A DNA stretch of 64,000 bases from Hexactinellida sp. DTS-2022 (lineage: Eukaryota; Porifera; Hexactinellida). Numbering within the stretch: the stretch's first letter is position 1; every line of letters starts with the position of its first letter. The translations under genes were made by a program, and so were the position numbers. Below, piece after piece: positions 1 to 64,000 of this stretch. The stretch is from contig JAPNXP010000001.1 of assembly GCA_028753945.1 (NCBI GenBank), forward strand, positions 62,001-126,000, given 5' to 3'. Below the pieces are notes generated by a model. That model saw nothing but the letters and a program-made list of their open reading frames with translations, made no database searches and had not been told where the DNA came from.

Positions 1-2536
1 TCGTATTATAACTCTAATAGTTCCAACGATATAATTAATACTTCCTTTGGGTCTGCACACTGCAAGCTCATCCACTAAGTTCTCAGGTTTCTCTACTTGG
101 TTCAATGTGTAGAATTTTGAGTTTTTTCCACCATAATAAATATCTGTTGACGTATATTTATGTTGAATAGGACCAACAGCTTTTGGAGGTTCAGATCGTT
201 TTTCCTTGACACTGATATCTAATGAGAAACATAGAATAATTTCATTGGATTGTCAACTGACTGATATAACTTTGTGTCCCAAAGTTAAGAGGAGGGACAC
301 CCTCTCAAACCTCAATGAATTATTGAGTTATAAACTGTTGTATTAAATTTATACGTACTACAATGATTCAAAGTAGGAATTCATGGAAGTAGAAGTCTCA
401 TCCAGTATTACTAAGACCAGCTAACCTTGAGTAGGTGGTTTGGAAGCATAACAGTCAGCTGATTGATGCTTACTGTCTGCTTTGCACTGAGCAGAAAGTT
501 TGTAAAACTCCAACTTAAATATCTCGAGCTCTTTCATTGAATTATCTAGATTCTCTTTAAGGATGTTATTCTCTGTAATCTTTTCTTCAATGTATGTTCT
601 TAGAGTTTTATTATCCTTGTTTTTATCAGAGAGCTGTTGTTCAAGCTGTCTCACCCGATCAACATCTAAAACACTCCATAATAACTAGAATGCCTATAGT
701 TAGCTAACATTACACTCTACCTGTCGTATCACTATGCTGTCTCCTCATAGCTTGGCCTGTTGGTCTCTTTAACTCGTGTCCCAGACTCTGACTGACGGAC
801 AGTTCGCACACATCCCTCTCGCTCTCCGTCGCTTCAAACTGACTCGCCACGTCTAGCTTGCTAGCTAGCAATTCCTGCGCTCCTCTTAGCTCAGCTTTCA
901 CAGAAGCAACCGCCTTCCTAAGATCGTCACATTCACTCGTTTTGAGAGATAAATTCATTTCCAATTCTTCGATTTTTTCTAAAGATTTCTTGCTACCACT
1001 GATTGCTGCCCCAGAGTAAGTCATTCTACTTTGATTTCCTGAATTACTGTCTAGATTCCTTCCTATTTTGGACACTTGCACCCTCAGATGTATCAATTCC
1101 TTTTCTAACTGGGAGCTATTCCGTCTCATAGTCTCATATTCTGAATCAGCTGGTCGCTTAGACAGTTGTTCAATCAACTGCTGTTTCGTACTCAGTTCCA
1201 CCTGCAGCCCAGCAATGCGTGCGTTCAATGAACTAACGCGTTCTTCTGCACCGACAGATTGCGAGTCAGAACTCCTCTGTTTCCTCTCAAAATCATTTCT
1301 CGTCGAATAACTGTTGTCAGCTAAAGACTCCATCCGGGATTTCAACACGACTATCTCACTTTCCAGCTGCTGCTGCTGGTTAACTAGAGCGGCATTCTCC
1401 TCCCGCAAGGCCTGCTCTCCTCTCCGGAGGTTGACAACCGAAGCTCTCTGAAGGTCCAGCTCCTTTCTGAGCTCGGCAACCAGAGCCTCAGACTCGTCGA
1501 ACTTGGATTTATCTTCGCTGTACTTGTCGAACACTTGGTGTGATTTCTCACTGAATCGTCCTACCAATAAGGAAGACTCAAATCTCCATTCATATCTAAC
1601 CAATAATAAATACACAGAACTTGCATACCCATCTCCTCCTCCAAGCTCTTTAGCTCTTCTACTTTGTAAGATACTGTTTTCTCCTTATCTGCTAGTCTAG
1701 CTTTCAACTCGGATATTGTTTGTTTGTGTTTCTCCTCTCTCTTCAGGAGCTCTGCAGTCTCGGTTGCATGTCGCTGCTTCAGGAGCTCAATCTCAGTCCT
1801 GCACTTTTCCTATCAGTTGAATGACTCATGAAACCAGTGCTTAGACATGCGCCGCAAGAACTAACCAATTCCTTCAATGTCTGCTTGCTTATTCCAGGCT
1901 GAGAATACGAGTCAGCAACAACTTGTCCTTTCGCTAAAAGGAAGTATAATTAATATCTCTGGGCTGGTCTCCGTGAGAGCAAACTAACCGCGGTCAGGTA
2001 CCGCCTTAGGCGCGTCTGCACCTACAGTCTTTAGCACGACCTGGGTCTGCTTGCCTTCGTGCCTCGGGACGCTGAAAGGCATAACCTCGTAGACTCCGCT
2101 GTCGGAGATGTTGAGAGACCCCTCGTGCTCCCCCACCTCCATTTCGCACTCACACTCAAACCTTGCTTTTCCCGAGGAGGCGGGGTTCTGCGACTTGTGT
2201 TCCAGCACGAACATATTTCCGGACTTGTTGAAGAAGTATATTTCTCTCTCCCCGGTCTGCACCTGCTTTATCCACGCCAGCAGCACCGACTGCTTTCGAG
2301 ACGAACTCCCGTCTGCAGAAAGCTCTGTTAAGAGACCAATAACGTAGCTAACCGCAAATCTACTAATTACCTTTATGGGCGTGCTCTCGCTCCGGGGGTT
2401 CCTGCTGCTTGCAGTCCACAGTCATGTGTTTGTCCTTTGCTACCTCTGTTGCGAAATTTTTGCCGCAGAGCGGACACTTCCACTTAGTGTCCTCCATGGT
2501 CCTCCTCCTATTTCTGTGCTCAGAGTTCTCAGACAT
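1..2536 (-). CDS. Zinc finger / beta-domain / coiled-coil / CAP-Gly adaptor (cluster paralog 1), 3' end outside window
   Basis: Seven exons seen on the minus strand: 2536-2371, 2324-1989, 1933-1866, 1809-1629, 1560-721, 665-426 and 218-1. Phases agree and give 683 codons before the window edge. Residues ~20-45 hold a zinc finger (WKCPLCGKNF then H-x4-C). Residues ~68-155 hold the cluster's shared beta-rich domain (LLAWIKQVQTGERE to SDSGVYEVMPF). A long coiled coil rich in E, Q, L and S follows, ending about residue 610. The last exon seen reads KGSINYIVGTIRVIIR, which fits the opening strands of a CAP-Gly domain and aligns with the C-terminus of the paralog at 13367-18076. The function is not known. 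The layout suggests a cytoplasmic adaptor that binds something through the zinc finger, dimerises through the coiled coil and contacts microtubule-end or EEY/F-tailed proteins through CAP-Gly. That role is inference; the domain order is read from the sequence. Confidence 0.72.
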
Positions 2537-2627
2537 CCGATCTCTGCTAGCTACGCTCTGGGAAATTATAAACTATATTCATGCACAAACACGTTAAATA
2601 ACAATAGGTACAGGAGTCCTAACGAGG

Positions 2628-3101
2628 CTACTTGCTGCAGTTGGCGCACAGCGGCATCAGGTCGCTATTAACGGTGTTGCAGTACACACAGAGCCACTGC
2701 TCCGGGCCCACCTCCAGCATGCCCCTGTTGTGCACTCTGTTGCTGGTCGTGTACTTCGGGGGGAGGGGCGGGGGCACGCTGTCCGTCGCTATCTCCACAT
2801 CCGGCGGCAGCTGCACGTGCGTGACGGGCGCCTGCTGGTACCGGTAGGCCAGCTCCAGCTCCTCTATCTCGCTGGAGAGCAGGGAGAGCTCCCGCAGCTT
2901 GCGGTCCACCTCCGAGGAGTGCGCGAGCCCCCCGCCCTCCTGCTGCTGCTGCAGCTCCGACAGCCGCTGCTTCTTGACCTCCAGGCGTCGCCGCACCTCC
3001 TGCTCCTGTCGTATGACGTCATGCAGCGCGCTCAGCATCCGGTCGCACGCCTCCTGTTGCTGCTGCAGCAGCCTCGCCCCTTCGCGCCCAACCGCAGCCA
3101 T
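2628..3101 (-). CDS. Small coiled-coil protein with C-terminal NZF (RanBP2-type) zinc finger
   Basis: Single-exon gene of 157 residues. Residues ~1-85 are a glutamine- and glutamate-rich coiled coil (QQQQ tract, then repeated RRLE/KKQRLSEL heptads). A proline-rich linker (PPPLPPKY) follows. The last 25 residues form an Npl4/RanBP2-type finger: W-x-C-x2-C-x3-N-x6-C-x2-C, ending at the stop. In known proteins such as TAB2 and TAB3 this finger, C-terminal to a coiled coil, binds K63-linked ubiquitin; TAB2/3 also carry an N-terminal CUE domain, which I do not see here. The gene lies head-on between two members of the zinc finger/beta-domain cluster on the same strand, so it may work with them. 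Ubiquitin binding is inferred from the motif. The TF/TY pair that NZFs use for ubiquitin contact is replaced by NT after the second cysteine pair, so binding is not certain. Confidence 0.75.
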   Translation of the reverse strand: MAAVGREGARLLQQQQEACDRMLSALHDVIRQEQEVRRRLEVKKQRLSELQQQQEGGGLAHSSEVDRKLRELSLLSSEIEELELAYRYQQAPVTHVQLPPDVEIATDSVPPPLPPKYTTSNRVHNRGMLEVGPEQWLCVYCNTVNSDLMPLCANCSK

Positions 3102-3631
3102 TTATATGCTAGTCTAGACTTAGCTCACTTATTCTACTTACACTTAATAACGACTTATTACGAGACCAGCTTAACTGAGTCAGTATGTGGCACTGCTGCT
3201 AATTATACTGAGACTATTATAGTAATTTATAATATGTCAGTATACTGCTGAGTAACAGAATTAATTAATTGCAAGTTCTTTCCGAAATGATTTGCTCAGG
3301 TTGATTTGATACATACTATTTGTTTGGAGATTGCGTAACAGTGAAGTTACGTATACTGGCATGCAATATTATAAGACTCACCAAAATTAGCTTGCATTGT
3401 CTATAAAGGAACTGCTGAGAAAATACACCACAATTGGATCAATTACATCCCAAAATTAGAATTTCAGACAAATGGAGCCCTTATAACTGGAGGAAGCTGT
3501 CTCTGGATAATTGTATATATTTTCCGTATTTCTATACAACAAACACTTGGTTTAATAATAGAGTATTTAATTAATAATAGAGTATTCAATGCTGCAGGTA
3601 CGATGCCAGTATCCCTGGTCACTGTGATTGC
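3102..3631. other. Intergenic stretch between cluster genes
   Basis: About 530 bp, AT-rich, with no convincing exon on either strand. It should hold the promoter of the NZF gene (at its left end) and the 3' flank of the gene ending at 3632. Reverse-strand AATAAA-like signals are present near 3550-3590 (two copies of an 'aataatagagtatt(t/c)aat' unit in tandem). Confidence 0.5.
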
Positions 3632-5939
3632 TCAATTAGAGAAGTATTTAGAAAGACTTTGTTGTTTCTGCAGATGCAGTGGGAGGGGCAGTTCTTGATT
3701 CGAGACGCCGGGAACAGCTGGTGGCTCAAGCAGCTGATCAGGCCCCACTGGACTTACCAGCTGTGCTTCCTCAAAGCTGCAGGTGAGGGAGCCGTCCACA
3801 TCCGATAACCCCACGGCAGTCAGCTGATTATCCTCCAGCTCCTGGATCTGTCTCTTGAGCCCGGGGACTATAACTTCCCTGTAGCCCTCCAGCTGCTGCT
3901 GACAGGCCTCAGTCTCTCTCCGCAGCCGCAGGTTCTGCTCCCGCAGCGCGGCCATGTTCTGTCGACTCTCTTCCAGCTCCTCCTCCTTCCGCTTAATCGT
4001 GCTTTGGAAGAACTTGGATATCTCCGGGTCCGGAGGCGCTCTCTGCTCGGACTTAGTCTCACCTCCGAGCTTCGACCGCTCCTTCAGTCTCTCCAGGTCG
4101 AGCTCGCAGGCCTTCTTAACCAGCACCAGTTCGTCGCGCTCCTTCTCCACGGCCCGCAGCTGTCCCCTCAGGGCCCGGGCCTCTGTCTCCTCCCCTCCGT
4201 CCGGCGGCGCCAGGCGCACCTGAGTCCGCTCCGCCACGGCCTCTGGGGCTCTCTCGAGCTGGGCAGCCGTTGAAATCCTCTCTTTGAGAGACTCGCGTAT
4301 TATCTGAGACTTCTCCAGCTCCTTCTTCAGTTGATCCAACTCGAGCTCGCTCTTCGCACTGCTCTCCCTCAGTCTGTCCTCGAGCTGTCCGGTCGCCAGC
4401 TGCCAGGCCCCCTCCCTCCCAGCCAGCTCCTCTCGCGCGCCCCGCAGCTCCGCCTCCAGCTGGGAGACCCTCTCGCGCCTCTCGACTATCTCCTCCTCCT
4501 GGTCCTTCAGCTGGTTCTCCTGAACACTCGTGATCAGCTGGAGGGTGGCCAGCTGCTGCGACAGGTCCGTGTTCTCCTTATCCCTCAAGCTGAGCTGCGA
4601 CTTGCTCCTCCCTATAGCAGAGATAACACTGCGTGTAATCTCAGTTCCGTGCTTACCTAGGGCAGCGGAGAGCTCCCCGTCAGGCCGCTCGGCGCTCGCT
4701 TTCCTCTGCTCGGACTCCCGCTTCAGAGCAGTGACGGTCTTCATGAGCGCCAGCTTCTCCCCCTCCAGCTGCTGCCGCTTGGCCTCCCTCTCTCTGCCCA
4801 GAGTCTCCGCCTGCTTCCGGTACTTGGAGCAGTCAGCTGAGAGCTTCTTGTTCTGCTCCCGCAGCTCGCCCTCTTTCTGCGAGTGCTTGTCGTTCTCTTT
4901 CTGCAGACTCTTTATCTGCTTCTTAGCGTCTCCCTCCCTCGCATTCCAGTCTCCCTCTTGGTTGTTATCCACGGCCTTGCTCAGTTTCTTCTTCAAATCT
5001 CGACTCTTGGACTTCTTGGGGGTTTCGGCCTCTGCCTTACCTGCCACCTGCTCCACAGCCACAGGCTCCTCGCGCTTTTTGAGCTCCTCTGCCTCGTCAT
5101 TAATCGCGAGCTCTATTATCTGCATTTTCGCATTTATCTTGGTTTCGGCTACATAGAAGCTGTGAACTTCCGCAGACAGGTTTATGTCGTTTACGCTGAG
5201 CAGCCCGTCCTGCGGGCCCGCGCTCAGCCGCGCCTCTGCCTGGAACCTGCGCTCCTGGTCGCACCAGCGCAGAGTGACGGCCTCCCCCGCCTTCGTGAAC
5301 AGCTGCACCTCCGTCTCGAGCGTCTGCTTCTCCTTGGTCCACACCAGCAGCACGACCGGCGCCTGGCTGTCGATGGACTCGTACAGCGGCTCCTCAGGCA
5401 CTGGGGACAACAGTAGCTAACTAAGCAGATTAACAGCTGACAGACTCACCAGCTGGCGGCTCCGGCTGGAGACACTGATACAGGTGCTGGTCCCTCTCAG
5501 CTTCGGAGAAGAACTTCTGGCTGCACTGGAGGCACTCCCACCGGGTTGGGCTGCAGGGGGAGAGGGGGGCGTGAGCGGGCAGCAGCTGGCTGTGTCTCTG
5601 CTCCTGTCCCATCGTATGTCTCTGCTCCTGTCCTGTATAGCTGTGTTCTTGTCCCATCAAATAACTCTGCTCCTGTCCTGTATAGCTGTGTTCCTGTCCC
5701 ATCAAATAACTCTGCTCCTGCCCTGTATAACTGTGTTCTTGCTCCATCAAATAACTCTGCTCCTGCCCTGTATAGCTGTGTTCCTGTCCCATGTAGCCGA
5801 GGGGGCTACCTGGGTGTTGGTGGGAGGGGTGGGGGACGTAGGGGTTGGGCTGGGGAGAGGTGGGGTAGAACTGGTGGTGCATTGCTTCACCTGGGAAAGC
5901 GCCGACTTGAGGCAGTGAGTGGTATCTATTTGGGTCCAT
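3632..5939 (-). CDS. Zinc finger / beta-domain / coiled-coil protein (cluster paralog 2)
   Basis: Three exons, 5939-5450, 5400-4657 and 4611-3632, giving 737 residues. Residues 1-130 are Tyr/Gln/Pro-rich and contain four to five near-identical 15-residue repeats (unit GQEHSYTGQEQSYLM). The zinc finger follows (WECLQCSQKFF, then H-x3-C, about residues 134-157). The shared beta domain spans about 178-265 (VVLLVWTKEKQTLETEV). The rest, to about residue 690, is almost all coiled coil, and the tail is Pro/Leu-rich with no CAP-Gly domain. The second intron is 45 bp, a multiple of three with no stop, so reading straight through would add 15 residues. The function is unknown; it looks like a self-associating scaffold. 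The ABCA gene starts 540 bp away on the other strand, so the two may share a promoter. Confidence 0.75.
5590..5810 (-). repeat. 45-bp tandem repeat inside coding exon
   Basis: Four to five copies of a 45-bp unit encode GQEHSYTGQEQSYLM with small changes (for example MEQEH for MGQEH). The reading frame is kept throughout, so the array is a coding minisatellite that probably varies in copy number. Confidence 0.85.
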
Positions 5940-6476
5940 TCACAATATCCTGCTAACTTGAAACGGTATAATATAAAGCTAACTCGCTACTACACTTAAT
6001 TAAGAGCTAAAATGAGCTAGCACTTTGCTTAGTTCATATATTAGCTTATTACGTCATATTTAAATACATTCTCGCCGATTAAATTTAAATTAATTTTAAC
6101 GTACACAACTACACTGTACGACGGTATGTACTTGTGTGTGTGCCAAGCAATGGAAAGTGGGCTTGATTAGATAATTTAGATTAAATAATCCTATCTAGTT
6201 ACCAAGTAACTACCAACTAAAACGAATTACGTAAATAGTTTAGGATCTTTGGAAGTAACATATGTATGCTATCCAACTAGTCACTAACTGTAATCAAAAT
6301 TAATCTGACTAAACTGTAGAAACTAATATTCCAATTGCAAGTCGACAATACTAAATTTGTAATCACTAGCAGGCCTCCAGGGACACATTTATTGACGCTA
6401 ACTACTTATATAAGTACGAGACATTTCCCGTTTTAGAACATCTCTTTGCTTGCTAGCAGTTTACTTATCTTGCAAG
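5940..6476. promoter_or_regulatory. Bidirectional promoter region with TATA-like box for the ABCA gene
   Basis: This 537-bp gap separates two diverging start codons. A TATA-like run (ttatataagtacgag, about 6407-6421) lies 60-70 bp before the ABCA ATG. The rest is AT-rich and I see no exon in it. Promoter function is inferred from position. Confidence 0.5.
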
Positions 6477-9400
6477 ATGAATCTACCGAAGTGTGTACGT
6501 CGTTTCGGATATTTACTATGGAAGAATATTCTTTGGAAAGTTCGCAATTGGCCAGGAACAATTCTAGAGATAATTTTTCCTACTTTTTTATTTATTCTCC
6601 TCATTGTTCTGAGGACTCAAAACCCCCCGGAGAGCAGGCCCCTCCAGGAGCGGGCGGCCAAGGCCCTGCCCAGTGCCGGACTTATACCTTTCATGCAGAC
6701 TGCCTACTGCGACATGAACAATAAGTTCAGCAACAGGCCAGACGGCCTGCCAGACTTCAGCGGGTCAAAGGTCGACTCGTTATACCAACAGCTGGCCAAG
6801 GTGAGTTTATATGCTCAATGTTTGTGGGTCTCATTTTACTGGAACAATTTATAAGATATTCAACAAAACTGATGGAGCACTGGACAATGTCAACAATTTC
6901 CAAGACACAATCCAACACGTATCTCGGTTGTTAGGACCCTCCCCTCCCCAACAGGAGGACACACAAAATCTGAACAGTACTCTCTCCCAGCTGTGCGCCG
7001 GCACTCAAAACAGCTCTCTCAGCCTGAGGCGGCGCTTAGGGCTGGACAGCGTATGCAGCCGCAGCCTAGCGGATAGGACCAGCAACCTGACGTCATCTCA
7101 GAGGAGCCAGCTGTACGCGCTGGCTGCCCTGGGAGTAGGGACAGGGACAGGGACAGGGACAGGGGCGGGGGGCGACCTGTCCAGTCTGGTTGAGCTCTAC
7201 AAGGGCGTGCAGGAGGACCTCGAGGTGGCGCAGGACTTCCGAGAGCTCTTCTCGGACCCGGGCGCCACGCTCTGCGGCAGCCGGGGAAGCGGAGGCAGCA
7301 AACTGCTGGACTATTTCGCGGATAATTCTGCAGACACGGATCAAGCACAGGCTACACGCACTAAGAGAGAAGCAGACACCAACAGTTCCACTCAGAACTC
7401 CAGTAAGCTACTCGTTATTAGCCGCAGCGTTTGTACTGTGTTATCAGTGCCTCTGTAGCGGGAGCAGGGCTCGAGGATACCGGAATCAGAATAATATTCA
7501 CACCTAACAACTCCCTGGCGTGGGGCATCATACGCGAGATGAACACCTCCATACACTACATTGACGTCATCAGGGACCTGCTTAACTCCATCCTCAAGCA
7601 GAACAGAGAGGTGCGGGGGCTCTTGGACAGGCTCTCGGACCAAGGCCAGGACCAGAAGCTCGTCAAAGGTCTCAGGTAAGACAGGTGTTACCATCCCTAT
7701 TAACACGTCTCACAATCGGAATGCCACATAGAGAGCTGGCGAGAGAGCAGAGCATGCATCAGCTGTCGGGAGTGCCCTCCTCGGAGCAGCTGCTGACGGC
7801 CTCCAGCCTCCTGGACCAGCGGGCCTCGCCCAACCTGTGGGACTACACGGACTGGGTGGACGGGAACGTGAGTGCCGTGCTGGGCAGCAGGGCCTTCAGG
7901 ATAAACCTGGACATCTTCCGGGCGTACGGGAGCGAGGCGCAGCTGGTCAGCATAGCGACTGACCAACAGGAGCGGAACAGGCTGGGCATAAGCGCGGTCA
8001 TAGCGGGAATAGTGTTCCAGGTAAGCAGTGCTCTGCGGGTCTCGTCCAAATCTGATGACTGCCTTCTAGAATCTTCCATCCAACGGTACAGCGCTGCCTC
8101 CGCAGGTCCGCTACAAGATTCGCACCTACGGGTACTCCGTGGTGAACCCGGACAAGCTGCGGAACCTCGTATGGGAGCCGGGCCCGGGGACCAGAAAGAA
8201 GCAGTACCTCCAGTACGGGTTCATATTCATACAGGTACTCTATTCGCACTCTAGCTAGACAGTGTTCCTTAATACGCCTATTGTAACAGGACCTGGTAGA
8301 GCGGGCAGTGGTCAACCAACAGCTGAACGCGAGTGTCAACGCCCCCGGGGGGTACGTGCAGCCGTTCCCCTTCCCGTGCTACGAGAGCGACGACTTCATG
8401 CTGGTGCTGCAGGCCGTGCTGCCGCTGCTGCTGGTCATCTCCAGCAGTCTGGCCGTGAGTCTGCTCGCCAGGGTGCTCACCTTCGAGCGCGAGCACAAGC
8501 TGCAGGACATGCTGGCGCTGATGGGCGTGGGGGTGGTGGAGCACTGGTGCAGTTGGATTGTGGTGTACATGTTCCTGCTGCTGCCCTCCACCTGCGTGAA
8601 CTGGGCCGTTCTCAGCTTCGGGGGCATCCTGTCCCGCTCGGACGCGCTCCTGCTGCTGCTGGTGCTGCTCACCTACAACCTCTCACTCACTGCCTTCGCC
8701 ATCCTGGCCAGCATTCCCTTCAAGAACGCGAACATCGCCGGCAGCGCGACCGGCCTGATCTACTTCGTGCTCTTCTTCCTCACGCCGGTGGTGGAGTACC
8801 TGGAGTTCAGTCTGAGCATGTGGCAGATGCTGCTGGTGCTGCTCCTCAGTCCCTCTGCGCTGGGACTATTCACCTACTACGCGGTGCAGTACGAGGTGCA
8901 GGCGACCGGTCTGCACTGGAGCAACCTGCACCTGTCCCCCTACACCACGGACAGGGCCAACCCGCTCTTGTGCTGGCTGTTCCTGCTGCTGGACGCTGCG
9001 GTATACTTCTGGCTGGCCTTCTACCTGCAGGCGGTGCTGCCGGGTCTGCTCGGGGTCCGCAGGCCCTGGTACTTCCCGCTGGACCCGCGCTACTGGCTGG
9101 GCTCCCACCGGGCCGCGGCCCTCTGGAGGCGGGTCCGGGGGGACAGACAGGCCCCGCTGGAAGACGCGTCCGCTCTGCTGGAGGGGGAGGGGGGCAGCTG
9201 GGAGGTGCTGGCCGAAGAGGAGGGACCGGAGCACCTGGAGAAGGGGGTGGAGGTAAACCGAATGGGCAAGACGTACTCGTGGGGGCTCTTCGGGCGCCAG
9301 AAGGTGGCTGCGCTCCACTGTCTGTCTCTGAGTCTGTACGAGGGACAGGTGACGGCCCTGCTGGGACACAACGGGGCCGGCAAGACCAGTCTGATGATGA

Positions 9401-12400
9401 TTCTGAGCGGAATCCTGTCCCAGAGCTCCGGCAGCGCCACCATATACGGCAAGTCCCTGGAGAGGGACATCGGCCAGCTGCGCGACCGCTACTTGGGCCT
9501 GTGTCCGCAGCACAACATCCTCTACGACCACCTGAGCGCCGACGAGCACCTGCTCTTCTACGGGGCCCTGCGGGGGCTGCCCGGGGCCCAGATCCGCAGG
9601 GAGGCGGCGGCGCTGCTGGCCTGCATGCGGCTGCTCGCGCACAGGGGGAAGCGCGTGCACCAGCTCTCGGGCGGCATGCGCAGGAAGCTCTGCGTCTGCA
9701 TCGCATTCCTGGGCGCGCCCAAGCTGGTGGTGCTGGACGAGCCCACGGCCGGGATCGACCCGTACTCGCGGCGACACATCTGGGACTTCCTGATGTCGCA
9801 GCGCGAGGGCAGGTGCATCCTGCTGAGCACACACCACATGGACGAGGCGGAGGTGGTGGGCGACCGGATTGCCATCATAGACCACGGACACCTCCTCTGC
9901 GTGGGCGGGCTGCCCTTCCTGAAGCAGCAGTTCCAGCTCAAGTACCTGCTCAAGCTGGAGAAGGAGAGCGAAGCCACGGCCACGAGTGACGTCACGCGGC
10001 TCGTGCAGACACACGTGCCCTCCGCCAAGCTGGACAAGGGGGCGGGCGAGGAGGTGCACTACTCCATTCCCCTCTCCGTGGTGCGAGAGGACGAGAGTCT
10101 CTCCCGCCTCTTCTCGGTGCTGGAGCGCGAGCGGCGCGCTCTCGGGATCTCCTCCTACGGCCTCGAGACGCCCACCCTGGAACAGCTGTTCCTTAAGCTC
10201 ACGCAGCTGCGCTACAGCGATGAGATAGCGCAGCAGAGTCCGGAGGAGACAGGGAAACCCGTCGTCTCCAGCCCCGCCCCGCCCTCCCGCGCCTCTCGCC
10301 TCCTCTCCCCGCTCCGCGGCTGCTGCCTGCAGGCCTACGCGCTGCTGCTGAAGAGACTGCACCACTCGCGACGGGACCTGAGGGGGCTCCTCCTGCAGTA
10401 CTTCCTGTTCCTCTTCATGCTGGCGCTCACGCTGTGGGTGACCAGCCTCTCTCCTTACCCCGATAACAGCGGCGCCATCACATTCTCCACGGCTGCTTAC
10501 GAGCAGATCTCGGATCCTAACCAGTTCGTCATCCTCGGTTCCGGCCTGCTCCCTGTCCCCTCTGGCTATCCGACGGCTGAGAGCTATCTGCAGACCGTCG
10601 TCTGTCCGGGGGGGCTGGGCGTGCCCACCGGATACACCCCGGACCCCCTCCTCGAAAACTCACACCTCAACTTCTCATCCAATAGCAGACAGACGCCCCT
10701 ACTGTGTCCGTGGTACCCTCGGCAGAAGTGGCACTCATTCAATACCGTCAACAGGACACAAGTGCAGAGTCTGGTTAACGCCAGCTGTTCCTGCGTCGCA
10801 GGAGACTACCAATGTCCGGCGGGTTCCTCCGGCCCCCAGCCCGGGACCCTGGTGTGCGTGGGGGACGGGAGCGTGCTCCTGGACCTCCGGGGGCGGAACG
10901 TCAGCGACTACCTGCTCAAGACGCAGCGGCGGTACGTGCAGCGGCTCTACGGGGGCGTCAGCTTCGGACAGACTCGCGAGGACGTCCCCAAGGTGAGGGG
11001 AGACATCCGCGATGCTGTCAACAAGAATATCCGCGAGAACAACAACAAGCTAAGCTTCGAGACGTTCGTGGAGAGAGAGTACAGCAAGGCCTGGTTCAGC
11101 TTCAAGGGGTACCACGCGATGCCCATCTACCTGAATGTGATGAACAACGCGATTCTGCGTCGCGAGCTCTGGAGCCTGCGCGGGCTCTCCTCCAACCTCT
11201 CCAGCTACGGGATCGTGGCCGCCTCGGAGCCCTGGCCGCCCACCCGCGACGAGCTGGCGCTGAGACAGATCCGCTCCGGCAAGCCGCTCATGGTCCCGCT
11301 GCTGGCGCTCTTCGGGTTCTGCTTCCTGGCCTCTTCCTACGTGCTGTTCGTCCTCGAGGAGCGGGTCTCGGGCACGAAGCACCTGCAGGCCATCTCGGGC
11401 CTCAACAAGCTGGTCTACTGGAGCTCCTCCTACTGCTGGGACCTGGCGGGGTACACCCTGGCCATCCTGCTCGGCTCCCTCGTGCTCGTAGCTTTCGACA
11501 AACCCGAGTTCGTGTCCCCCGCCTACTACCCAGTGTTCCTGGCGGCCTGCATGGGGTTCGGGTGCGTGAGCATCTCCCTCATGTACTCTGTCTCCTGGCT
11601 ATTCTCCAGCCCCGGCAAGGCCTACGTGGTCATGTTCTGTCTCAGCTACGTGGTGGGGATGATAACCATGGTAGTCAACTTCTCGTACGACTTCATCAAC
11701 AGGGACAAGAACGAGGACACCGTGCACCTCCTGGAGAACATATTCCTGGTCTTCCCCTCCTACTCCCTCTGCAAGGTGTTCTACCAGCTGATCAGCATAT
11801 ACCTAACGGAGACCGCCTTCAGGGAGTTCGGCGCTAAGTTCAACGTCAGCGGCGAGGCGGCGGGCTCCCAGAGCCAGCTGTACCAGTTCGACGCGGTCTG
11901 GAAGTACACCACCGCCATGTTTGTGGAGGCGGCGCTGCTGTTCCTGCTTAACCTCGCTATCGACCTGTGTTCCGACTTTCTCACCAGCCACCCGCCCCTC
12001 AAGCTGCTTCCTGTCAGACGCGACGCTCTGGAGGGGGATGACGTCATCGAGGAGGAGAGACGGGTGTTGGCGGGGCCCGGGGATTACACGCTGTCCCTCT
12101 CGCACCTCTACAAGCGCTACTTCAGCCCCAGGGACCTGCTCCGCCCCTTCCTGCCGCGAGCCCTGCGGCGCCCGGCCCCGTACGCCGTGCGGAACCTGAC
12201 GCTGGGCGTGCGCGGGGAGTGCTTCGGGCTGCTGGGGCTGAACGGGGCGGGCAAGACCTCCGTCTTCAACATGATAACCGGGGCGCGCAGTGTGAGCAGC
12301 GGGCGCATCGGGATATCCGGGCAGGACATACAGCGGGCGCGTCTCAGCGCCTACCGGCTGCTGGGCTACTGCGCGCAGCACGACTCGCTGTTCCCGCTGC

Positions 12401-13122
12401 TCACGGGCCGCGAACAGCTGCTGCTCTACGGACGGCTGCGCGGCCTGAGCGGGAGACAGCTGGCGCGGCGGGTCGATCAGCTGATCGGCAGGCTGTGTCT
12501 GGACGAGTACGCAGACATGCCCTCGGGCCGGTACTCCGGGGGCAACAAGCGCAAGCTCTCGACCGCGATCGCGCTGGTCTCGCGGCCCCCACTGCTGCTG
12601 CTGGACGAGCCCACCGCGGGCATCGACCCCTACGCCAAGCAGTTCCTGTGGAAGCTGATCCGCGAGCTCACCTCCCAGGGCGTGTCCTCCCTGCTCACCA
12701 CGCACAGCATGAGCGAGTGCGAGGCTCTCTGCTCGCGCATCGGGATCATGAAGGACGGGCGGCTGCAGTGCGTGGGGTCCCCCCAGCACCTCAAGTCCCG
12801 GTACGGACAGGGCTACGTGCTCAAGTTCCACCTCAAGCCCGCGGAGGAGCACCAACAGCTGCTGCGGGAGGTGCAGCGGAGACTGCCCCAGGCGCGCCTC
12901 AAGAACGAGCACCAGTCTCTGCTGGACTTCCAGCTGGAAGGAGAGTTCAGCCTGAGCGAAACTCTCTCCCACGTGTTCGCGATTATGAAGGAGTTCCCCA
13001 TCCAGGAGTTCTCGATCGGACAGACGACCCTGGACGACGTGTTTCTGAGTATCGTGTCGGACCAGGAGCCCACCGCGGGCGAGGAGCTCGCGCTCACGGA
13101 CCTACGCACCGTAGCTGTATAG
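6477..13122 (+). CDS. ABCA: Full-length ABCA-family (ABCA1-type) lipid transporter
   Basis: Six exons: 6477-6800, 6856-7402, 7459-7675, 7732-8020, 8106-8234 and 8290-13122, joined in phase to 2112 residues; human ABCA1 has 2261. The layout is typical. A first membrane helix lies near residues 27-46 and a large N-glycosylated extracellular domain follows to ~residue 500. A membrane block and nucleotide-binding domain 1 come next (Walker A GHNGAGKTS, signature LSGGMRRK, Walker B VVLDEPTAGIDP). A second extracellular loop with many Cys, a second membrane block and NBD2 (Walker A GLNGAGKTS, signature YSGGNKRKLS, Walker B LLLDEPTAGIDP) complete it. ABCA proteins move or flip lipids and sterols at the plasma membrane or endosomes; the substrate cannot be read here. 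The last exon alone is 4.8 kb, odd beside the five small ones. The gene lies on the plus strand inside the minus-strand adaptor cluster. Confidence 0.95.
7138..7175 (+). repeat. Hexanucleotide repeat (ggacag)n in ABCA exon 2
   Basis: Four to five copies of ggacag/ggacagggacag encode a short Gly-Thr run in the first extracellular domain. The repeat stays in frame. Confidence 0.8.
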
Positions 13123-13366
13123 GGGGGCACTGCTTTTAAGCGCGCGGACATTTTAACACTCATTTTATTCATTTTTAACTAAGGCTTGATGCCAATTGTA
13201 AATCTTGTTCAACATTTATTCGTGTTTACTGCATGAAGCTGGTCTGTTTGTTTAGCCCTGACACAGAGAAAAGATTCAGAAAATTCATTAACAATATACA
13301 ATCAAGTTACAACTGGCCAGTTAACTATTATCTAGAATACACAGATTACAATTGTAAATATTGGCT
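13123..13366. terminator. Convergent 3' ends of ABCA and the CAP-Gly gene
   Basis: Only 244 bp separate the two stop codons. Reverse-strand AATAAA signals (seen as tttatt at about 13163 and 13214) would serve the minus-strand gene. No other coding content is seen. Confidence 0.5.
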
Positions 13367-16300
13367 CTACGCCACGTGCACAAACACCTCCTCCACGTAC
13401 ACGAACAAAGCGTGGTTGTGCTCGCACTCGAAGTACCGCATGCCCTCGAACTGCCCGTTGGAGGTCCCGGCCGCCTCTTCTAGCTTGACGCCCGCGATCA
13501 CCAGCGTCTTACTCGGGTAGGAGTACCGCTTCGAGAAGATAAGCTGCAGGGTGCCCAGTCGGTATATGTCCCGCACCTTGACCAGCACCTGTTTGTGCAG
13601 GTGGCTCTCCGGCCGCTTCAGGTAGGACAGTCTCGTAGCATTAACGGAGCTAGACTTGTAGAACAGAGGCGTGTGCTTCTGAACGAAAGAGGTGAGGAGT
13701 TCGGGTCGGTAGATCTCCAGGCCTTCTATCCGGCTGGAGTGGTTTCTCAGGACTCTGGGCGTGGCTTTTGGGGCGTCCGCACTCCGCCCCTCCAGCTCCT
13801 GCACCCTGTTCTGCACCGAGGCCTTCCTCTTGTAGCTCTTGGCCGCAGGGGAGGCGGGGGGGTCAGTAGGGGACAGGGGCTCCCTCAAGTGATCCGAGTT
13901 TATCTTAGCTGTCAACTCGTACCCAGTTACTAGACTGGGCTTCTTAGCTGGCACCGGTTTCTTGTCCTGGGGCTTATCCTTGCTGAAGTACTCTCCCGTT
14001 TCAGCTTTCTTGTGATCGGACTCCGTAGAGCCGAGCGACAAGTACCCCCTCTCGTTGAAGGCAGGCCTCGCGGCCTCCGTGTGTCTCTCTGTGGTGGAAC
14101 TGAGATCTCTGCTGTTTGCGGAATTAACAAGTTTAACAGCCTCCGCCTGTTTCGATTTATTCGCTAGAGTGCTGATCTCAATTAGTCTCTGTGCGTAATC
14201 ATCCTGTAACTGCTGATGCGCATTCTTCAGCTCCTCGTGAGTCGTCCTCTCGCCCTCCGAGTTCAACTTGACCCTGTCACGCTCATCTATAGGCAGCAAT
14301 AGTTAACGCAGTAGATTAATAAATAATATAGCTAATAGCCCAGAGTACTCACTCTTGTACTTGTAGGCGGCTGCCTTATAAGAGTCCCTCTCCATTTGAA
14401 TATTTTGTATTTTCTTCTGCGATTCATCCAGCAGATCCTGGATCCTACCCTCCAGCTCTTTGCTGCGCTTTTCGGCAAGTTGCTGCTTGGCCCTGGCCTC
14501 CTCTCTGTTCCTAATCGCCTCTTCCTTCTCCCTAAGGAGGGCGGCGGCTCTCTCCTCCAGCTGTCTGGCCCTCTCGCCGTCCGCGGGCTTGTCTTTCAGC
14601 TGAGTCATGGCGGACACGAACTGCTTCTTCAGCTGCTCAATCTCCCTACTCAGCACGTCGTTCTCGTTGTCGCGCGCCTGCTTCAGCTTGTACAGGTTGT
14701 CGTAGTTGCTCTGCCACTTGCGCACCTCGGCCCCCAGGACCCTCTCCCCCTCCTCCCGCTCAGCCCGGGAGTTCGTCAGCTCTTCCTTCAGCTGTCCGAT
14801 TATCCCATCGATCTGTTTCTTGTACTCGGCCTCCTCTCGAGATTTGTCTACTCAGAGGAGTTAATAAGCAGTAGCAACAAGGTGTTATAAGACATTAGCA
14901 CCAAGAGGTGTTATAAGACATTAGCACTAGGGTCCTAAAGAGAGACTCACCGACAGCAGCAGCTGGCTTGCTCCTCGGGGGTGGGAGGGGCTGCTCCCCG
15001 GTGGGAATCCGGAACTCCACTCGACTCCTCTCTTCCTGCGCGGGCTGGGAGGACCTGCGGACAGCCTGCTCCCTCTGTGCCCCTTGTGTCCCTGAGAGGG
15101 AGACCGGTCTCTCCTCTGTCCCCAGCAGCTGGGAGGGAGGGGCCAGGGGACTGCTGATGTCCTGCTTGGACAGCTCTTCCCTGTGCTCTATAAATAGAAT
15201 TAATTAACTGATACTAATATAAGCATTCTACGAGTGCGCCTTACTCGGTGCAACTATCGGTCTAGCGACCGGTGGGACAGATTGCTCCTGGGGGAGCGAG
15301 GCGAACTCCTGCGTGGGCGGGACTGCCCTGAGAGCGGAGAGCGGGAGCGTGGCTCTCCTCTCCTCTCTCACGATCTGGAAAGGCCGGGGGTGAGGCTGCT
15401 GATCCTCCTTCCTCTCAGACAAATACTTTTGAGGTCGTAGCTCTTCGAGTCGCGTGTTGGTTGCAATATGTTTGCTGTGGACATCTAAACAAAACAAACA
15501 ACATGTTAATTAATATGCAACTTATTGAGTTACTTGACTACAATAGCCACAATATTATCATAACCTATTCTAGATTATAACAATGACTCAATTATGATAT
15601 TGTGCAATTATTGAATGTCTACTTTATACTTTATACTGATTACCAGTAGACATATTCAGTAAGGTTCTGCTTTCAAGAGCCAGTGCTCTTGTGGCACAAT
15701 TAGGAACTTAATCATCGTGTTTACTGAATACTGAGTGTGTGACTAATTAACTTTATGTTTTAGGATGTGTGACTCACATACAGAGGAAAAGTTAATTAAG
15801 CAAATTAACTTACGGTAGCATTACCTGTGTGGACTTAATTATACAATAATATTTGTTAGTATGATACAAGAGTTCGCATCATTATTAAAAGTAGGAAAAC
15901 AAATTACCAATAATATTATATAATGCTTGATAATGTTAGTTGCTCGTGAGTGCACCACGTTTGTAACAATAAGAACAGCAGTTAATTAACCAGTAAACTG
16001 ATTAACTCTCAATAAGAACAGTCGTGAAGGTCACGGAACAGTGTACATATCTACATTGAATATAATTACCTATCTGTGAGTAGAGCGGCCGCTGGATGGG
16101 CTCGGGGGGAGGGTTGTACCTCGGGGCGATGTCGATCAGGTCCAGCTTTATCTCCTGCACCGATACGCTGAACTGGCTGACATTGAATGGGTGCACCTCG
16201 TACACGACCAGCTCCGTGTCGGGGATGGCCAGACTGCCGGTGTGCTCGCCGGGAGACAGCCGGACCGAGGAGGTGAAGGCCTCCTTTCTGGAGTCCCACT

Positions 16301-18076
16301 TGAGCAGAATCTGCTCCGTGTCCACGTTGTCCAGGTACCCCAGTTCGGTCTCAAGGGTGGGCTGCTGCTTCTCCCACGACAGCTTAACCTCGAACCTTCC
16401 CCTCCTCGCCGCCTCGGGCGCGGGGCCCGCCGGCTGGGCCTGGGTAGGGGGCGGGGGCGGGGGCGGGCCGCTCACGGGGTGGTTGTGTCTCTGGACCTGC
16501 TGAACTAGGGTCCCGTCATGCTGAGAGGCTATATGATAACGACAGTTAAATTAAGGTGCCCATGATAATACACGTGTGTTATGTAGCATTAAATACAAAC
16601 ACGTGTGAGCAGCATATGGCAGAACTCTTAAGTGAGCATACTTACAGTCTCTCCAGGCGGTGCGTGTGTCGATCTTTGAGCTGCCGAGGTCGGCAGAGGC
16701 CTGCTTAGTAGCGGTCACATGGAGAGGATGGGGGGAGATAAAGGGGGCAGACTCCGGCAAGGGGGGAGGGGCCCGAGGGGTGTACATGAGCTGAGAGGAG
16801 CGGGAGTATCCGAACGGAGCTGTGGGCTGGGGAGGGGGAGGGGGGCCTGCCAGTGGGTACTGGGGGACTGGAGGCTGGAACTGAGTGGTTTGAATATTCA
16901 TGTTTCGGAATAGCTGGTTCTTGGCCCCCTCCTGTAGGTACTGTGAGATGTGCGTGCTGTTAGCGACAGCGGCAGCCGTCGGGTACTTGGGCTTGGGGGG
17001 CGGGTACTGAATGCGTCTGCGCATGTCTTCCTCTGCTGGGTCGTTCTGCAGGTAACCTAACAGAGAGAGTAACCAGTAAACCTGTAGCGTAGACAGGAGA
17101 AAAGAGCAGGAATTATTCTATAGAAAGAGGAATGGAAAAGTAGAGTAGTTCAAGAGGTAAACATTCCTTGTATCCTAATATGATGCTGGAATGGAAACAA
17201 ACCGTTTAATACCGAAAAAATAAGATTGCTAGACATTTAAAGGTTCGTGCTGGGTAGAGATTATCCATTAATTGATTAATTATCAGTAATTTAAAGGAAA
17301 AACATCAAAACTTCGTATGTAATTAATAGTTAATGGAATGTTCCGAGAAATAAATCAACCAAATAATAAATTAATTAACTAGAAGAATTCAATCAAAAGT
17401 TAATTAATTAGATGATAAACCATAACAACCATACATACCCTGTGGAATGGGAGGCTGCGCTGTCAGTTGGGTGGGTTCTATTCTTGATCCCACTGCAGAG
17501 CTGAAGTCACTCTTCTGAAGGGTTTGATTTGGGGCTGCATGTGGAGATGTGTAGGGCCACCCTCCATCGTTTTGGGATTGTCTAAATAGTACATTTGAAT
17601 AATATTATACCAGTACCAGTACCAGTACCATAGCCTAGTGATAACTGATAAGTATTCAGCTTGGGAGGAGTCTCGCTACTAAGACGCTTATAAATTTATA
17701 TATTAAAATAGAATAAGAATGTGCATTGCAATATATATGATCATAAGGAATTTATGTGATCATATATATTTAGAACAGATCAATTGAAGCAAGGCTTTAG
17801 ACAGGCCTAGCCTGCGTTAATTAATACAATATTCAAAAGTATAATTTCCTATTTGAATTGGTGTCGCTTGCGACTTGACCATTACCTGAGGAGAGCACGA
17901 ATTGGAGGGTCGTAGCTGCTGTCAAGAGAGTTGGGCCCGTCACCTAACGTACAATTCTCCATGTGAAGGTCCTTGTTCAATTCTGAATCAAATTTTTCCC
18001 CACATAAAAAGCACTCGAAAATATCTGAAGATGTTCGTAGCATAAAACCGATATCATTTATCTGCCGTGAATACAT
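13367..18076 (-). CDS. Zinc finger / beta-domain / coiled-coil / CAP-Gly adaptor (cluster paralog 3, complete)
   Basis: Eight exons in consistent phase: 18076-17886, 17581-17439, 17056-16646, 16528-16070, 15484-15245, 15187-14951, 14847-14353 and 14286-13367, giving 1031 residues. Order of parts: zinc finger at ~20-42 (FECFLCGEKFD then H-x3-C); a Pro/Gln-rich stretch with polyproline (PPPPPQP, PPPPPPPTQ); the shared beta domain at ~285-370 (KLSWEKQQPTLETEL to YEVHPFNV); a second disordered part; a coiled coil at ~570-800; and a C-terminal CAP-Gly domain over about the last 80 residues. The CAP-Gly ends NGQFEGMRYFEC-x3-HALFV, the usual G-x-RYF-x-C-x3-HG-x-FV block. The canonical GKNDG groove reads GTSNG, so tubulin-tail binding may be altered. 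The likely role is a microtubule-linked adaptor; that is inference. The ZnF+beta+coil+CAP-Gly order is not one I recognise. Confidence 0.78.
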
Positions 18077-18652
18077 TTTTTGACTGAAATAAACTGATTC
18101 TAATCAAATTTGAAATATATATAACTATGTACGTAAATATCACACGAGTATTTATATATGAGAATTAAATTTACTATTCTACTTTGTATACAACTAGCCT
18201 AATAAGAATGTGGTTAAAAGTAGAGTTACTATCTTTTCAATATGTAACCTGGATACAGAATGTAGAATAGCAATCTGTAACTCAAATAATTTCTCTCCAT
18301 CCTCAATTCAAACTAGTGTGGCCAATCGGCCTATACTATCAACTTAGGAAGAGTAGAACCAAGATCTGCATATCGATTTGTTGAGGTAGCAATGGTTTAA
18401 TTGTTGGTAGTATTCGAATATTTTATTTGAATATTATAGCAACGTATGCTCTATTCTTGGAGGTATATTAGTAATTTCGAGTCTAATTACAATCCTGGGA
18501 ATACAATAATGAAATGTCAAAAACATTAGCTGTAGAAAGGTAGTTTAGTAACTAATCATATAGTATAGTATCCAATAACTATTGACATCTAAAACTAGTG
18601 AAATAGTGAGAGTAGGGAGAAGGATCAGAGCACTGGTGACGATCATACGCAG
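18077..18652. other. Intergenic stretch between two cluster paralogs
   Basis: 576 bp, strongly AT-rich. It should contain the promoter of the CAP-Gly gene (start at 18076) and the 3' flank of the next gene. I see no exon, tRNA or repeat in it. Confidence 0.45.
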
Positions 18653-20561
18653 TTAGTTGATTGGGACAATCTTAAGAATTAACTTCGAATGGTCTGAAGG
18701 AGCTATTAATGGCACATGGAATTTCTCCACTGTGTACATTCCCGAGTCTACGAGGGTCAGCTGACCGAAGTGCTGCCCCTCCTCCAGCTCGGTCTCGCAC
18801 ACGTAGTACTCCTGTCTCCTGTCCCACAACAGTTCGCTGCAGCCGTCATAGTTGTCGAAGTAGAAGACGCGGTCCCCCATGGTGTCCACCTGTTTGTACC
18901 AGATTAGCAGCACTTTGTATCTACGAATCTCCTCAAGGTATTTGTGCGCTGAGCTAGAGTGTCGCTGCACGGGCGGAGGCGCCGGGTGGATGGGCAGCGG
19001 CAGCTTGTGTGCGGACGGGCTCTGAGCCTCAAGTTCGCTCGCAGGGAGATCTGCTTTCGCCGGGGATCCCCTAGAGAGTTCTAAGGGCTGAGTGAAAGCC
19101 CTTGGGTGTGGCAGAACGGGCGCCATCCTACTCTGGTTCTGAGCCTGCGGATGGCTGAGGAAGGGGGCCGCGGGCGGAGGGGCAGGGTCCGGGGCCTGGG
19201 GTCTCTGCGGGGTGTCCAGCAGGGGCGCGTTGTTGGCTACGATACGGGGAGAGAGGTTTATTTGTTGTACGGAGGGCGAGTAATTTGATATACCGGATAC
19301 GGTGGGCTGCTGGGTGTTAGCAGGGGTGTAGTGGGGCGGGTTAGAGACCTGTCGGTACCGCGTCTCCTCATGCACTGGGTTGAAGTTGTTCAATCTAGAG
19401 AGTCACATAACATACCTATCTACCTAAGTGGTAGCTAGGTCGGCACTTACGCGGCGCTCTGCTGCTGCTGTCCCATTTGATAGAAGTGCGCCTGTGCGGT
19501 CTCTCTCTGCGCCGGGCCTCTGTGGCCCGACAGAGATGACGTCATGGGCACACACTGCCCCTCTCTCTTGTGGGTCTCTATTTCTGCGATCGAGGGGAAG
19601 ATCTGCCCGCAAGCGGTGCAGGCCATTGGCGTTATTCGCAGCGAAGTGGCGTCTCCCGGGGAGCGAGCAGAGTCCGATACCCGCCTGGGCATGATGGGTC
19701 CCTCCACGGGCACGAATATGGGCGGGTACACGCCCTGCACAGAGTAGGGCTCCCGCAGGTTGTGGGACTGGACCGCGCCGTAGATGGGATTATCCGCAAC
19801 TTGGAACCTGGCCTTCTGCTCCTGTCCCCCCGTCTGGTGCTGCTGGGCGGGGGAGGGGGCGGGGGCGGGGCTCTGGCAGTAGACACACGGACAGGGACCA
19901 CTGCCCCCCGAGTGGGCCCCCTGTCCGTGGGGGCTCGGGCCCGGGGAGGGCCTCTTGTGCGGCTCGGAGGCGTAGGAGATTGTGCATATGTTCTGGATGG
20001 ACTGCTCCACGTCCTGCGACCCCCACAGGATGCGGATGTTCAGCTCCCTGTCTATCTTCTGTCGGAACTCCTCGATAGAGGCGGCCACGGTCGTCAGGAT
20101 CTTAAAGTTGACGTCTCCAAGTGTGTTTGTACCTAAGCATAGCTAGCTAACAGATACCATACGTATAGTGCCGTGAATAGGCTACCTAACTTCTGCTGGT
20201 TGAGGTTGTAGGTCTCGCTGAGGAGGTTTATGTTCTTGGCGCAGGTGTCCAGCTCGTTGAGTCTGTCATTGAGAACCTGGTCCAGTTCCTGGCTCACCTG
20301 CTCCTCCCTCTCGGCCAGCGAGTGTCGGATCTGGTCAAACTTCCGCTTCAGGTCGGAGTGCTGCGTCTCCACTATTCTGCGGATCTTCTCCTTGGCCTGC
20401 TGGACCGACTCCTGGCTCTGCGACCCCCCGGGGAGAGGGGGCGCGTTGGTGCCGGCGGTGTTCTGGTGCCGCGGGAGTTGGTAGCTCATGAGTGAGGTGT
20501 CTCTTGGGGATATAACTGGGAGCGAATGGAAGAGAAGTAAATTACGAGATTCAGTAGTCAA
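18653..20561 (-). CDS. Coiled-coil / zinc finger / beta-domain protein (cluster paralog 4, shuffled order)
   Basis: Three exons, 20561-20186, 20132-19451 and 19394-18653, giving 599 residues. A later in-frame ATG (MSYQLP, near 20489) could also be the start. Here the coiled coil comes first (residues ~50-160, TRIM-like heptads such as VSQELDQVLNDRLNEL). The zinc finger is in the middle (~320-345, MACTACGQIFPS then H-x5-C), and the shared beta domain is at the very C-terminus (~515-599, VLLIWYKQVDTMGDRVF to SGMYTVEKFHV). A long Pro/Gln/His-rich linker joins finger and beta domain. This is the same set of modules as the neighbours with the coil moved to the front, so it is either a shuffled relative or the ancestral layout. 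Its N-terminal coil resembles the coil of the PDZ gene at 57165-58192. Function unknown. Confidence 0.75.
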
Positions 20562-20836
20562 TCGATAAGTACAGTTAAGTAGGATCCCTATGATGTAACA
20601 GTTTATAAGTACGTATGTGGCTCAAGGTTGTGAAAGTAGATTCATATTACGTATACTTTAAATATGATGTATGTCTAAATAGCAAATTATACAATAACAA
20701 GCTAAATAGAAATAGGATATCTATAAAATATATGATAATAATACATAACATAACATAGCATAGCATGATAGAGTGGGTAGTAGAAACAAATTAGAGGATA
20801 GTATATTGATTGTTCGGTATAACTGACAGGATAAAC
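20562..20836. other. Short intergenic gap
   Basis: 275 bp of AT-rich DNA between two minus-strand genes, with a short run of 'cataacatagcat' repeats near 20745-20770. No coding content is seen. Confidence 0.4.
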
Positions 20837-22369
20837 TCAATGCTGACTCGTAATGAAGCCCAGCAGATCAGGTCTCGTTACAACACGAACCGCCTCGGAC
20901 CCAGCTTGGGACACAACTGCGAAGAGCTCCTTCTCCACTATCCGACTGACCCTCCCCAGGGGCATGTCGTGGGGCACGGTAGCGAACTCGGGGGAGAGGG
21001 CTTTGGACACGTTGTCGGCCAGGCTGCAGCCGCTGCGGATCAGCTTAGCGGTGAGGCTCTTCATGGTGACCACGCCGAACAGGGCGCCCTCCTCCGTGAC
21101 TATGGGGAGGTGGTCCGCGCCCCCCTTCTGCATCAGCTCCAGAGCCTAGAGAGAAGCAGTAGACACTGCTGACTCAACAGCCGCAACACATACCTGCTTG
21201 CAGGTGGCCTGTCTCTCTCCAGTGAGGGGAGGGGGCAGCGTCAGAGCGGACACGGGCGTGTCCCACCACCAGGGGTTCTCCCGGCCCAGGTCCCTCTCGT
21301 CCATGAGTCCCTTCTCTATCATCCAGTCGTCGCTCAGGTGCTTGGTCATGTAGTTGCGTACGGAGTCTGGTATCAGCACCACGCACCGCTGCCCCGCCCC
21401 CAGCCCCCGACAGGCCTCGATAGCGCCCGCGACAGTGGACCCCGAGCTGCCACCGCAGAGGAGCCCCTCCTCCCGGATCAGCCGCCTGGCCATCAGGAAG
21501 GTCTCGCGGTCCCCCACCTTCACCCACCGGTCGATGCAGTCCTTGGCCAGCACTGTCGGCACGAAGTCGTGTCCGATCCCCTCCACCTGGAACGGCTGCA
21601 CGCCGGCCGCGTTCAGCGAGGCCGGCTCCGCCATTATGCTGCCCACCGGGTCCACAGCAACCACTTGGCAGCTAGGAATTCGCTCCTTTATCTTCCGGCT
21701 GATGCCTGCCACCATCCCGCCGGTGCCCGCGCCGATCACCACCATGTCCAGCTTCCCCTCGCACTGGTGGAGGATCTCCTCCGCGGTGACGTCATAGTGC
21801 ACCACGGGGTTGTACGGATTCACGTACTGGTTCAGGATGTGCGAGTTGGGGGTCTCCCGCTGGAGTTTGAAGGCGTATCCGATGTGCGTGTCCTCCCCCT
21901 TGAACCCAGATCCCGTGGTGCGTATCAGCTCCGCGCCCAGGGCCCGCATGGCGTACTCCTTCTCCAGACTCATTCTCTGCGGCATCACGATTATACACTT
22001 GTACCCCATCACAGCCGTCGCCAGCGCGAGCCCCACCCCCGTGTTCCCCGAGCTGGGCTCTATAATGGTGTCCCCCTTCTTGAGCCGCCCGCTCCTCTCC
22101 AGCTCCTGCAGCATGCGCACCGCGATCCGGTCCTTGACAGACCCGCCCGCGTTGAAGTACTCGCACTTGGCGATCAGCTCGCATTGCAGACCCTCCTTCG
22201 CCGCGAGGCGGTCGAGGCGGATCATGGGCGTGTCCCCGATGGCGTCCAGGGAGGAGGAGAGAATGAGGGGCTTTCTAGGCTCCCATTTCTCGTGGTTGTG
22301 CGGCGATTTGTCGGCCGGATCTCCGACTTTGTAGGTACACCTGCAGGGGATGTCTGGGCTATTTATCAT
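20837..22369 (-). CDS. CBS: Cystathionine beta-synthase
   Basis: Two exons, 22369-21194 and 21145-20837, separated by a 48-bp intron, giving 494 residues (human 551). CBS condenses homocysteine and serine to cystathionine with PLP, the entry step of transsulfuration in the cytosol. The PLP lysine lies in FNAGGSVKDR near residue 85, and the PLP phosphate loop reads GAGTGG. The N-terminal heme site is kept: a Cys just before Thr-Tyr (PCRCTYKVGDP) and a His about 13 residues later (SPHNH), as in vertebrate CBS; yeast CBS lacks it. The C-terminus carries the regulatory CBS-domain pair in shortened form, with 'ADHLPIVTEEGALFGVVT' as its core. The N-terminal extension before the heme site is very short. 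Assignment is firm; heme binding is inferred from the two ligands. Confidence 0.97.
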
Positions 22370-22508
22370 TCTACTGGGATAGCTAGCTCGGGTGTTTGTT
22401 TGTTATAATACTTTATGAGCCTATATCTAATGGGAGGATATGATGCTCATGTTACACAAATCAGGAATCTCATTCCATTCAACCTTTGAACAAATTATTA
22501 GCAGAATG

Positions 22509-23883
22509 CTACAGACAGTCCTCAAACGAGTTTAAATCCACTCCGAGCTCCCCGTAGTCCCCAGACGAGTTCTTGCTCTGGTCCGACAGCTCGGAATCTG
22601 AGTCCGACTCTTCCCTCAACTTATCTCTGCAACGAAGGTCCTGAATATCGATATGCTCTGTTTCTTCCAGGTCTGTCGCAACCTGTTAGACAGCGTAATT
22701 ACCTTCATACAGCCATGCCATGCCACATATAAGTACAGTCGATTTGTTTCTTTGTTCAATCGAATTTACAGCCAAGGCGACAAAACAACCAGATGGACAA
22801 AAATGCCCGATTTCAAATGTAGTGTCCACTACATCAGAACTGTTAAATGCCAATATTTAAGTAATAAAATCATTTAACATACTAGTAGAATCCAATAATA
22901 GTGGCATGATAAATTCTACTTACCGTAAATTAATTTTAAATACAAGTAGAAATACAAAATAGCACTCTGCATGAAATTATGTCACAAGATTTTCTACAGT
23001 TGGGTGAGTGGAATTTAAAGGAGCTAGAGTTACAACCACATGCGGTAATATTAAATTACAAATTAATACAATAGTAGACAAATAATTAGGTGAAATAATT
23101 AGGTGAAATAATGCAATTGTTTACAACTTTACATCACCAGGTGGGCAAAAAACCGAAAAGACAAAAAAAAAGCACCGTTCAAGAAACCTCGATCAGATTA
23201 AATCTACACATAAAGCAATGTTTATATGGTTTTAGCGAGAAAATAATCCGATGACATATTACCCTATTTCGACAGTCTATAAGTAGCAGAGACTGGTACC
23301 TTAACAGTTCCCACTTTAAACATCCCCAGGAAGTCCCCCAGCTTGATCTCCGCCTCCCGACCAGCTGCCCCCTGTCGGTCTGAGACCCGCTGCTCCTCTT
23401 CCCCCGTCAGCAGCTGGGTGCCTCTGGAGACAGGCCGCGAGGCGATCTTGCTCTTCACCTTCTCCAGCTTGTCTCCGTCTAAACAAAGCTATAACGGCGC
23501 TACCTACAGGCAGTGTGCTCACCTATGCTGCATGACAGGTTCCTTGCGCTTTTCGCGCTGGGACTAGCGAGAGGAGAACTGACGCTGGGACTGGCGAGAG
23601 GAGAACTGACGCTGGGACTCGTCTCCTCTATCTTGAGATCCCCCATCCCCAGGACGGCCGCCTCGTAGCTCTCCCGGGCCGCTATCGCCCGCTCCACGCT
23701 GGCGACGTACTCCCGGATGCGCGCGCCCCGGTCCGGGAGCTGTCTCAGGATCTGCGGGCTGTCCAGCAGTCGCAGCTGCTTGTCCAGAAGGATTCGCAGC
23801 TCTGGGCTAGAGAGCTCCTCGAGGGAGGGGTGCTTGCTCTTCTCTGTGTCGAAGTGCTTCGAGTGCACCAGCATGTGCTCCAT
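22509..23883 (-). CDS. POLR2M: POLR2M/Gdown1-like RNA polymerase II regulator
   Basis: Three exons, 23883-23523, 23478-23300 and 22682-22509, giving 237 residues. The second intron is ~617 bp, ten times longer than its neighbours. The assignment rests on residues ~17-75 (SLEELSSPELRILLDKQLRLL, then LPDRGARI and a block of Ala/Glu), which match the conserved N-terminal motif of vertebrate Gdown1: 'SLVELREMLKRQERLL', then 'KLPDKGKKI'. The acidic C-terminus (SDSDSELSDQS, ending FEDCL) fits the acidic tail of that family. Gdown1 binds Pol II and blocks TFIIF, making the polymerase Mediator-dependent. A 30-bp tandem repeat near 23535-23620 encodes two copies of SVSSPLASP. The middle of the protein is much shorter than in vertebrates. 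Moderate confidence. Confidence 0.55.
23535..23622 (-). repeat. Short coding tandem repeat (27-30 bp unit)
   Basis: Two to three copies of 'gaggagaactgacgctggga' plus linker encode SVSSPLASP repeats within exon 1 of the POLR2M-like gene. Confidence 0.75.
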
Positions 23884-24016
23884 TTCACAGCCAATCCACC
23901 AAGGGTAACAACCTAGCAGTCTCTGTGAAATAAGAAAATATTAGAACAATCATAAGCTACAAGCATTTGCTTAAAGGTGTACTGTAGTCTCCACAGTGCA
24001 ATAATTAACAGTACAG

Positions 24017-25068
24017 CTAGTAAGCCTGAGCTCTCCAGTCCAACTCAAGTTCAAATTCGGAATGAGACTCGTCGTCACTGGGTCCCCCCGTCTCGGCGGC
24101 GCTTGTATCAGCTGTGCTCTCTGCCGCGAGTTTGTCAGAGGGAGCCAGGGCCTCCTGTCGCTGCCGCAGTTCCTCCGCGCGGTCAAAGAAGCCGGACTGT
24201 TGGTGCGTCTCCGAGAAGTCTCTCTCCAGCTGTACCAGCTGGTCCTGCTGCGCGACCATAAGCTCGGACTGCTCGGTCTCGGTCTCCATCAGGCGCTGGA
24301 ACGCCTCCCACTCCCTCTCCATCGCCTCCTCGGGCCGCACCCCCCGCACCCGCGCGTCCCGCTTCGGGTCGTCGAAGAACCCCTCCGGCAGCTGCCCGTC
24401 CCCTGCAGCCAGCTGGGGGCCGGGGACAGGGGGCAGGGGCTCAGAGGGGGCGTCGAAGAAGTCAGCTGGGATGTCGCTAGTCTCGGCTGAGCTGAGCTGG
24501 ACTGAGGCAGGAGGAGATTTGGCAGCAGGGGGATCTGCTAATGGGGCGGGTACATCGGGGTCTGAAGGCTGGGCAGTCGGAGGCAGCTTCAGAATGGACT
24601 TCAGCTTCTTAGCCGGCTGATTAGTAGTGAGCGCAGAATCGACTAAGGAGTGGGATATGAATACTGCACAGGAAATAAGTGAATTGGATACTAATACTCA
24701 CCCGTACCCTTTCTATTGAGGGAAGTCTGTCCATTTTCCCTGCTAGGAACCTTGCTAGCTGATTTCTTCAAGCTAGCCATTATGTCCTTATGCTTACGGG
24801 ACTGCAAGTGAAAGGGCCAGGCCTTGTCAGTAGCTATCTGGAGGGAGCAGAGCACACACTGCAGCTGACCGGAGGTGTTATATTTCGCGAAGGGATGTGT
24901 GACTCTGCTGCCGGAAGACGTTGCATCATGAGAGGCATTAGGGGGGCCTGATTTGTTGGTTTCTTTCCTAGTTCGGAACTCTTTCAGAAAGTCCGTTTGA
25001 GTCGGTTTAGGAATTTCTGGCTTAGCTCCTTTATCTCCTTTCTTCACTAACTTGGACTTTGAACTCAT
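24017..25068 (-). CDS. ZNF830: ZNF830 (CCDC16/OMCG1) nuclear zinc finger protein
   Basis: Two exons, 25068-24702 and 24642-24017, giving 330 residues. The C2H2-like finger lies at ~65-95 (PFAKYNTSGQLQCVLC then H-x5-H), matching ZNF830 'PFAKYN-x-GQL-x-C-x2-C'. The family's second signature, LPEGFFDDPKRDARVR, lies near residue 220 and is followed by a coiled coil (W-x-AFQRLMETE) and an acidic tail with a DWR motif just before the end. ZNF830 is a nuclear protein linked to spliceosomal complexes, DNA-damage response and early embryo survival in vertebrates. The gene diverges from the plus-strand gene at 25370 with a 301-bp shared upstream region. Assignment is firm. Confidence 0.9.
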
Positions 25069-25369
25069 AGAACAGATGCTAACAAAATAATTACTTAGGG
25101 GATTTCCAATACAATTTAATTACTAACTAATTACACGTACTAAGTATTTCACTGATTAATCATTTCTATTTTTCTGATATGAAGTAATATCGAATTGTAA
25201 AATCTCCGAATGCAATTCTTATTGATATATTTTATGAAGAAACGTTATAGTATATTCTGTGTACTCCAATCGACAGTAGTCATATTCTATAAATTGTTTT
25301 ATCATTGCTGGCAACAATAAATAAATAGAACTGACAGCTATCTAATCGACTAGTGAATATCTGAGACAC
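25069..25369. promoter_or_regulatory. Shared upstream region of two diverging genes
   Basis: 301 bp of AT-rich DNA between the starts of ZNF830 (minus) and the unrecognised gene at 25370 (plus). It is probably a bidirectional promoter, by position only. Confidence 0.45.
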
Positions 25370-27155
25370 ATGGACAGCAGAGACCTACACCAGAGGCAGC
25401 TGCCAACACAGATCCGGGACGTGGAGATACTGTACCACGCGCTATCCCAGTACTTCTGGAAAGGGAGCGTGCACGTGTTCTCATCCTTCCAATCTCTCCC
25501 CAGGGGCACAGCAGTCCCAGACGCGAAGAGGGTTGTCTTCAAGCAGGAGTCCTACGACTCTCCCGAGCGCGGGCGACAGAGGTTCGCCCTGCGCCTGCTC
25601 GTAAAGCCCCCAGAGCTCAGCTCTCTGGTCGCGCGGAGAACTGGCTACCCGGACAACCAAGCCACCTTCTACATCAGCCCCAACGCAAACGAGGCCAGCT
25701 GTGCCCTCGTGTTCTACGTGTTCTCAGCGGAAGGAGACAGGTAGCTATCGCATTATAGCTTGTAACTGAAATTAGTTGAATGAGTATCATTAGGAAGCTC
25801 TGCTGTCCGTACGCAGCTGGCAGCTCTCTGCTGCTGCTGAACACCGAGGTGAGTCAGGTGCTGAGCCAAGCGGAGGTCTCTGCCCGAGAGGCTCTGGTGC
25901 GAGACGTGATCCCCTCTCTCCCGCTGCTCAGAGCGGGCTTCAGCAGGCTGGACCAGCATGACCTGCACGGGTTCTTCATAGCGCGGAGGGTGTACTACTC
26001 GTCCGAGTCCGAGAGACACGACGTGTGGTATTGGCGCACACAGGGCGCCGACAGCCAGGTGCAGCTCACCATGGATTCGAGAGAAGCGACCTGTTTCAGA
26101 ACCTCATCTGCCCGTGAGTCCACTGCTTCCACTCTCGTTATAACATGCAATTAATACGGTGTGTAGTATCTCCTGGTGACGACTCGCCTCTCCTGGAAGA
26201 GAGCCTAACTCAGCAGGCCACACTCAATCAAACGCAGGAGCGAACAGATTTAAGCTCGCCCCGCGCGAGACGCGACACACCTCCCTCCGAGAAGCGGGCC
26301 GACGCGGTCCCCGTTAAGCGCGCGCTCTCTCTCAGCCAGAGCAGCTCGGAGATGTACTCTGTGTTCGTCAGAGACACGGCCCTTATCTGGTCTGCCCTCT
26401 ATCGCTACGTGACGGGAGCAGACCCTCCCGCCTCGCCGCAGACTCACAAGTTCCGCGCGTTCCTCTCCTCCAGCACCCTGCTCCCGTACCTCCCCCCGGG
26501 GGCGGGGCCCGGGCTGCAGGTGCCCATGGACATGCGCCGCTCCCTCAGAGCGAGAACGCACAGCGAGACTAAGGACGGGTTCCCGAGCCTAATCTTCGTA
26601 GACCCAGACACCATGTGTCTGGCCTCCAATAGACAGGCTCCGCTCTGCCAAGCGCTCTACTTCCTGGAATTCCTAGAGGCCGGAAGGGTTGCTACCCTCT
26701 GCTACCTTATAAAATCCACACTTGAGAGGTAAGTACGTAGTCTCTTCCCCACCAAGTTAAGCCTACTTTGCCAGGTATCTAATTATGCCCTACTTTGCCA
26801 TGTATCTAATTAAACCTACTTTGTCAGGTACCTAGTTATGCCCTCCTACCACGAGGAGGCGAGGAACCAGCACAGAATAACGGTCTCCGACAACCTCGCC
26901 CCCCGTCTGGACCGGGCCGAGACAGGGGCAGCAGTGGCGGAGCTGGCGAACGCAGTTCTACCCAATTTGCTTCCGAAGCAGGAGACGGAGAGCTCCCTGT
27001 TCCAGATGCACGGCACTCACGAGCAGTTCTACCTGCTCAAGGCGGCCCCGCACAAGTACTACTACTGGAAGATACGACCCGAGACCGGCTCCATCAACAT
27101 GACCATCAACTCAACCGAGGCGACTCTATTCCAGCTGAGTATAAAGAACGCATAA
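25370..27155 (+). CDS. Unrecognised four-exon protein, 526 residues
   Basis: Exons 25370-25740, 25794-26113, 26167-26728 and 26828-27155 join in phase. I do not recognise the family. There is no signal peptide, membrane helix or zinc finger. The protein is a mix of alpha and beta segments with conserved-looking aromatic stretches (HALSQYFWKGSVHVFSSF; EQFYLLKAAPHKYYYWKIRP near the C-terminus; LTQQATLNQTQE). A disordered basic segment sits in the middle (SPRARRDTPPSEKRAD). The C-terminal ~105 residues look like a compact beta-rich domain ending in EATLFQLSIKNA, and a similar phrase (DSREATCFRTSSA) ends exon 2. The N- and C-terminal halves may therefore be diverged repeats of one domain. It is convergent with the gene at 27257-27628, 101 bp away. 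It could be a cytosolic scaffold or complex subunit; I cannot go further. Confidence 0.7.
26729..26827 (+). repeat. Triplicated splice-acceptor sequence in intron 3
   Basis: Three copies of a ~30-bp unit (cctactttg(c/t)ca(g/t)gta(t/c)cta) lie in the last 70 bp of the intron and overlap the exon 4 boundary. The first and third copies retain the CAG acceptor; the middle one reads CAT. Confidence 0.8.
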
Positions 27156-27256
27156 TGTCTCAGACTTATTTGTGCAATTGTGTATTATAAATGCGTTTTT
27201 AATAATTAAACAAGTGCTATTTCCATTATTATGCATTAGTACATTGGACACAGCAG

Positions 27257-27628
27257 TCAATACTCCTCCTCTACCGTGAGATCCTCGATGCCGGCCTCTG
27301 TCAGGAGGGTCTCGTAGCGCACGAGGGCCTCTGTGTCCACCTCTATGTCCCAGGCGGTGGGCGGCTTGATGTAGGACAGGAAGTAGAAGAGGAACAGAGA
27401 GGACCAGAGCCCCCAGGTCATTATCCGGTCTCCGATCGGGATAACCCGTCTCTCACCGGGCAGCAGCGGCTTCTCTCCGTACTTGAAGCCGCCGGGCAGT
27501 CGGATGCCCCGCTCCTTGGCCAGCTCCAGGTAGTACCTAGAGTCCTTAACCAGCGAGCGGGAGGGCGCCCGCACTGGCGGCAGGTACCGTATGCAGGGAC
27601 AGCTCATGGCGAGCGAGCAGCGCAACAT
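27257..27628 (-). CDS. Small mitochondrial-like single-pass membrane protein
   Basis: Single exon, 123 residues. The N-terminus is basic, poor in acidic residues and rich in Arg and Ser (RYLPPVRAPSRSLVK), as in mitochondrial targeting sequences. One membrane helix lies at ~72-88 (WGLWSSLFLFYFLSYI). The acidic C-terminal tail reads EALVRYETLLTEAG and ends EEEY. The helix followed by a short soluble tail with 'A-x-LV-x-Y' resembles complex I accessory subunit NDUFB11, but the match is weak; other respiratory-chain or assembly proteins fit as well. It starts a minus-strand run with the NHL gene, ENY2 and CD2BP2, each about 80-115 bp from the next. Confidence 0.65.
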   Translation of the reverse strand: MLRCSLAMSCPCIRYLPPVRAPSRSLVKDSRYYLELAKERGIRLPGGFKYGEKPLLPGERRVIPIGDRIMTWGLWSSLFLFYFLSYIKPPTAWDIEVDTEALVRYETLLTEAGIEDLTVEEEY

Positions 27629-27742
27629 GCTAACTAGTGAACAGGGATAGGTTGGTACACTCGAGTATTACAGGCTATCCCACATAACACGTCGTACTAT
27701 AGGTTTGCTATAAACTGATATAAAAATACACCTTGGCTCAAT

Positions 27743-28627
27743 TCAAAACAAAGATAGATGCATCTTGCCGTATGACGTCACCGCGAGCATCGTCTTGTTT
27801 CTGAGTAACTTTACGCCTCTGGGTCTCTCCAGCTGTTTCAGCTTCTGAGAGGCGAGCAGCTTCCCCTCTGGGGACCGCAGTTCGACTACGCCCACTCTAT
27901 GTATACTGAATACCAAAACGTAGTTTCCGTAGCTGTCCAGGTCGAAGTACCAAGGTCTGTTTAATGAGTTATTCCTATAAGCCAGTGCTACCCTACTCAG
28001 CACCTCTCCCTCCTTTGAGAGGGCAAACACCGTGTGGCAGGGGGCCCAGCTCAGAACCAGGATATCCTCTCCACGCAACTGGACGTCTTTCGGACTTCCT
28101 ATCCGACCTCTCCCGAACGTTCGGTGGACAGGGAGTGCGCAGTTTAACACTTGCAGCTCTTCGTTGCAACAAACGTACAGGTTGCCGTCTCCGTCTGCCG
28201 CCAGTCCTCTCGGTCTCTGCTTGCTATCCTTTCCGGGTCCGCAGTGATTAGTCAGCAGACAGCTGATCAGCTCCCCCTCAAGCGTGAACAGGTACACTCT
28301 GCGGTGGCTGAAGTCCGAGATGTAAACCAAGTTGTTCCTGATGCACGCTCCTCTGGGCTTGAATTCGGCAAGTGTCGCCGCGATAGTATACTCGAACAGC
28401 GCGCGTCCCTCGTAAGAGAAGACAACCACCTTGCTACCCAAAGAGTGCAGCACATGCAGCCGCCCCGTAGCCTCGTCCTCAGCCATCGCCCTGGGGAAGA
28501 AGCGGCTCCCCGCGCCCACCTCAACAGCTACAGCCGGGCTTGGCAGTGCGGCAAAGTCTATGCAGGTGGGGAGGGACACGGATATGGGTTCTATCGAGCA
28601 CTGCATGCACTCGCTAAGAGTGGGCAT
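27743..28627 (-). CDS. NHL-repeat beta-propeller protein
   Basis: Single exon, 294 residues, essentially one propeller. Repeated blades show the NHL pattern: RAMAEDEATGRLHVLHSLG, ACIRNNLVYISDFSHRRVYLF, GLAADGDGNLYVCCN, and so on, each ending with a V-x-VF or V-x-LF strand. There is no RING, B-box or coiled coil in front, unlike TRIM-NHL proteins. A short Cys-containing N-terminus (SECMQCSIEP) precedes the propeller. The stop of ENY2 lies only 80 bp upstream, so there is no room for a missing 5' exon unless it lies beyond ENY2. NHL propellers bind proteins or RNA; the target is unknown. Confidence 0.8.
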   Translation of the reverse strand: MPTLSECMQCSIEPISVSLPTCIDFAALPSPAVAVEVGAGSRFFPRAMAEDEATGRLHVLHSLGSKVVVFSYEGRALFEYTIAATLAEFKPRGACIRNNLVYISDFSHRRVYLFTLEGELISCLLTNHCGPGKDSKQRPRGLAADGDGNLYVCCNEELQVLNCALPVHRTFGRGRIGSPKDVQLRGEDILVLSWAPCHTVFALSKEGEVLSRVALAYRNNSLNRPWYFDLDSYGNYVLVFSIHRVGVVELRSPEGKLLASQKLKQLERPRGVKLLRNKTMLAVTSYGKMHLSLF

Positions 28628-28707
28628 AATCAGTCACGCACAAGAGGTAGTCATCTATACTTTATACTTAAATTGTATACACAGTTAATGTTAATGTTAG
28701 TATTAAT

Positions 28708-29086
28708 CTATTCTGGAATGTTCTTATTCAAGAACTCTCTGATCTCGTTGAGAATCTCCTTCTTCACATTGTCAGGGACACTGCTCCTAGCCTTAGGGGT
28801 CAGTTCTCGAACCAAATCTGCGACCTAATAACAGTGTTATTATAACGCTATCTCAAGGAGCCATTACTCACTACTCACTACTAACCTTGACTTTGTTGAG
28901 GTCCTGCTGGCTGGCTATGAGCTCCTTGCAGTCCGCTTTCAGCTTCTCCCTCCAGCCGCACTCTATGAGCTTAAGTCGCAGCAGCTCCCGGATGCGGTCC
29001 TTCTCGCCGCTGTCCTCCAGCTTTATGGACAGCACCTGCTTCAGCTGGGCTTCCTTCTGCTGTCTCTCTGGCGACGTCACGCTCAT
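28708..29086 (-). CDS. ENY2: ENY2 (SAGA / TREX-2 subunit)
   Basis: Two exons, 29086-28886 and 28824-28708, giving 105 residues (human 101). The sequence follows human ENY2 closely: [19 protein letters not shown], then a block KADCKELI, and in exon 2 [23 protein letters not shown]2 is a small helical nuclear protein of the SAGA deubiquitinase module and of the TREX-2 mRNA export complex. It lies 112 bp downstream of CD2BP2 on the same strand. Assignment is firm. Confidence 0.96.
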
Positions 29087-29198
29087 TGCACTAGTTCTAA
29101 TTCACTTCACCTCTCAATTAATACGTCAGACGAATTAACAACTATACATTAATTCATTATGTTGTAAACCAGGTGAATAAGAAAAGAAAGAGATAGGT

Positions 29199-30481
29199 TC
29201 AGGTGTATAGATCAAAGTCGATCCGCTTAGAATTATAGAACGGCCCGTCCCTCTTATCGATCCTCCTCACCACGACCCCTTCCCCGAAGAAGCCGCCACT
29301 GCTCCACTGCAGCATCTGCGAGCTCCGGAAGGGCCCGTACACCCGGCTGCCCTCCCGCTCCTCCGCCTTGTACTCCCAGCTGACTTCGCTGCTCTCCTCG
29401 CATTTAGGGCTCTGCGGCTGTTTATGAGACGCGAGCTTGGCCTGCAGCCTCTCCAGCGAGTCTGAGTACACGCCGTAGTCTCTGTGGTAGCACATCAGGT
29501 CGGCCAGCTCTGTCAGCTCAGCGAACTCGCTCCCTGCCCGAGGCTCTCCTAATAGCACTAGATTACTCACTGACTAGCCTCGTACAGAGTTAAACACTAC
29601 CTTTAACGTCGTCAATTGACATGTTCAGGTCCTGCTCTTTAATCCTTGGTGTTTGCTTGGCTCTGCTCGGCCGGAGTCGCTTCAGCGCCTGAGCCACCGT
29701 CTCTAGCGGGTTGAGGAGACTCACTATTCGACTCAGACAATCGGACTTAGTTAGAATCTCCGTTTCCGATTTGCTCTTGTCTCTCAATTTCTCTTTCGTC
29801 AGCAAGAACGAACCCCTCTTGCTCCCAGAGAGCATCTCTCCCTGCTCGTCCACGTTGCTCCAGTCTATGTCCGTCAGCCAGTTGTCGGTCACCTCCTCCT
29901 CTTTGAACGAGTAGTAGTTTCCCTCAGAGTCGAACCGGCCCTCTTCCATCTCCTCGTCCAAGTTGAACGGAGTCACCTACCATATAGATGCGTAAAGCCA
30001 TTAATCATATAACAGTGCGACTCACTTTAATATTCCCGTCGAACTGCAGGGTCCCTCTCTCCTGCGCGAACAGATCTTCCTCGTCCAGCTCCTCTTTGCC
30101 CAGACCATTCCCCTCAGTCGGCGGGCCGCTAGGCTGACTCGCACTCTTAACTAGTCCGTACAGAATAAAGTCGTCATCTGGCTCCGAGTCAGACTCCAGC
30201 TGATCCCTCAGTCTGGCGCCTATTTTAAGAGACTTAATGCATATCTAGCTATATGGACCATGGTCTGGGAACAAACCAGGTTTGTAGTCGGTCTTCTGCG
30301 GATTCAAACTGAGGCTTTCTTCGTATTCAGTATCGCCTGTATCGCCAGTCGCCACTAGATCCGGTTCTATCTCTAGTTTCCGGTGCTTGGGCTCCGGGTT
30401 ACCCTCCACGGGATAACTGACAGCCGTCACGACTGTAACCTCGTCGCTGAAGGCAACTTGACGAGGTCTCTTCTTGCTCAT
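29199..30481 (-). CDS. CD2BP2: CD2BP2 (U5 snRNP 52K), GYF-domain protein
   Basis: Four exons, 30481-30277, 30219-30026, 29976-29601 and 29548-29199, giving 374 residues (human 341). Family marks are VTPFNLDEEMEEGRFDSEGNY in the middle and a C-terminal GYF domain (VYGPFRSSQM then W) that ends GPFYNSKRIDFDLYT exactly like the human protein. CD2BP2 is a U5 snRNP assembly factor that binds proline-rich ligands through the GYF domain. The N-terminus is basic, with the KKRPRQVAF block typical of the family. Assignment is firm. Confidence 0.96.
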
Positions 30482-30533
30482 TCTAATCAGAGAATTAAGA
30501 TATTCAATAACTTATTAGATTCTGCTACCAGGG

Positions 30534-33030
30534 TACTGGGGCCATAATTATTCACTAAACTACTTAAACTTATACTTATACTTAAACTAAGTCAAAACTA
30601 AGTATATAGCCAAAACCTTGGTAAAAACTAAGTATTATTCCTTATACTTAGCAAAAAACTAAGTCGGTATTCACAAAGCAAAACTAAGTAAAAATACTTA
30701 GTTTTTGTACAATACTTAGTTTTTGTACAATACTTAGTTAAATACTTAGTTTTGTCTAAAACTAAGTAAAATACTTAGTTTTTTGTCCAAATTTACTTAA
30801 GATTTTAAGTCAAAATCGGAGGACACTTAAGTCTACATATTCATTAAATTATTAACTTATCGAAGATATTTAGAAAGATATTTGTGTAAATGCATCAAGT
30901 TTGAATCTTAAATACTACAATATTGATAAGCATAACAAAAGTTCAACCAATTTTCAGAATAAAACTTATTTTATGGCAAACTAAATAAAAAGCTAAGTTA
31001 TTGTACTTAGTTTTTGCATATATACTAAGGAAACCACGACAACTACGGTTAAATGGACACGAGATTTAGAAATAGTAAATTTAATCAAATTAAAATAGTA
31101 CAAGCAAAACTAAATGAAAAATAAGTAGGGAAACAAAGAAAAAAATAGTTCAAATAAAATAAATGAAAAAAAATTAAAGAATTAAAAAATACTTGTAAGA
31201 ATGAATGAATGAAGAAAAAGAGGTTAAAAGGTCACGAAGCAGTTAAAGGGACATGCAGCAGTTAAAGAGACATGTAGCGGTTAAACGGACATGCAGCGGT
31301 TAAAAAGACATGAAGCAGTTAAAGGGACATGAAGAGGTTAAAGGGACATGAAACGATTAAAGGGACACGAAGCGGTTAAAGGGACACGAAGCAGTTAAAG
31401 GGACATGAAGCGGTTAAAGGGACACGAAGCGGTTAAAGGGACATGAAGCAGTTAAAGGGACACGAAGCGGTTAAAGGGACACGAAGCGGTTAAAGGGACA
31501 CGAAGCGGTTAAAGGGACACGAAGCAGTTAAAGGGACATGAAGCAGTTAAAGGGACACGAAGCGGTTAAAGGGACACGAAGCGGTTAAAGGGACACGAAG
31601 CGGTTAAAGGGACACGAAGCGGTTAAAGGGACACGAAGCGGTTAAAGGGACACGAAGCGGTTAAAGGGACATGAAGCAGTTAAAGGGACATGAAGCGGTT
31701 AAAGGGACACGAAGCAGTTAAAGGGACACGAAGCGGTTAAAGGGACACGAAGCGGTTAAAGGGACACGAAGCGGTTAAAGGGACACGAAGCAGTTAAAGG
31801 GACACGAAGCGGTTAAAGGGACACGAAGCGGTTAAAGGGACACGAAGCGGTTAAAGGGACACGAAGCGGTTAAAGGGACATGAAGCAGTTAAAGGGACAC
31901 GAAGCGGTTAAAGGGACATGAAGCAGTTAAAGGGACACGAAGCGGTTAAAGGGACACGAAGCGGTTAAAGGGACACGAAGCGGTTAAAGGGACACGAAGC
32001 AGTTAAAGGGACACGAAGCGGTTAAAGGGACACGAAGCGGTTAAAGGGACACGAAGCGGTTAAAGGGACACGAAGCGGTTAAAGGGACATGAAGCAGTTA
32101 AAGGGACACGAAGCGGTTAAAGGGACACGAAGCGGTTAAAGGGACACGAAGCGGTTAAAGGGACACGAAGCGGTTAAAGGGACACGAAGCGGTTAAAGGG
32201 ACACGAAGCGGTTAAAGGGACATGAAGCAGTTAAAGGGACACGAAGCGGTTAAAGGGACACGAAGCGGTTAAAGGGACACGAAGCGGTTAAAGGGACACG
32301 AAGCGGTTAAAGGGACACGAAGCGGTTAAAGGGACACGAAGCGGTTAAAGGGACACGAAGCGGTTAAAGGGACACGAAGCGGTTAAAGGGACACGAAGCG
32401 GTTAAAGGGACACGAAGCGGTTAAAGGGACACGAAGCGGTTAAAGGGACACGAAGCGGTTAAAGGGACACGAAGCGGTTAAAGGGACATGAAGCAGTTAA
32501 AGGGACACGAAGCGGTTAAAGGGACACGAAGCGGTTAAAGGGACACGAAGCGGTTAAAGGGACACGAAGCGGTTAAAGGGACACGAAGCGGTTAAAGGGA
32601 CACGAAGCGGTTAAAGGGACACGAAGCGGTTAAAGGGACACGAAGCGGTTAAAGGGACACGAAGCGGTTAAAGGGACACGAAGCGGTTAAAGGGACACGA
32701 AGCGGTTAAAGGGACACGAAGCGGTTAAAGGGTCACGAAGCGGTTAAAGGGACACGAAGCGGTTAAAGGGACTTTATGTGGTTAAAAGGACACGGACTGT
32801 TTTACTCGTCGTAGTAATTTTGTTTAAAATTTTTGCATTTACTATTTTTTACCCATCCATTTAAACCTATATTTATCTTCCTATTCCATTTTGCATGCAT
32901 TTTCTTATCTATATTCATTTCAAATACTATTTTTTCTGGCGTCCTTTTAACTCAAGTTGTCGTGGTTTATAGTAGTAAAAACTAAGTATAAAGTTAAGTT
33001 TAAGTAGTTTAGTGAATAAGGCCCCAGGTC
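30534..33030. mobile_element. ~2.5-kb element with terminal inverted repeats and an internal minisatellite
   Basis: The left end (about 30536-30585: ctggggccataattattcac then taaactacttaaactta) is matched in inverse orientation by the right end (about 32975-33026: taagtttaagtagtttag then tgaataaggccccag). The shared block is ~38 bp with a few indels. Just inside each end lie many copies of 'aaaactaagta' and its complement 'tacttagtttt', some back-to-back as small palindromes (30600-30790). No open frame is seen inside, so this is a non-autonomous element. I could not settle a target-site duplication. Confidence 0.65.
31240..32785. repeat. 19-bp minisatellite, about 80 copies
   Basis: Unit: ggttaaagggacacgaagc, almost perfectly repeated for ~1.5 kb. 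Copies at the left edge are more diverged. The common variants change cacgaagcgg to catgaagcag, or only one of the two sites. Both changes are C-to-T or G-to-A at the unit's two CpG sites. Confidence 0.95.
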
Positions 33031-33304
33031 CTTAAACCCACCTTTATAAAACTAACAGATTAGTACGAACCTGTCGATTTAATAGCTGGATTCGAAACCC
33101 TGCCTCACAAACAAATATTTGTTAAAATAAAATCTATTCCATTAAATAAATAACCACAGTATTTCTATACATTTAATACTTATGAAACAGTACTTGTAAG
33201 GTGAGCAGCGGGGTAGATACCTACAAATATGAAACTATAAGTTAGTTAAAACAGAGTTCAGTGATTAGTAGCGCTTGTAAGAGGATTAGGGTTAAGTGCG
33301 GTGG
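33031..33304. other. AT-rich 3' flank of the receptor gene
   Basis: Short stretch between the repeat element and the receptor stop codon. An inverted AATAAA-type signal occurs near 33145. No coding content is seen. Confidence 0.4.
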
Positions 33305-35439
33305 TTAGCAGAAGGTCTGGTCTATCTTTAATTCGTTGCTAATGTGGGAGAGCGTGTCTTGGTCGGAGTGTCTCGAGGCGGTCTTGACGCTCCTCAGCTG
33401 GAACCCGTCTCCGATCGCCGGCAGCACAGGCACCATGTTGGAGTGCGGCAACTTGTTGCTCCGAGAAAACGGTGAGATCTCGGCGTGTCTGTCGGTGTAC
33501 CTCTGCACCGGCTCGTACTTGGGGAGCGTGGAGGGGGAGAGGTCGATCGAGAGGGGCATCGGGAGCGCGACCTCGTCGCTGAGGTAGTCCAGCTCTGTGG
33601 CCGCCCCCTCCGAGAGGGCCGCCTGCTCCAGGGAGCGGGGCCGGGGCTCGGTCAGCGCTCGCAGCTCCTTAGCCTCGGAGGCGGAGAGGTTTTCTTGCTG
33701 CAGGAGGCCGTAGGGGGCGCTCTTGTGGGGACTGATGCGCCGCCCGAAGAGAGAGGTCTGGTCCAGCCGGAAGGCCGGGTTGTTCACCTGCTGGTGGCAC
33801 TTGAAGTCGCCGGACATCCTCTTGGCGAACATCTCGTACTTGAGACGGGTGGGGTTCCGGCCGCGCTTGCAGACCGCCACCAGCAGCAGCCCGATCGTGC
33901 AGACGGAGAGCAGGAAGATGACTCCGAATATCAGCGTCAGAATGATGGGTGTTATGAGAGAGGGAGGGGGGCTCAGGCCCCCAGTGTTCAGGTTTATACA
34001 GGTGCTGTTGTCTATCTGGAGCAGAGTGTATCCGAAACTGCACTCACAGTGGTAGGCCCCCACGCTGTTGACGCAAATGTGCAGACAGCCCCCGTTATCG
34101 GTCCCGCACTCGTCTACGTCCTGGCACTCCTGACTGGAGCCCTGAGAGAGGAATCCTTCTGCGCAGTGGCAGGTGTAGCTGCCGGTCGGCTCGTTAAGGC
34201 AGCGCTGAGAGGGGAGAGCGCAGGCGGGCGCGGAGAGAGAGAGACACTCGTTAACGTCTTCGCAGCCGAGGGAGTCAGAGCTCAGCTGGTAGCCGGGTCT
34301 GCAGGAACAGTTGAATGTGTCTGCTACGATGTCGGTGTGGCACAGGTGTTCACACCCGCCGTTTGAGTGCGCACAGACGTTGAGCGGCTTAACAAACAGC
34401 TCTAGTACCTTAGCCCTCGCTTCGTAAAGACGGTGAGTGACGAGACAGGAGTAGCTGCCGTTGTCGCTGAGCTGAGCTACGGTCAGATTGCTCTCTGCGA
34501 CTGTTGCTCCATTCAGAGAAAAGCTGACTCCAGGCAGAGCGAGCGCGGTGTCTGCAGTGGCTCCTGCTAGAGCGGAGCTCGTTAGGAATCCAGATGAGAA
34601 GGGCAGACATAGGGCCTCTAGGTCGATTTGCAAACTGTCTCCTTCCCGAACTCTCATTACCGCATCAAGCTGTATTTCCGACGTGTTAACAGATAGAAAA
34701 TAGTTTATCTCGTCGAACCCGAGCGAGTTCACGACGTTGCACTGGTGCGTGGTGGGCGAGGAGCTGCGGCCGGGAATTATGGGGGCGAAGAAGAGGTCCT
34801 GTCTGGGAGAGTCGTAGAATACGGTTGTCTGTTTTATCTGAGTCGCGTTGTGGAACACTTTTAGGAAGAAATAGGACGAAACGAAGGGGCAGTACAACTT
34901 GAGAGAGGGGACGGCGAGCGCCGGAACTGTGAGTCGGTAGTCTTCCCCAGACTCTCTGACGATATTCGTGACAGCTGTCAGATTATCTTTAGCAGTGCAT
35001 TCGCCTAAAAACAAGCATAGGGACTGTTCTGCTAGCATGAATGAGGCAACTTACCAATGCGTATCTCATAAAAGCCAGTGAATTTAGGATCGTTGCTCAG
35101 AAAGCGTATTTCCCAGGTGTGGTTGTTGCTCCTGAACACCTGGATGCCGAACACGTGCAGCACCCGACTGCCCGCCTCGATCTGTTGGAAAGCCAGCTGA
35201 TTGAGAGAGAACTCGGTGTAGTGGTTGAGGGTAATATGGGCTGTGCTGCGGAGGGAATTCAGCACAACTTTAACTGTTGTGCCACTTGCGGAGTTGAGCT
35301 CTATTTCTCGCAGAACATCAACATGAAATTGAATTTCTTCACATGTTGTATTCAGTACTGTATCGCTAATAACGCCCACAAGCGAAGTCAGTAGCACAAA
35401 TAATGTAACGTACTGAGTTAGTCTATCCGCCGCCATCAC
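33305..35439 (-). CDS. Type I membrane receptor with Ig-like and three EGF domains
   Basis: Two exons, 35439-35055 and 35004-33305, giving 694 residues. The 50-bp intron uses the pyrimidine-rich acceptor ending at 35005. Order: signal peptide (~1-25); a CUB-like beta domain (~30-128); an Ig-like region with an LSDNGSYSC core near residue 325; then three EGF modules at ~355-480, two of the calcium-binding DVNEC/DVDEC type. A membrane helix (PIILTLIFGVIFLLSVCTIG) at ~500-525 and a ~165-residue cytoplasmic tail follow. The tail has NNPAF (an NPxF-type PTB or endocytic motif) and YEPV (a possible SH2 site), so signalling is plausible. Ligand and family name are unknown. The EGFs resemble those of fibulin- and LDLR-type proteins. 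Confidence 0.85.
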
Positions 35440-36625
35440 TCGTTTAACTGTTGGACTAGGACTTATAAAACAGCTGCAAACAAATAATCGTGTTCAATAA
35501 ATTATCTCTAAATAATAACTGTTTAGATCAAAAGCTACAGCATTAAACATAGCCTCCACCAACGCTTGAAATAAATTTCTACAATGGTTATTTCCAAACA
35601 TATGTACCGACAAGGCCTAAATATGTACAGTTACTGATGATCATACTGTAATATGACTGATTATAGAAAGAGTATATAGAGTTCTCTTTACCACGAGTGA
35701 TGTTCGTTTATAAATTAATCGCTGATTTTAATTCGTCATTTCAGTACAATTAAATAAGACTTTTTGAAAATATAATCAGAATAGTGGGGAATAAAGATAG
35801 ACTCAGTTATGATGTGTGTGTTCCTGTTTGATTCTCCTGAATAACTAAGATTTGATAATATAATTACCAAAAAATTGCCTAGAGTTTATGATACTAAGAA
35901 ACTGGCACATAGATATCTCTATTAAGGGTATCCTGTACTGATATTCGGGCAAAAACGGTGAATATTAGAATTGGATAATTTACTACTAGATATACTCTAG
36001 ATGATATAGAGATTGACTTCTATGATTTTTTTTTTATTAATTTTCAGTAAATGATGGTGTTTTTTAATAAAATATGACGTAATCTCCCACATATGAAAAT
36101 TTTTCAAAATTGTTGAATCTTTTTGAAATTTTCAACATATTATTAGAAGACTATTTCTTCACAGTAATAGTCTTTATTTTAATTATTTTGCAGAAGAAAC
36201 GATCCTATTACGTCATTTCTAAATTCGAAAATTTTTCCAAAAAGACACTTTGGGCAGAAAAATCTAAAAAATTCAATTTTTATCCTAGAAAGTCAAACCT
36301 TTTTTTAAAATGCTCAGTATATGTAGGCGCATGTTTTCAATCGCGGTTGTAAGGGAATTATAATACAAAAAAATTGAATTAGTAAACTTTTAATGCAAAA
36401 ATGTGGGGTTTTTTTGACCAATTTCACAAAAATGACAATAACATAGAGTAGATGAAAGAAAAAGCACATTTAGGTCTGATTGAAAACATTGAGTATTGAC
36501 TCAGGTATAATTTATAATTGACATGTTTCGGGCTAAAAACTAAAATAAAAATTTTATGTAATTCCTTGGCTAGTATGGATTAGGCCTATATTGACATTGT
36601 CTAGTTCATAACTAAGGATATATAT

Positions 36626-37010
36626 GTCGCAGGCGAAATTGAGTACCAGGCGAGATTGAGTCTCAATTTGGACTAGTCCAAATTGAGACTCATTTTGGAC
36701 TAGTCCAAATTGAGTCTCATTTTCGTCTAGGCGAGATTGAGTCATACTTATAGAAAATGTTTAAATAAATATTATGGGTTGTTAAAAATTAATTATATCC
36801 CAGGTTGAATCCAGGTATTTCTTCACTTCTAAATGTGTATACTAGGTAAAACGAGTATGCTGAATACGAATTTGACACTCACAAATTTCTATTATGTCTA
36901 TTTGTTGTAGTTATTGACAATATAGGCAAACAAGTTTGTAAAATATTAGAATTTACATAGAGATTAGACGGTTATTTTAAGTAATTGCATATGCTAAACA
37001 TGCAATTACT
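36626..37010. repeat. Foldback repeat, left copy
   Basis: It begins with self-complementary modules (caggcgaaattgagtaccag, gactcaatttggactagtcc) that can pair with each other. A unique-looking tail follows (cccaggttgaatccag then ttcttcacttctaaatgtg, then a block containing aatataggcaaacaagtttg), ending near ttacttaaaataaccgt. The whole block reappears inverted at about 40640-41220. Confidence 0.75.
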
Positions 37011-37012
37011 TA

Positions 37013-38095
37013 AAATAACCGTTCTGGGGCTACGGTTACGATTCAATTTCTCGCCACGGTTAACCGGTTAACCGTCCATGCTGATCAACACAGTAGAACA
37101 TTATTTATGCAACATAATTAGTAAGGTTCAGCTTTGCTTTTATTCCTACTACTGTTACATTTCGTCCTTCAGAAAATATTAAATCAAGGCTGGATTCGGT
37201 TAACCGCCGCTAATACCGGTTAACTGTACGGATTTTAGTGATCAGTTAACCGATATGTTAATATTACAATTCGAAGTACAAATTTTTGGATAAAAGTGTG
37301 AATTTGCACGCATTTTGTTCAGAATATAATAATTGTTTATCTTATTACCCATAGTAACACGATATATTTTGGTAACAACAGTGTAGAAGTAACCTGAAGT
37401 GATAAACTTGTACCTATTAACCAATCCCACCCTTAACTATTGTTTATACAAGGTTAGATTTGTTAAACGGCTGGCTAACCGCTTAACTGTTGCTATTAAA
37501 TATCGGTTAGCGGTTACAGATTTCGTTAACCAGTTAGCCGGTCTGTTGATAATCAGCAGTATTATTTGGAAATTATCTTACAGTACATCCTCGCAAGTCC
37601 GAACAGGAGATCCAACGTATATTACAATGAAATTATAAATTATTAAGTCTCAGACAATTATTTAGGTAGTATACTACATGTTTAGTTTGGATTAAAAAGG
37701 TTTGAACAAGTTTGATCCAAATTATCGGAATCTCATGTTATAGAGGCCAATAGAAAATGTATTTACACTTCACTAATCCGAACGAATTCACTAATCGAAA
37801 CAGAATTTTTTTAAATCGGAATACCTCTGTTGGGATTAGCGAGGAAATACATTTAAATAATTAAAAATATCTGAATTTTGTTGGAAAAGATGATCATAAA
37901 TCCATTTCTCATCACCACAATGACTACATTATATATTTTCTGTAACTACACTGTTTCTAACTTGCCCAAATTGCGAAATGTATTAGTTAATGTACTACTT
38001 ATACTTATGAGGTAGTAATACTTTATAATACTGAGTCCTACACTGTAGTATAAACAAAACGAATCATACCTGTAGCCTCAGAACGGTTAACAACC
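37013..38095. mobile_element. Element with short terminal inverted repeats and GGTTAACC motifs
   Basis: The left end 'aaccgttctggggctac' (37016-37032) and right end 'gtagcctcagaacggtt' (38073-38089) are reverse complements with one mismatch. Several 'ggttaacc', 'cggttaac' and 'ggttagcg' palindromic motifs occur inside and just beyond it (37056, 37200, 37214, 37480-37540, 38230-38300). No open frame is seen. The right limit may lie further out, because similar motifs continue to ~38300. Confidence 0.45.
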
Positions 38096-40639
38096 CCACG
38101 CTTGGTTCTTAGGAATTTACTACGTTAGGAAATGCATAGATTTAAGATTACCATATTCTAACAAAATTTATATAATTTAGTGTTTTATATTCGCAATTAC
38201 ATTGATATTATTTAACTAGATTAACAGGCCGGTTAACTACTCAATTAAATCTGTAACAGTTAACCAATATTAGCAGCGATTAAGCGGTCACCCGACTAAC
38301 CGAATTTAGTCTAGACCTGTGAATTGAGTCTAGTCTGTATGTCCAAATTAAAATAGGTATCATTTCGCCCCTCATAATATTATTTGGGGTGGCCGTTAAT
38401 AGACAGCCGGGACCCCGGATCAAAACCTCTTGAATAACATAGGTTACGAGATAGCAAAACAATTATTGAACTACCAGAATTACAACTGGTGGGTAACCTT
38501 ATCCTCAAGATTGCACTATTGTTAGCCCGCCTATGGTCTCGTGGGTACCAAATCCGGCAGTGCTTAAGCAGACCACAATAATCTATATATTAAAAGCACA
38601 ATAGTTATTTGTGAGTGTGTGTGTGTTTGTCCGGATTACATTAAAGTAATTCGGAGATAAAAAACGCATCTCTGTTTGAGATCAAAACTAACTAGGGGCC
38701 TGCATTTGTCCGACTCCGTATATCGGCATTTGTCCCAAAATTCCAAATATCAAATGTTTAGAATTTTCCGACTTCTTTGTCTCTATGTTTTATGCTGGCA
38801 TTTCTCCGACTGTTTAGTAATTATCGTAATGTGAGTATTCAATAACAGTTGTAATTTATTTATGTTTCCACTCAACACAATATTTGTTGATAGTATATCT
38901 ACTTTTCAGATATTGTGTTTAATTTAAACATGATATATTGGCTAATAATAGAATATGTATTAATAAATATATTAATGCTATTTAGTAATTGATATTTAAA
39001 TTAACATGGATTTTACTTTGACTCAATATAAATAAAATCGCTGTTCAAAATATAGAACATCTGAAGGTCACAAGTTGTTTGTATCCAAAAGAAAGATAAT
39101 CAATATACTAAGGGTTGTGCTCTTTTTCGTAAGAGATGCAATTGCAATTGCGTCCACAGCTAAGCTCAAGAATGTAATCATATTAGTTAGCTTTCACAGT
39201 CAATATGTGTTACTGTGCTATTTCTTTTTCAGTCGTTACATAGCACCTTTTTTATAGAAAGTGCTCCTGAATTAACATTTAACAAGGCCTCTTAGTGTGT
39301 AAGAGGTTTTCTGCTGAGCACCCATTAGGGTCGCTGGCTATACTTACTCCTACGCACTTGACACCCACTATAGTTAGGGCTGACTTCGCACCTGTCCAAA
39401 GATTATATTACTTAGTGAAAGTAAAATGTAATGAAGCTTCTAAATAATTTTTATTATCAATTATATAATTTATATTACATATAATTACAATACACATTTA
39501 TTGTTTGTTTGAAGGTACGAGAAACGAAATGACTTTCAGACCCTGTAGACATGCAAATTGGTGTAGATTGCAGAATTAAATAAAATAACTTGGATTAACA
39601 TTCGTATTTGTCATTCACCAATTCAGAGCAGTTTCGAAATAATATCATTTAGAAGTTCCTTAATTCCCACACACTGACCTTGAGTTTGAGATTTTCTGAT
39701 TAATTCCCAATCCCATTCTGAATGGACTGGGATTAATCTTAAAATCTTTTAAACTATAATTTCCATAGGGATTTGGCCCCATCTCTGGTTGCATATTATA
39801 ACAATTGTTATTTTTAGACTATTTTCCAATATTGAGAAAGTAGTCTGAAAAATGTCAACATCTTAGATTCGGAGAATTCCCACATACGGAGTTTGACGTA
39901 GTCTCAGAATGGGATTAGTAGGGCCCATAGGTTAGTCCATTACGGTGACATTGTGAGATCATTGCCCATTGGTGATTCAATTGGCAAACTTTTGTATGTC
40001 CATGGCCCTACCAACCATACCAGAGCCTACGCCTTTGTATTGTTAATTTATAGATGCACATTTAAACACATTTACTACATAACTAGAAGGTAATTACTCA
40101 TTTACTCACTATACATTCTCAACTGAGTGATATTGATAAGCTGATTTAACAGCAAAACCAGCTATTAAACCAACTAACAACACAACCAGCTTATCAATAA
40201 ACTCAACATTAATTTGAGAATGTGTCGCGATTAATTATGTTCTGTTTATGGTGAATGTATTGAAAATTATATGTATTGGAGATTAAACTGGTGGCTTGAG
40301 TTAAATGGTTTGAATTCGCGAGTAGATTAGGATAAATATTTATTAGGAGGCAATACGAGCCTACAGTATAATCTCGTTCGCTTTTGCTAGGGAATACTTA
40401 ACTATTCCACTTAATTAATTATCATGTATAATTTACACTTTACAACGCAATATAATTAACTTACAAAAGGATTCGTATTCCTTTTGTCAAGTCTTCAATA
40501 TTAATCTATATACGTAACTATATGATACTAGTTTGCTTACTTACTTATATTTTAAAATCTCCATCTTATTCTTAGTCATTAATTCCCCAACTTTAACAAC
40601 AAACAGCCCTTATTTGCAAGTAGTTAATTCTAAATTCGT

Positions 40640-41220
40640 ATTTAGCATATGCAATTACTTAAAATAATCGTCTAATCTCTATGTAAATTCTAATATTTTA
40701 CAAACTTGTTTACCTATATTGTCAATAACAACAATAAATATTTGTATTAGAAACTTGTGAGTGTCAAATTCGTATTCAGCATACTTTGTTTACCTAGTAT
40801 GATAAGTGAACGAATAACTGGATTAGATCTGGGATATAATCAATTTTTAACAACCCATAATATTTAGTTATAAATTTTCTATAAGTATTATGACTCCATT
40901 TCGCCTGGTACTCAATCTCGCCTGACCCTCGCAGGCGAAATTGAGTACCAGGCGAGATTGAGACTCAATCTCGCCTGGTACTCAATTTCGCCTACAACAT
41001 ATACACATTTAGAAGTGAACAAATAACTGGATTCATACCTGGGATATAATGAATTTTTAACAACCCATAATATTTATTTAAACATTTTCTATAAGTATGA
41101 CTCAATCTCGCCTAGACGAAAATGAGACTCAATTTGGACTAGTCCAAAATGAGTCTCAATTTGGACTAGGCGAAATTGAGACTCAATTTGGACTGAAACT
41201 CAATTTCGCCTACAACATAT
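40640..41220. repeat. Foldback repeat, right (inverted) copies
   Basis: Inverse of the block at 36626-37010, here partly duplicated: the tail 'gggatataat-x-aatttttaacaacccataatatt' occurs at ~40850 and again at ~41042. Each copy ends in the palindromic caggcgaaattgag/ctcaatttcgcctg modules (40903-40996 and 41100-41215). 40930-40993 is a near-perfect hairpin. Confidence 0.75.
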
Positions 41221-41981
41221 ACATAGTAGAACTCTAATATTTTCAGGGATATCTTAGATATATTAGTACTATCCAAAAACGCAATAAAAACATTAGGTCG
41301 TCGGGTGTCAAAATATCAGTACAGAGCAACCTTAACATCTATAAATTAGAAATTCCAACCACCATGATCTAACAATTAACTTAAGGTGAAGGGAATTTAT
41401 TGAACTGTAACTAATTAAACATTAAAAGCTTGTGTTAGCCTAAACTAAGAGATAAGAGCTAACAATATGGAGAATCAGAAGAAAGTGGAATAAATAGTGT
41501 AGATCTAGCCACGTGGAACTCACGTGGAAACTGTGGAACAAGTTTCAAATGCATAACTATTAAGGTTTTCTATTCATTCCAATTTGGACAAACAATCACG
41601 ACGAATTCAATATCTGTAATTAAAGTTACAACATGAGAAGCAACAAGAAGTCACCGTAGGATTTCCTCCCACAGAGCATAAAATAGTTTGACACTTTGAT
41701 GCATCCAATTCAATACGAATCTGCATATGGCCATGTAATAAGCACTGGAGCAAGAACTGCACAGTTGCAGGATCTGCTTAACCTGTTGTGGATTTCCACC
41801 TAACAATGGTATGGATAATATTCATAAATTATGTGAAGACATAATCTTCAAAACAGTCAATTTGCAGTATTCTATTCATCGTGGCGACTACAAGAGAACC
41901 AACATTATATCACTGTTATAACAAATAATGGAATGCATAATTGCATAATACAAGTAGTATACGGAGAAAGTGTAGGAGCGG

Positions 41982-43247
41982 TCAGTACACTTGTATGCAG
42001 TTAGCAGCTCGTGGTAGACAGGTAATGATACGGTTCGTCTGGGTGACAGCAAGTCCGCGGGTAACAACATTCGTCCGGCCTCTTTGTGCGCAGCCTGTCT
42101 TTGAGATGCGCTGAAGGAAGTTGCCATTCTTGTTGAATACTTTTATTTGTTTGCCAGATAACTCGTTAACGAGAATGTTAGACTGACTGTCCAGACAGAA
42201 ATCAGAGGCACTCTCGATCTGGTCCTGGGGAACGACACACCGCTTCAGCTTGCCTTTATAGCTGAAACATTGAATAGGATAAGAACAGTTTTCAAACAAG
42301 ATATAAATCTCCTCGTTGTTCAGGCGTAAGCACTGAATCAGCGTCCTGCCATGGTTAAAGTGAGGAGAGCGCAATGTGAGGGATTTGCAATTACTCAGAT
42401 TGGGATCGAACACACATATTATTGGGCTAGTGCAGTGACTAACGTAGACGTTACCGCGAGTGTCTACAGCTGTTCCTCCAGACTCAAACCCGAGTTGCTT
42501 CGATGCAAGGACAATTCCCGAAGTTTTGTCAACTTTGACGATGTCTCGTACGGTTGTGACGTAGATGCACTTAGATGTGCAACAAACGTGAAACGTGTAG
42601 TTCAGCAGCTGTGAAGCAAATGACCGCAGGTACCTGCCTGTTTGAGTGAACACTTTGATCCCTTGTTCCTGGTACCCTGCAACGTAAATGTTGCCAGTCA
42701 GCTCGTCAACTGCCACACCCTCGGAGCTAGGCACGTGCATGCCGACACTGGTGTTGTTCCATACGGGGGCTGTGCAGAGGGCGTAGGGGTTGTAGCTCAG
42801 GGAGAGTTCGCAGAACTCCACGGTATGACGGGCTGCCTTCCTAACTCTCCATTTCAACTCGAAAACCGGAACTGGCAATCGTATGTACTGACATAGCGAG
42901 CTGTGCAGATGTCCAATCCTATTTCCCATATCGGAAAGTGGAAACGAACAGAACTCTGATTTAACCATTTCATACTGCAACCATCGCAATTCTTCCTGAT
43001 GGCCTAACCTCTCCTCAACTTCCCCCTCCATCTCTGCAACCGCAATATTCATCTGCTCGAGAGCTCGCGCAGCTTGCTGGATAACCCACACGTTTACGCT
43101 GGGCATATTATTCAATTTATTTATTATCTCGGCTGTCTTCTCTAAGACAACAGCTCGTAGCTGAGTTAACTGGTCCTCGTAAACCGAGTAAAAAGCAACA
43201 TCATCAGAAAGGCCCATTGCACAGTCTTGATAAAAACGCCCCGTCAT
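41982..43247 (-). CDS. Coiled-coil + NHL-repeat protein (TRIM-NHL-like without RING)
   Basis: Single exon, 421 residues. Residues ~20-95 form a helical coil (QLRAVVLEKTAEIINKL then EQMNIAVAEMEGEVEERL), like the B-box C-terminal coil of TRIM proteins. A linker of ~80 residues follows, then an NHL propeller from ~165 to the end (EGVAVDELTGNIYVAGYQEQ, GGTAVDTRGNVYVSHCT, DFCLDSQSNILVNELSGKQI). There is no RING or B-box. The propeller is longer than in the NHL gene at 27743. The role is unknown; NHL propellers serve as protein- or RNA-binding surfaces. It stands alone in a gene-poor region. Confidence 0.85.
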   Translation of the reverse strand: MTGRFYQDCAMGLSDDVAFYSVYEDQLTQLRAVVLEKTAEIINKLNNMPSVNVWVIQQAARALEQMNIAVAEMEGEVEERLGHQEELRWLQYEMVKSEFCSFPLSDMGNRIGHLHSSLCQYIRLPVPVFELKWRVRKAARHTVEFCELSLSYNPYALCTAPVWNNTSVGMHVPSSEGVAVDELTGNIYVAGYQEQGIKVFTQTGRYLRSFASQLLNYTFHVCCTSKCIYVTTVRDIVKVDKTSGIVLASKQLGFESGGTAVDTRGNVYVSHCTSPIICVFDPNLSNCKSLTLRSPHFNHGRTLIQCLRLNNEEIYILFENCSYPIQCFSYKGKLKRCVVPQDQIESASDFCLDSQSNILVNELSGKQIKVFNKNGNFLQRISKTGCAQRGRTNVVTRGLAVTQTNRIITCLPRAANCIQVY

Positions 43248-43936
43248 ATTGAACTGATGTAGCGAACTGAATAAGTGGCGATATTAATTAAATAATTCTG
43301 CTGTGCAAAGCCTCAATTTATGCTTTTCGAAATTCGATAGATTCATACATCTCACTACATCATGATAATTGTTTTCAAGAGCATTAGTACATTGTTCACT
43401 AACTACTTTATCGAATAGCCTCTAAACAGCATCATAATTCTGTAAAGAAGTAATAAATATCCATATCTCCACAAATAACAAATCTAAAAATTAAAATATC
43501 ATATCAATTAATGTAGAGTTGTAGACAATACACATTATACCTCAATAATATGGTATTTTGCACCAGGGTACAATCTCCGAGATTATACTTGAATTTCAAA
43601 TTAAGCTGTATTTACAAGATGTTTGGGTTCTCGGAGGAAATTAGTATTGTCTACAGAAAAACTCGCTCTACAATGGAATCTCGTCATATTTCAATTATTT
43701 GTTCAAATATAAATTAGTATATGTACTTGTAAGTTGTGACCATGGATAAACCAATATTTAATGAATCGTGTAGATGTCTGCTTTGGCATCACATAAGGAT
43801 AAGATAAGAAAGTAGGAACTCCTTAAAAATATCTCAACAACGATACAATTGAGGAATTAAAAGGTTCTAGGAGTGATAATGAATTTATTGAAGTTCTTTC
43901 CCAGAAAAAATATTGAAGCGAGGTTCCTCTTTTCTG
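43248..43936. other. Intergenic AT-rich stretch
   Basis: 689 bp with no coding signal. It contains the upstream region of the NHL gene and the 3' flank of the small-exon gene that ends at 43937. Confidence 0.4.
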
Positions 43937-46900
43937 TCATGGAACTGAATTGTCTGAAAAGGCGTTCGGAGGGAAAGATGAGTGGTCTTCAAATTGTTCT
44001 GCCTCTTTAGCAAATGATTCCTTTAATTTCATTATTGCTACCTGAAAGAGAAATAAATAAAATTGCAGTTATCCATAGTTATTGTGCAAGTGTAAATTGG
44101 TAATGAAACATACTTTCTCTTGATTCGTCAAACTAGAATCTAAGGGAATAGAGTTAGTAAATGAGTCAACTCGATAATGCACGAGTATTCATGAATAAAT
44201 GCTTTATATAGAGTTGCTGTCCCTTTATAAGAGATACTAGCATACCTAAGATTGGAGAACATTGCATGTGAGAGTGAGGGACTGAGACACTGTCTGTGTG
44301 ACTTAATGGAAACTATAAGAAATGCATAAAACTATAAAAATATTATAAATATATAAGTGGTCAATAAATATGATGGTTTGTGGCGATAGCAACAAAAACA
44401 AATCAATATCCACTAAATGATTAGTTTAGGCTCCGAAAGCAAATTAGATGGCTTAACCTATCAAAATATAAATTTGACTGCACTATGAAGGAATTATAAC
44501 TGTGTCACGCCCCTTGATAGCCAGGGAGGATCCTTAATTGTATACCAGTCATACGCGTATAATAAGTGAACTTACACTGGCTTCCCACGTGGTAGGAGTT
44601 GACCTAAACAATAAATGAGAAAATATAAATAAACAAATTCCAGATTCAGAATAATTCCTGGCCAACCCTACAACTGTATTTATACAGTGTGAGCCAGGGG
44701 TTTATCTAGGTGCCTGACCGGCACTTTTAGGTACAAGCCAGGCATCGGTTGAGATGCAAAAGTGCTTGCAGTGTGATTCCATTTAGGTGACGGATTGGCA
44801 CCTAATTTGGTACCAGACAGGATTTTTCGGCCATTGAAATTCCTGGATAAATCCCTGTTTGTCAAGCGTTCATATTTTACCTACTTCAAATAATGCCTCA
44901 TCATTGAATTATACCGATTATGTAATATGGCTGACACTTCTAGGGTGCCATAAAAATTTAACTTCTATAAAAAAAGTGTCGGCCAAGAAAATCCTATATA
45001 AAGCCCTGGTGTGAGCTCTAATCTTAACATCCTCGAAACAACTACCTTGCTACTATGTCCTATTTATGCGAGTTAATTAAAACATTATATCGAGTATACT
45101 GCATTTCCTAAGTCTACAAAATATTCAACCATGAATTGCAGTTATTTTCTTGTGGCGCACCAATCGAAATGTCTTATACGAACTCTTAGCTCTAAAAGCG
45201 TAACTAAGTCCCGACTGAGTTGGGAGTCCTCCCACCATCCACACAATTCAGATTATTTATGGGAATGCTGGTCGGCGCTAACTGCGAAATTCAAAGGCCG
45301 ATCACTCCTGTCCCCACAAATCGCCATTCCTTCCAGACGGATACGAAAGGCTATTTTATAGATAAGCATCGCAATCTCTAGTCAATAGTGTGTTGGAGTT
45401 TGATTTGAATATATGATTAGCTTAAATCTGAATCCATCATAGTATCACGAATTGACCACTTAAATGACTCAAACCACTAAGACCACTGTGATAGTTGATA
45501 ACTAAATAAAGCTTGAAACTTAAGAACGCTTGTACAATAGCGTGTCTACACCATGAGAGCAGAAATCGATGGAAACTTATCATTCGCGAAGCAGTACGTA
45601 CGTGTAGACCAGTAGCAAATTATATTAAGTTTTTTAATGCAAATTATGCAATATTACATATATTACATGTGGTTAAGAATTAAACTAGTAATTAGAAAAA
45701 TGTTTACAGAAAGAGTGGTGATTCTGTAGCTGAGAAATCATGTGAAAAGACGGATAAGTAAGAAATACAGTAAGAAAAACAAGAAAGTATCTAGCAGTGA
45801 TGAGGCTCAGAGTTGAGACTCCGCTTATAGCAATAATTACAACTTACATCGTAGTGGGATATGTCGTGGTGGGAGAGAGCGAGTAGTGCTAGATAGAAGA
45901 AACAAGTTCAAGTAAGCATCCAAATTAAATGCCCCTAAGCAGGTAATACCTGTGGTAAGTTCGGAGAGACCATTGTATGAACTGCTTGAGGTGTGACTAT
46001 ATGATAAACAAAGGTTGGCCTTGTACAATAGATAACAGTTTATTGATAACTCAATTTAGTTTAAAAGAAAACTTACTGGACTGTGGCCTGGAAATACTAG
46101 AATCTATCGACAATGGTGTTCCAGGAATCTGCAGGAGTTATCAATAATGAAAGGATATTACGAATGCCCGATGTGTATGGAAGCAACATTATCAAATAAC
46201 TAATCTACTGTGAATTTTCACATGGGTACTGCATTTAGATAGCAGTATTAATAGACTCAATCGAACTACGTACGTCTGTCTGTATGTGTAATGTTTGTCA
46301 AGCTGGAAAATAGTTCTTCTTTCCGAAGGCATTGTAGTATCAAAGTATAAAAAGAGATAATTGTTGATACAGCTGTAAGATTTCTGTAATCAACCAACAG
46401 ATAAGCACACTCGAGCTTCTCCTACTGCTGATACATTGTTATGAGTTTACGCGAGTTAGCAAGCAGTCGCAGCAATGATTCGAAGCCCGCAAAAGTTAGG
46501 TTTGGAGTTTTGAATTTTTTAATTTTGGCATTTTTGCAACTTTGTCCGAAGATCTCAAATCTCATTGAATTTCAAAGGTTTGGAAGCTAATAAGTAAAGA
46601 TTCAAGGATCAAGCAGACGAGCATAAAGTGCTAACAATAAACTCCATACGACACACCACGATCTCTGTAGAGTTTGTTTTACCCAATTCAGACATTGAGT
46701 CGACCAAGGTTAATTTTGAGATAACAAACTAAGAGAAATTGTTCAAGTCACCAAATTGAGTAGGTTTCTGAGATGACTGACTCCCCAGATAGGGAAAAGT
46801 TCAGTGATAAGAAGGGACATAATTTGCTATAGTCATCGTTCATTTATCAATCAGCTTATCAAGACCTGGGAAGTATGCTGATATTACATCAAAGAAGGAA

Positions 46901-48813
46901 AGTAGATATCTTCAATGTATGGGAAAACTTAGTATGCAGGAATACTGCTAATTACCCACATGAGCACGACCATAGAATTCACGTATAAAGTTACGTTCAC
47001 AGTAAAGGCTCAACTTACAGCAGTAATTTCAAGTGGGTATACTCGCGCAGAATAGTTCGTAAAAATAAATTATACTTAAACATGCTAAGCAGAGTTAAAA
47101 TTAACTAATATTGCATACTGTTAAAAATGAGTGCGGGTCAGTACTTGAGGTGTCCGAGTTGAGACTTGTAGAAGCCTATGAACGATAGGCGGGCTCAAAA
47201 GGGCAATAAGGAAACAGCAGTAAAACTCACCATATCTTGAAAAGTTTTATTCACCTCAAAGCCCTCTGGAGATTCGAGTTTGTGATCAGTCGATGACGAA
47301 AAAAGTTCCCAAAATATGCTAGAAGGTCATAACAATTAAACAGCGATATTACATAAAGGTACTAGGAAGATGAGTTTACCTCCACCACGATAACAAAAAA
47401 CTTCTGTTGTCTGCAACTGAAGGGATAGATTTGTTCCAAGAAGGTTGTATATACTAGAGGTTGCACGTGAATTAATTCGAAGTTAATTGTATTTTTACCA
47501 TAAAACCAAAATAACTTACTTCGTTGACAAAACTTTGTGCAGTGCTATTTGCCCCGATGAAAATTAAATATTCATAGACATACTCAGCTAACCTATAACG
47601 CGCTGTGATAATTAAACCAATTTGTTTACAAAGAATAATGCTCTGAACAATGATAGGAAGTTAATGAAATTACATAGTATCAAATATCCACTGCGATGAC
47701 TAACATTTTTACGTTACTAAATACATACGTTTGTAGCAAGTCGGTCGATAAGAAAGTATAAGAGAAATAATACAAATGATTAGAGCTAACTATTATGTAA
47801 CACTACAATAAATTAAATACAGTCGACTCCGCTTAATAGAGCCACTTCGGGACCAGGTTGTTTTGACCCGATTAAGCGGAAAACCGATTAACCGAAAATA
47901 TTGTAAGCCAAACTGTAATTCTGTCCTATAATTCCTGTGACATTTTGACCCGATTAAGCGGAAAAACCGATTAACCGGTGGCTCTATTAAGCGGAGTTGA
48001 CTGTATATATCATATGCAATCGGATAAAAACAAAATCGGTTGTAAATATTACAATCCTCGATGTTCTATTCATTATGAATGGGTCAATGACAGTACTAAC
48101 TAAGTAAGTATATTTGCAACTAAGAGCGAACAATAAGTAGAGCACATAATCCCTGTCTGTAGCGAGCGACAACACTATGTTAAAGACTCGAGATGTCCAC
48201 CAAGTATCTGAAATTAACACTTAATCAGATCACAAAGTGACTGAAGGGCCGTCCTGGTCCTACTCCATCATTAAGTTAATGTAAGCACAGAGTTATTAAA
48301 TCTTCTTTAATTTCAAACAAGTTGAATCATGAACATTATTGACATATATTAATTAAGAATTGTTTAGAGAAAATATACTTTGTAATAGCTAGCGTCTCGA
48401 CTTGGTCGATTAAATTATTGCTCAATTACTAATTTACTTTTAATTAAAGCCCATGCGAGCAATATTTATTATATATATTAATTATTATATATACCTAATT
48501 AATAAATATGTTCCTCTAATACAGCGATTCCCAACCTTTTTCAGCCGTGGACCCCTACAGTCATTCTGTGGACCCCAGGTTGGGAACCACTGCTCTAATA
48601 GTAAGTTCGCCTTTTAGCAAGCAACGTACGTAAAATGCGACTTGCCATTACGAGAAAACCACTGTACATTAATGAGTTATAACAGATAATTTATTAAATT
48701 TTAGGCTGTAGTAAAGACTAAGCATATTTAACAAACACATTGAAATTTAGACGCAAAATAGCTCACTTCTCTCTTGACTGTTGTTTCCTCACATTTTGTT
48801 TGTGTGTCGCCAT
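43937..48813 (-). CDS. Split gene of very small exons in long AT-rich introns (partial model)
   Basis: Best-supported 3' part: exons near 44590, then ~44296-44246, 44132-44114 (only 19 nt) and 44041-43937. They join in phase and end SLTNQEK-VAIMKLKESF to SDNSVP-stop. Further exons with good splice sites read IPGTPLSIDSSISRPQS (46130-46080) and, at 45889-45848, a segment from LALSHHDISHYD or TTTYPTT depending on phase. The 5' part is 48813-48767 (MATHKQNVRKQQSRE), 47544-47520 (TAQSFVNE, 25 nt), one ending VFCYRGG (47430-47396) and one ending EVNKTFQDM (~47320-47232). The first three of these join in phase. I could not resolve the middle (46.2-47.0 kb), so this may be two genes. The family is not recognised. 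The contrast with the intron-poor neighbours is marked. Confidence 0.4.
47820..48003. mobile_element. 184-bp MITE with TA target duplication (pogo/Tc1-mariner type)
   Basis: Terminal inverted repeats of ~26 bp (cagtcgactccgcttaatag and its inverse ctattaagcggagttgactg) are flanked by TA on both sides. Inside, 'ttttgacccgattaagcgg' occurs twice as a direct repeat. CAGT(C/T)GAC ends with TA duplication are typical of pogo/Tigger-like elements. It sits in an intron of the small-exon gene, if that model is right. Confidence 0.85.
48522..48592. mobile_element. 71-bp hAT-type MITE with 8-bp target duplication
   Basis: The ends 'cagcgattcccaacct' and 'aggttgggaaccactg' are near-perfect inverted repeats. 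Both flanks carry the 8-bp direct repeat ctctaata (48514-48521 and 48593-48600). CAG-G-TTCCCAACC ends with 8-bp duplications mark the hAT superfamily. The interior also shows 'gtggaccccta' and 'tgtggacccca'. Confidence 0.9.
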
Positions 48814-50621
48814 TTTGTTCAATCAAAACTTAAAAATAAATAGAATATTGTATTTTAGAAATATACACAACACAGTGAGAATTCAGCGATTCTAACGCGG
48901 TATTAAAACTACAATCTAAACACGGTGTTCGCTATTAATGGCTCTTTCAAAAGACTAGTAATCTGTCTGATAACAAGAGTGAACCCAAAAACTTGAGTCA
49001 ACTAACCAGAATCTGGAATGAAGCACTCAAATTAAAGAAACCCGGTGGAAAATGAAGTAGGTACTTATGGGTACTCGCGATTCAAACGTGCAATGGCGAA
49101 TAATTGCGCAGAGGGAGACGGACAAAATGTGCACAATTTTATTAACAAGAGGCACAAATTGGAGCTGCAACTTTTTTTAATATTTATAAAGATAATATAT
49201 CTATTGGTTTTACGCAAAAAGTCAATTTAGCCTTGTCAAATTTAAACAATATAAGAGGAGTGGATAGGAAGGAAAGTGACTATATATGCAAAATATTGGT
49301 GTGTAAATTATAGGCTGTATTAAATGATGCGATAAATAAGGTGTAAAGTTGTTGTTAACGTGTGTGTTGTGGATTACATGTCGTTTCAATAAAATTATGT
49401 ATAAATAGGAATAAATTATAAATTGCAAAAATATGCCTTCAGATTAACTTACCTTTTATAATTCGACAAACAAATAATAAAATAACATCAAATCAACTAC
49501 TAATTCGCAAATAATCAAGTGCTACACTAGTATAACTATTTATACTGCTACATATCCAATGGTATTGTACATAATCTCCCGAATGGGATAATTCATAATG
49601 AACAAACAAATTATGTCAATTAGATACGTTACACTATAGAAACATACCAATCCTCTTGGATTAGATAGTTACATGATATCTCAATAGTTTGGCTAACATT
49701 GCCGTGAGGTATAAAAGCAAAACTCAAAGAGGGCAATGTTAGACACAGCGCCGTACTCAATTTTGTAAATATAGATTATGGGAAACAATATTATTAGTAG
49801 AGCTAACTCAATCAACCTGAAGAGAGGGTTCTCTAACTCCCAAATGATCTCCAACTCAAACACTATTGTTTGTAAAGTTAGTTTGCAAATATAGAGTCGT
49901 TATTTCTCGATTTATTACGGCGGTGTGGATGACCTCTACATTGCAAATAAATTAGGAATTCTTGTATTTATGAATTAGTGCTTTTCTATAACAATGAGAT
50001 TCAACTTGTAGCAATATTGTCTCATTTTTTTAACAATGTTCGTATGTTGCAATTGCAATTAAATTTAAACATATTGTCCAATTGGTTAAAAACTTAAAAC
50101 TAATCAGAAATATATAAAATACCCTTTCAATATTTGTGAGAGTTAATAGAGGAAAATATATATTGGTATATTTATGAGCAGAAGTAGTTCTCAAACAGAG
50201 AGCAATGTTTTGTCAACAATTCTAATACCTAAATGTGGCATCGTTAATATGTATAGGCTGGGTAAATTGAAACGTGTTGGTATGCTCACACAATCTGAGA
50301 CAATATTAATATGGAGATATGTGGATAGGAGACTAGGATAAGTCTTAATGTTTGTAATAGGAATAGTATGCAAGATAACGTGCGATATAATTTATAAGGT
50401 CAGTATAAATCAACTGCGAATACCTCCAATACCAATGTCTACATGACAGTACACCAACATGAAAGGATAGTTCGCATCAATTTGCAGTCTAAAAGGAGAA
50501 ACAGCTGTATCTCCATACACAAGGCAAGGAAGGGAAGAATATAAAAAAGAGCACTCAGATAACGTAACACAGCCCATGAATGTTAGCATAAACTAGTCAG
50601 AATAAATACTATTTACTTAAA
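48814..50621. other. 1.8-kb gene-free AT-rich region between diverging genes
   Basis: No exon with coding character is seen. The region separates the 5' exon of the minus-strand small-exon gene from the first exon of the plus-strand gene at 50622. Confidence 0.4.
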
Positions 50622-52138
50622 ATGCTGTTACATAGTACTTCAAAGGAATTACCCGCAGTTAAACAGCTGAGAGAGAACAGTGCGGTGGCTATTCCAGCTG
50701 ATCTCTCATCAATTGAGAAGTATCTGTCTTGCAGGTAATATCGTGTCTCTATGCGAACATTCTTTCACTCAATATCTCTTTTTACGGCACAATAGTTTCT
50801 ACACATTATCAAAATCAATTCGACATATAGAGGCTATTTTCCTTAGTGTAATTACCAGACATAAGACAGGTTCCAAGAAAACTAAGTATTTAATAATTTA
50901 TCAACAAATCGAAATGCAAAGAAAAATTAGCTTACCTATAATATCAAAAATTTGCCTTACAATTCCGGAAATATTTGACAACCAATGTAGCACGCATAAA
51001 ACCCTTTGATTAACTGTAATAATGAGCAACATTATGAACTAATAGGTAAATTATGTATATTAATTCTGTCATCAAACAACAGGATTATGTGAAATCTCAT
51101 GGGCTATCATCCCAATGTCTAACCCAATGCCTCATTAAAGTTTCAAGATAATGGATTTACTAACATTAATGGAACCAGTATAACGAGTGAAATAGCAATT
51201 CTCTTTGAATAATTCTGTGAGAGATTAATTAATTAATTATTAAGGATATTCAGTCCATGCCTCCTGCTGCACAATCAGCAAATGATTGGTTGATCAATTA
51301 AATTGGGGGTATTAATAGGAAGAGATGAATTATTAATAATAATTAGTAATTTAGTTAATGGAGTTGTCAACCTTAGTTAAACTGATAATTAATAAATTGT
51401 ATAAACACACAAGAATAAGCCCAAAGCACCGATGCGAAGGTAATCTATAACTTGAATGCATTCTAAACCTTATACTTTTCATATTCTAGATAGAAGAGCG
51501 ACATATGGAAACACATCAAAGAGGAGCAAATCAGTAAGATTTAGCAAAGAGGCGAGTTTATGATAAATTAATGCTTAAATCATTTAGGGATACAATGGAT
51601 ACTTAAACTGTACTGTCTTTAGATAAAAATAGTGACCATCCCAACGTGGAAGTGCTGGAGTCTGCGAGACACAGATCTCAAAATCGAATTTACATACGGA
51701 CAAGCAAAAGAGCGCATATTCATCGGACACAGTAACTACGTGGACATCTACTGTGTGCTCCCGCCGCCCTCTCCTCGAGAGAGTCTACAGGAACTGGAAG
51801 ACAAGATGCAATGGGAATGCATCAACATACAGAATGAGATGGTAGTTGGCACTCAGTCTCGGAGTGACGTCAGGACTCTACTCAGTATATTCCTACTAGC
51901 GTATTGGAGTAAAATAGAACTGGAGGAATGCAACATAGTCAGGCAGATTCGCGAGGAAGGAGTAACTCTAGGTACACTTTACTAGTTAGTAGTTAGTCAA
52001 ACTATTAATTAAACTCCACATTGTACTCCACTAGGTCCTAAAGACTTTGAATATCCTGAAGAGGCAAACAGACATAAGCTACACGAACTACTCAAACATA
52101 AACAAGACTCGTTCCTGCTGGATACATGCGTACTTTAA
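50622..52138 (+). CDS. Unrecognised five-exon protein, 209 residues, with a 20-nt microexon
   Basis: Exons 50622-50734, 51420-51439 (20 nt), 51490-51533 (44 nt), 51623-51971 and 52035-52138 join in phase without stops. The protein starts MLLHSTSKELPAVKQLREN. A short basic stretch follows (RRATYGNTSKRSKS), then a conserved-looking core (VTIPTWKCWSLRDTDLKIEF, with repeated W, Y and acidic residues, to LLSIFLLAYWSKIELEECN). The end is a charged helix (HKLHELLKHKQDS). I do not recognise the family. There is no signal peptide and no clear membrane helix, although SIFLLAYW is hydrophobic. The first intron (~685 bp) is long for this window. It is convergent with the PITP gene, 201 bp away. Confidence 0.65.
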
Positions 52139-52339
52139 AGAAGAATTCCATATTAGATGTACATATTTGTTGTGAATTACTTCAAGAACAATGCATAACC
52201 TTTTTCATGTGACACCTTATAGTATAATAACTTAAGGAATAGCTTACAAAAATATAATTAATAGAAATAAAAGAGTATATCTGACCATAAAAGCATGCCA
52301 CTATTAATATGTAGTTAACCACCAAATAAGCACATACTC

Positions 52340-53134
52340 TCATAGTTTACAAGCTCCTTCTACTGCCCCGCTCTCAACTGACTCTTTAATTGGTTTAATT
52401 CTCAGTCGCTCCTCCAGCTCAACGAGCTCCCCCTCGGTTATATCGTGCCACTCGTCAAGCCAGAGCACCGCCTCCTTGTGGCCCTGTAGCAACACGTCCT
52501 GGAGCTTGCTGTGGATGGAGGACTCGCCTATAGTCTGCAAGCCAAACACGTTAACATTAACTCGTATCACCTTGTAGCTGCACATTACGGGGGAAGAGTT
52601 GTGAGTCCAGTCCGGCGCGAAAGGCCCGCGGCCTGTGTTCTCAGAACGGAACCCCTTCAGGCTGTAGGCCGCCTCTTTCGCCGGGTCGCTCATCTCGTCG
52701 TACACCAGATCCAGGTACACGACCTCCCTCGCGGCCAGCTCCTCGGGGCCGAGGTTAAGGGCGTTATCCGTGGTGCCAGCGTTGTCTTGGTACGTCGTCT
52801 GTATCTCCACAGAGACACGAGTGGTCAGATGGCATGTGAAGTTAGTCATGTTAAATCTAGGGTAATAGTTCCAGGAATTCTCCGTGACGTAGAAAGGTTC
52901 CGCGGGGACAATCTTTTGAGCCCAGCTGGGCAGGTGTCGGGCCAGATGGTACCTCTTCTCCTGGTGAACACCCGTTCCGAACTCCTCGTGTTGACAGGGC
53001 TCCGCACTCACCAGCTCGACGCGGTCCCCCTCGAACCCCGCCTCCAGCTGGGCGCGCGCTATCATGTACCTCTGTCCCTTCTTGTACTCGCTCACTGACA
53101 GGGGCATCAGTATGCGGTACTCGCGGATTAGCAT
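52340..53134 (-). CDS. PITPN: Class I phosphatidylinositol transfer protein
   Basis: Single exon, 264 residues; human PITP-alpha has 270. It aligns along its length: EYRILMPLSVSEYKKGQRYM at the start, SWNYYPRFN (human AWNAYPYC), TGRGPFAPDW (human TGRGPLGPNW), and VMCSYKVIRVNV then WLDEWHDIT near the end. PITPs shuttle PI and PC between membranes and supply PI for signalling. At the human Thr59/Lys61 inositol-contact positions this protein appears to read Gln and Lys (GVHQEKRYHL against GQYTHKIYHL), so PI binding may be reduced. Assignment to the family is firm. Confidence 0.95.
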   Translation of the reverse strand: MLIREYRILMPLSVSEYKKGQRYMIARAQLEAGFEGDRVELVSAEPCQHEEFGTGVHQEKRYHLARHLPSWAQKIVPAEPFYVTENSWNYYPRFNMTNFTCHLTTRVSVEIQTTYQDNAGTTDNALNLGPEELAAREVVYLDLVYDEMSDPAKEAAYSLKGFRSENTGRGPFAPDWTHNSSPVMCSYKVIRVNVNVFGLQTIGESSIHSKLQDVLLQGHKEAVLWLDEWHDITEGELVELEERLRIKPIKESVESGAVEGACKL

Positions 53135-53583
53135 CAGTCACTAGCTGCAATCAATAGAAACCTTCGGAAAGTAGTAAAGTACAAACTTACCATAACGTTC
53201 TCTATAGCTTCATGTCATTGAAGAGCATTTCTACATTTCTTCACAGCTAAGCAAATACGGATTCCCAAATAAACCCATTTTCTGCACCTAACCTCGTATA
53301 CATATGTCACACATTAAAGTGCGTAACTTACAAATCTGCTACAGCTGTGTGTTATGTGTATGCCGTCATTTAATGCTAAAATTAGACACTTTTGTCCATT
53401 AATTAACTATGAAATTATACTTATCGATTTATTCGTACATCACAGAAACTAATCTATAATAAATCTACTTTCAAGAAAAGTTTTTACTCAAATTTCATTC
53501 AATTCCGTTCACATAAATCTGTTCATTTAAGCTGTTAAGCTGAGCATACAAGAAAATAGCTATGTAGTTCAAACAGCAGAGGG
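53135..53583. other. Intergenic stretch
   Basis: 449 bp between PITP (start at 53134) and the PTTG1IP-like gene (stop at 53584), both on the minus strand. AT-rich, with no coding content seen. Confidence 0.4.
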
Positions 53584-54057
53584 TTAGACAGCTTGACCGT
53601 ATTTCTCCATCATTAATTTGTTTCTAGCCTTCCTATTTTCTCTCTTCACCTGTCTGTCCTCTCCAATCAATTTAACTCTAACGTCCTCGTTCTCCATCTG
53701 TGTGTACCTCCGTCTCTTGCAGGCAGAGACGCAGCAGAGACAGAGGAAGCAAGAGAATCCGCAGCAAATGCAGCACACGCACAGGCTGCTCGCGCCCATC
53801 AGTATCAACACCCCCAGCCCGCTGATCGTACAGGTCCACACGTGCGACATAGACAAATCGCATCTGTTAGAAATCAGGCCACTAAAGTCCACAGTTCTAC
53901 ACTCGGTCCCGCAGGAGTAGCAGATTACACCCATGGACATGTTTCCAGCATTTAGGCACGTCTGACATGACTCGTTGAACTCGGAGCAGTAATCCTCATT
54001 GGAGGCGACTAAGGCCAGGGCCAGGGCGAGTAGAGAACACAGCAATACTAATTTCAT
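53584..54057 (-). CDS. PTTG1IP: PTTG1IP-like single-pass membrane protein, copy A
   Basis: Single exon, 157 residues (human 180). Signal peptide at 1-19. A short Cys-rich PSI-like ectodomain follows at ~23-70 (DYCSEFNESCQTCLNAGN then C-x2-CG-x2-C) with N-glycosylation sites. A membrane helix at ~75-100 ends in a Cys-rich juxtamembrane run (CVCCICCGFSCFLCLCC), and the cytoplasmic tail ends ARNKLMMEKYGQAV. Human PTTG1IP (PBF) has the same layout: C-E-x-C in the PSI part, CCCCCC after the helix, and a helical tail ending KKYGLF. It binds securin (PTTG1) and helps it enter the nucleus. It is a tandem neighbour of copy B, 331 bp away. Confidence 0.88.
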   Translation of the reverse strand: MKLVLLCSLLALALALVASNEDYCSEFNESCQTCLNAGNMSMGVICYSCGTECRTVDFSGLISNRCDLSMSHVWTCTISGLGVLILMGASSLCVCCICCGFSCFLCLCCVSACKRRRYTQMENEDVRVKLIGEDRQVKRENRKARNKLMMEKYGQAV

Positions 54058-54388
54058 TTATCCAACTGTGTTAGTTAAGCTAATGTTTATAGGCTAATTA
54101 AGCAAAATTATTAACCTCATTACTGAGTATAATTATTACGGAGCTGAGCTGGCAAGTGAAACGAATAATACGAATCTATAGCAAGCATGCTACGGGAGGA
54201 TTAAGCCAGTTAGGAAGAAGCGAGATGTAAATGCAAACTAAAACATATATTCATAAGTCAAATAATTAGAGAGGTATGTCTACAAAGTCCAAAGTTAAAA
54301 AATAATCTTACCTCATTTCAGGTGTACTCGGATTCCAAAATAGCAATAAAAGCTTACATAAACAGATAGTTCCCAGACGCATGGTTAG
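54058..54388. other. Intergenic gap between tandem paralogs
   Basis: 331 bp, AT-rich; holds the promoter of copy A. No coding content is seen. Confidence 0.4.
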
Positions 54389-54898
54389 TTACAGAGCATA
54401 CCGGTCTCTGATCTCCTGTGTCCGCTCCTCCCTCATCTTCTGACGCTCGTAGCTATCGCGGTTTACGATTCGCGTGTACGCATGTTCCGGGCGAGACACA
54501 GATTTGGACCTGCGAGTTTTGCAGCAGCAGCAGCAGCAGCAAATTATTATAACAAACAAGAGGCAGCTCCCGCAACAACAGAGACATGCCATGACGGCCA
54601 GCACTAGTATGCTAAAGATGCTCAGGCTACACTGCCCCACGTAGAGGTCGCTCAGATTGCAGTCGTGAATCGAGGCTATAGAAGCGTAGTCAGCTGCTAC
54701 ACAGCTGTTCCCACAGAAATAGCAGAGCTGTGTGATGTTGAGCCGAGAGGCGGATATGCAATCAATACAGCTGCCATTGTGCTGACTACAATTCTCGCTT
54801 CCTGAATTGAAGCCCGAATTCCTGAGATACGAATATACAGTTGGTATGCTGATGGCAAGGATTAGCAGAGAAACCAATGTGTGTGACGTAATACCCAT
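54389..54898 (-). CDS. PTTG1IP: PTTG1IP-like single-pass membrane protein, copy B
   Basis: Single exon, 169 residues. Signal peptide at 1-23. The PSI-like ectodomain (CSQHNGSCIDCISASRLN then C-x2-CGNSC) is followed by a membrane helix and a run of seven consecutive cysteines (IIICCCCCCCKTRRSK) at ~125-140. The helical tail ends RMREERTQEIRDRYAL-like and is closer to the human tail (REERR ... EIRKKYG) than that of copy A. The ectodomain cysteine spacing is the same in both copies, so they are a tandem duplication that has diverged strongly. Confidence 0.88.
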   Translation of the reverse strand: MGITSHTLVSLLILAISIPTVYSYLRNSGFNSGSENCSQHNGSCIDCISASRLNITQLCYFCGNSCVAADYASIASIHDCNLSDLYVGQCSLSIFSILVLAVMACLCCCGSCLLFVIIICCCCCCCKTRRSKSVSRPEHAYTRIVNRDSYERQKMREERTQEIRDRYAL

Positions 54899-55400
54899 AG
54901 TCTATGTCGCTATAATACAATAATCGTTTGTAGAAGTAAGCTATTTGTATTCATTTCAATTAATTTATTCTCATTCAAGTTTTTGTACTATCTTATAAGC
55001 TTAAATCAATAATAATTAGAACTTCTACAAATGAAAATACGAGTACATACTTTCCAACAGTTAATCACAAGCTGGCGGGTTCGCACACTCTGTATACATT
55101 CATATCAACTCTCCACTTGCACGTGTTCTATTTAATTAATTAATCAAACCATCTCAGCTCTGGCTAAGAATACCTATTAAAAGTGCTGGAAGTTAAGTCC
55201 GCCCAATAAGCAGCCTAAGTAATACAATACTCGTATATTAATTATAATTCATATATTCATATATTAATATATACAGGGAATAATATTACGTACTCTATGC
55301 ATAATACAGTATAATGTGACTAATTTATTATATACAACAATTAAAGTGCTTACATGAGAGTACCTATGATTAAATATTATTTCGCTGTTGCCTGTGTCGC
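54899..55400. other. Intergenic stretch
   Basis: About 500 bp, AT-rich, 3' of the acid phosphatase gene and 5' of PTTG1IP copy B. No coding content is seen. Confidence 0.4.
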
Positions 55401-56351
55401 CTAGAAAATTGGGGTGTGGCTGGTGTGGAGAACAGTCAGATCTGTGCTCAGGAACTGGGCAGTCATCAGGTCCTTGCTCAGCGTGACGTTCAGAAACCCC
55501 GCGTCCTGCCCGCTCCAGTTGAGTGTCCTCAGCCCCTTCGGGTTCCTGACGTAGGAGCGCCCGGTCGCGCCGGCCCCTGAAATGAAGTAGTCTATGTTGT
55601 TGTTGTTGTGGTGCTCCAGCTGGTGGATGTGTCCGGAGAAGTAGGCCTGTACGTTGTACTTCTGGATGATTGAGTCCACCATGTTCATGTCCTGCTCGGT
55701 GATTATGCTGGCAGTGGTGCTCGACACGATCGGATGGTGTCCTACCACAAACCGCCAGTCGGCAGAGGTCGTGTTGAGCACATTCTCCAGCCACTGCAGG
55801 TTCTGCTTGGGCTCCCTGCCCCTCAGGTTGTCCGCCATCTTGGTGTTCTCGGGGTGTCTGTAGTAGTCCACGATAATGGGAGAGGTGTCTAGGAACACGA
55901 ACAGCGCAGTGGCCTGCTCGTCCACCCTTAGCGTGATGTGGTACGAGCGAGAGGGGAGGTACCAGCGGGGGCTCTTCGAGTGGTACTCCAGCTGAGCGCT
56001 GATGTTACCCATGTAGTCGTGGTTGCCAAGCAGGGAGTAGAATGGAATGTTTCGCAGACGGTCGATGTAAACATACTCGAAATACTTATCCCAGAGGGGG
56101 TCCTCCAGACTGTCCACTCCTCCCTGCTTCTGTCCGTTGCTGTCTTTGTGTTTGTAGAAATTGTCTCCTACGTTCACAACAAAATTCGGTTGAACCATCA
56201 AAGCGTTTCTCATCATGGCCGCAGCTACCAACTCCTGCTGCTTGTTGCCCATCCCCCAGTCGCCGAAAACCTGGAAGTGGAGGTCGGGCCGGACCGGCGC
56301 GGGCCCCAGGGAGAGGAGAGAGAACACGAGAGATAGCGCTAACGGAGACAT
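55401..56351 (-). CDS. ACP5: Tartrate-resistant (purple) acid phosphatase
   Basis: Single exon, 316 residues (human ACP5: 325). Signal peptide at 1-22. The five metal-binding motifs of purple acid phosphatases are all present in order: FGDWG, VGDNFY, GNHDY, VGHHP and GHIHQLEHH. The Tyr of GDNFY is the usual Fe(III) charge-transfer ligand. The enzyme is a secreted or lysosomal metallophosphatase. Mammalian ACP5 serves in bone resorption and macrophages; the role here is unknown. The 76-residue membrane gene starts 158 bp further on. Assignment is firm. Confidence 0.95.
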   Translation of the reverse strand: MSPLALSLVFSLLSLGPAPVRPDLHFQVFGDWGMGNKQQELVAAAMMRNALMVQPNFVVNVGDNFYKHKDSNGQKQGGVDSLEDPLWDKYFEYVYIDRLRNIPFYSLLGNHDYMGNISAQLEYHSKSPRWYLPSRSYHITLRVDEQATALFVFLDTSPIIVDYYRHPENTKMADNLRGREPKQNLQWLENVLNTTSADWRFVVGHHPIVSSTTASIITEQDMNMVDSIIQKYNVQAYFSGHIHQLEHHNNNNIDYFISGAGATGRSYVRNPKGLRTLNWSGQDAGFLNVTLSKDLMTAQFLSTDLTVLHTSHTPIF

Positions 56352-56508
56352 GATCCCACTGGCTAACTGCAGTCAATGCATCAATATATAGTATAGCAAG
56401 TCCTATTCATTGTATTAACTTAATTGCAGATTGCATTTCAAATCCAAATAGAATTAGTATATACATTCAAAGAATAAAGTTAAAATCCGGGGCTGTCTTA
56501 ACCTAAGC

Positions 56509-56739
56509 TTAGCTGGTACCATCCGAGGGAGGAGGCTCGTCCCTCCTCTGCTCATGCTTCAGTCTCTCCTCCTCATATCTAAGGATTTCTCGCCAAGTTA
56601 AATCCTTGTCCGAAATTAACGCGGCTTCCCTCTGCCGCCGCTTGGTGGCCAGGTGCTGCCGTCTGGTGACGAGCAGGGCCCCGCCCCCGGCCAGTGTGAA
56701 CAGGGTCCAGCCCAACAGGGTGCTCTTACCAGTGTTCAT
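56509..56739 (-). CDS. Tiny single-pass membrane protein, 76 residues
   Basis: Single exon. A membrane helix at ~7-24 (LLGWTLFTLAGGGALLV) is followed at once by a strongly charged helix (RRQHLATKRRQREAALISD, then LRYEEERLKHEQ). That is the layout of small mitochondrial inner-membrane assembly factors such as PET117, but I see no specific match. It may also be a non-mitochondrial micropeptide. The coding frame looks real: GC-rich, with charged, helix-like composition. Confidence 0.6.
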   Translation of the reverse strand: MNTGKSTLLGWTLFTLAGGGALLVTRRQHLATKRRQREAALISDKDLTWREILRYEEERLKHEQRRDEPPPSDGTS

Positions 56740-57164
56740 TTGCGGACAGATTGCAACAGCAACAATTGAGTTTGCTAATTACTACAGTTATACTTAGGGA
56801 GAATTGAACGGTAACAATATTACTCAGAAATGTTGTATAATTATATTAAGCGAATACTATTTAGAAATCAGTTTTTTCTACGTAATAGTAAGAGCCACGC
56901 TTACTTTTAAAGGCCAATTTCTAAAACTGTAAAAATTCTCAATACCTGAATCTTGTATTAGAACTACTACAGCTGAGTCTTGTATAAGTTATCTCTCATA
57001 ACAAATGTATTAAACTACAACAAACAACACATGTAACAAACATAATGTTAAATACAGCTTACAGTTGTGTTATCAAGTCTTCCTAAAGGAAGCAATATTC
57101 CATTCAAAGCGAAGCTGTAAAACGGTGGAATTAATATATCCTTGGGAACAGTAGGACACTGTTG
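56740..57164. other. Intergenic stretch
   Basis: 425 bp, AT-rich, between two minus-strand genes. No exon or repeat is seen. Confidence 0.4.
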
Positions 57165-58192
57165 CTATTTGTAAATTCTCTGAATTGAGAGGGAGATGCG
57201 CACCAAGTCCTGTATCCTTTCTACGATCTCTGCATGTGTTACGTTGGAAAGATCGCGTCCGTCCATCTCTAGCAGAATGTCTCCAATCCTCAGCCCGCCT
57301 ATATAAGCCGGAGAGCCCTCAGTAATGCGGCCTAGAATTGTAGCTGAGTTAAGCGCCTGGAAATGTGAGCAGCGAGAATTCAAACAAACTTACAAATGGA
57401 AGTCTGATTGCTGGCATCTGACATGATAACAAACCCGAAACTTTGACCCGCGATTCTTCGTAAGTTAACAACTTTCTTCTCGAAGCTAACAAAATGACAC
57501 AGATTGGTTATTATACTCAACAGAGATTATGTCACCAATATAGACTCTGTGGATATGCAAGTTTGCACAAAGCAGCCAGCTGGCAAAATAGAGATTTTAA
57601 TATTTAATATTTAGCTGCTCTGACTTACTTATGACACGTCAAATAGATCAATACGTAACTAAGTGAATAGCGGCTATTCACAACAAAAAAATACAAATAA
57701 GCATAACTCACTCTGATTTGCAAGAAAGTTGGTACGAGCACAAGTTTTCCAGGTCTTTAATGAAAGGCTCCAAGTTCCACAAAATGTGCAAATTCTTTGG
57801 AATTTCTATAGATAGCACACATTAGCTACTAGCCATATATAACAACAAGAGATGTACTTACTATCGTTCTGTTCCAACAGGCGCTCCTTCTCCCTATCAA
57901 GGTCCACTACTGTTTTCTCCAACAGGTTCAGGACGGGGTTCTCCTTAAGGGTCGCCTCCAGAGAGGCTCTGCCTACCTCCAGCTGGTTAATGCTACGCAG
58001 TAAGCATTTGTGTGTGTTAAAAGCAGACGACATCACTTCATCCAGCATCGTACAGAGATTCTGCTCCTTTCTGTTGAGATTAGCTCTCAGCATGTCGAAC
58101 TGTTTCCTCACTTCTTCTTTCTTCCCTGCAATCAGATCTCTAAGCTCCTCAATGCCTCTGTTAACAGGTGTTTCTGCAGCCATTCCAGCCAT
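57165..58192 (-). CDS. Coiled-coil + PDZ domain protein
   Basis: Four exons, 58192-57862, 57805-57712, 57485-57394 and 57331-57165, joined in phase to 227 residues. Residues ~10-110 are a TRIM-like antiparallel coil (EELRDLIAGKKEEVRKQFDM, then NLNRKEQNLCTMLDEV). The C-terminal ~85 residues are a PDZ domain: a carboxylate-binding loop GQSFGFVIM in place of GLGF, then CRITEGSPAYIGGLRIGDIL and a final helix THAEIVERIQDLV. A coil of this kind is usually joined to NHL or B30.2 domains, so the PDZ partner is unusual. The coil resembles that of the cluster protein at 18653-20561. It is probably an oligomeric scaffold binding C-terminal peptides; the ligand is unknown. Confidence 0.8.
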
Positions 58193-58442
58193 TAGGCAGC
58201 CAAAGATTATCTACTTTCCGATAAACCGTTGATTAAGAGACACATTTAAATGTTAAAAATCTCAATTCTTAATCGCAACGTGTTTACTTTAAGATTTCTT
58301 GTAAGAAGTATCAAAATATATAACTGTTCATTAAAAATAAAAAAATGAGCGGACAAATATTTACAGTCTTATCCCACACAGAATAAGATGAGTAAAATAT
58401 AACAGCACTAATAGGATAGTTACAAAACAAGTGGATAAGTTA
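58193..58442. other. Short intergenic gap
   Basis: 250 bp, AT-rich; 3' flank of the PH-domain gene and promoter side of the PDZ gene. Nothing else is seen. Confidence 0.4.
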
Positions 58443-60621
58443 TCACTTTGGTGGCAGAGGAGGTTTCGGAGGTGGCACCCGGGGCAATTGTGCTTTGAGC
58501 TGTGCATTCTCCGTCTCCACTTCATTAAGCAATCTCTTCAAGACATCGATCTCAGCAGTCTTGTCAGCGCTCATTCTGTCGAACTCCGCCTTAACTTGCT
58601 CTCTCTCCTGCGCAGTCTCTGTCTCTCTCTCCTCTACCTAAAGTCGGTATAACAAAATGCTTATCAGCTATCCTATTAGCAGCATACTACCTGCTTTATA
58701 TTCTCACTGAGTATGGCGGTATTCGTCTCCCGCGTGGCAACAAGGTCTTGTCTGCTGGTATTCATTTCCGATCGGTGTTGTCCCAACAGAGCCTCCACTT
58801 CTTCCTGGCGTTTGCATTTTTCTTGTAATTTCAACTTCTCCATCTCTTCATTATGAACAGCTGTTTGCTTCCTCAGAGCGGTAATGGCGGTGTCCTGTCC
58901 CCGTATGTGCTCCTCCAGTATCAGGGTGTTCTCGTCCTACTCAAGAGCAAAATTCAGTGTAATTATATTGGACATAACATCATTATACGTAATGTCCTAT
59001 GGGGGAATGTGTTAACAAACCTTTTTAAGTTTGGAGTCCCTGGCCTGGCCCTGGAGTCCCTCTACGTGCCGCCTGACGCTGGCGACGGGGTCCGGGGGCC
59101 CCTCTCCCCCCCCGGGACAGCCCAGCTCGCGGCACAGCGCGATCAGCTGTGCCAGCAGAGAGTCCGCGGCGGAGGCGTCGGAGATGAGGTCGGGCGGTGG
59201 TGCCGCTACTACCTCTCTATATCCGTTCTAAAAGTAATTCCATAAACAGCTGATATAAACTAGATAACAGCAACACCAACCGGTGGCTTCGGCTGCGATA
59301 CGGAGGAGGAGCAGTCCCGGAAGTTTGAGTCCCCGGAGCTGGAGGAGGAGCGGGACTCGCAGCCCTCTCTGTCGAACAGATTAGTCACCAGGAACTGTCC
59401 GGTCGGCAGGGTGCTGGGTCGAGTGAGCTTTGAGCCAGGGATGGGACTGGCTCCGGGTCGAGTCGGAGCCTCGTCCAAGTTGTCACGGTCCCTCCCTCTG
59501 GGGGCCAGACAGCCGGGGGGTCGGGTCTCTGTCATGTGTCTGCGCAGGTGCTCGTTCTCGTGCTTCAGGTTAACCATCTTCTTATTGAGGAGCACCTTAT
59601 CGCTGTAATAACAGAATAACAGTGACATAGCATAGTAAGCAAATGAGACTCACTCCTTCAGCTCGGAGACCCAGTTGTCCCTGATGTCCAGCTCCTCTAT
59701 CAGGTCCGTCAGATGCAGCTCCAGGTGCTCCCTGGACAGCTGCAGCACGCCCACGGGCACCGATATGCTCCTGGGCCGCTGGGAGTCCGTACCCGCCACG
59801 CTCGGCTCCACGTAGGTGCTCTGGTACTTGGAGAGAATCGTTATCGTCTTCATGAGACACACGATCCAGCCCTGCCGCTCGAAAGGGGTCTTTGCGCTTA
59901 GTACCAACGGCTACAACAACTGTCAAGCTAGCTAACACAGCACAGACGTATATACTCACCGCTCTCTCCTGGTTCAGAAACTCTATCTTGAATTGGAACG
60001 CATTCGCCCTCCTGGAGTTGTCAGTTAGCTCCTCCACCCCCTTGCAGGGCAGCAGGCTGTAGCTGAGGTCCAGGTGGTCGCGGGACTGGTTAGCGTAGAT
60101 GCGGAACTGCCCCTCCGTTATTTCGCAGAACTTCTCTCGGCTGAAGAGCTCCAGCTGGGAGGGCAGCAGGAACCCGGCCCGCGACGGGAGAGTCTCCACC
60201 ACTGCCTCCGGGAGCGCCTTGTACACCGGTCTACAGAAAGCTATAACCAACTCGCTTAGATATATAACGTGTTAGTGTACCTGGCATCGACAGGGAGGTG
60301 TTGGTAGTTAGGAATATACTTCTGCAGAGCCATGCACCATGCGTCGATGTCCGCTCTGCTCTCAGCCCGCAGGTACTGCATCTTCTTTAACACGGGGCTG
60401 TAGAGGCCGATGGAGAACATGCAGCTCACAGTCTCCTCCGCGTCCTCGACCCTCTCCACCTCCCCCAGGCGAATCAGCCCCAGCACCGTGGTGTGCGTGC
60501 TAGACTTGGAGTAGGCCAGATCTCCGTTGTCCCATAGGTCGAAGTGTCTCTTCTTCCATCTCAGGAACCTGCCGGAGATGTTAGGAGGGGTCTTGTATAA
60601 CCAACCAGACTTGATAGCCAT
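58443..60621 (-). CDS. Two-PH-domain coiled-coil protein with proline-rich end
   Basis: Seven exons, 60621-60281, 60230-59960, 59910-59654, 59602-59281, 59227-59021, 58936-58691 and 58637-58443, giving 612 residues. A clear PH domain opens the protein (IKSGWLYKTPPNISGRFLRW, then Lys-Lys-Arg-x-Phe and the final Trp helix AWCMALQKYI). A second PH-like domain spans ~125-235 and closes with FERQGWIVCLMKTI. A Ser-rich linker (RSSSSSGDSN) and coiled coils follow (~260-290 and ~430-595). The end is PRVPPPKPPLPPK, an SH3-type ligand. PH domains suggest phosphoinositide-directed membrane binding. The basic K-x-n-(K/R)-x-R patch is present in the first PH only in part (RWKKRHF). The family name is unknown. 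Confidence 0.82.
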
Positions 60622-60834
60622 TCTAATATCTAGCTCAACACATTATCTGCATTTATAAGCAGATAACCAGCTATTCTCTCCCATCATGTATGTTGCAATC
60701 TACTCTTTTAACCTTAGGTAATATTACTATACAAAGCCGGGGATATTTTCAAAGGATTTGTAAGAGCATTATCACCAGCAATAATGATACGTACACGGAT
60801 AATCAACAGAATAGAGATCTAGTTGCGCTAGGCA

Positions 60835-61827
60835 CTAAGCGGTGGGATAGCCAGGTGGGGCGTAGCAGTGCGTCACGTGGGGACTGCTCACTTTAACCGC
60901 CATTATCTTCTTGGGGGGGATGGTGGTGGTGATGGCGTAGAACCAGCTCTGGGTGCGCACGAACTTGAACAGGATGGAGAATATCAGGTTTATCGGGAGC
61001 GGGCGGGGACTGTGCTGGATGATCACCTCGGGGAGAGGCAGTCTCGCGTGTCTCACGCCCGCCTCGCAAGCCGCCTGCAGGCTCGCGCCCTTAATGTTAA
61101 ACCTGCTGTCCACCAGGCCCCCTATCACGTACACGAGAGAGGGGTCTACGGTGTCCAGCACATTCTCAGAGTCTCCACTGAGATACACCACCTGGTCCCG
61201 CGGGAACACCTCCGTCAGGTGGCAGGCAGAGAGGTGCACGTTCTCGCGTCTGAGTCTCTTGCGCTGGTGCAGCACGTGCTCCCGGACGCATCCATGGTAG
61301 CTCGTGAAGTGCAGCTGCAGGGGCGTGGGGTTGGTGCTGTTCTCCTTCAGGAGGCGAAGCAGCTGTTTGACAGTGCTGCTCATCTCTATCGACGTCATGA
61401 GGTGCGAGTAGCTGAGATCAACCGCGATTCTGTGCGGAAGAGCATTGGGGTGGAACATGTTGAACTTGTAGGGCCTGGCCTTCCTAGGAGGTTCGCTTTC
61501 TTTGCAAACCGATTCCTCTGACTCCCCTACTACACGTGCCTTCTCCAATTCGCTGCTATTCAGTTTCAGTTTCCGCAGGTGTTTCTTTCTATGGAACATA
61601 ATGAGACCCTTCATGTACTTCCTGGACATCCGAGTGGGGTCTATGTTGTAGAGGTAGTAGGGACTGTTGTGCGGTATCGAGCTGGTGTCGGCTGGGAGGG
61701 TTCTGAAGTCAGGAGGGGCATCCACGGGGCCCACCTCATTACTGGACTGCGTTTGTTCGCTCGGAGTTATAGTGGAGAGAAACCGCGAAATATGGAGTTG
61801 GTACTTACATGTAAAATGACGAATCAT
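60835..61827 (-). CDS. TRMT10C: TRMT10-type tRNA (m1R9) methyltransferase, probably mitochondrial TRMT10C
   Basis: Single exon, 330 residues. The SPOUT-domain methyltransferase marks are all present: HRIAVDLSYSHLMTSIEM, then QVVYLSGDSENVLDTVDPSL, VYVIGGLVDSRF and ARLPLPE. They match human TRMT10C 'LVYLTADSPN-x-LDTFD' and 'YIIGGLVD'. The basic, Ser-rich N-terminus (HFTCKYQLHISRFLSTITPS) and the motif RMSRKYMKGLIMF fit mitochondrial TRMT10C (MRPP1), the RNase P subunit that methylates position 9, rather than cytosolic TRMT10A/B. Moderate confidence on the C paralog, high on the family. Confidence 0.85.
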   Translation of the reverse strand: MIRHFTCKYQLHISRFLSTITPSEQTQSSNEVGPVDAPPDFRTLPADTSSIPHNSPYYLYNIDPTRMSRKYMKGLIMFHRKKHLRKLKLNSSELEKARVVGESEESVCKESEPPRKARPYKFNMFHPNALPHRIAVDLSYSHLMTSIEMSSTVKQLLRLLKENSTNPTPLQLHFTSYHGCVREHVLHQRKRLRRENVHLSACHLTEVFPRDQVVYLSGDSENVLDTVDPSLVYVIGGLVDSRFNIKGASLQAACEAGVRHARLPLPEVIIQHSPRPLPINLIFSILFKFVRTQSWFYAITTTIPPKKIMAVKVSSPHVTHCYAPPGYPTA

Positions 61828-62006
61828 AACACTGTTGTATATCTTAGCAGTTTATGTATAACTTTGTAGTTATCAACAGACAGTGCAATAAGTATTCAGT
61901 TTAATAACATTCCAAACGTCAAGTATAGTTGGTATAAATAATTAGGATCGTATAAGAGTACAGAGAAAGTGATAAGCGATACATACTATATAATCTGACC
62001 TGAGAT

Positions 62007-63216
<1,210 letters not shown>

Positions 63217-63354
63217 CTAGCGCTGGGAACAGGCATAGAGAGGTGTGTTATAACCAAACAGGCGTATTGAATAAATACATTTATTGAGTTATAAGTGTCA
63301 TATAAAAATATAAAATTGAACTAAGAAAGAGACGGGATAGGCTAATAAGGGGCG

Positions 63355-64000
63355 TTAGGAGGGCAGAGAGGGGTCGCCCCCCTCCAGCTCGCGGTAGCCC
63401 CCTGAGGACAGAAAGGACCGCTCGTAGTGCACGGTGCAGTAGTACCTATCCGCAATAGTCGCGAAGTTGGTGGGAGAGAGCGTGGCCTGGCACACACAGC
63501 ACCTGAAGCACCAGCGATGGAACGCCTTGTCCGTGGCGCCCACGAACTCCACCTGGTAGACCTGCTTCCCGCAGACGGCGCACTGGTTCTGTCCGTACTG
63601 CTGAGTGCCGGCTCCGAACTTGCGGTGCTTCCCGGGGGGGCTGCTCTCCCCTGCTCGCGACACCCTGGGGCTCACGGGAGGGGTCCGGAGGAAACTCTCC
63701 TTTCTGATCTCTCCGATGTCTTCCTTCAGGAGCGTGATGAGGGTCCGGTCGTTGACCCCCTGGAAGAGGACCTCCCCCTCGTACCAGAGGATGCCCAGCT
63801 TCTTCCCGGTCTTCAGGATACCGGTCAGAGCGTCGAATATGTTCGCAGTCTCATCGAACAAACAACCGAACTCCACCTGCGTCTGTCCGCCCGGAACCAC
63901 GTGTCCCAGTCGGAGTATCTCCTCCACCAGCTTCTGCACCTCGCCCCCCACCCACTCCACGGCCCTCTGCACGCGGTCCTCTCGCGCCGTCTCCGCGGGG
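63355..64000 (-). CDS. Costars + LIM domain protein (5' end outside window)
   Basis: One open exon, open to the window edge. A Costars (ABRACL-like) domain lies first: EVQKLVEEILRLGHVVPGGQ, then FGCLFDETANIFDALTGILK and VLFQGVNDRTLITLL. It matches ABRACL (LLVEEIHRLG ... VLLFQGV-type block). A linker rich in Ser/Pro (TPPVSPRVSRAGESSPPGK) follows, then a LIM domain (CAVC then H-x2-C-x2-C-x2-C and C-x2-H spacing ending DRYYCTVHYERSF). Costars proteins affect actin and cell motility; LIM domains bind proteins. I do not know this pairing in vertebrates. The true start lies upstream, beyond 64000. Confidence 0.85.
   Translation of the reverse strand, partial: PAETAREDRVQRAVEWVGGEVQKLVEEILRLGHVVPGGQTQVEFGCLFDETANIFDALTGILKTGKKLGILWYEGEVLFQGVNDRTLITLLKEDIGEIRKESFLRTPPVSPRVSRAGESSPPGKHRKFGAGTQQYGQNQCAVCGKQVYQVEFVGATDKAFHRWCFRCCVCQATLSPTNFATIADRYYCTVHYERSFLSSGGYRELEGGDPSLPS

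Follow-up and report, generated by a model that had tools for sequence, protein, structure and literature searches.

The question raised by this locus, a window of 64,000 nucleotides of hexactinellid sponge DNA, is whether a group of genes near its beginning forms a single family, and what proteins of that family might do. The initial annotation had proposed four neighbouring genes built from a zinc finger and a beta-rich domain that it could not assign.

A clustered and divergent family

Four minus-strand genes, designated A, B, D and E (Table 1), share a homologous beta domain of ~90 residues. In six pairwise comparisons of these domains, local alignment scores correspond to z values of 10.4 to 27.2, and 6/6 pairs score above all of 2000 shuffles. 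The proposed single clustered family, with four domains and four fingers, is thus borne out, and the lack of pairwise similarity that had been named as evidence against it is not observed. The description as four neighbours is only partly accurate: the genes share a strand, but they are interrupted by an ABC-transporter-like plus-strand frame and a small coiled-coil-like gene, and the family is larger. It includes 14 beta domains in 13 genes (some members weak), with eight of these in one ~34-kb cluster that begins upstream of the window, and it reaches ~13 kb upstream and onto four other contigs.

Multi-exon gene models were drawn by hand on genomic DNA with GT-AG introns, and coiled-coil calls in all family genes were made by eye. 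The gene D model comprises 1031 residues and is open throughout, and gene A runs past window position 1. Beyond the finger and the beta domain, family genes contain coiled-coil-like stretches and, in 5/13, a divergent CAP-Gly domain, the latter missed at first reading; on C3, a single 1207-residue open frame carries all four modules. The finger is found in 7/13 genes, and given these counts neither finger nor CAP-Gly seems essential. Judged from a sequence tree, beta-domain divergence is extreme (median terminal branch length, 1.99 changes per column), and the branching order is without support (0/11 inner branches starred). Frames and splice sites are preserved between diverged copies.

Gene E and a two-beta gene upstream have only a 20-residue motif in common (E 4e-4), and no support is obtained for an N-terminal coiled coil that the NHL-repeat-like gene (41985-43283) would share with gene E (E 13). 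Proline-rich and tyrosine-containing linkers occur in family proteins; candidate tyrosine (SH2-type) motifs are listed for 5/13 genes.

Table 1. Features of the family genes and intervening frames, in window positions
Feature	Position	Strand	Basis or remark
Gene A zinc-finger exon (exon 1)	2371..2536; finger 2411-2476, C-x2-C-x12-H-x4-C	(-)	motif search, PF18112 profile
Gene A beta-domain exon	1989..2312; domain 2008-2301	(-)	flanking introns both phase 1
Gene A coiled-coil-like exons	1933-1866, 1809-1629, 1560-721	(-)	hand-drawn GT-AG model
Gene A CAP-Gly, first part	1..24; remainder upstream of window, C1:61863-62024	(-)	35.4 bits, over cut-off
Small single-exon gene between A and B	2628..3101	(-)	ORF; coiled-coil-like, without beta domain
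Gene B zinc-finger exon (exon 1), also with Gln/Tyr repeats	5450..5939; finger 5472-5534, H-x3-C	(-)	motif search
Gene B exon 2, beta domain and long coiled-coil-like stretch	3632..5400; domain 5075-5365	(-)	pairwise comparison
ABC-transporter-like frame	8287-13122	(+)	by eye
Gene D zinc-finger exon (exon 1)	17886..18076; finger 17951-18013, H-x3-C	(-)	motif search, hand-drawn model
Gene D beta-domain exon	16070..16528; domain 16119-16409	(-)	phase 1 both sides; first modelled domain
Gene D proline-rich and coiled-coil-like exons	17581-17439, 17056-16646, 15484-15245, 15187-14951, 14847-14353	(-)	hand-drawn
Gene D last exon with CAP-Gly	13367..14286; domain 13370-13597	(-)	Pfam CAP_GLY E 5.3e-10
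Gene E exons 1-2, N-terminal coiled-coil-like and finger	19451..20489; finger 19552-19620, H-x5-C	(-)	motif search
Gene E exon 3, beta domain at the C-terminus after a proline-rich linker	18653..19394; domain 18656-18934	(-)	second modelled domain

Predicted fold of the beta domain

A 13-member profile of the beta domain matches no Pfam or PDB sequence profile, 0/13 members match any CBM family in Pfam, and genome scans with AMPK1_CBM and CBM_20 place no family locus among the best candidates scored. At the level of sequence the domain is as unassignable as first described, but a fold can be predicted. AlphaFold2 models of the D and E domains, which are not fully independent since their alignments include the same four sequences, have pLDDT values of 88 and 87 and seven strands each. 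The best Foldseek matches are 1z0n for D (E 2.3e-3) and 1cqy for E (E 3.8e-4), and by our own reading CBM20, CBM41 and CBM48 modules account for 40/50 and 42/50 of the titles listed; matches reaching E 0.001 number 0/942 and 3/783, respectively. The STBD1 CBM20 domain is among the matches listed for both models. The beta domain is accordingly predicted, at the level of fold only, to resemble starch/glycogen-binding modules of the CBM20/CBM48 type, which should let others annotate a domain that has no sequence match.

Sequence comparison leaves CBM48 and SKICH unseparated as relatives of the domain. The hhalign score against five diverse CBM48 sequences is equalled by 17/300 and 6/200 column shuffles, and AMPK beta homology, suggested by a two-sequence start (E 0.0036, probability 9%), is not claimed after these results. 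In a profile comparison with 200 column shuffles each, a SKICH-type set of two sequences scores 17.0 (2/200) and the CBM48 set 14.6 (6/200); an unrelated CAP-Gly control reaches 14.2 (8/200), so these scores carry little weight. They are what favours the suggestion that the domain is a highly diverged SKICH and the family a reshuffled offshoot of TAX1BP1-type receptors. This is very unlikely, and SKICH is not favoured as the identity of the domain: there is none among the 50 Foldseek matches listed per model, Pfam SKICH matches 0/13 members, and a genome search detects three SKICH places (one over the cut-off), all away from family loci. A separate gene with SKICH, coiled coil and C2HC finger lies in the same genome at C10:337.6 kb, its SKICH falling below the cut-off of 23.4 bits both in the genome search (22.2) and in a protein scan (19.0). 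Weak matches to Ig V-set and titin domains (E 0.03-0.9) are not repeated with the 13-member profile, and both identities are rejected.

In alignment, the D domain and CBM20/CBM48 modules have an F-x5-L-x2-G-E-H pattern in common. The D residues aligned with W100 and W133, the two glycogen-contact tryptophans of AMPK, are non-aromatic in one weak alignment register.

The zinc finger and CAP-Gly domain

The pattern C-x2-C-x12-H-x3-5-C occurs four times in the six frames of the window, exactly at the fingers of genes A, B, D and E; the mean in 50 two-base shuffles is 0.16. All seven family fingers are of the C-x2-C-x12-H form with conserved zinc ligands, and none is C-terminal. The resemblance to UBZ fingers that was first suggested has partial support. 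One of the seven, the gene A finger, scores 23.7 bits against PF18112, the autophagy-receptor finger (cut-off 23.2), in a match that covers residues 7-23 of the 36 given and profile positions 2-18 of 27 and stops before the histidine. The other six have no PF18112 match at E 10, and in a genome search the gene A finger is the sole family member found, below the cut-off (22 bits, E 0.04). Matches to the jaz model, a generic C2H2 type, are obtained with 3/7 fingers, and among the PDB profile matches listed (60 of 139) most are to generic C2H2 fingers and rubredoxins.

Asp or Glu stands two residues before the zinc-binding histidine (H-2) in 7/7 fingers, the place of TAX1BP1 E747 and E774, whereas Gln at H-6, the second TAX1BP1 contact, is present in 0/7. 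Both TAX1BP1 fingers are C-x2-C-x15-H, three residues longer. The second of these, mutated as Q770A/E774K, is reported to be required for association with K63-linked ubiquitin; the first has the same acid, yet is reported to be dispensable for ubiquitin binding (PMC4599966). From these sequence features, the family finger may bind ubiquitin.

Genes A and D end in a CAP-Gly domain. Pfam CAP_GLY is over the cut-off in 5/5 CAP-Gly-bearing family genes in the genome search (the C5 domain, at 25.5 bits in another scan, is just under the cut-off of 26.5); there is none in the frames scanned from seven other family genes, and no Pfam match in the gene B exon 2 frame. The GKNDG groove motif of EEY/F-binding CAP-Gly domains such as those of CLIP-170 and p150 is found in 0/12 divergent domains examined; each of the 12 has G-x-[SC]-[ND]-G. 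Against structures, the family CAP-Gly profile is best matched by CEP350, CLIP and tubulin-chaperone domains, with CEP350 and CLIP scoring above CYLD. Ubiquitin is reported as a ligand of CYLD CAP-Gly2/3 and NEMO as a ligand of CAP-Gly3, and all three domains are reported to bind internal peptides (PMC13376213).

UBAN (CC2-LZ) has 0 places over the cut-off in the genome and none in the family, in an exon-by-exon search that could miss a split motif, and a UBAN motif guessed by eye in the gene D coiled coil has no support from the genome scan. Pfam scans detect no peptidase or deubiquitinase domain in the family frames covered (a subset of exons), and a death-fold domain guessed by eye in the C7 CAP-Gly gene is unsupported on testing. 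The small gene between A and B contains an NZF-like finger by eye (W-x-C-x2-C-x3-N-x6-C-x2-C, 2637-2696), for which Pfam RanBP/NZF gives no match.

Possible functions of the family

In vertebrates, inflammation and selective autophagy are under the control of ubiquitin-reading adaptors such as NEMO, TAX1BP1 and CYLD. With a probability of about 0.37, we consider that the family genes encode cytosolic, ubiquitin-reading scaffolds or adaptors that oligomerise through coiled coils, similar to this group without belonging to it. The C2HC finger would bind ubiquitin weakly, and multimers formed through the coiled coil would hold ubiquitin chains or densely ubiquitylated targets through avidity. The beta module could be a second recognition surface, for protein or glucan, and the C-terminal CAP-Gly domain, where present, might recruit partners via non-canonical peptides or ubiquitin, as in CYLD, and not via tubulin-type C-terminal EEY/F tails. 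Many variants would have arisen by tandem duplication and fast divergence. In favour of this reading are the gene A match to PF18112, the H-2 acid in every finger, the CAP-Gly domains without GKNDG, the agreement of the two fold models and the extreme divergence; against it are the six fingers unmatched by PF18112, the incomplete gene A match, the spacing and missing Gln relative to TAX1BP1, the dispensable first TAX1BP1 finger with the same acid, the genes in which finger or CAP-Gly is not found, the lack of a UBAN match over the cut-off, and the ranking of CEP350 and CLIP above CYLD. Ubiquitin binding, oligomerisation, partner recruitment and cytosolic location are all properties that we infer.

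The family resembles TAX1BP1 and NDP52 (CALCOCO) in the gene A finger reaching their Pfam model, the H-2 acid, the coiled-coil-like stretch and a beta-sandwich domain; it differs in lacking a Pfam SKICH match, in finger spacing (x12 versus x15), in an N-terminal or central finger where theirs is C-terminal, and in the CAP-Gly domain of some genes. As in CYLD, the family CAP-Gly domains lack GKNDG and a link to ubiquitin is proposed; however, CYLD has three N-terminal CAP-Gly domains where family members have one at the C-terminus, and the family frames scanned have no peptidase match. NEMO, optineurin and ABIN offer a coiled-coil scaffold with a finger of the C-x2-C-x12-H-x3-C type, the spacing of NEMO, but no CC2-LZ/UBAN match is over the cut-off in this genome. 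The seven-strand sandwich is shared in prediction with the CBM20/CBM48 modules of AMPK beta, STBD1, SEX4 and beta-amylase, which give the best Foldseek matches of two members; unlike these, the family module has no sequence-profile match and no evident glycogen-contact Trp, and stands in proteins with a finger, a coiled coil and a CAP-Gly domain. The plastid PTST proteins of plants also combine a coiled coil with a CBM48 fold, but without finger or CAP-Gly.

Scaffolds with no ubiquitin role are a possibility to be taken seriously, if a doubtful one: the finger would have a structural role or a different protein or nucleic acid as its ligand, the beta module would be an Ig-type sandwich for protein-protein contacts, and the role would be another one in signalling or the cytoskeleton. 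The single PF18112 match with its histidine outside, the jaz and C2H2/rubredoxin matches, the spacing unlike TAX1BP1 and the linkers, which fit generic scaffolds, point this way; the H-2 acid in every finger, the H-x3-5-C ending in place of H-x3-4-H, and the occurrence of fingers singly argue against it. DNA binders usually carry tandem finger arrays. Microtubule plus-end or dynactin-type linkers, with CAP-Gly on EB1 or tubulin tails as in CLIP-170 and p150Glued, are unlikely. Their structural matches and long coiled-coil-like stretches are suggestive, and CLIP-170 likewise has a zinc knuckle beside its CAP-Gly and coiled coil, but GKNDG is missing from the domains examined, CAP-Gly is found in a minority of family genes, and elsewhere in the genome are 15 CAP-Gly places with higher scores (54-94 bits).

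Somewhat less probable again are glucan-tethered ubiquitin receptors for polyglucosan quality control or glycophagy, in which the ligand of the beta module would be glycogen or an abnormal alpha-glucan, and ubiquitin on or near it would be bound by the finger; the fuller version, in which the coiled coil clusters cargo and CAP-Gly recruits effectors, is a shade more doubtful. Both models place starch/glycogen-binding modules first and list STBD1, and HOIL-1 is reported to ubiquitylate unbranched glucosaccharides in vitro, with recognition by the glycophagy machinery proposed (PMC9016349). Against this stand the non-aromatic D residues at the two AMPK tryptophan positions in that one register, the absence of family matches to the AMPK1_CBM and CBM_20 profiles among the candidates scored in the genome scans, and a number of diverged genes that exceeds a housekeeping need. 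In the portions of the literature covered by a non-exhaustive search, no protein was found in which a starch-type module and a ubiquitin-binding finger are combined. If this reading were true, the expansion would reflect polyglucosan clearance or microbial-glucan recognition in a filter-feeding, symbiont-rich animal. An artefact of chance similarity or a mis-assembled repeat is extremely improbable: the central part of the beta domain is missing from a copy of gene A at C1:144.7-145.9 kb, but the preserved frames and splice sites speak against an artefact, and the pairwise z values (10-27) together with the C3 frame refute it.

Should the ubiquitin-reading scaffold be correct, a similar layout would have been made from different parts, possibly in an early animal, and such scaffolds would have been assembled more than once; it would also bring a starch-module fold into ubiquitin signalling and hint at an unfamiliar branch of it. 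The family provides directly testable domains, the finger with ubiquitin and the beta module with glucan or protein.

Family membership and gene architecture

The four neighbouring genes that the initial annotation had joined by a common finger and a beta-rich domain of about 90 residues (genes A, B, D and E) do belong together. All six pairings of their beta domains score above every one of 2000 shuffles, with z between 10.4 and 27.2, and the six frames of the window contain the finger pattern C-x2-C-x12-H-x3-5-C in four places, one in each of these genes, against a shuffled-sequence mean of 0.16. Searches of the genome (112 Mb, 18 contigs, C1 being the one that holds the window) using these four domains plus one more family member as queries recovered at least 14 beta domains in at least 13 genes. 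These counts are lower bounds because the searches score best candidates only. The cluster opens before the window with a gene carrying two beta domains and three more upstream genes, and continues with A, B, D and E; five dispersed domains lie at C1:249.5 kb and on contigs C2, C3, C5 and C16. The C16 member is a single detection with E 0.65. The C2 and C5 members never fall below E 0.005, nor the C1:60.7 kb member below 0.009, and these three are retained because their motif positions agree. The beta domains are extremely divergent across the family, and a tree of them gives no resolved branching. A damaged copy of gene A, left out of the counts, looks like a duplication that then decayed.

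The fullest layout contains the finger, a proline-rich linker, the beta domain, a coiled-coil-like stretch (recognized by eye and from weak touches to coiled-coil Pfam families) and a CAP-Gly domain. Every part is found in a single 1207-residue frame of the C3 gene, and in the hand-drawn model of gene D, which has eight exons and 1031 residues. The finger is present in at least seven of the 13 genes (A, B, D, E, the C3 gene and two upstream genes; for the remaining six, upstream exons were searched in part). CAP-Gly is present in five (A, D and the C1:249 kb, C3 and C5 genes), a count that leaves out the 3' end of one upstream gene, and was not found by Pfam in the frames scanned from B, E, C2, C16 and three upstream genes. 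A coiled-coil-like stretch opens both gene E and the gene with two beta domains, and each of them ends in the beta domain. The hand-drawn models give the beta domain an exon of its own, with phase-1 introns on both sides, in five of the eight genes of the cluster: A, D and three upstream genes. Symmetrical phase-1 exons favour exon shuffling. The domain lies inside one long frame in four of the five dispersed copies, and the C1:249.5 kb copy has, by reading, an intron within it. No description resembling the finger, beta, coiled-coil and CAP-Gly layout appears among the titles and abstract openings listed by searches of open-access literature.

Coordinates of the family genes and of other features observed in the window and elsewhere in the genome
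Feature	Location	Strand	Observation
Genes A, B, D, E	window 1-20,489	minus	C2HC finger and beta domain in each
Whole cluster	~C1:48.9-82.5 kb		nine beta domains in eight genes
Small single-exon gene	window 2628-3101	minus	between A and B; coiled-coil-like, C-terminal W-x-C-x2-C-x3-N-x6-C-x2-C finger
ABC-transporter-like frame	window 8287-13122	plus	long, ABCA type by eye; opposite strand, splits cluster between B and D
NHL-repeat frame	window 27746-28633	minus	E 2.8e-6
Beta-propeller frame	window 41985-43283	minus	coiled-coil-like start; SGL E 8.6e-5, below cut-off
Damaged gene A copy	C1:144.7-145.9 kb, in L056 (C1:143000-147500)		rearranged, partial; DNA pieces 97, 89 and 70% identical; beta-domain middle absent; different coiled-coil-like stretch before it
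MATH (TRAF-type) gene	L055 268-1311, C1:~248 kb	plus	E 3.1e-30; adjoins beta-domain/CAP-Gly gene
SKICH-like, coiled-coil-like, C2HC-finger gene	C10:337.6 kb, L060 (C10:336082-339411) 217-1896	minus	separate gene, 560-residue frame
HECW-type N-terminal domain	L061 (C11:99136-102345)	minus	E 8.6e-16; NHL-like repeats in adjoining upstream frame (by eye)
Coiled-coil-like gene(s)	L064 (C3:4878500-4884700)		same divergent CAP-Gly at end; adjoining full C3 gene
Pair of coiled-coil-like genes	L068 (C10:305900-308200)		same divergent CAP-Gly at end
675-residue frame	L069 (C7:3553800-3556200) 57-2081	plus	N-terminal region guessed helical; divergent CAP-Gly C-terminal

Predicted fold of the beta domain

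The beta domain had been described as lacking a family, and by sequence this holds: among 13 members the best Pfam E value is 0.016, which falls short of every cut-off, and the 13-member profile has no match in PDB sequences at E 10. It holds less well for the predicted fold, which resembles starch- and glycogen-binding modules. The models of domains D and E, both from one common set of four window sequences, contain the same seven strands (pLDDT 88.0 and 87.2, pTM 0.77 each), the E model being the one good model among five (87.2, 71.9, 49.8, 42.1 and 40.3). In Foldseek searches of the PDB, the top match of D is the AMPK glycogen-binding module 1z0n (E 2.3e-3, probability 1.00, TM 0.55/0.60), and that of E is the starch-binding domain of Bacillus cereus beta-amylase, 1cqy (E 3.8e-4, TM 0.58/0.57). 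By title, CBM20, CBM41 or CBM48 proteins make up 40 (D) and 42 (E) of the best 50 matches, where amylase and CGTase entries are taken as starch-binding domains and many entries are redundant. Matches reaching E 0.001 are few (0 of 942 for D, 3 of 783 for E) and other Ig-like sandwiches are also found, so that the predicted assignment to the starch/glycogen-binding-module type is good as regards fold, and homology is unproven. In a profile comparison with five CBM48 sequences, the score was reached by 17 of 300 shuffles, and when repeated by 6 of 200. Pfam genome scans matched AMPK1_CBM at three places outside the family and CBM_20 at none, and predicted viral structures gave no match to the D model at E 0.001 (0 of 594).

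Finger, CAP-Gly and possible functions

The family may represent oligomeric ubiquitin-reading scaffolds, the favoured though tentative reading with a probability of roughly 0.37, and its proteins would then work in the manner of the TAX1BP1, NEMO and CYLD group. However, the frames and loci scanned with Pfam show no SKICH, UBAN or deubiquitinase match in the family, so membership in that group was not supported. The resemblance of the finger to UBZ types, initially suggested from spacing, has some support in gene A, whose finger passes the cut-off of the autophagy-receptor finger PF18112 (23.7 vs 23.2 bits); the other six of the seven family fingers have no match. The gene A match stops immediately before the His, and the spacing is C-x2-C-x12-H rather than the C-x2-C-x15-H of TAX1BP1, which slightly lowers trust in ubiquitin reading and slightly raises it in a scaffold with no ubiquitin role, itself quite possible. 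The second TAX1BP1 finger, mutated as Q770A/E774K, is needed for K63-ubiquitin association according to PMC4599966; in the checked finger sequence a Gln and a Glu four residues apart fit these numbers, with E774 at position -2 from the first zinc-binding His. An acid, Asp or Glu, takes this place in all seven family fingers; Gln is absent from the Q770 position throughout. This conserved acid is suggestive of ubiquitin binding as far as sequence goes; the first TAX1BP1 finger has the same acid, yet is reported to be dispensable for ubiquitin binding.

The CAP-Gly domain exceeds the Pfam cut-off in all five family genes that bear it (31-45 bits in the genome scan). Tubulin- and EB-binding CAP-Gly domains have the motif GKNDG, in place of which G-x-[SC]-[ND]-G is found in all 12 divergent domains examined (six from family genes or the damaged gene A copy), and a microtubule linker is rather unlikely. 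Binding of ubiquitin and of internal peptides, one of them from NEMO, has been reported for the CAP-Gly domains of CYLD (PMC13376213), but the family profile scores nearer CEP350 and CLIP than CYLD. The boldest reading is a glucan-tethered ubiquitin receptor. According to PMC9016349, HOIL-1 ubiquitylates unbranched glucosaccharides and the authors propose recognition by glycophagy machinery, a role that a starch-module fold with a ubiquitin-type finger would suit; this reading is kept as distinctly unlikely because, in a weak register, none of the AMPK glycogen contacts falls on an aromatic residue of domain D. A diverged SKICH offshoot is highly improbable. In profile comparison a two-sequence SKICH-type set scores slightly better than the CBM48 set (2 of 200 shuffles reach the score), and an unrelated CAP-Gly control does about as well as the CBM48 set (8 of 200).

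Other CAP-Gly genes and candidate ubiquitin-type genes

Neither finger nor beta domain was seen in the coiled-coil-like/CAP-Gly genes of L064 and L068. A death-fold guessed by eye in the L069 frame gained no support on searching. The finger of the small gene between A and B has the pattern of ubiquitin-binding NZF fingers; Pfam gave no NZF match, and among seven weak PDB matches was 2crc, ubiquitin conjugating enzyme 7 interacting protein 3 (E 0.83). The NHL-repeat and beta-propeller frames of the window appear TRIM/NHL-like. The C10:337.6 kb gene contains a SKICH-like N-terminus (22.2 bits by genome search and 19.0 by protein scan, both below the 23.4 cut-off), a coiled-coil-like middle and a C-terminal C-x2-C finger, and judging by sequence it looks like an invertebrate TAX1BP1/CALCOCO.
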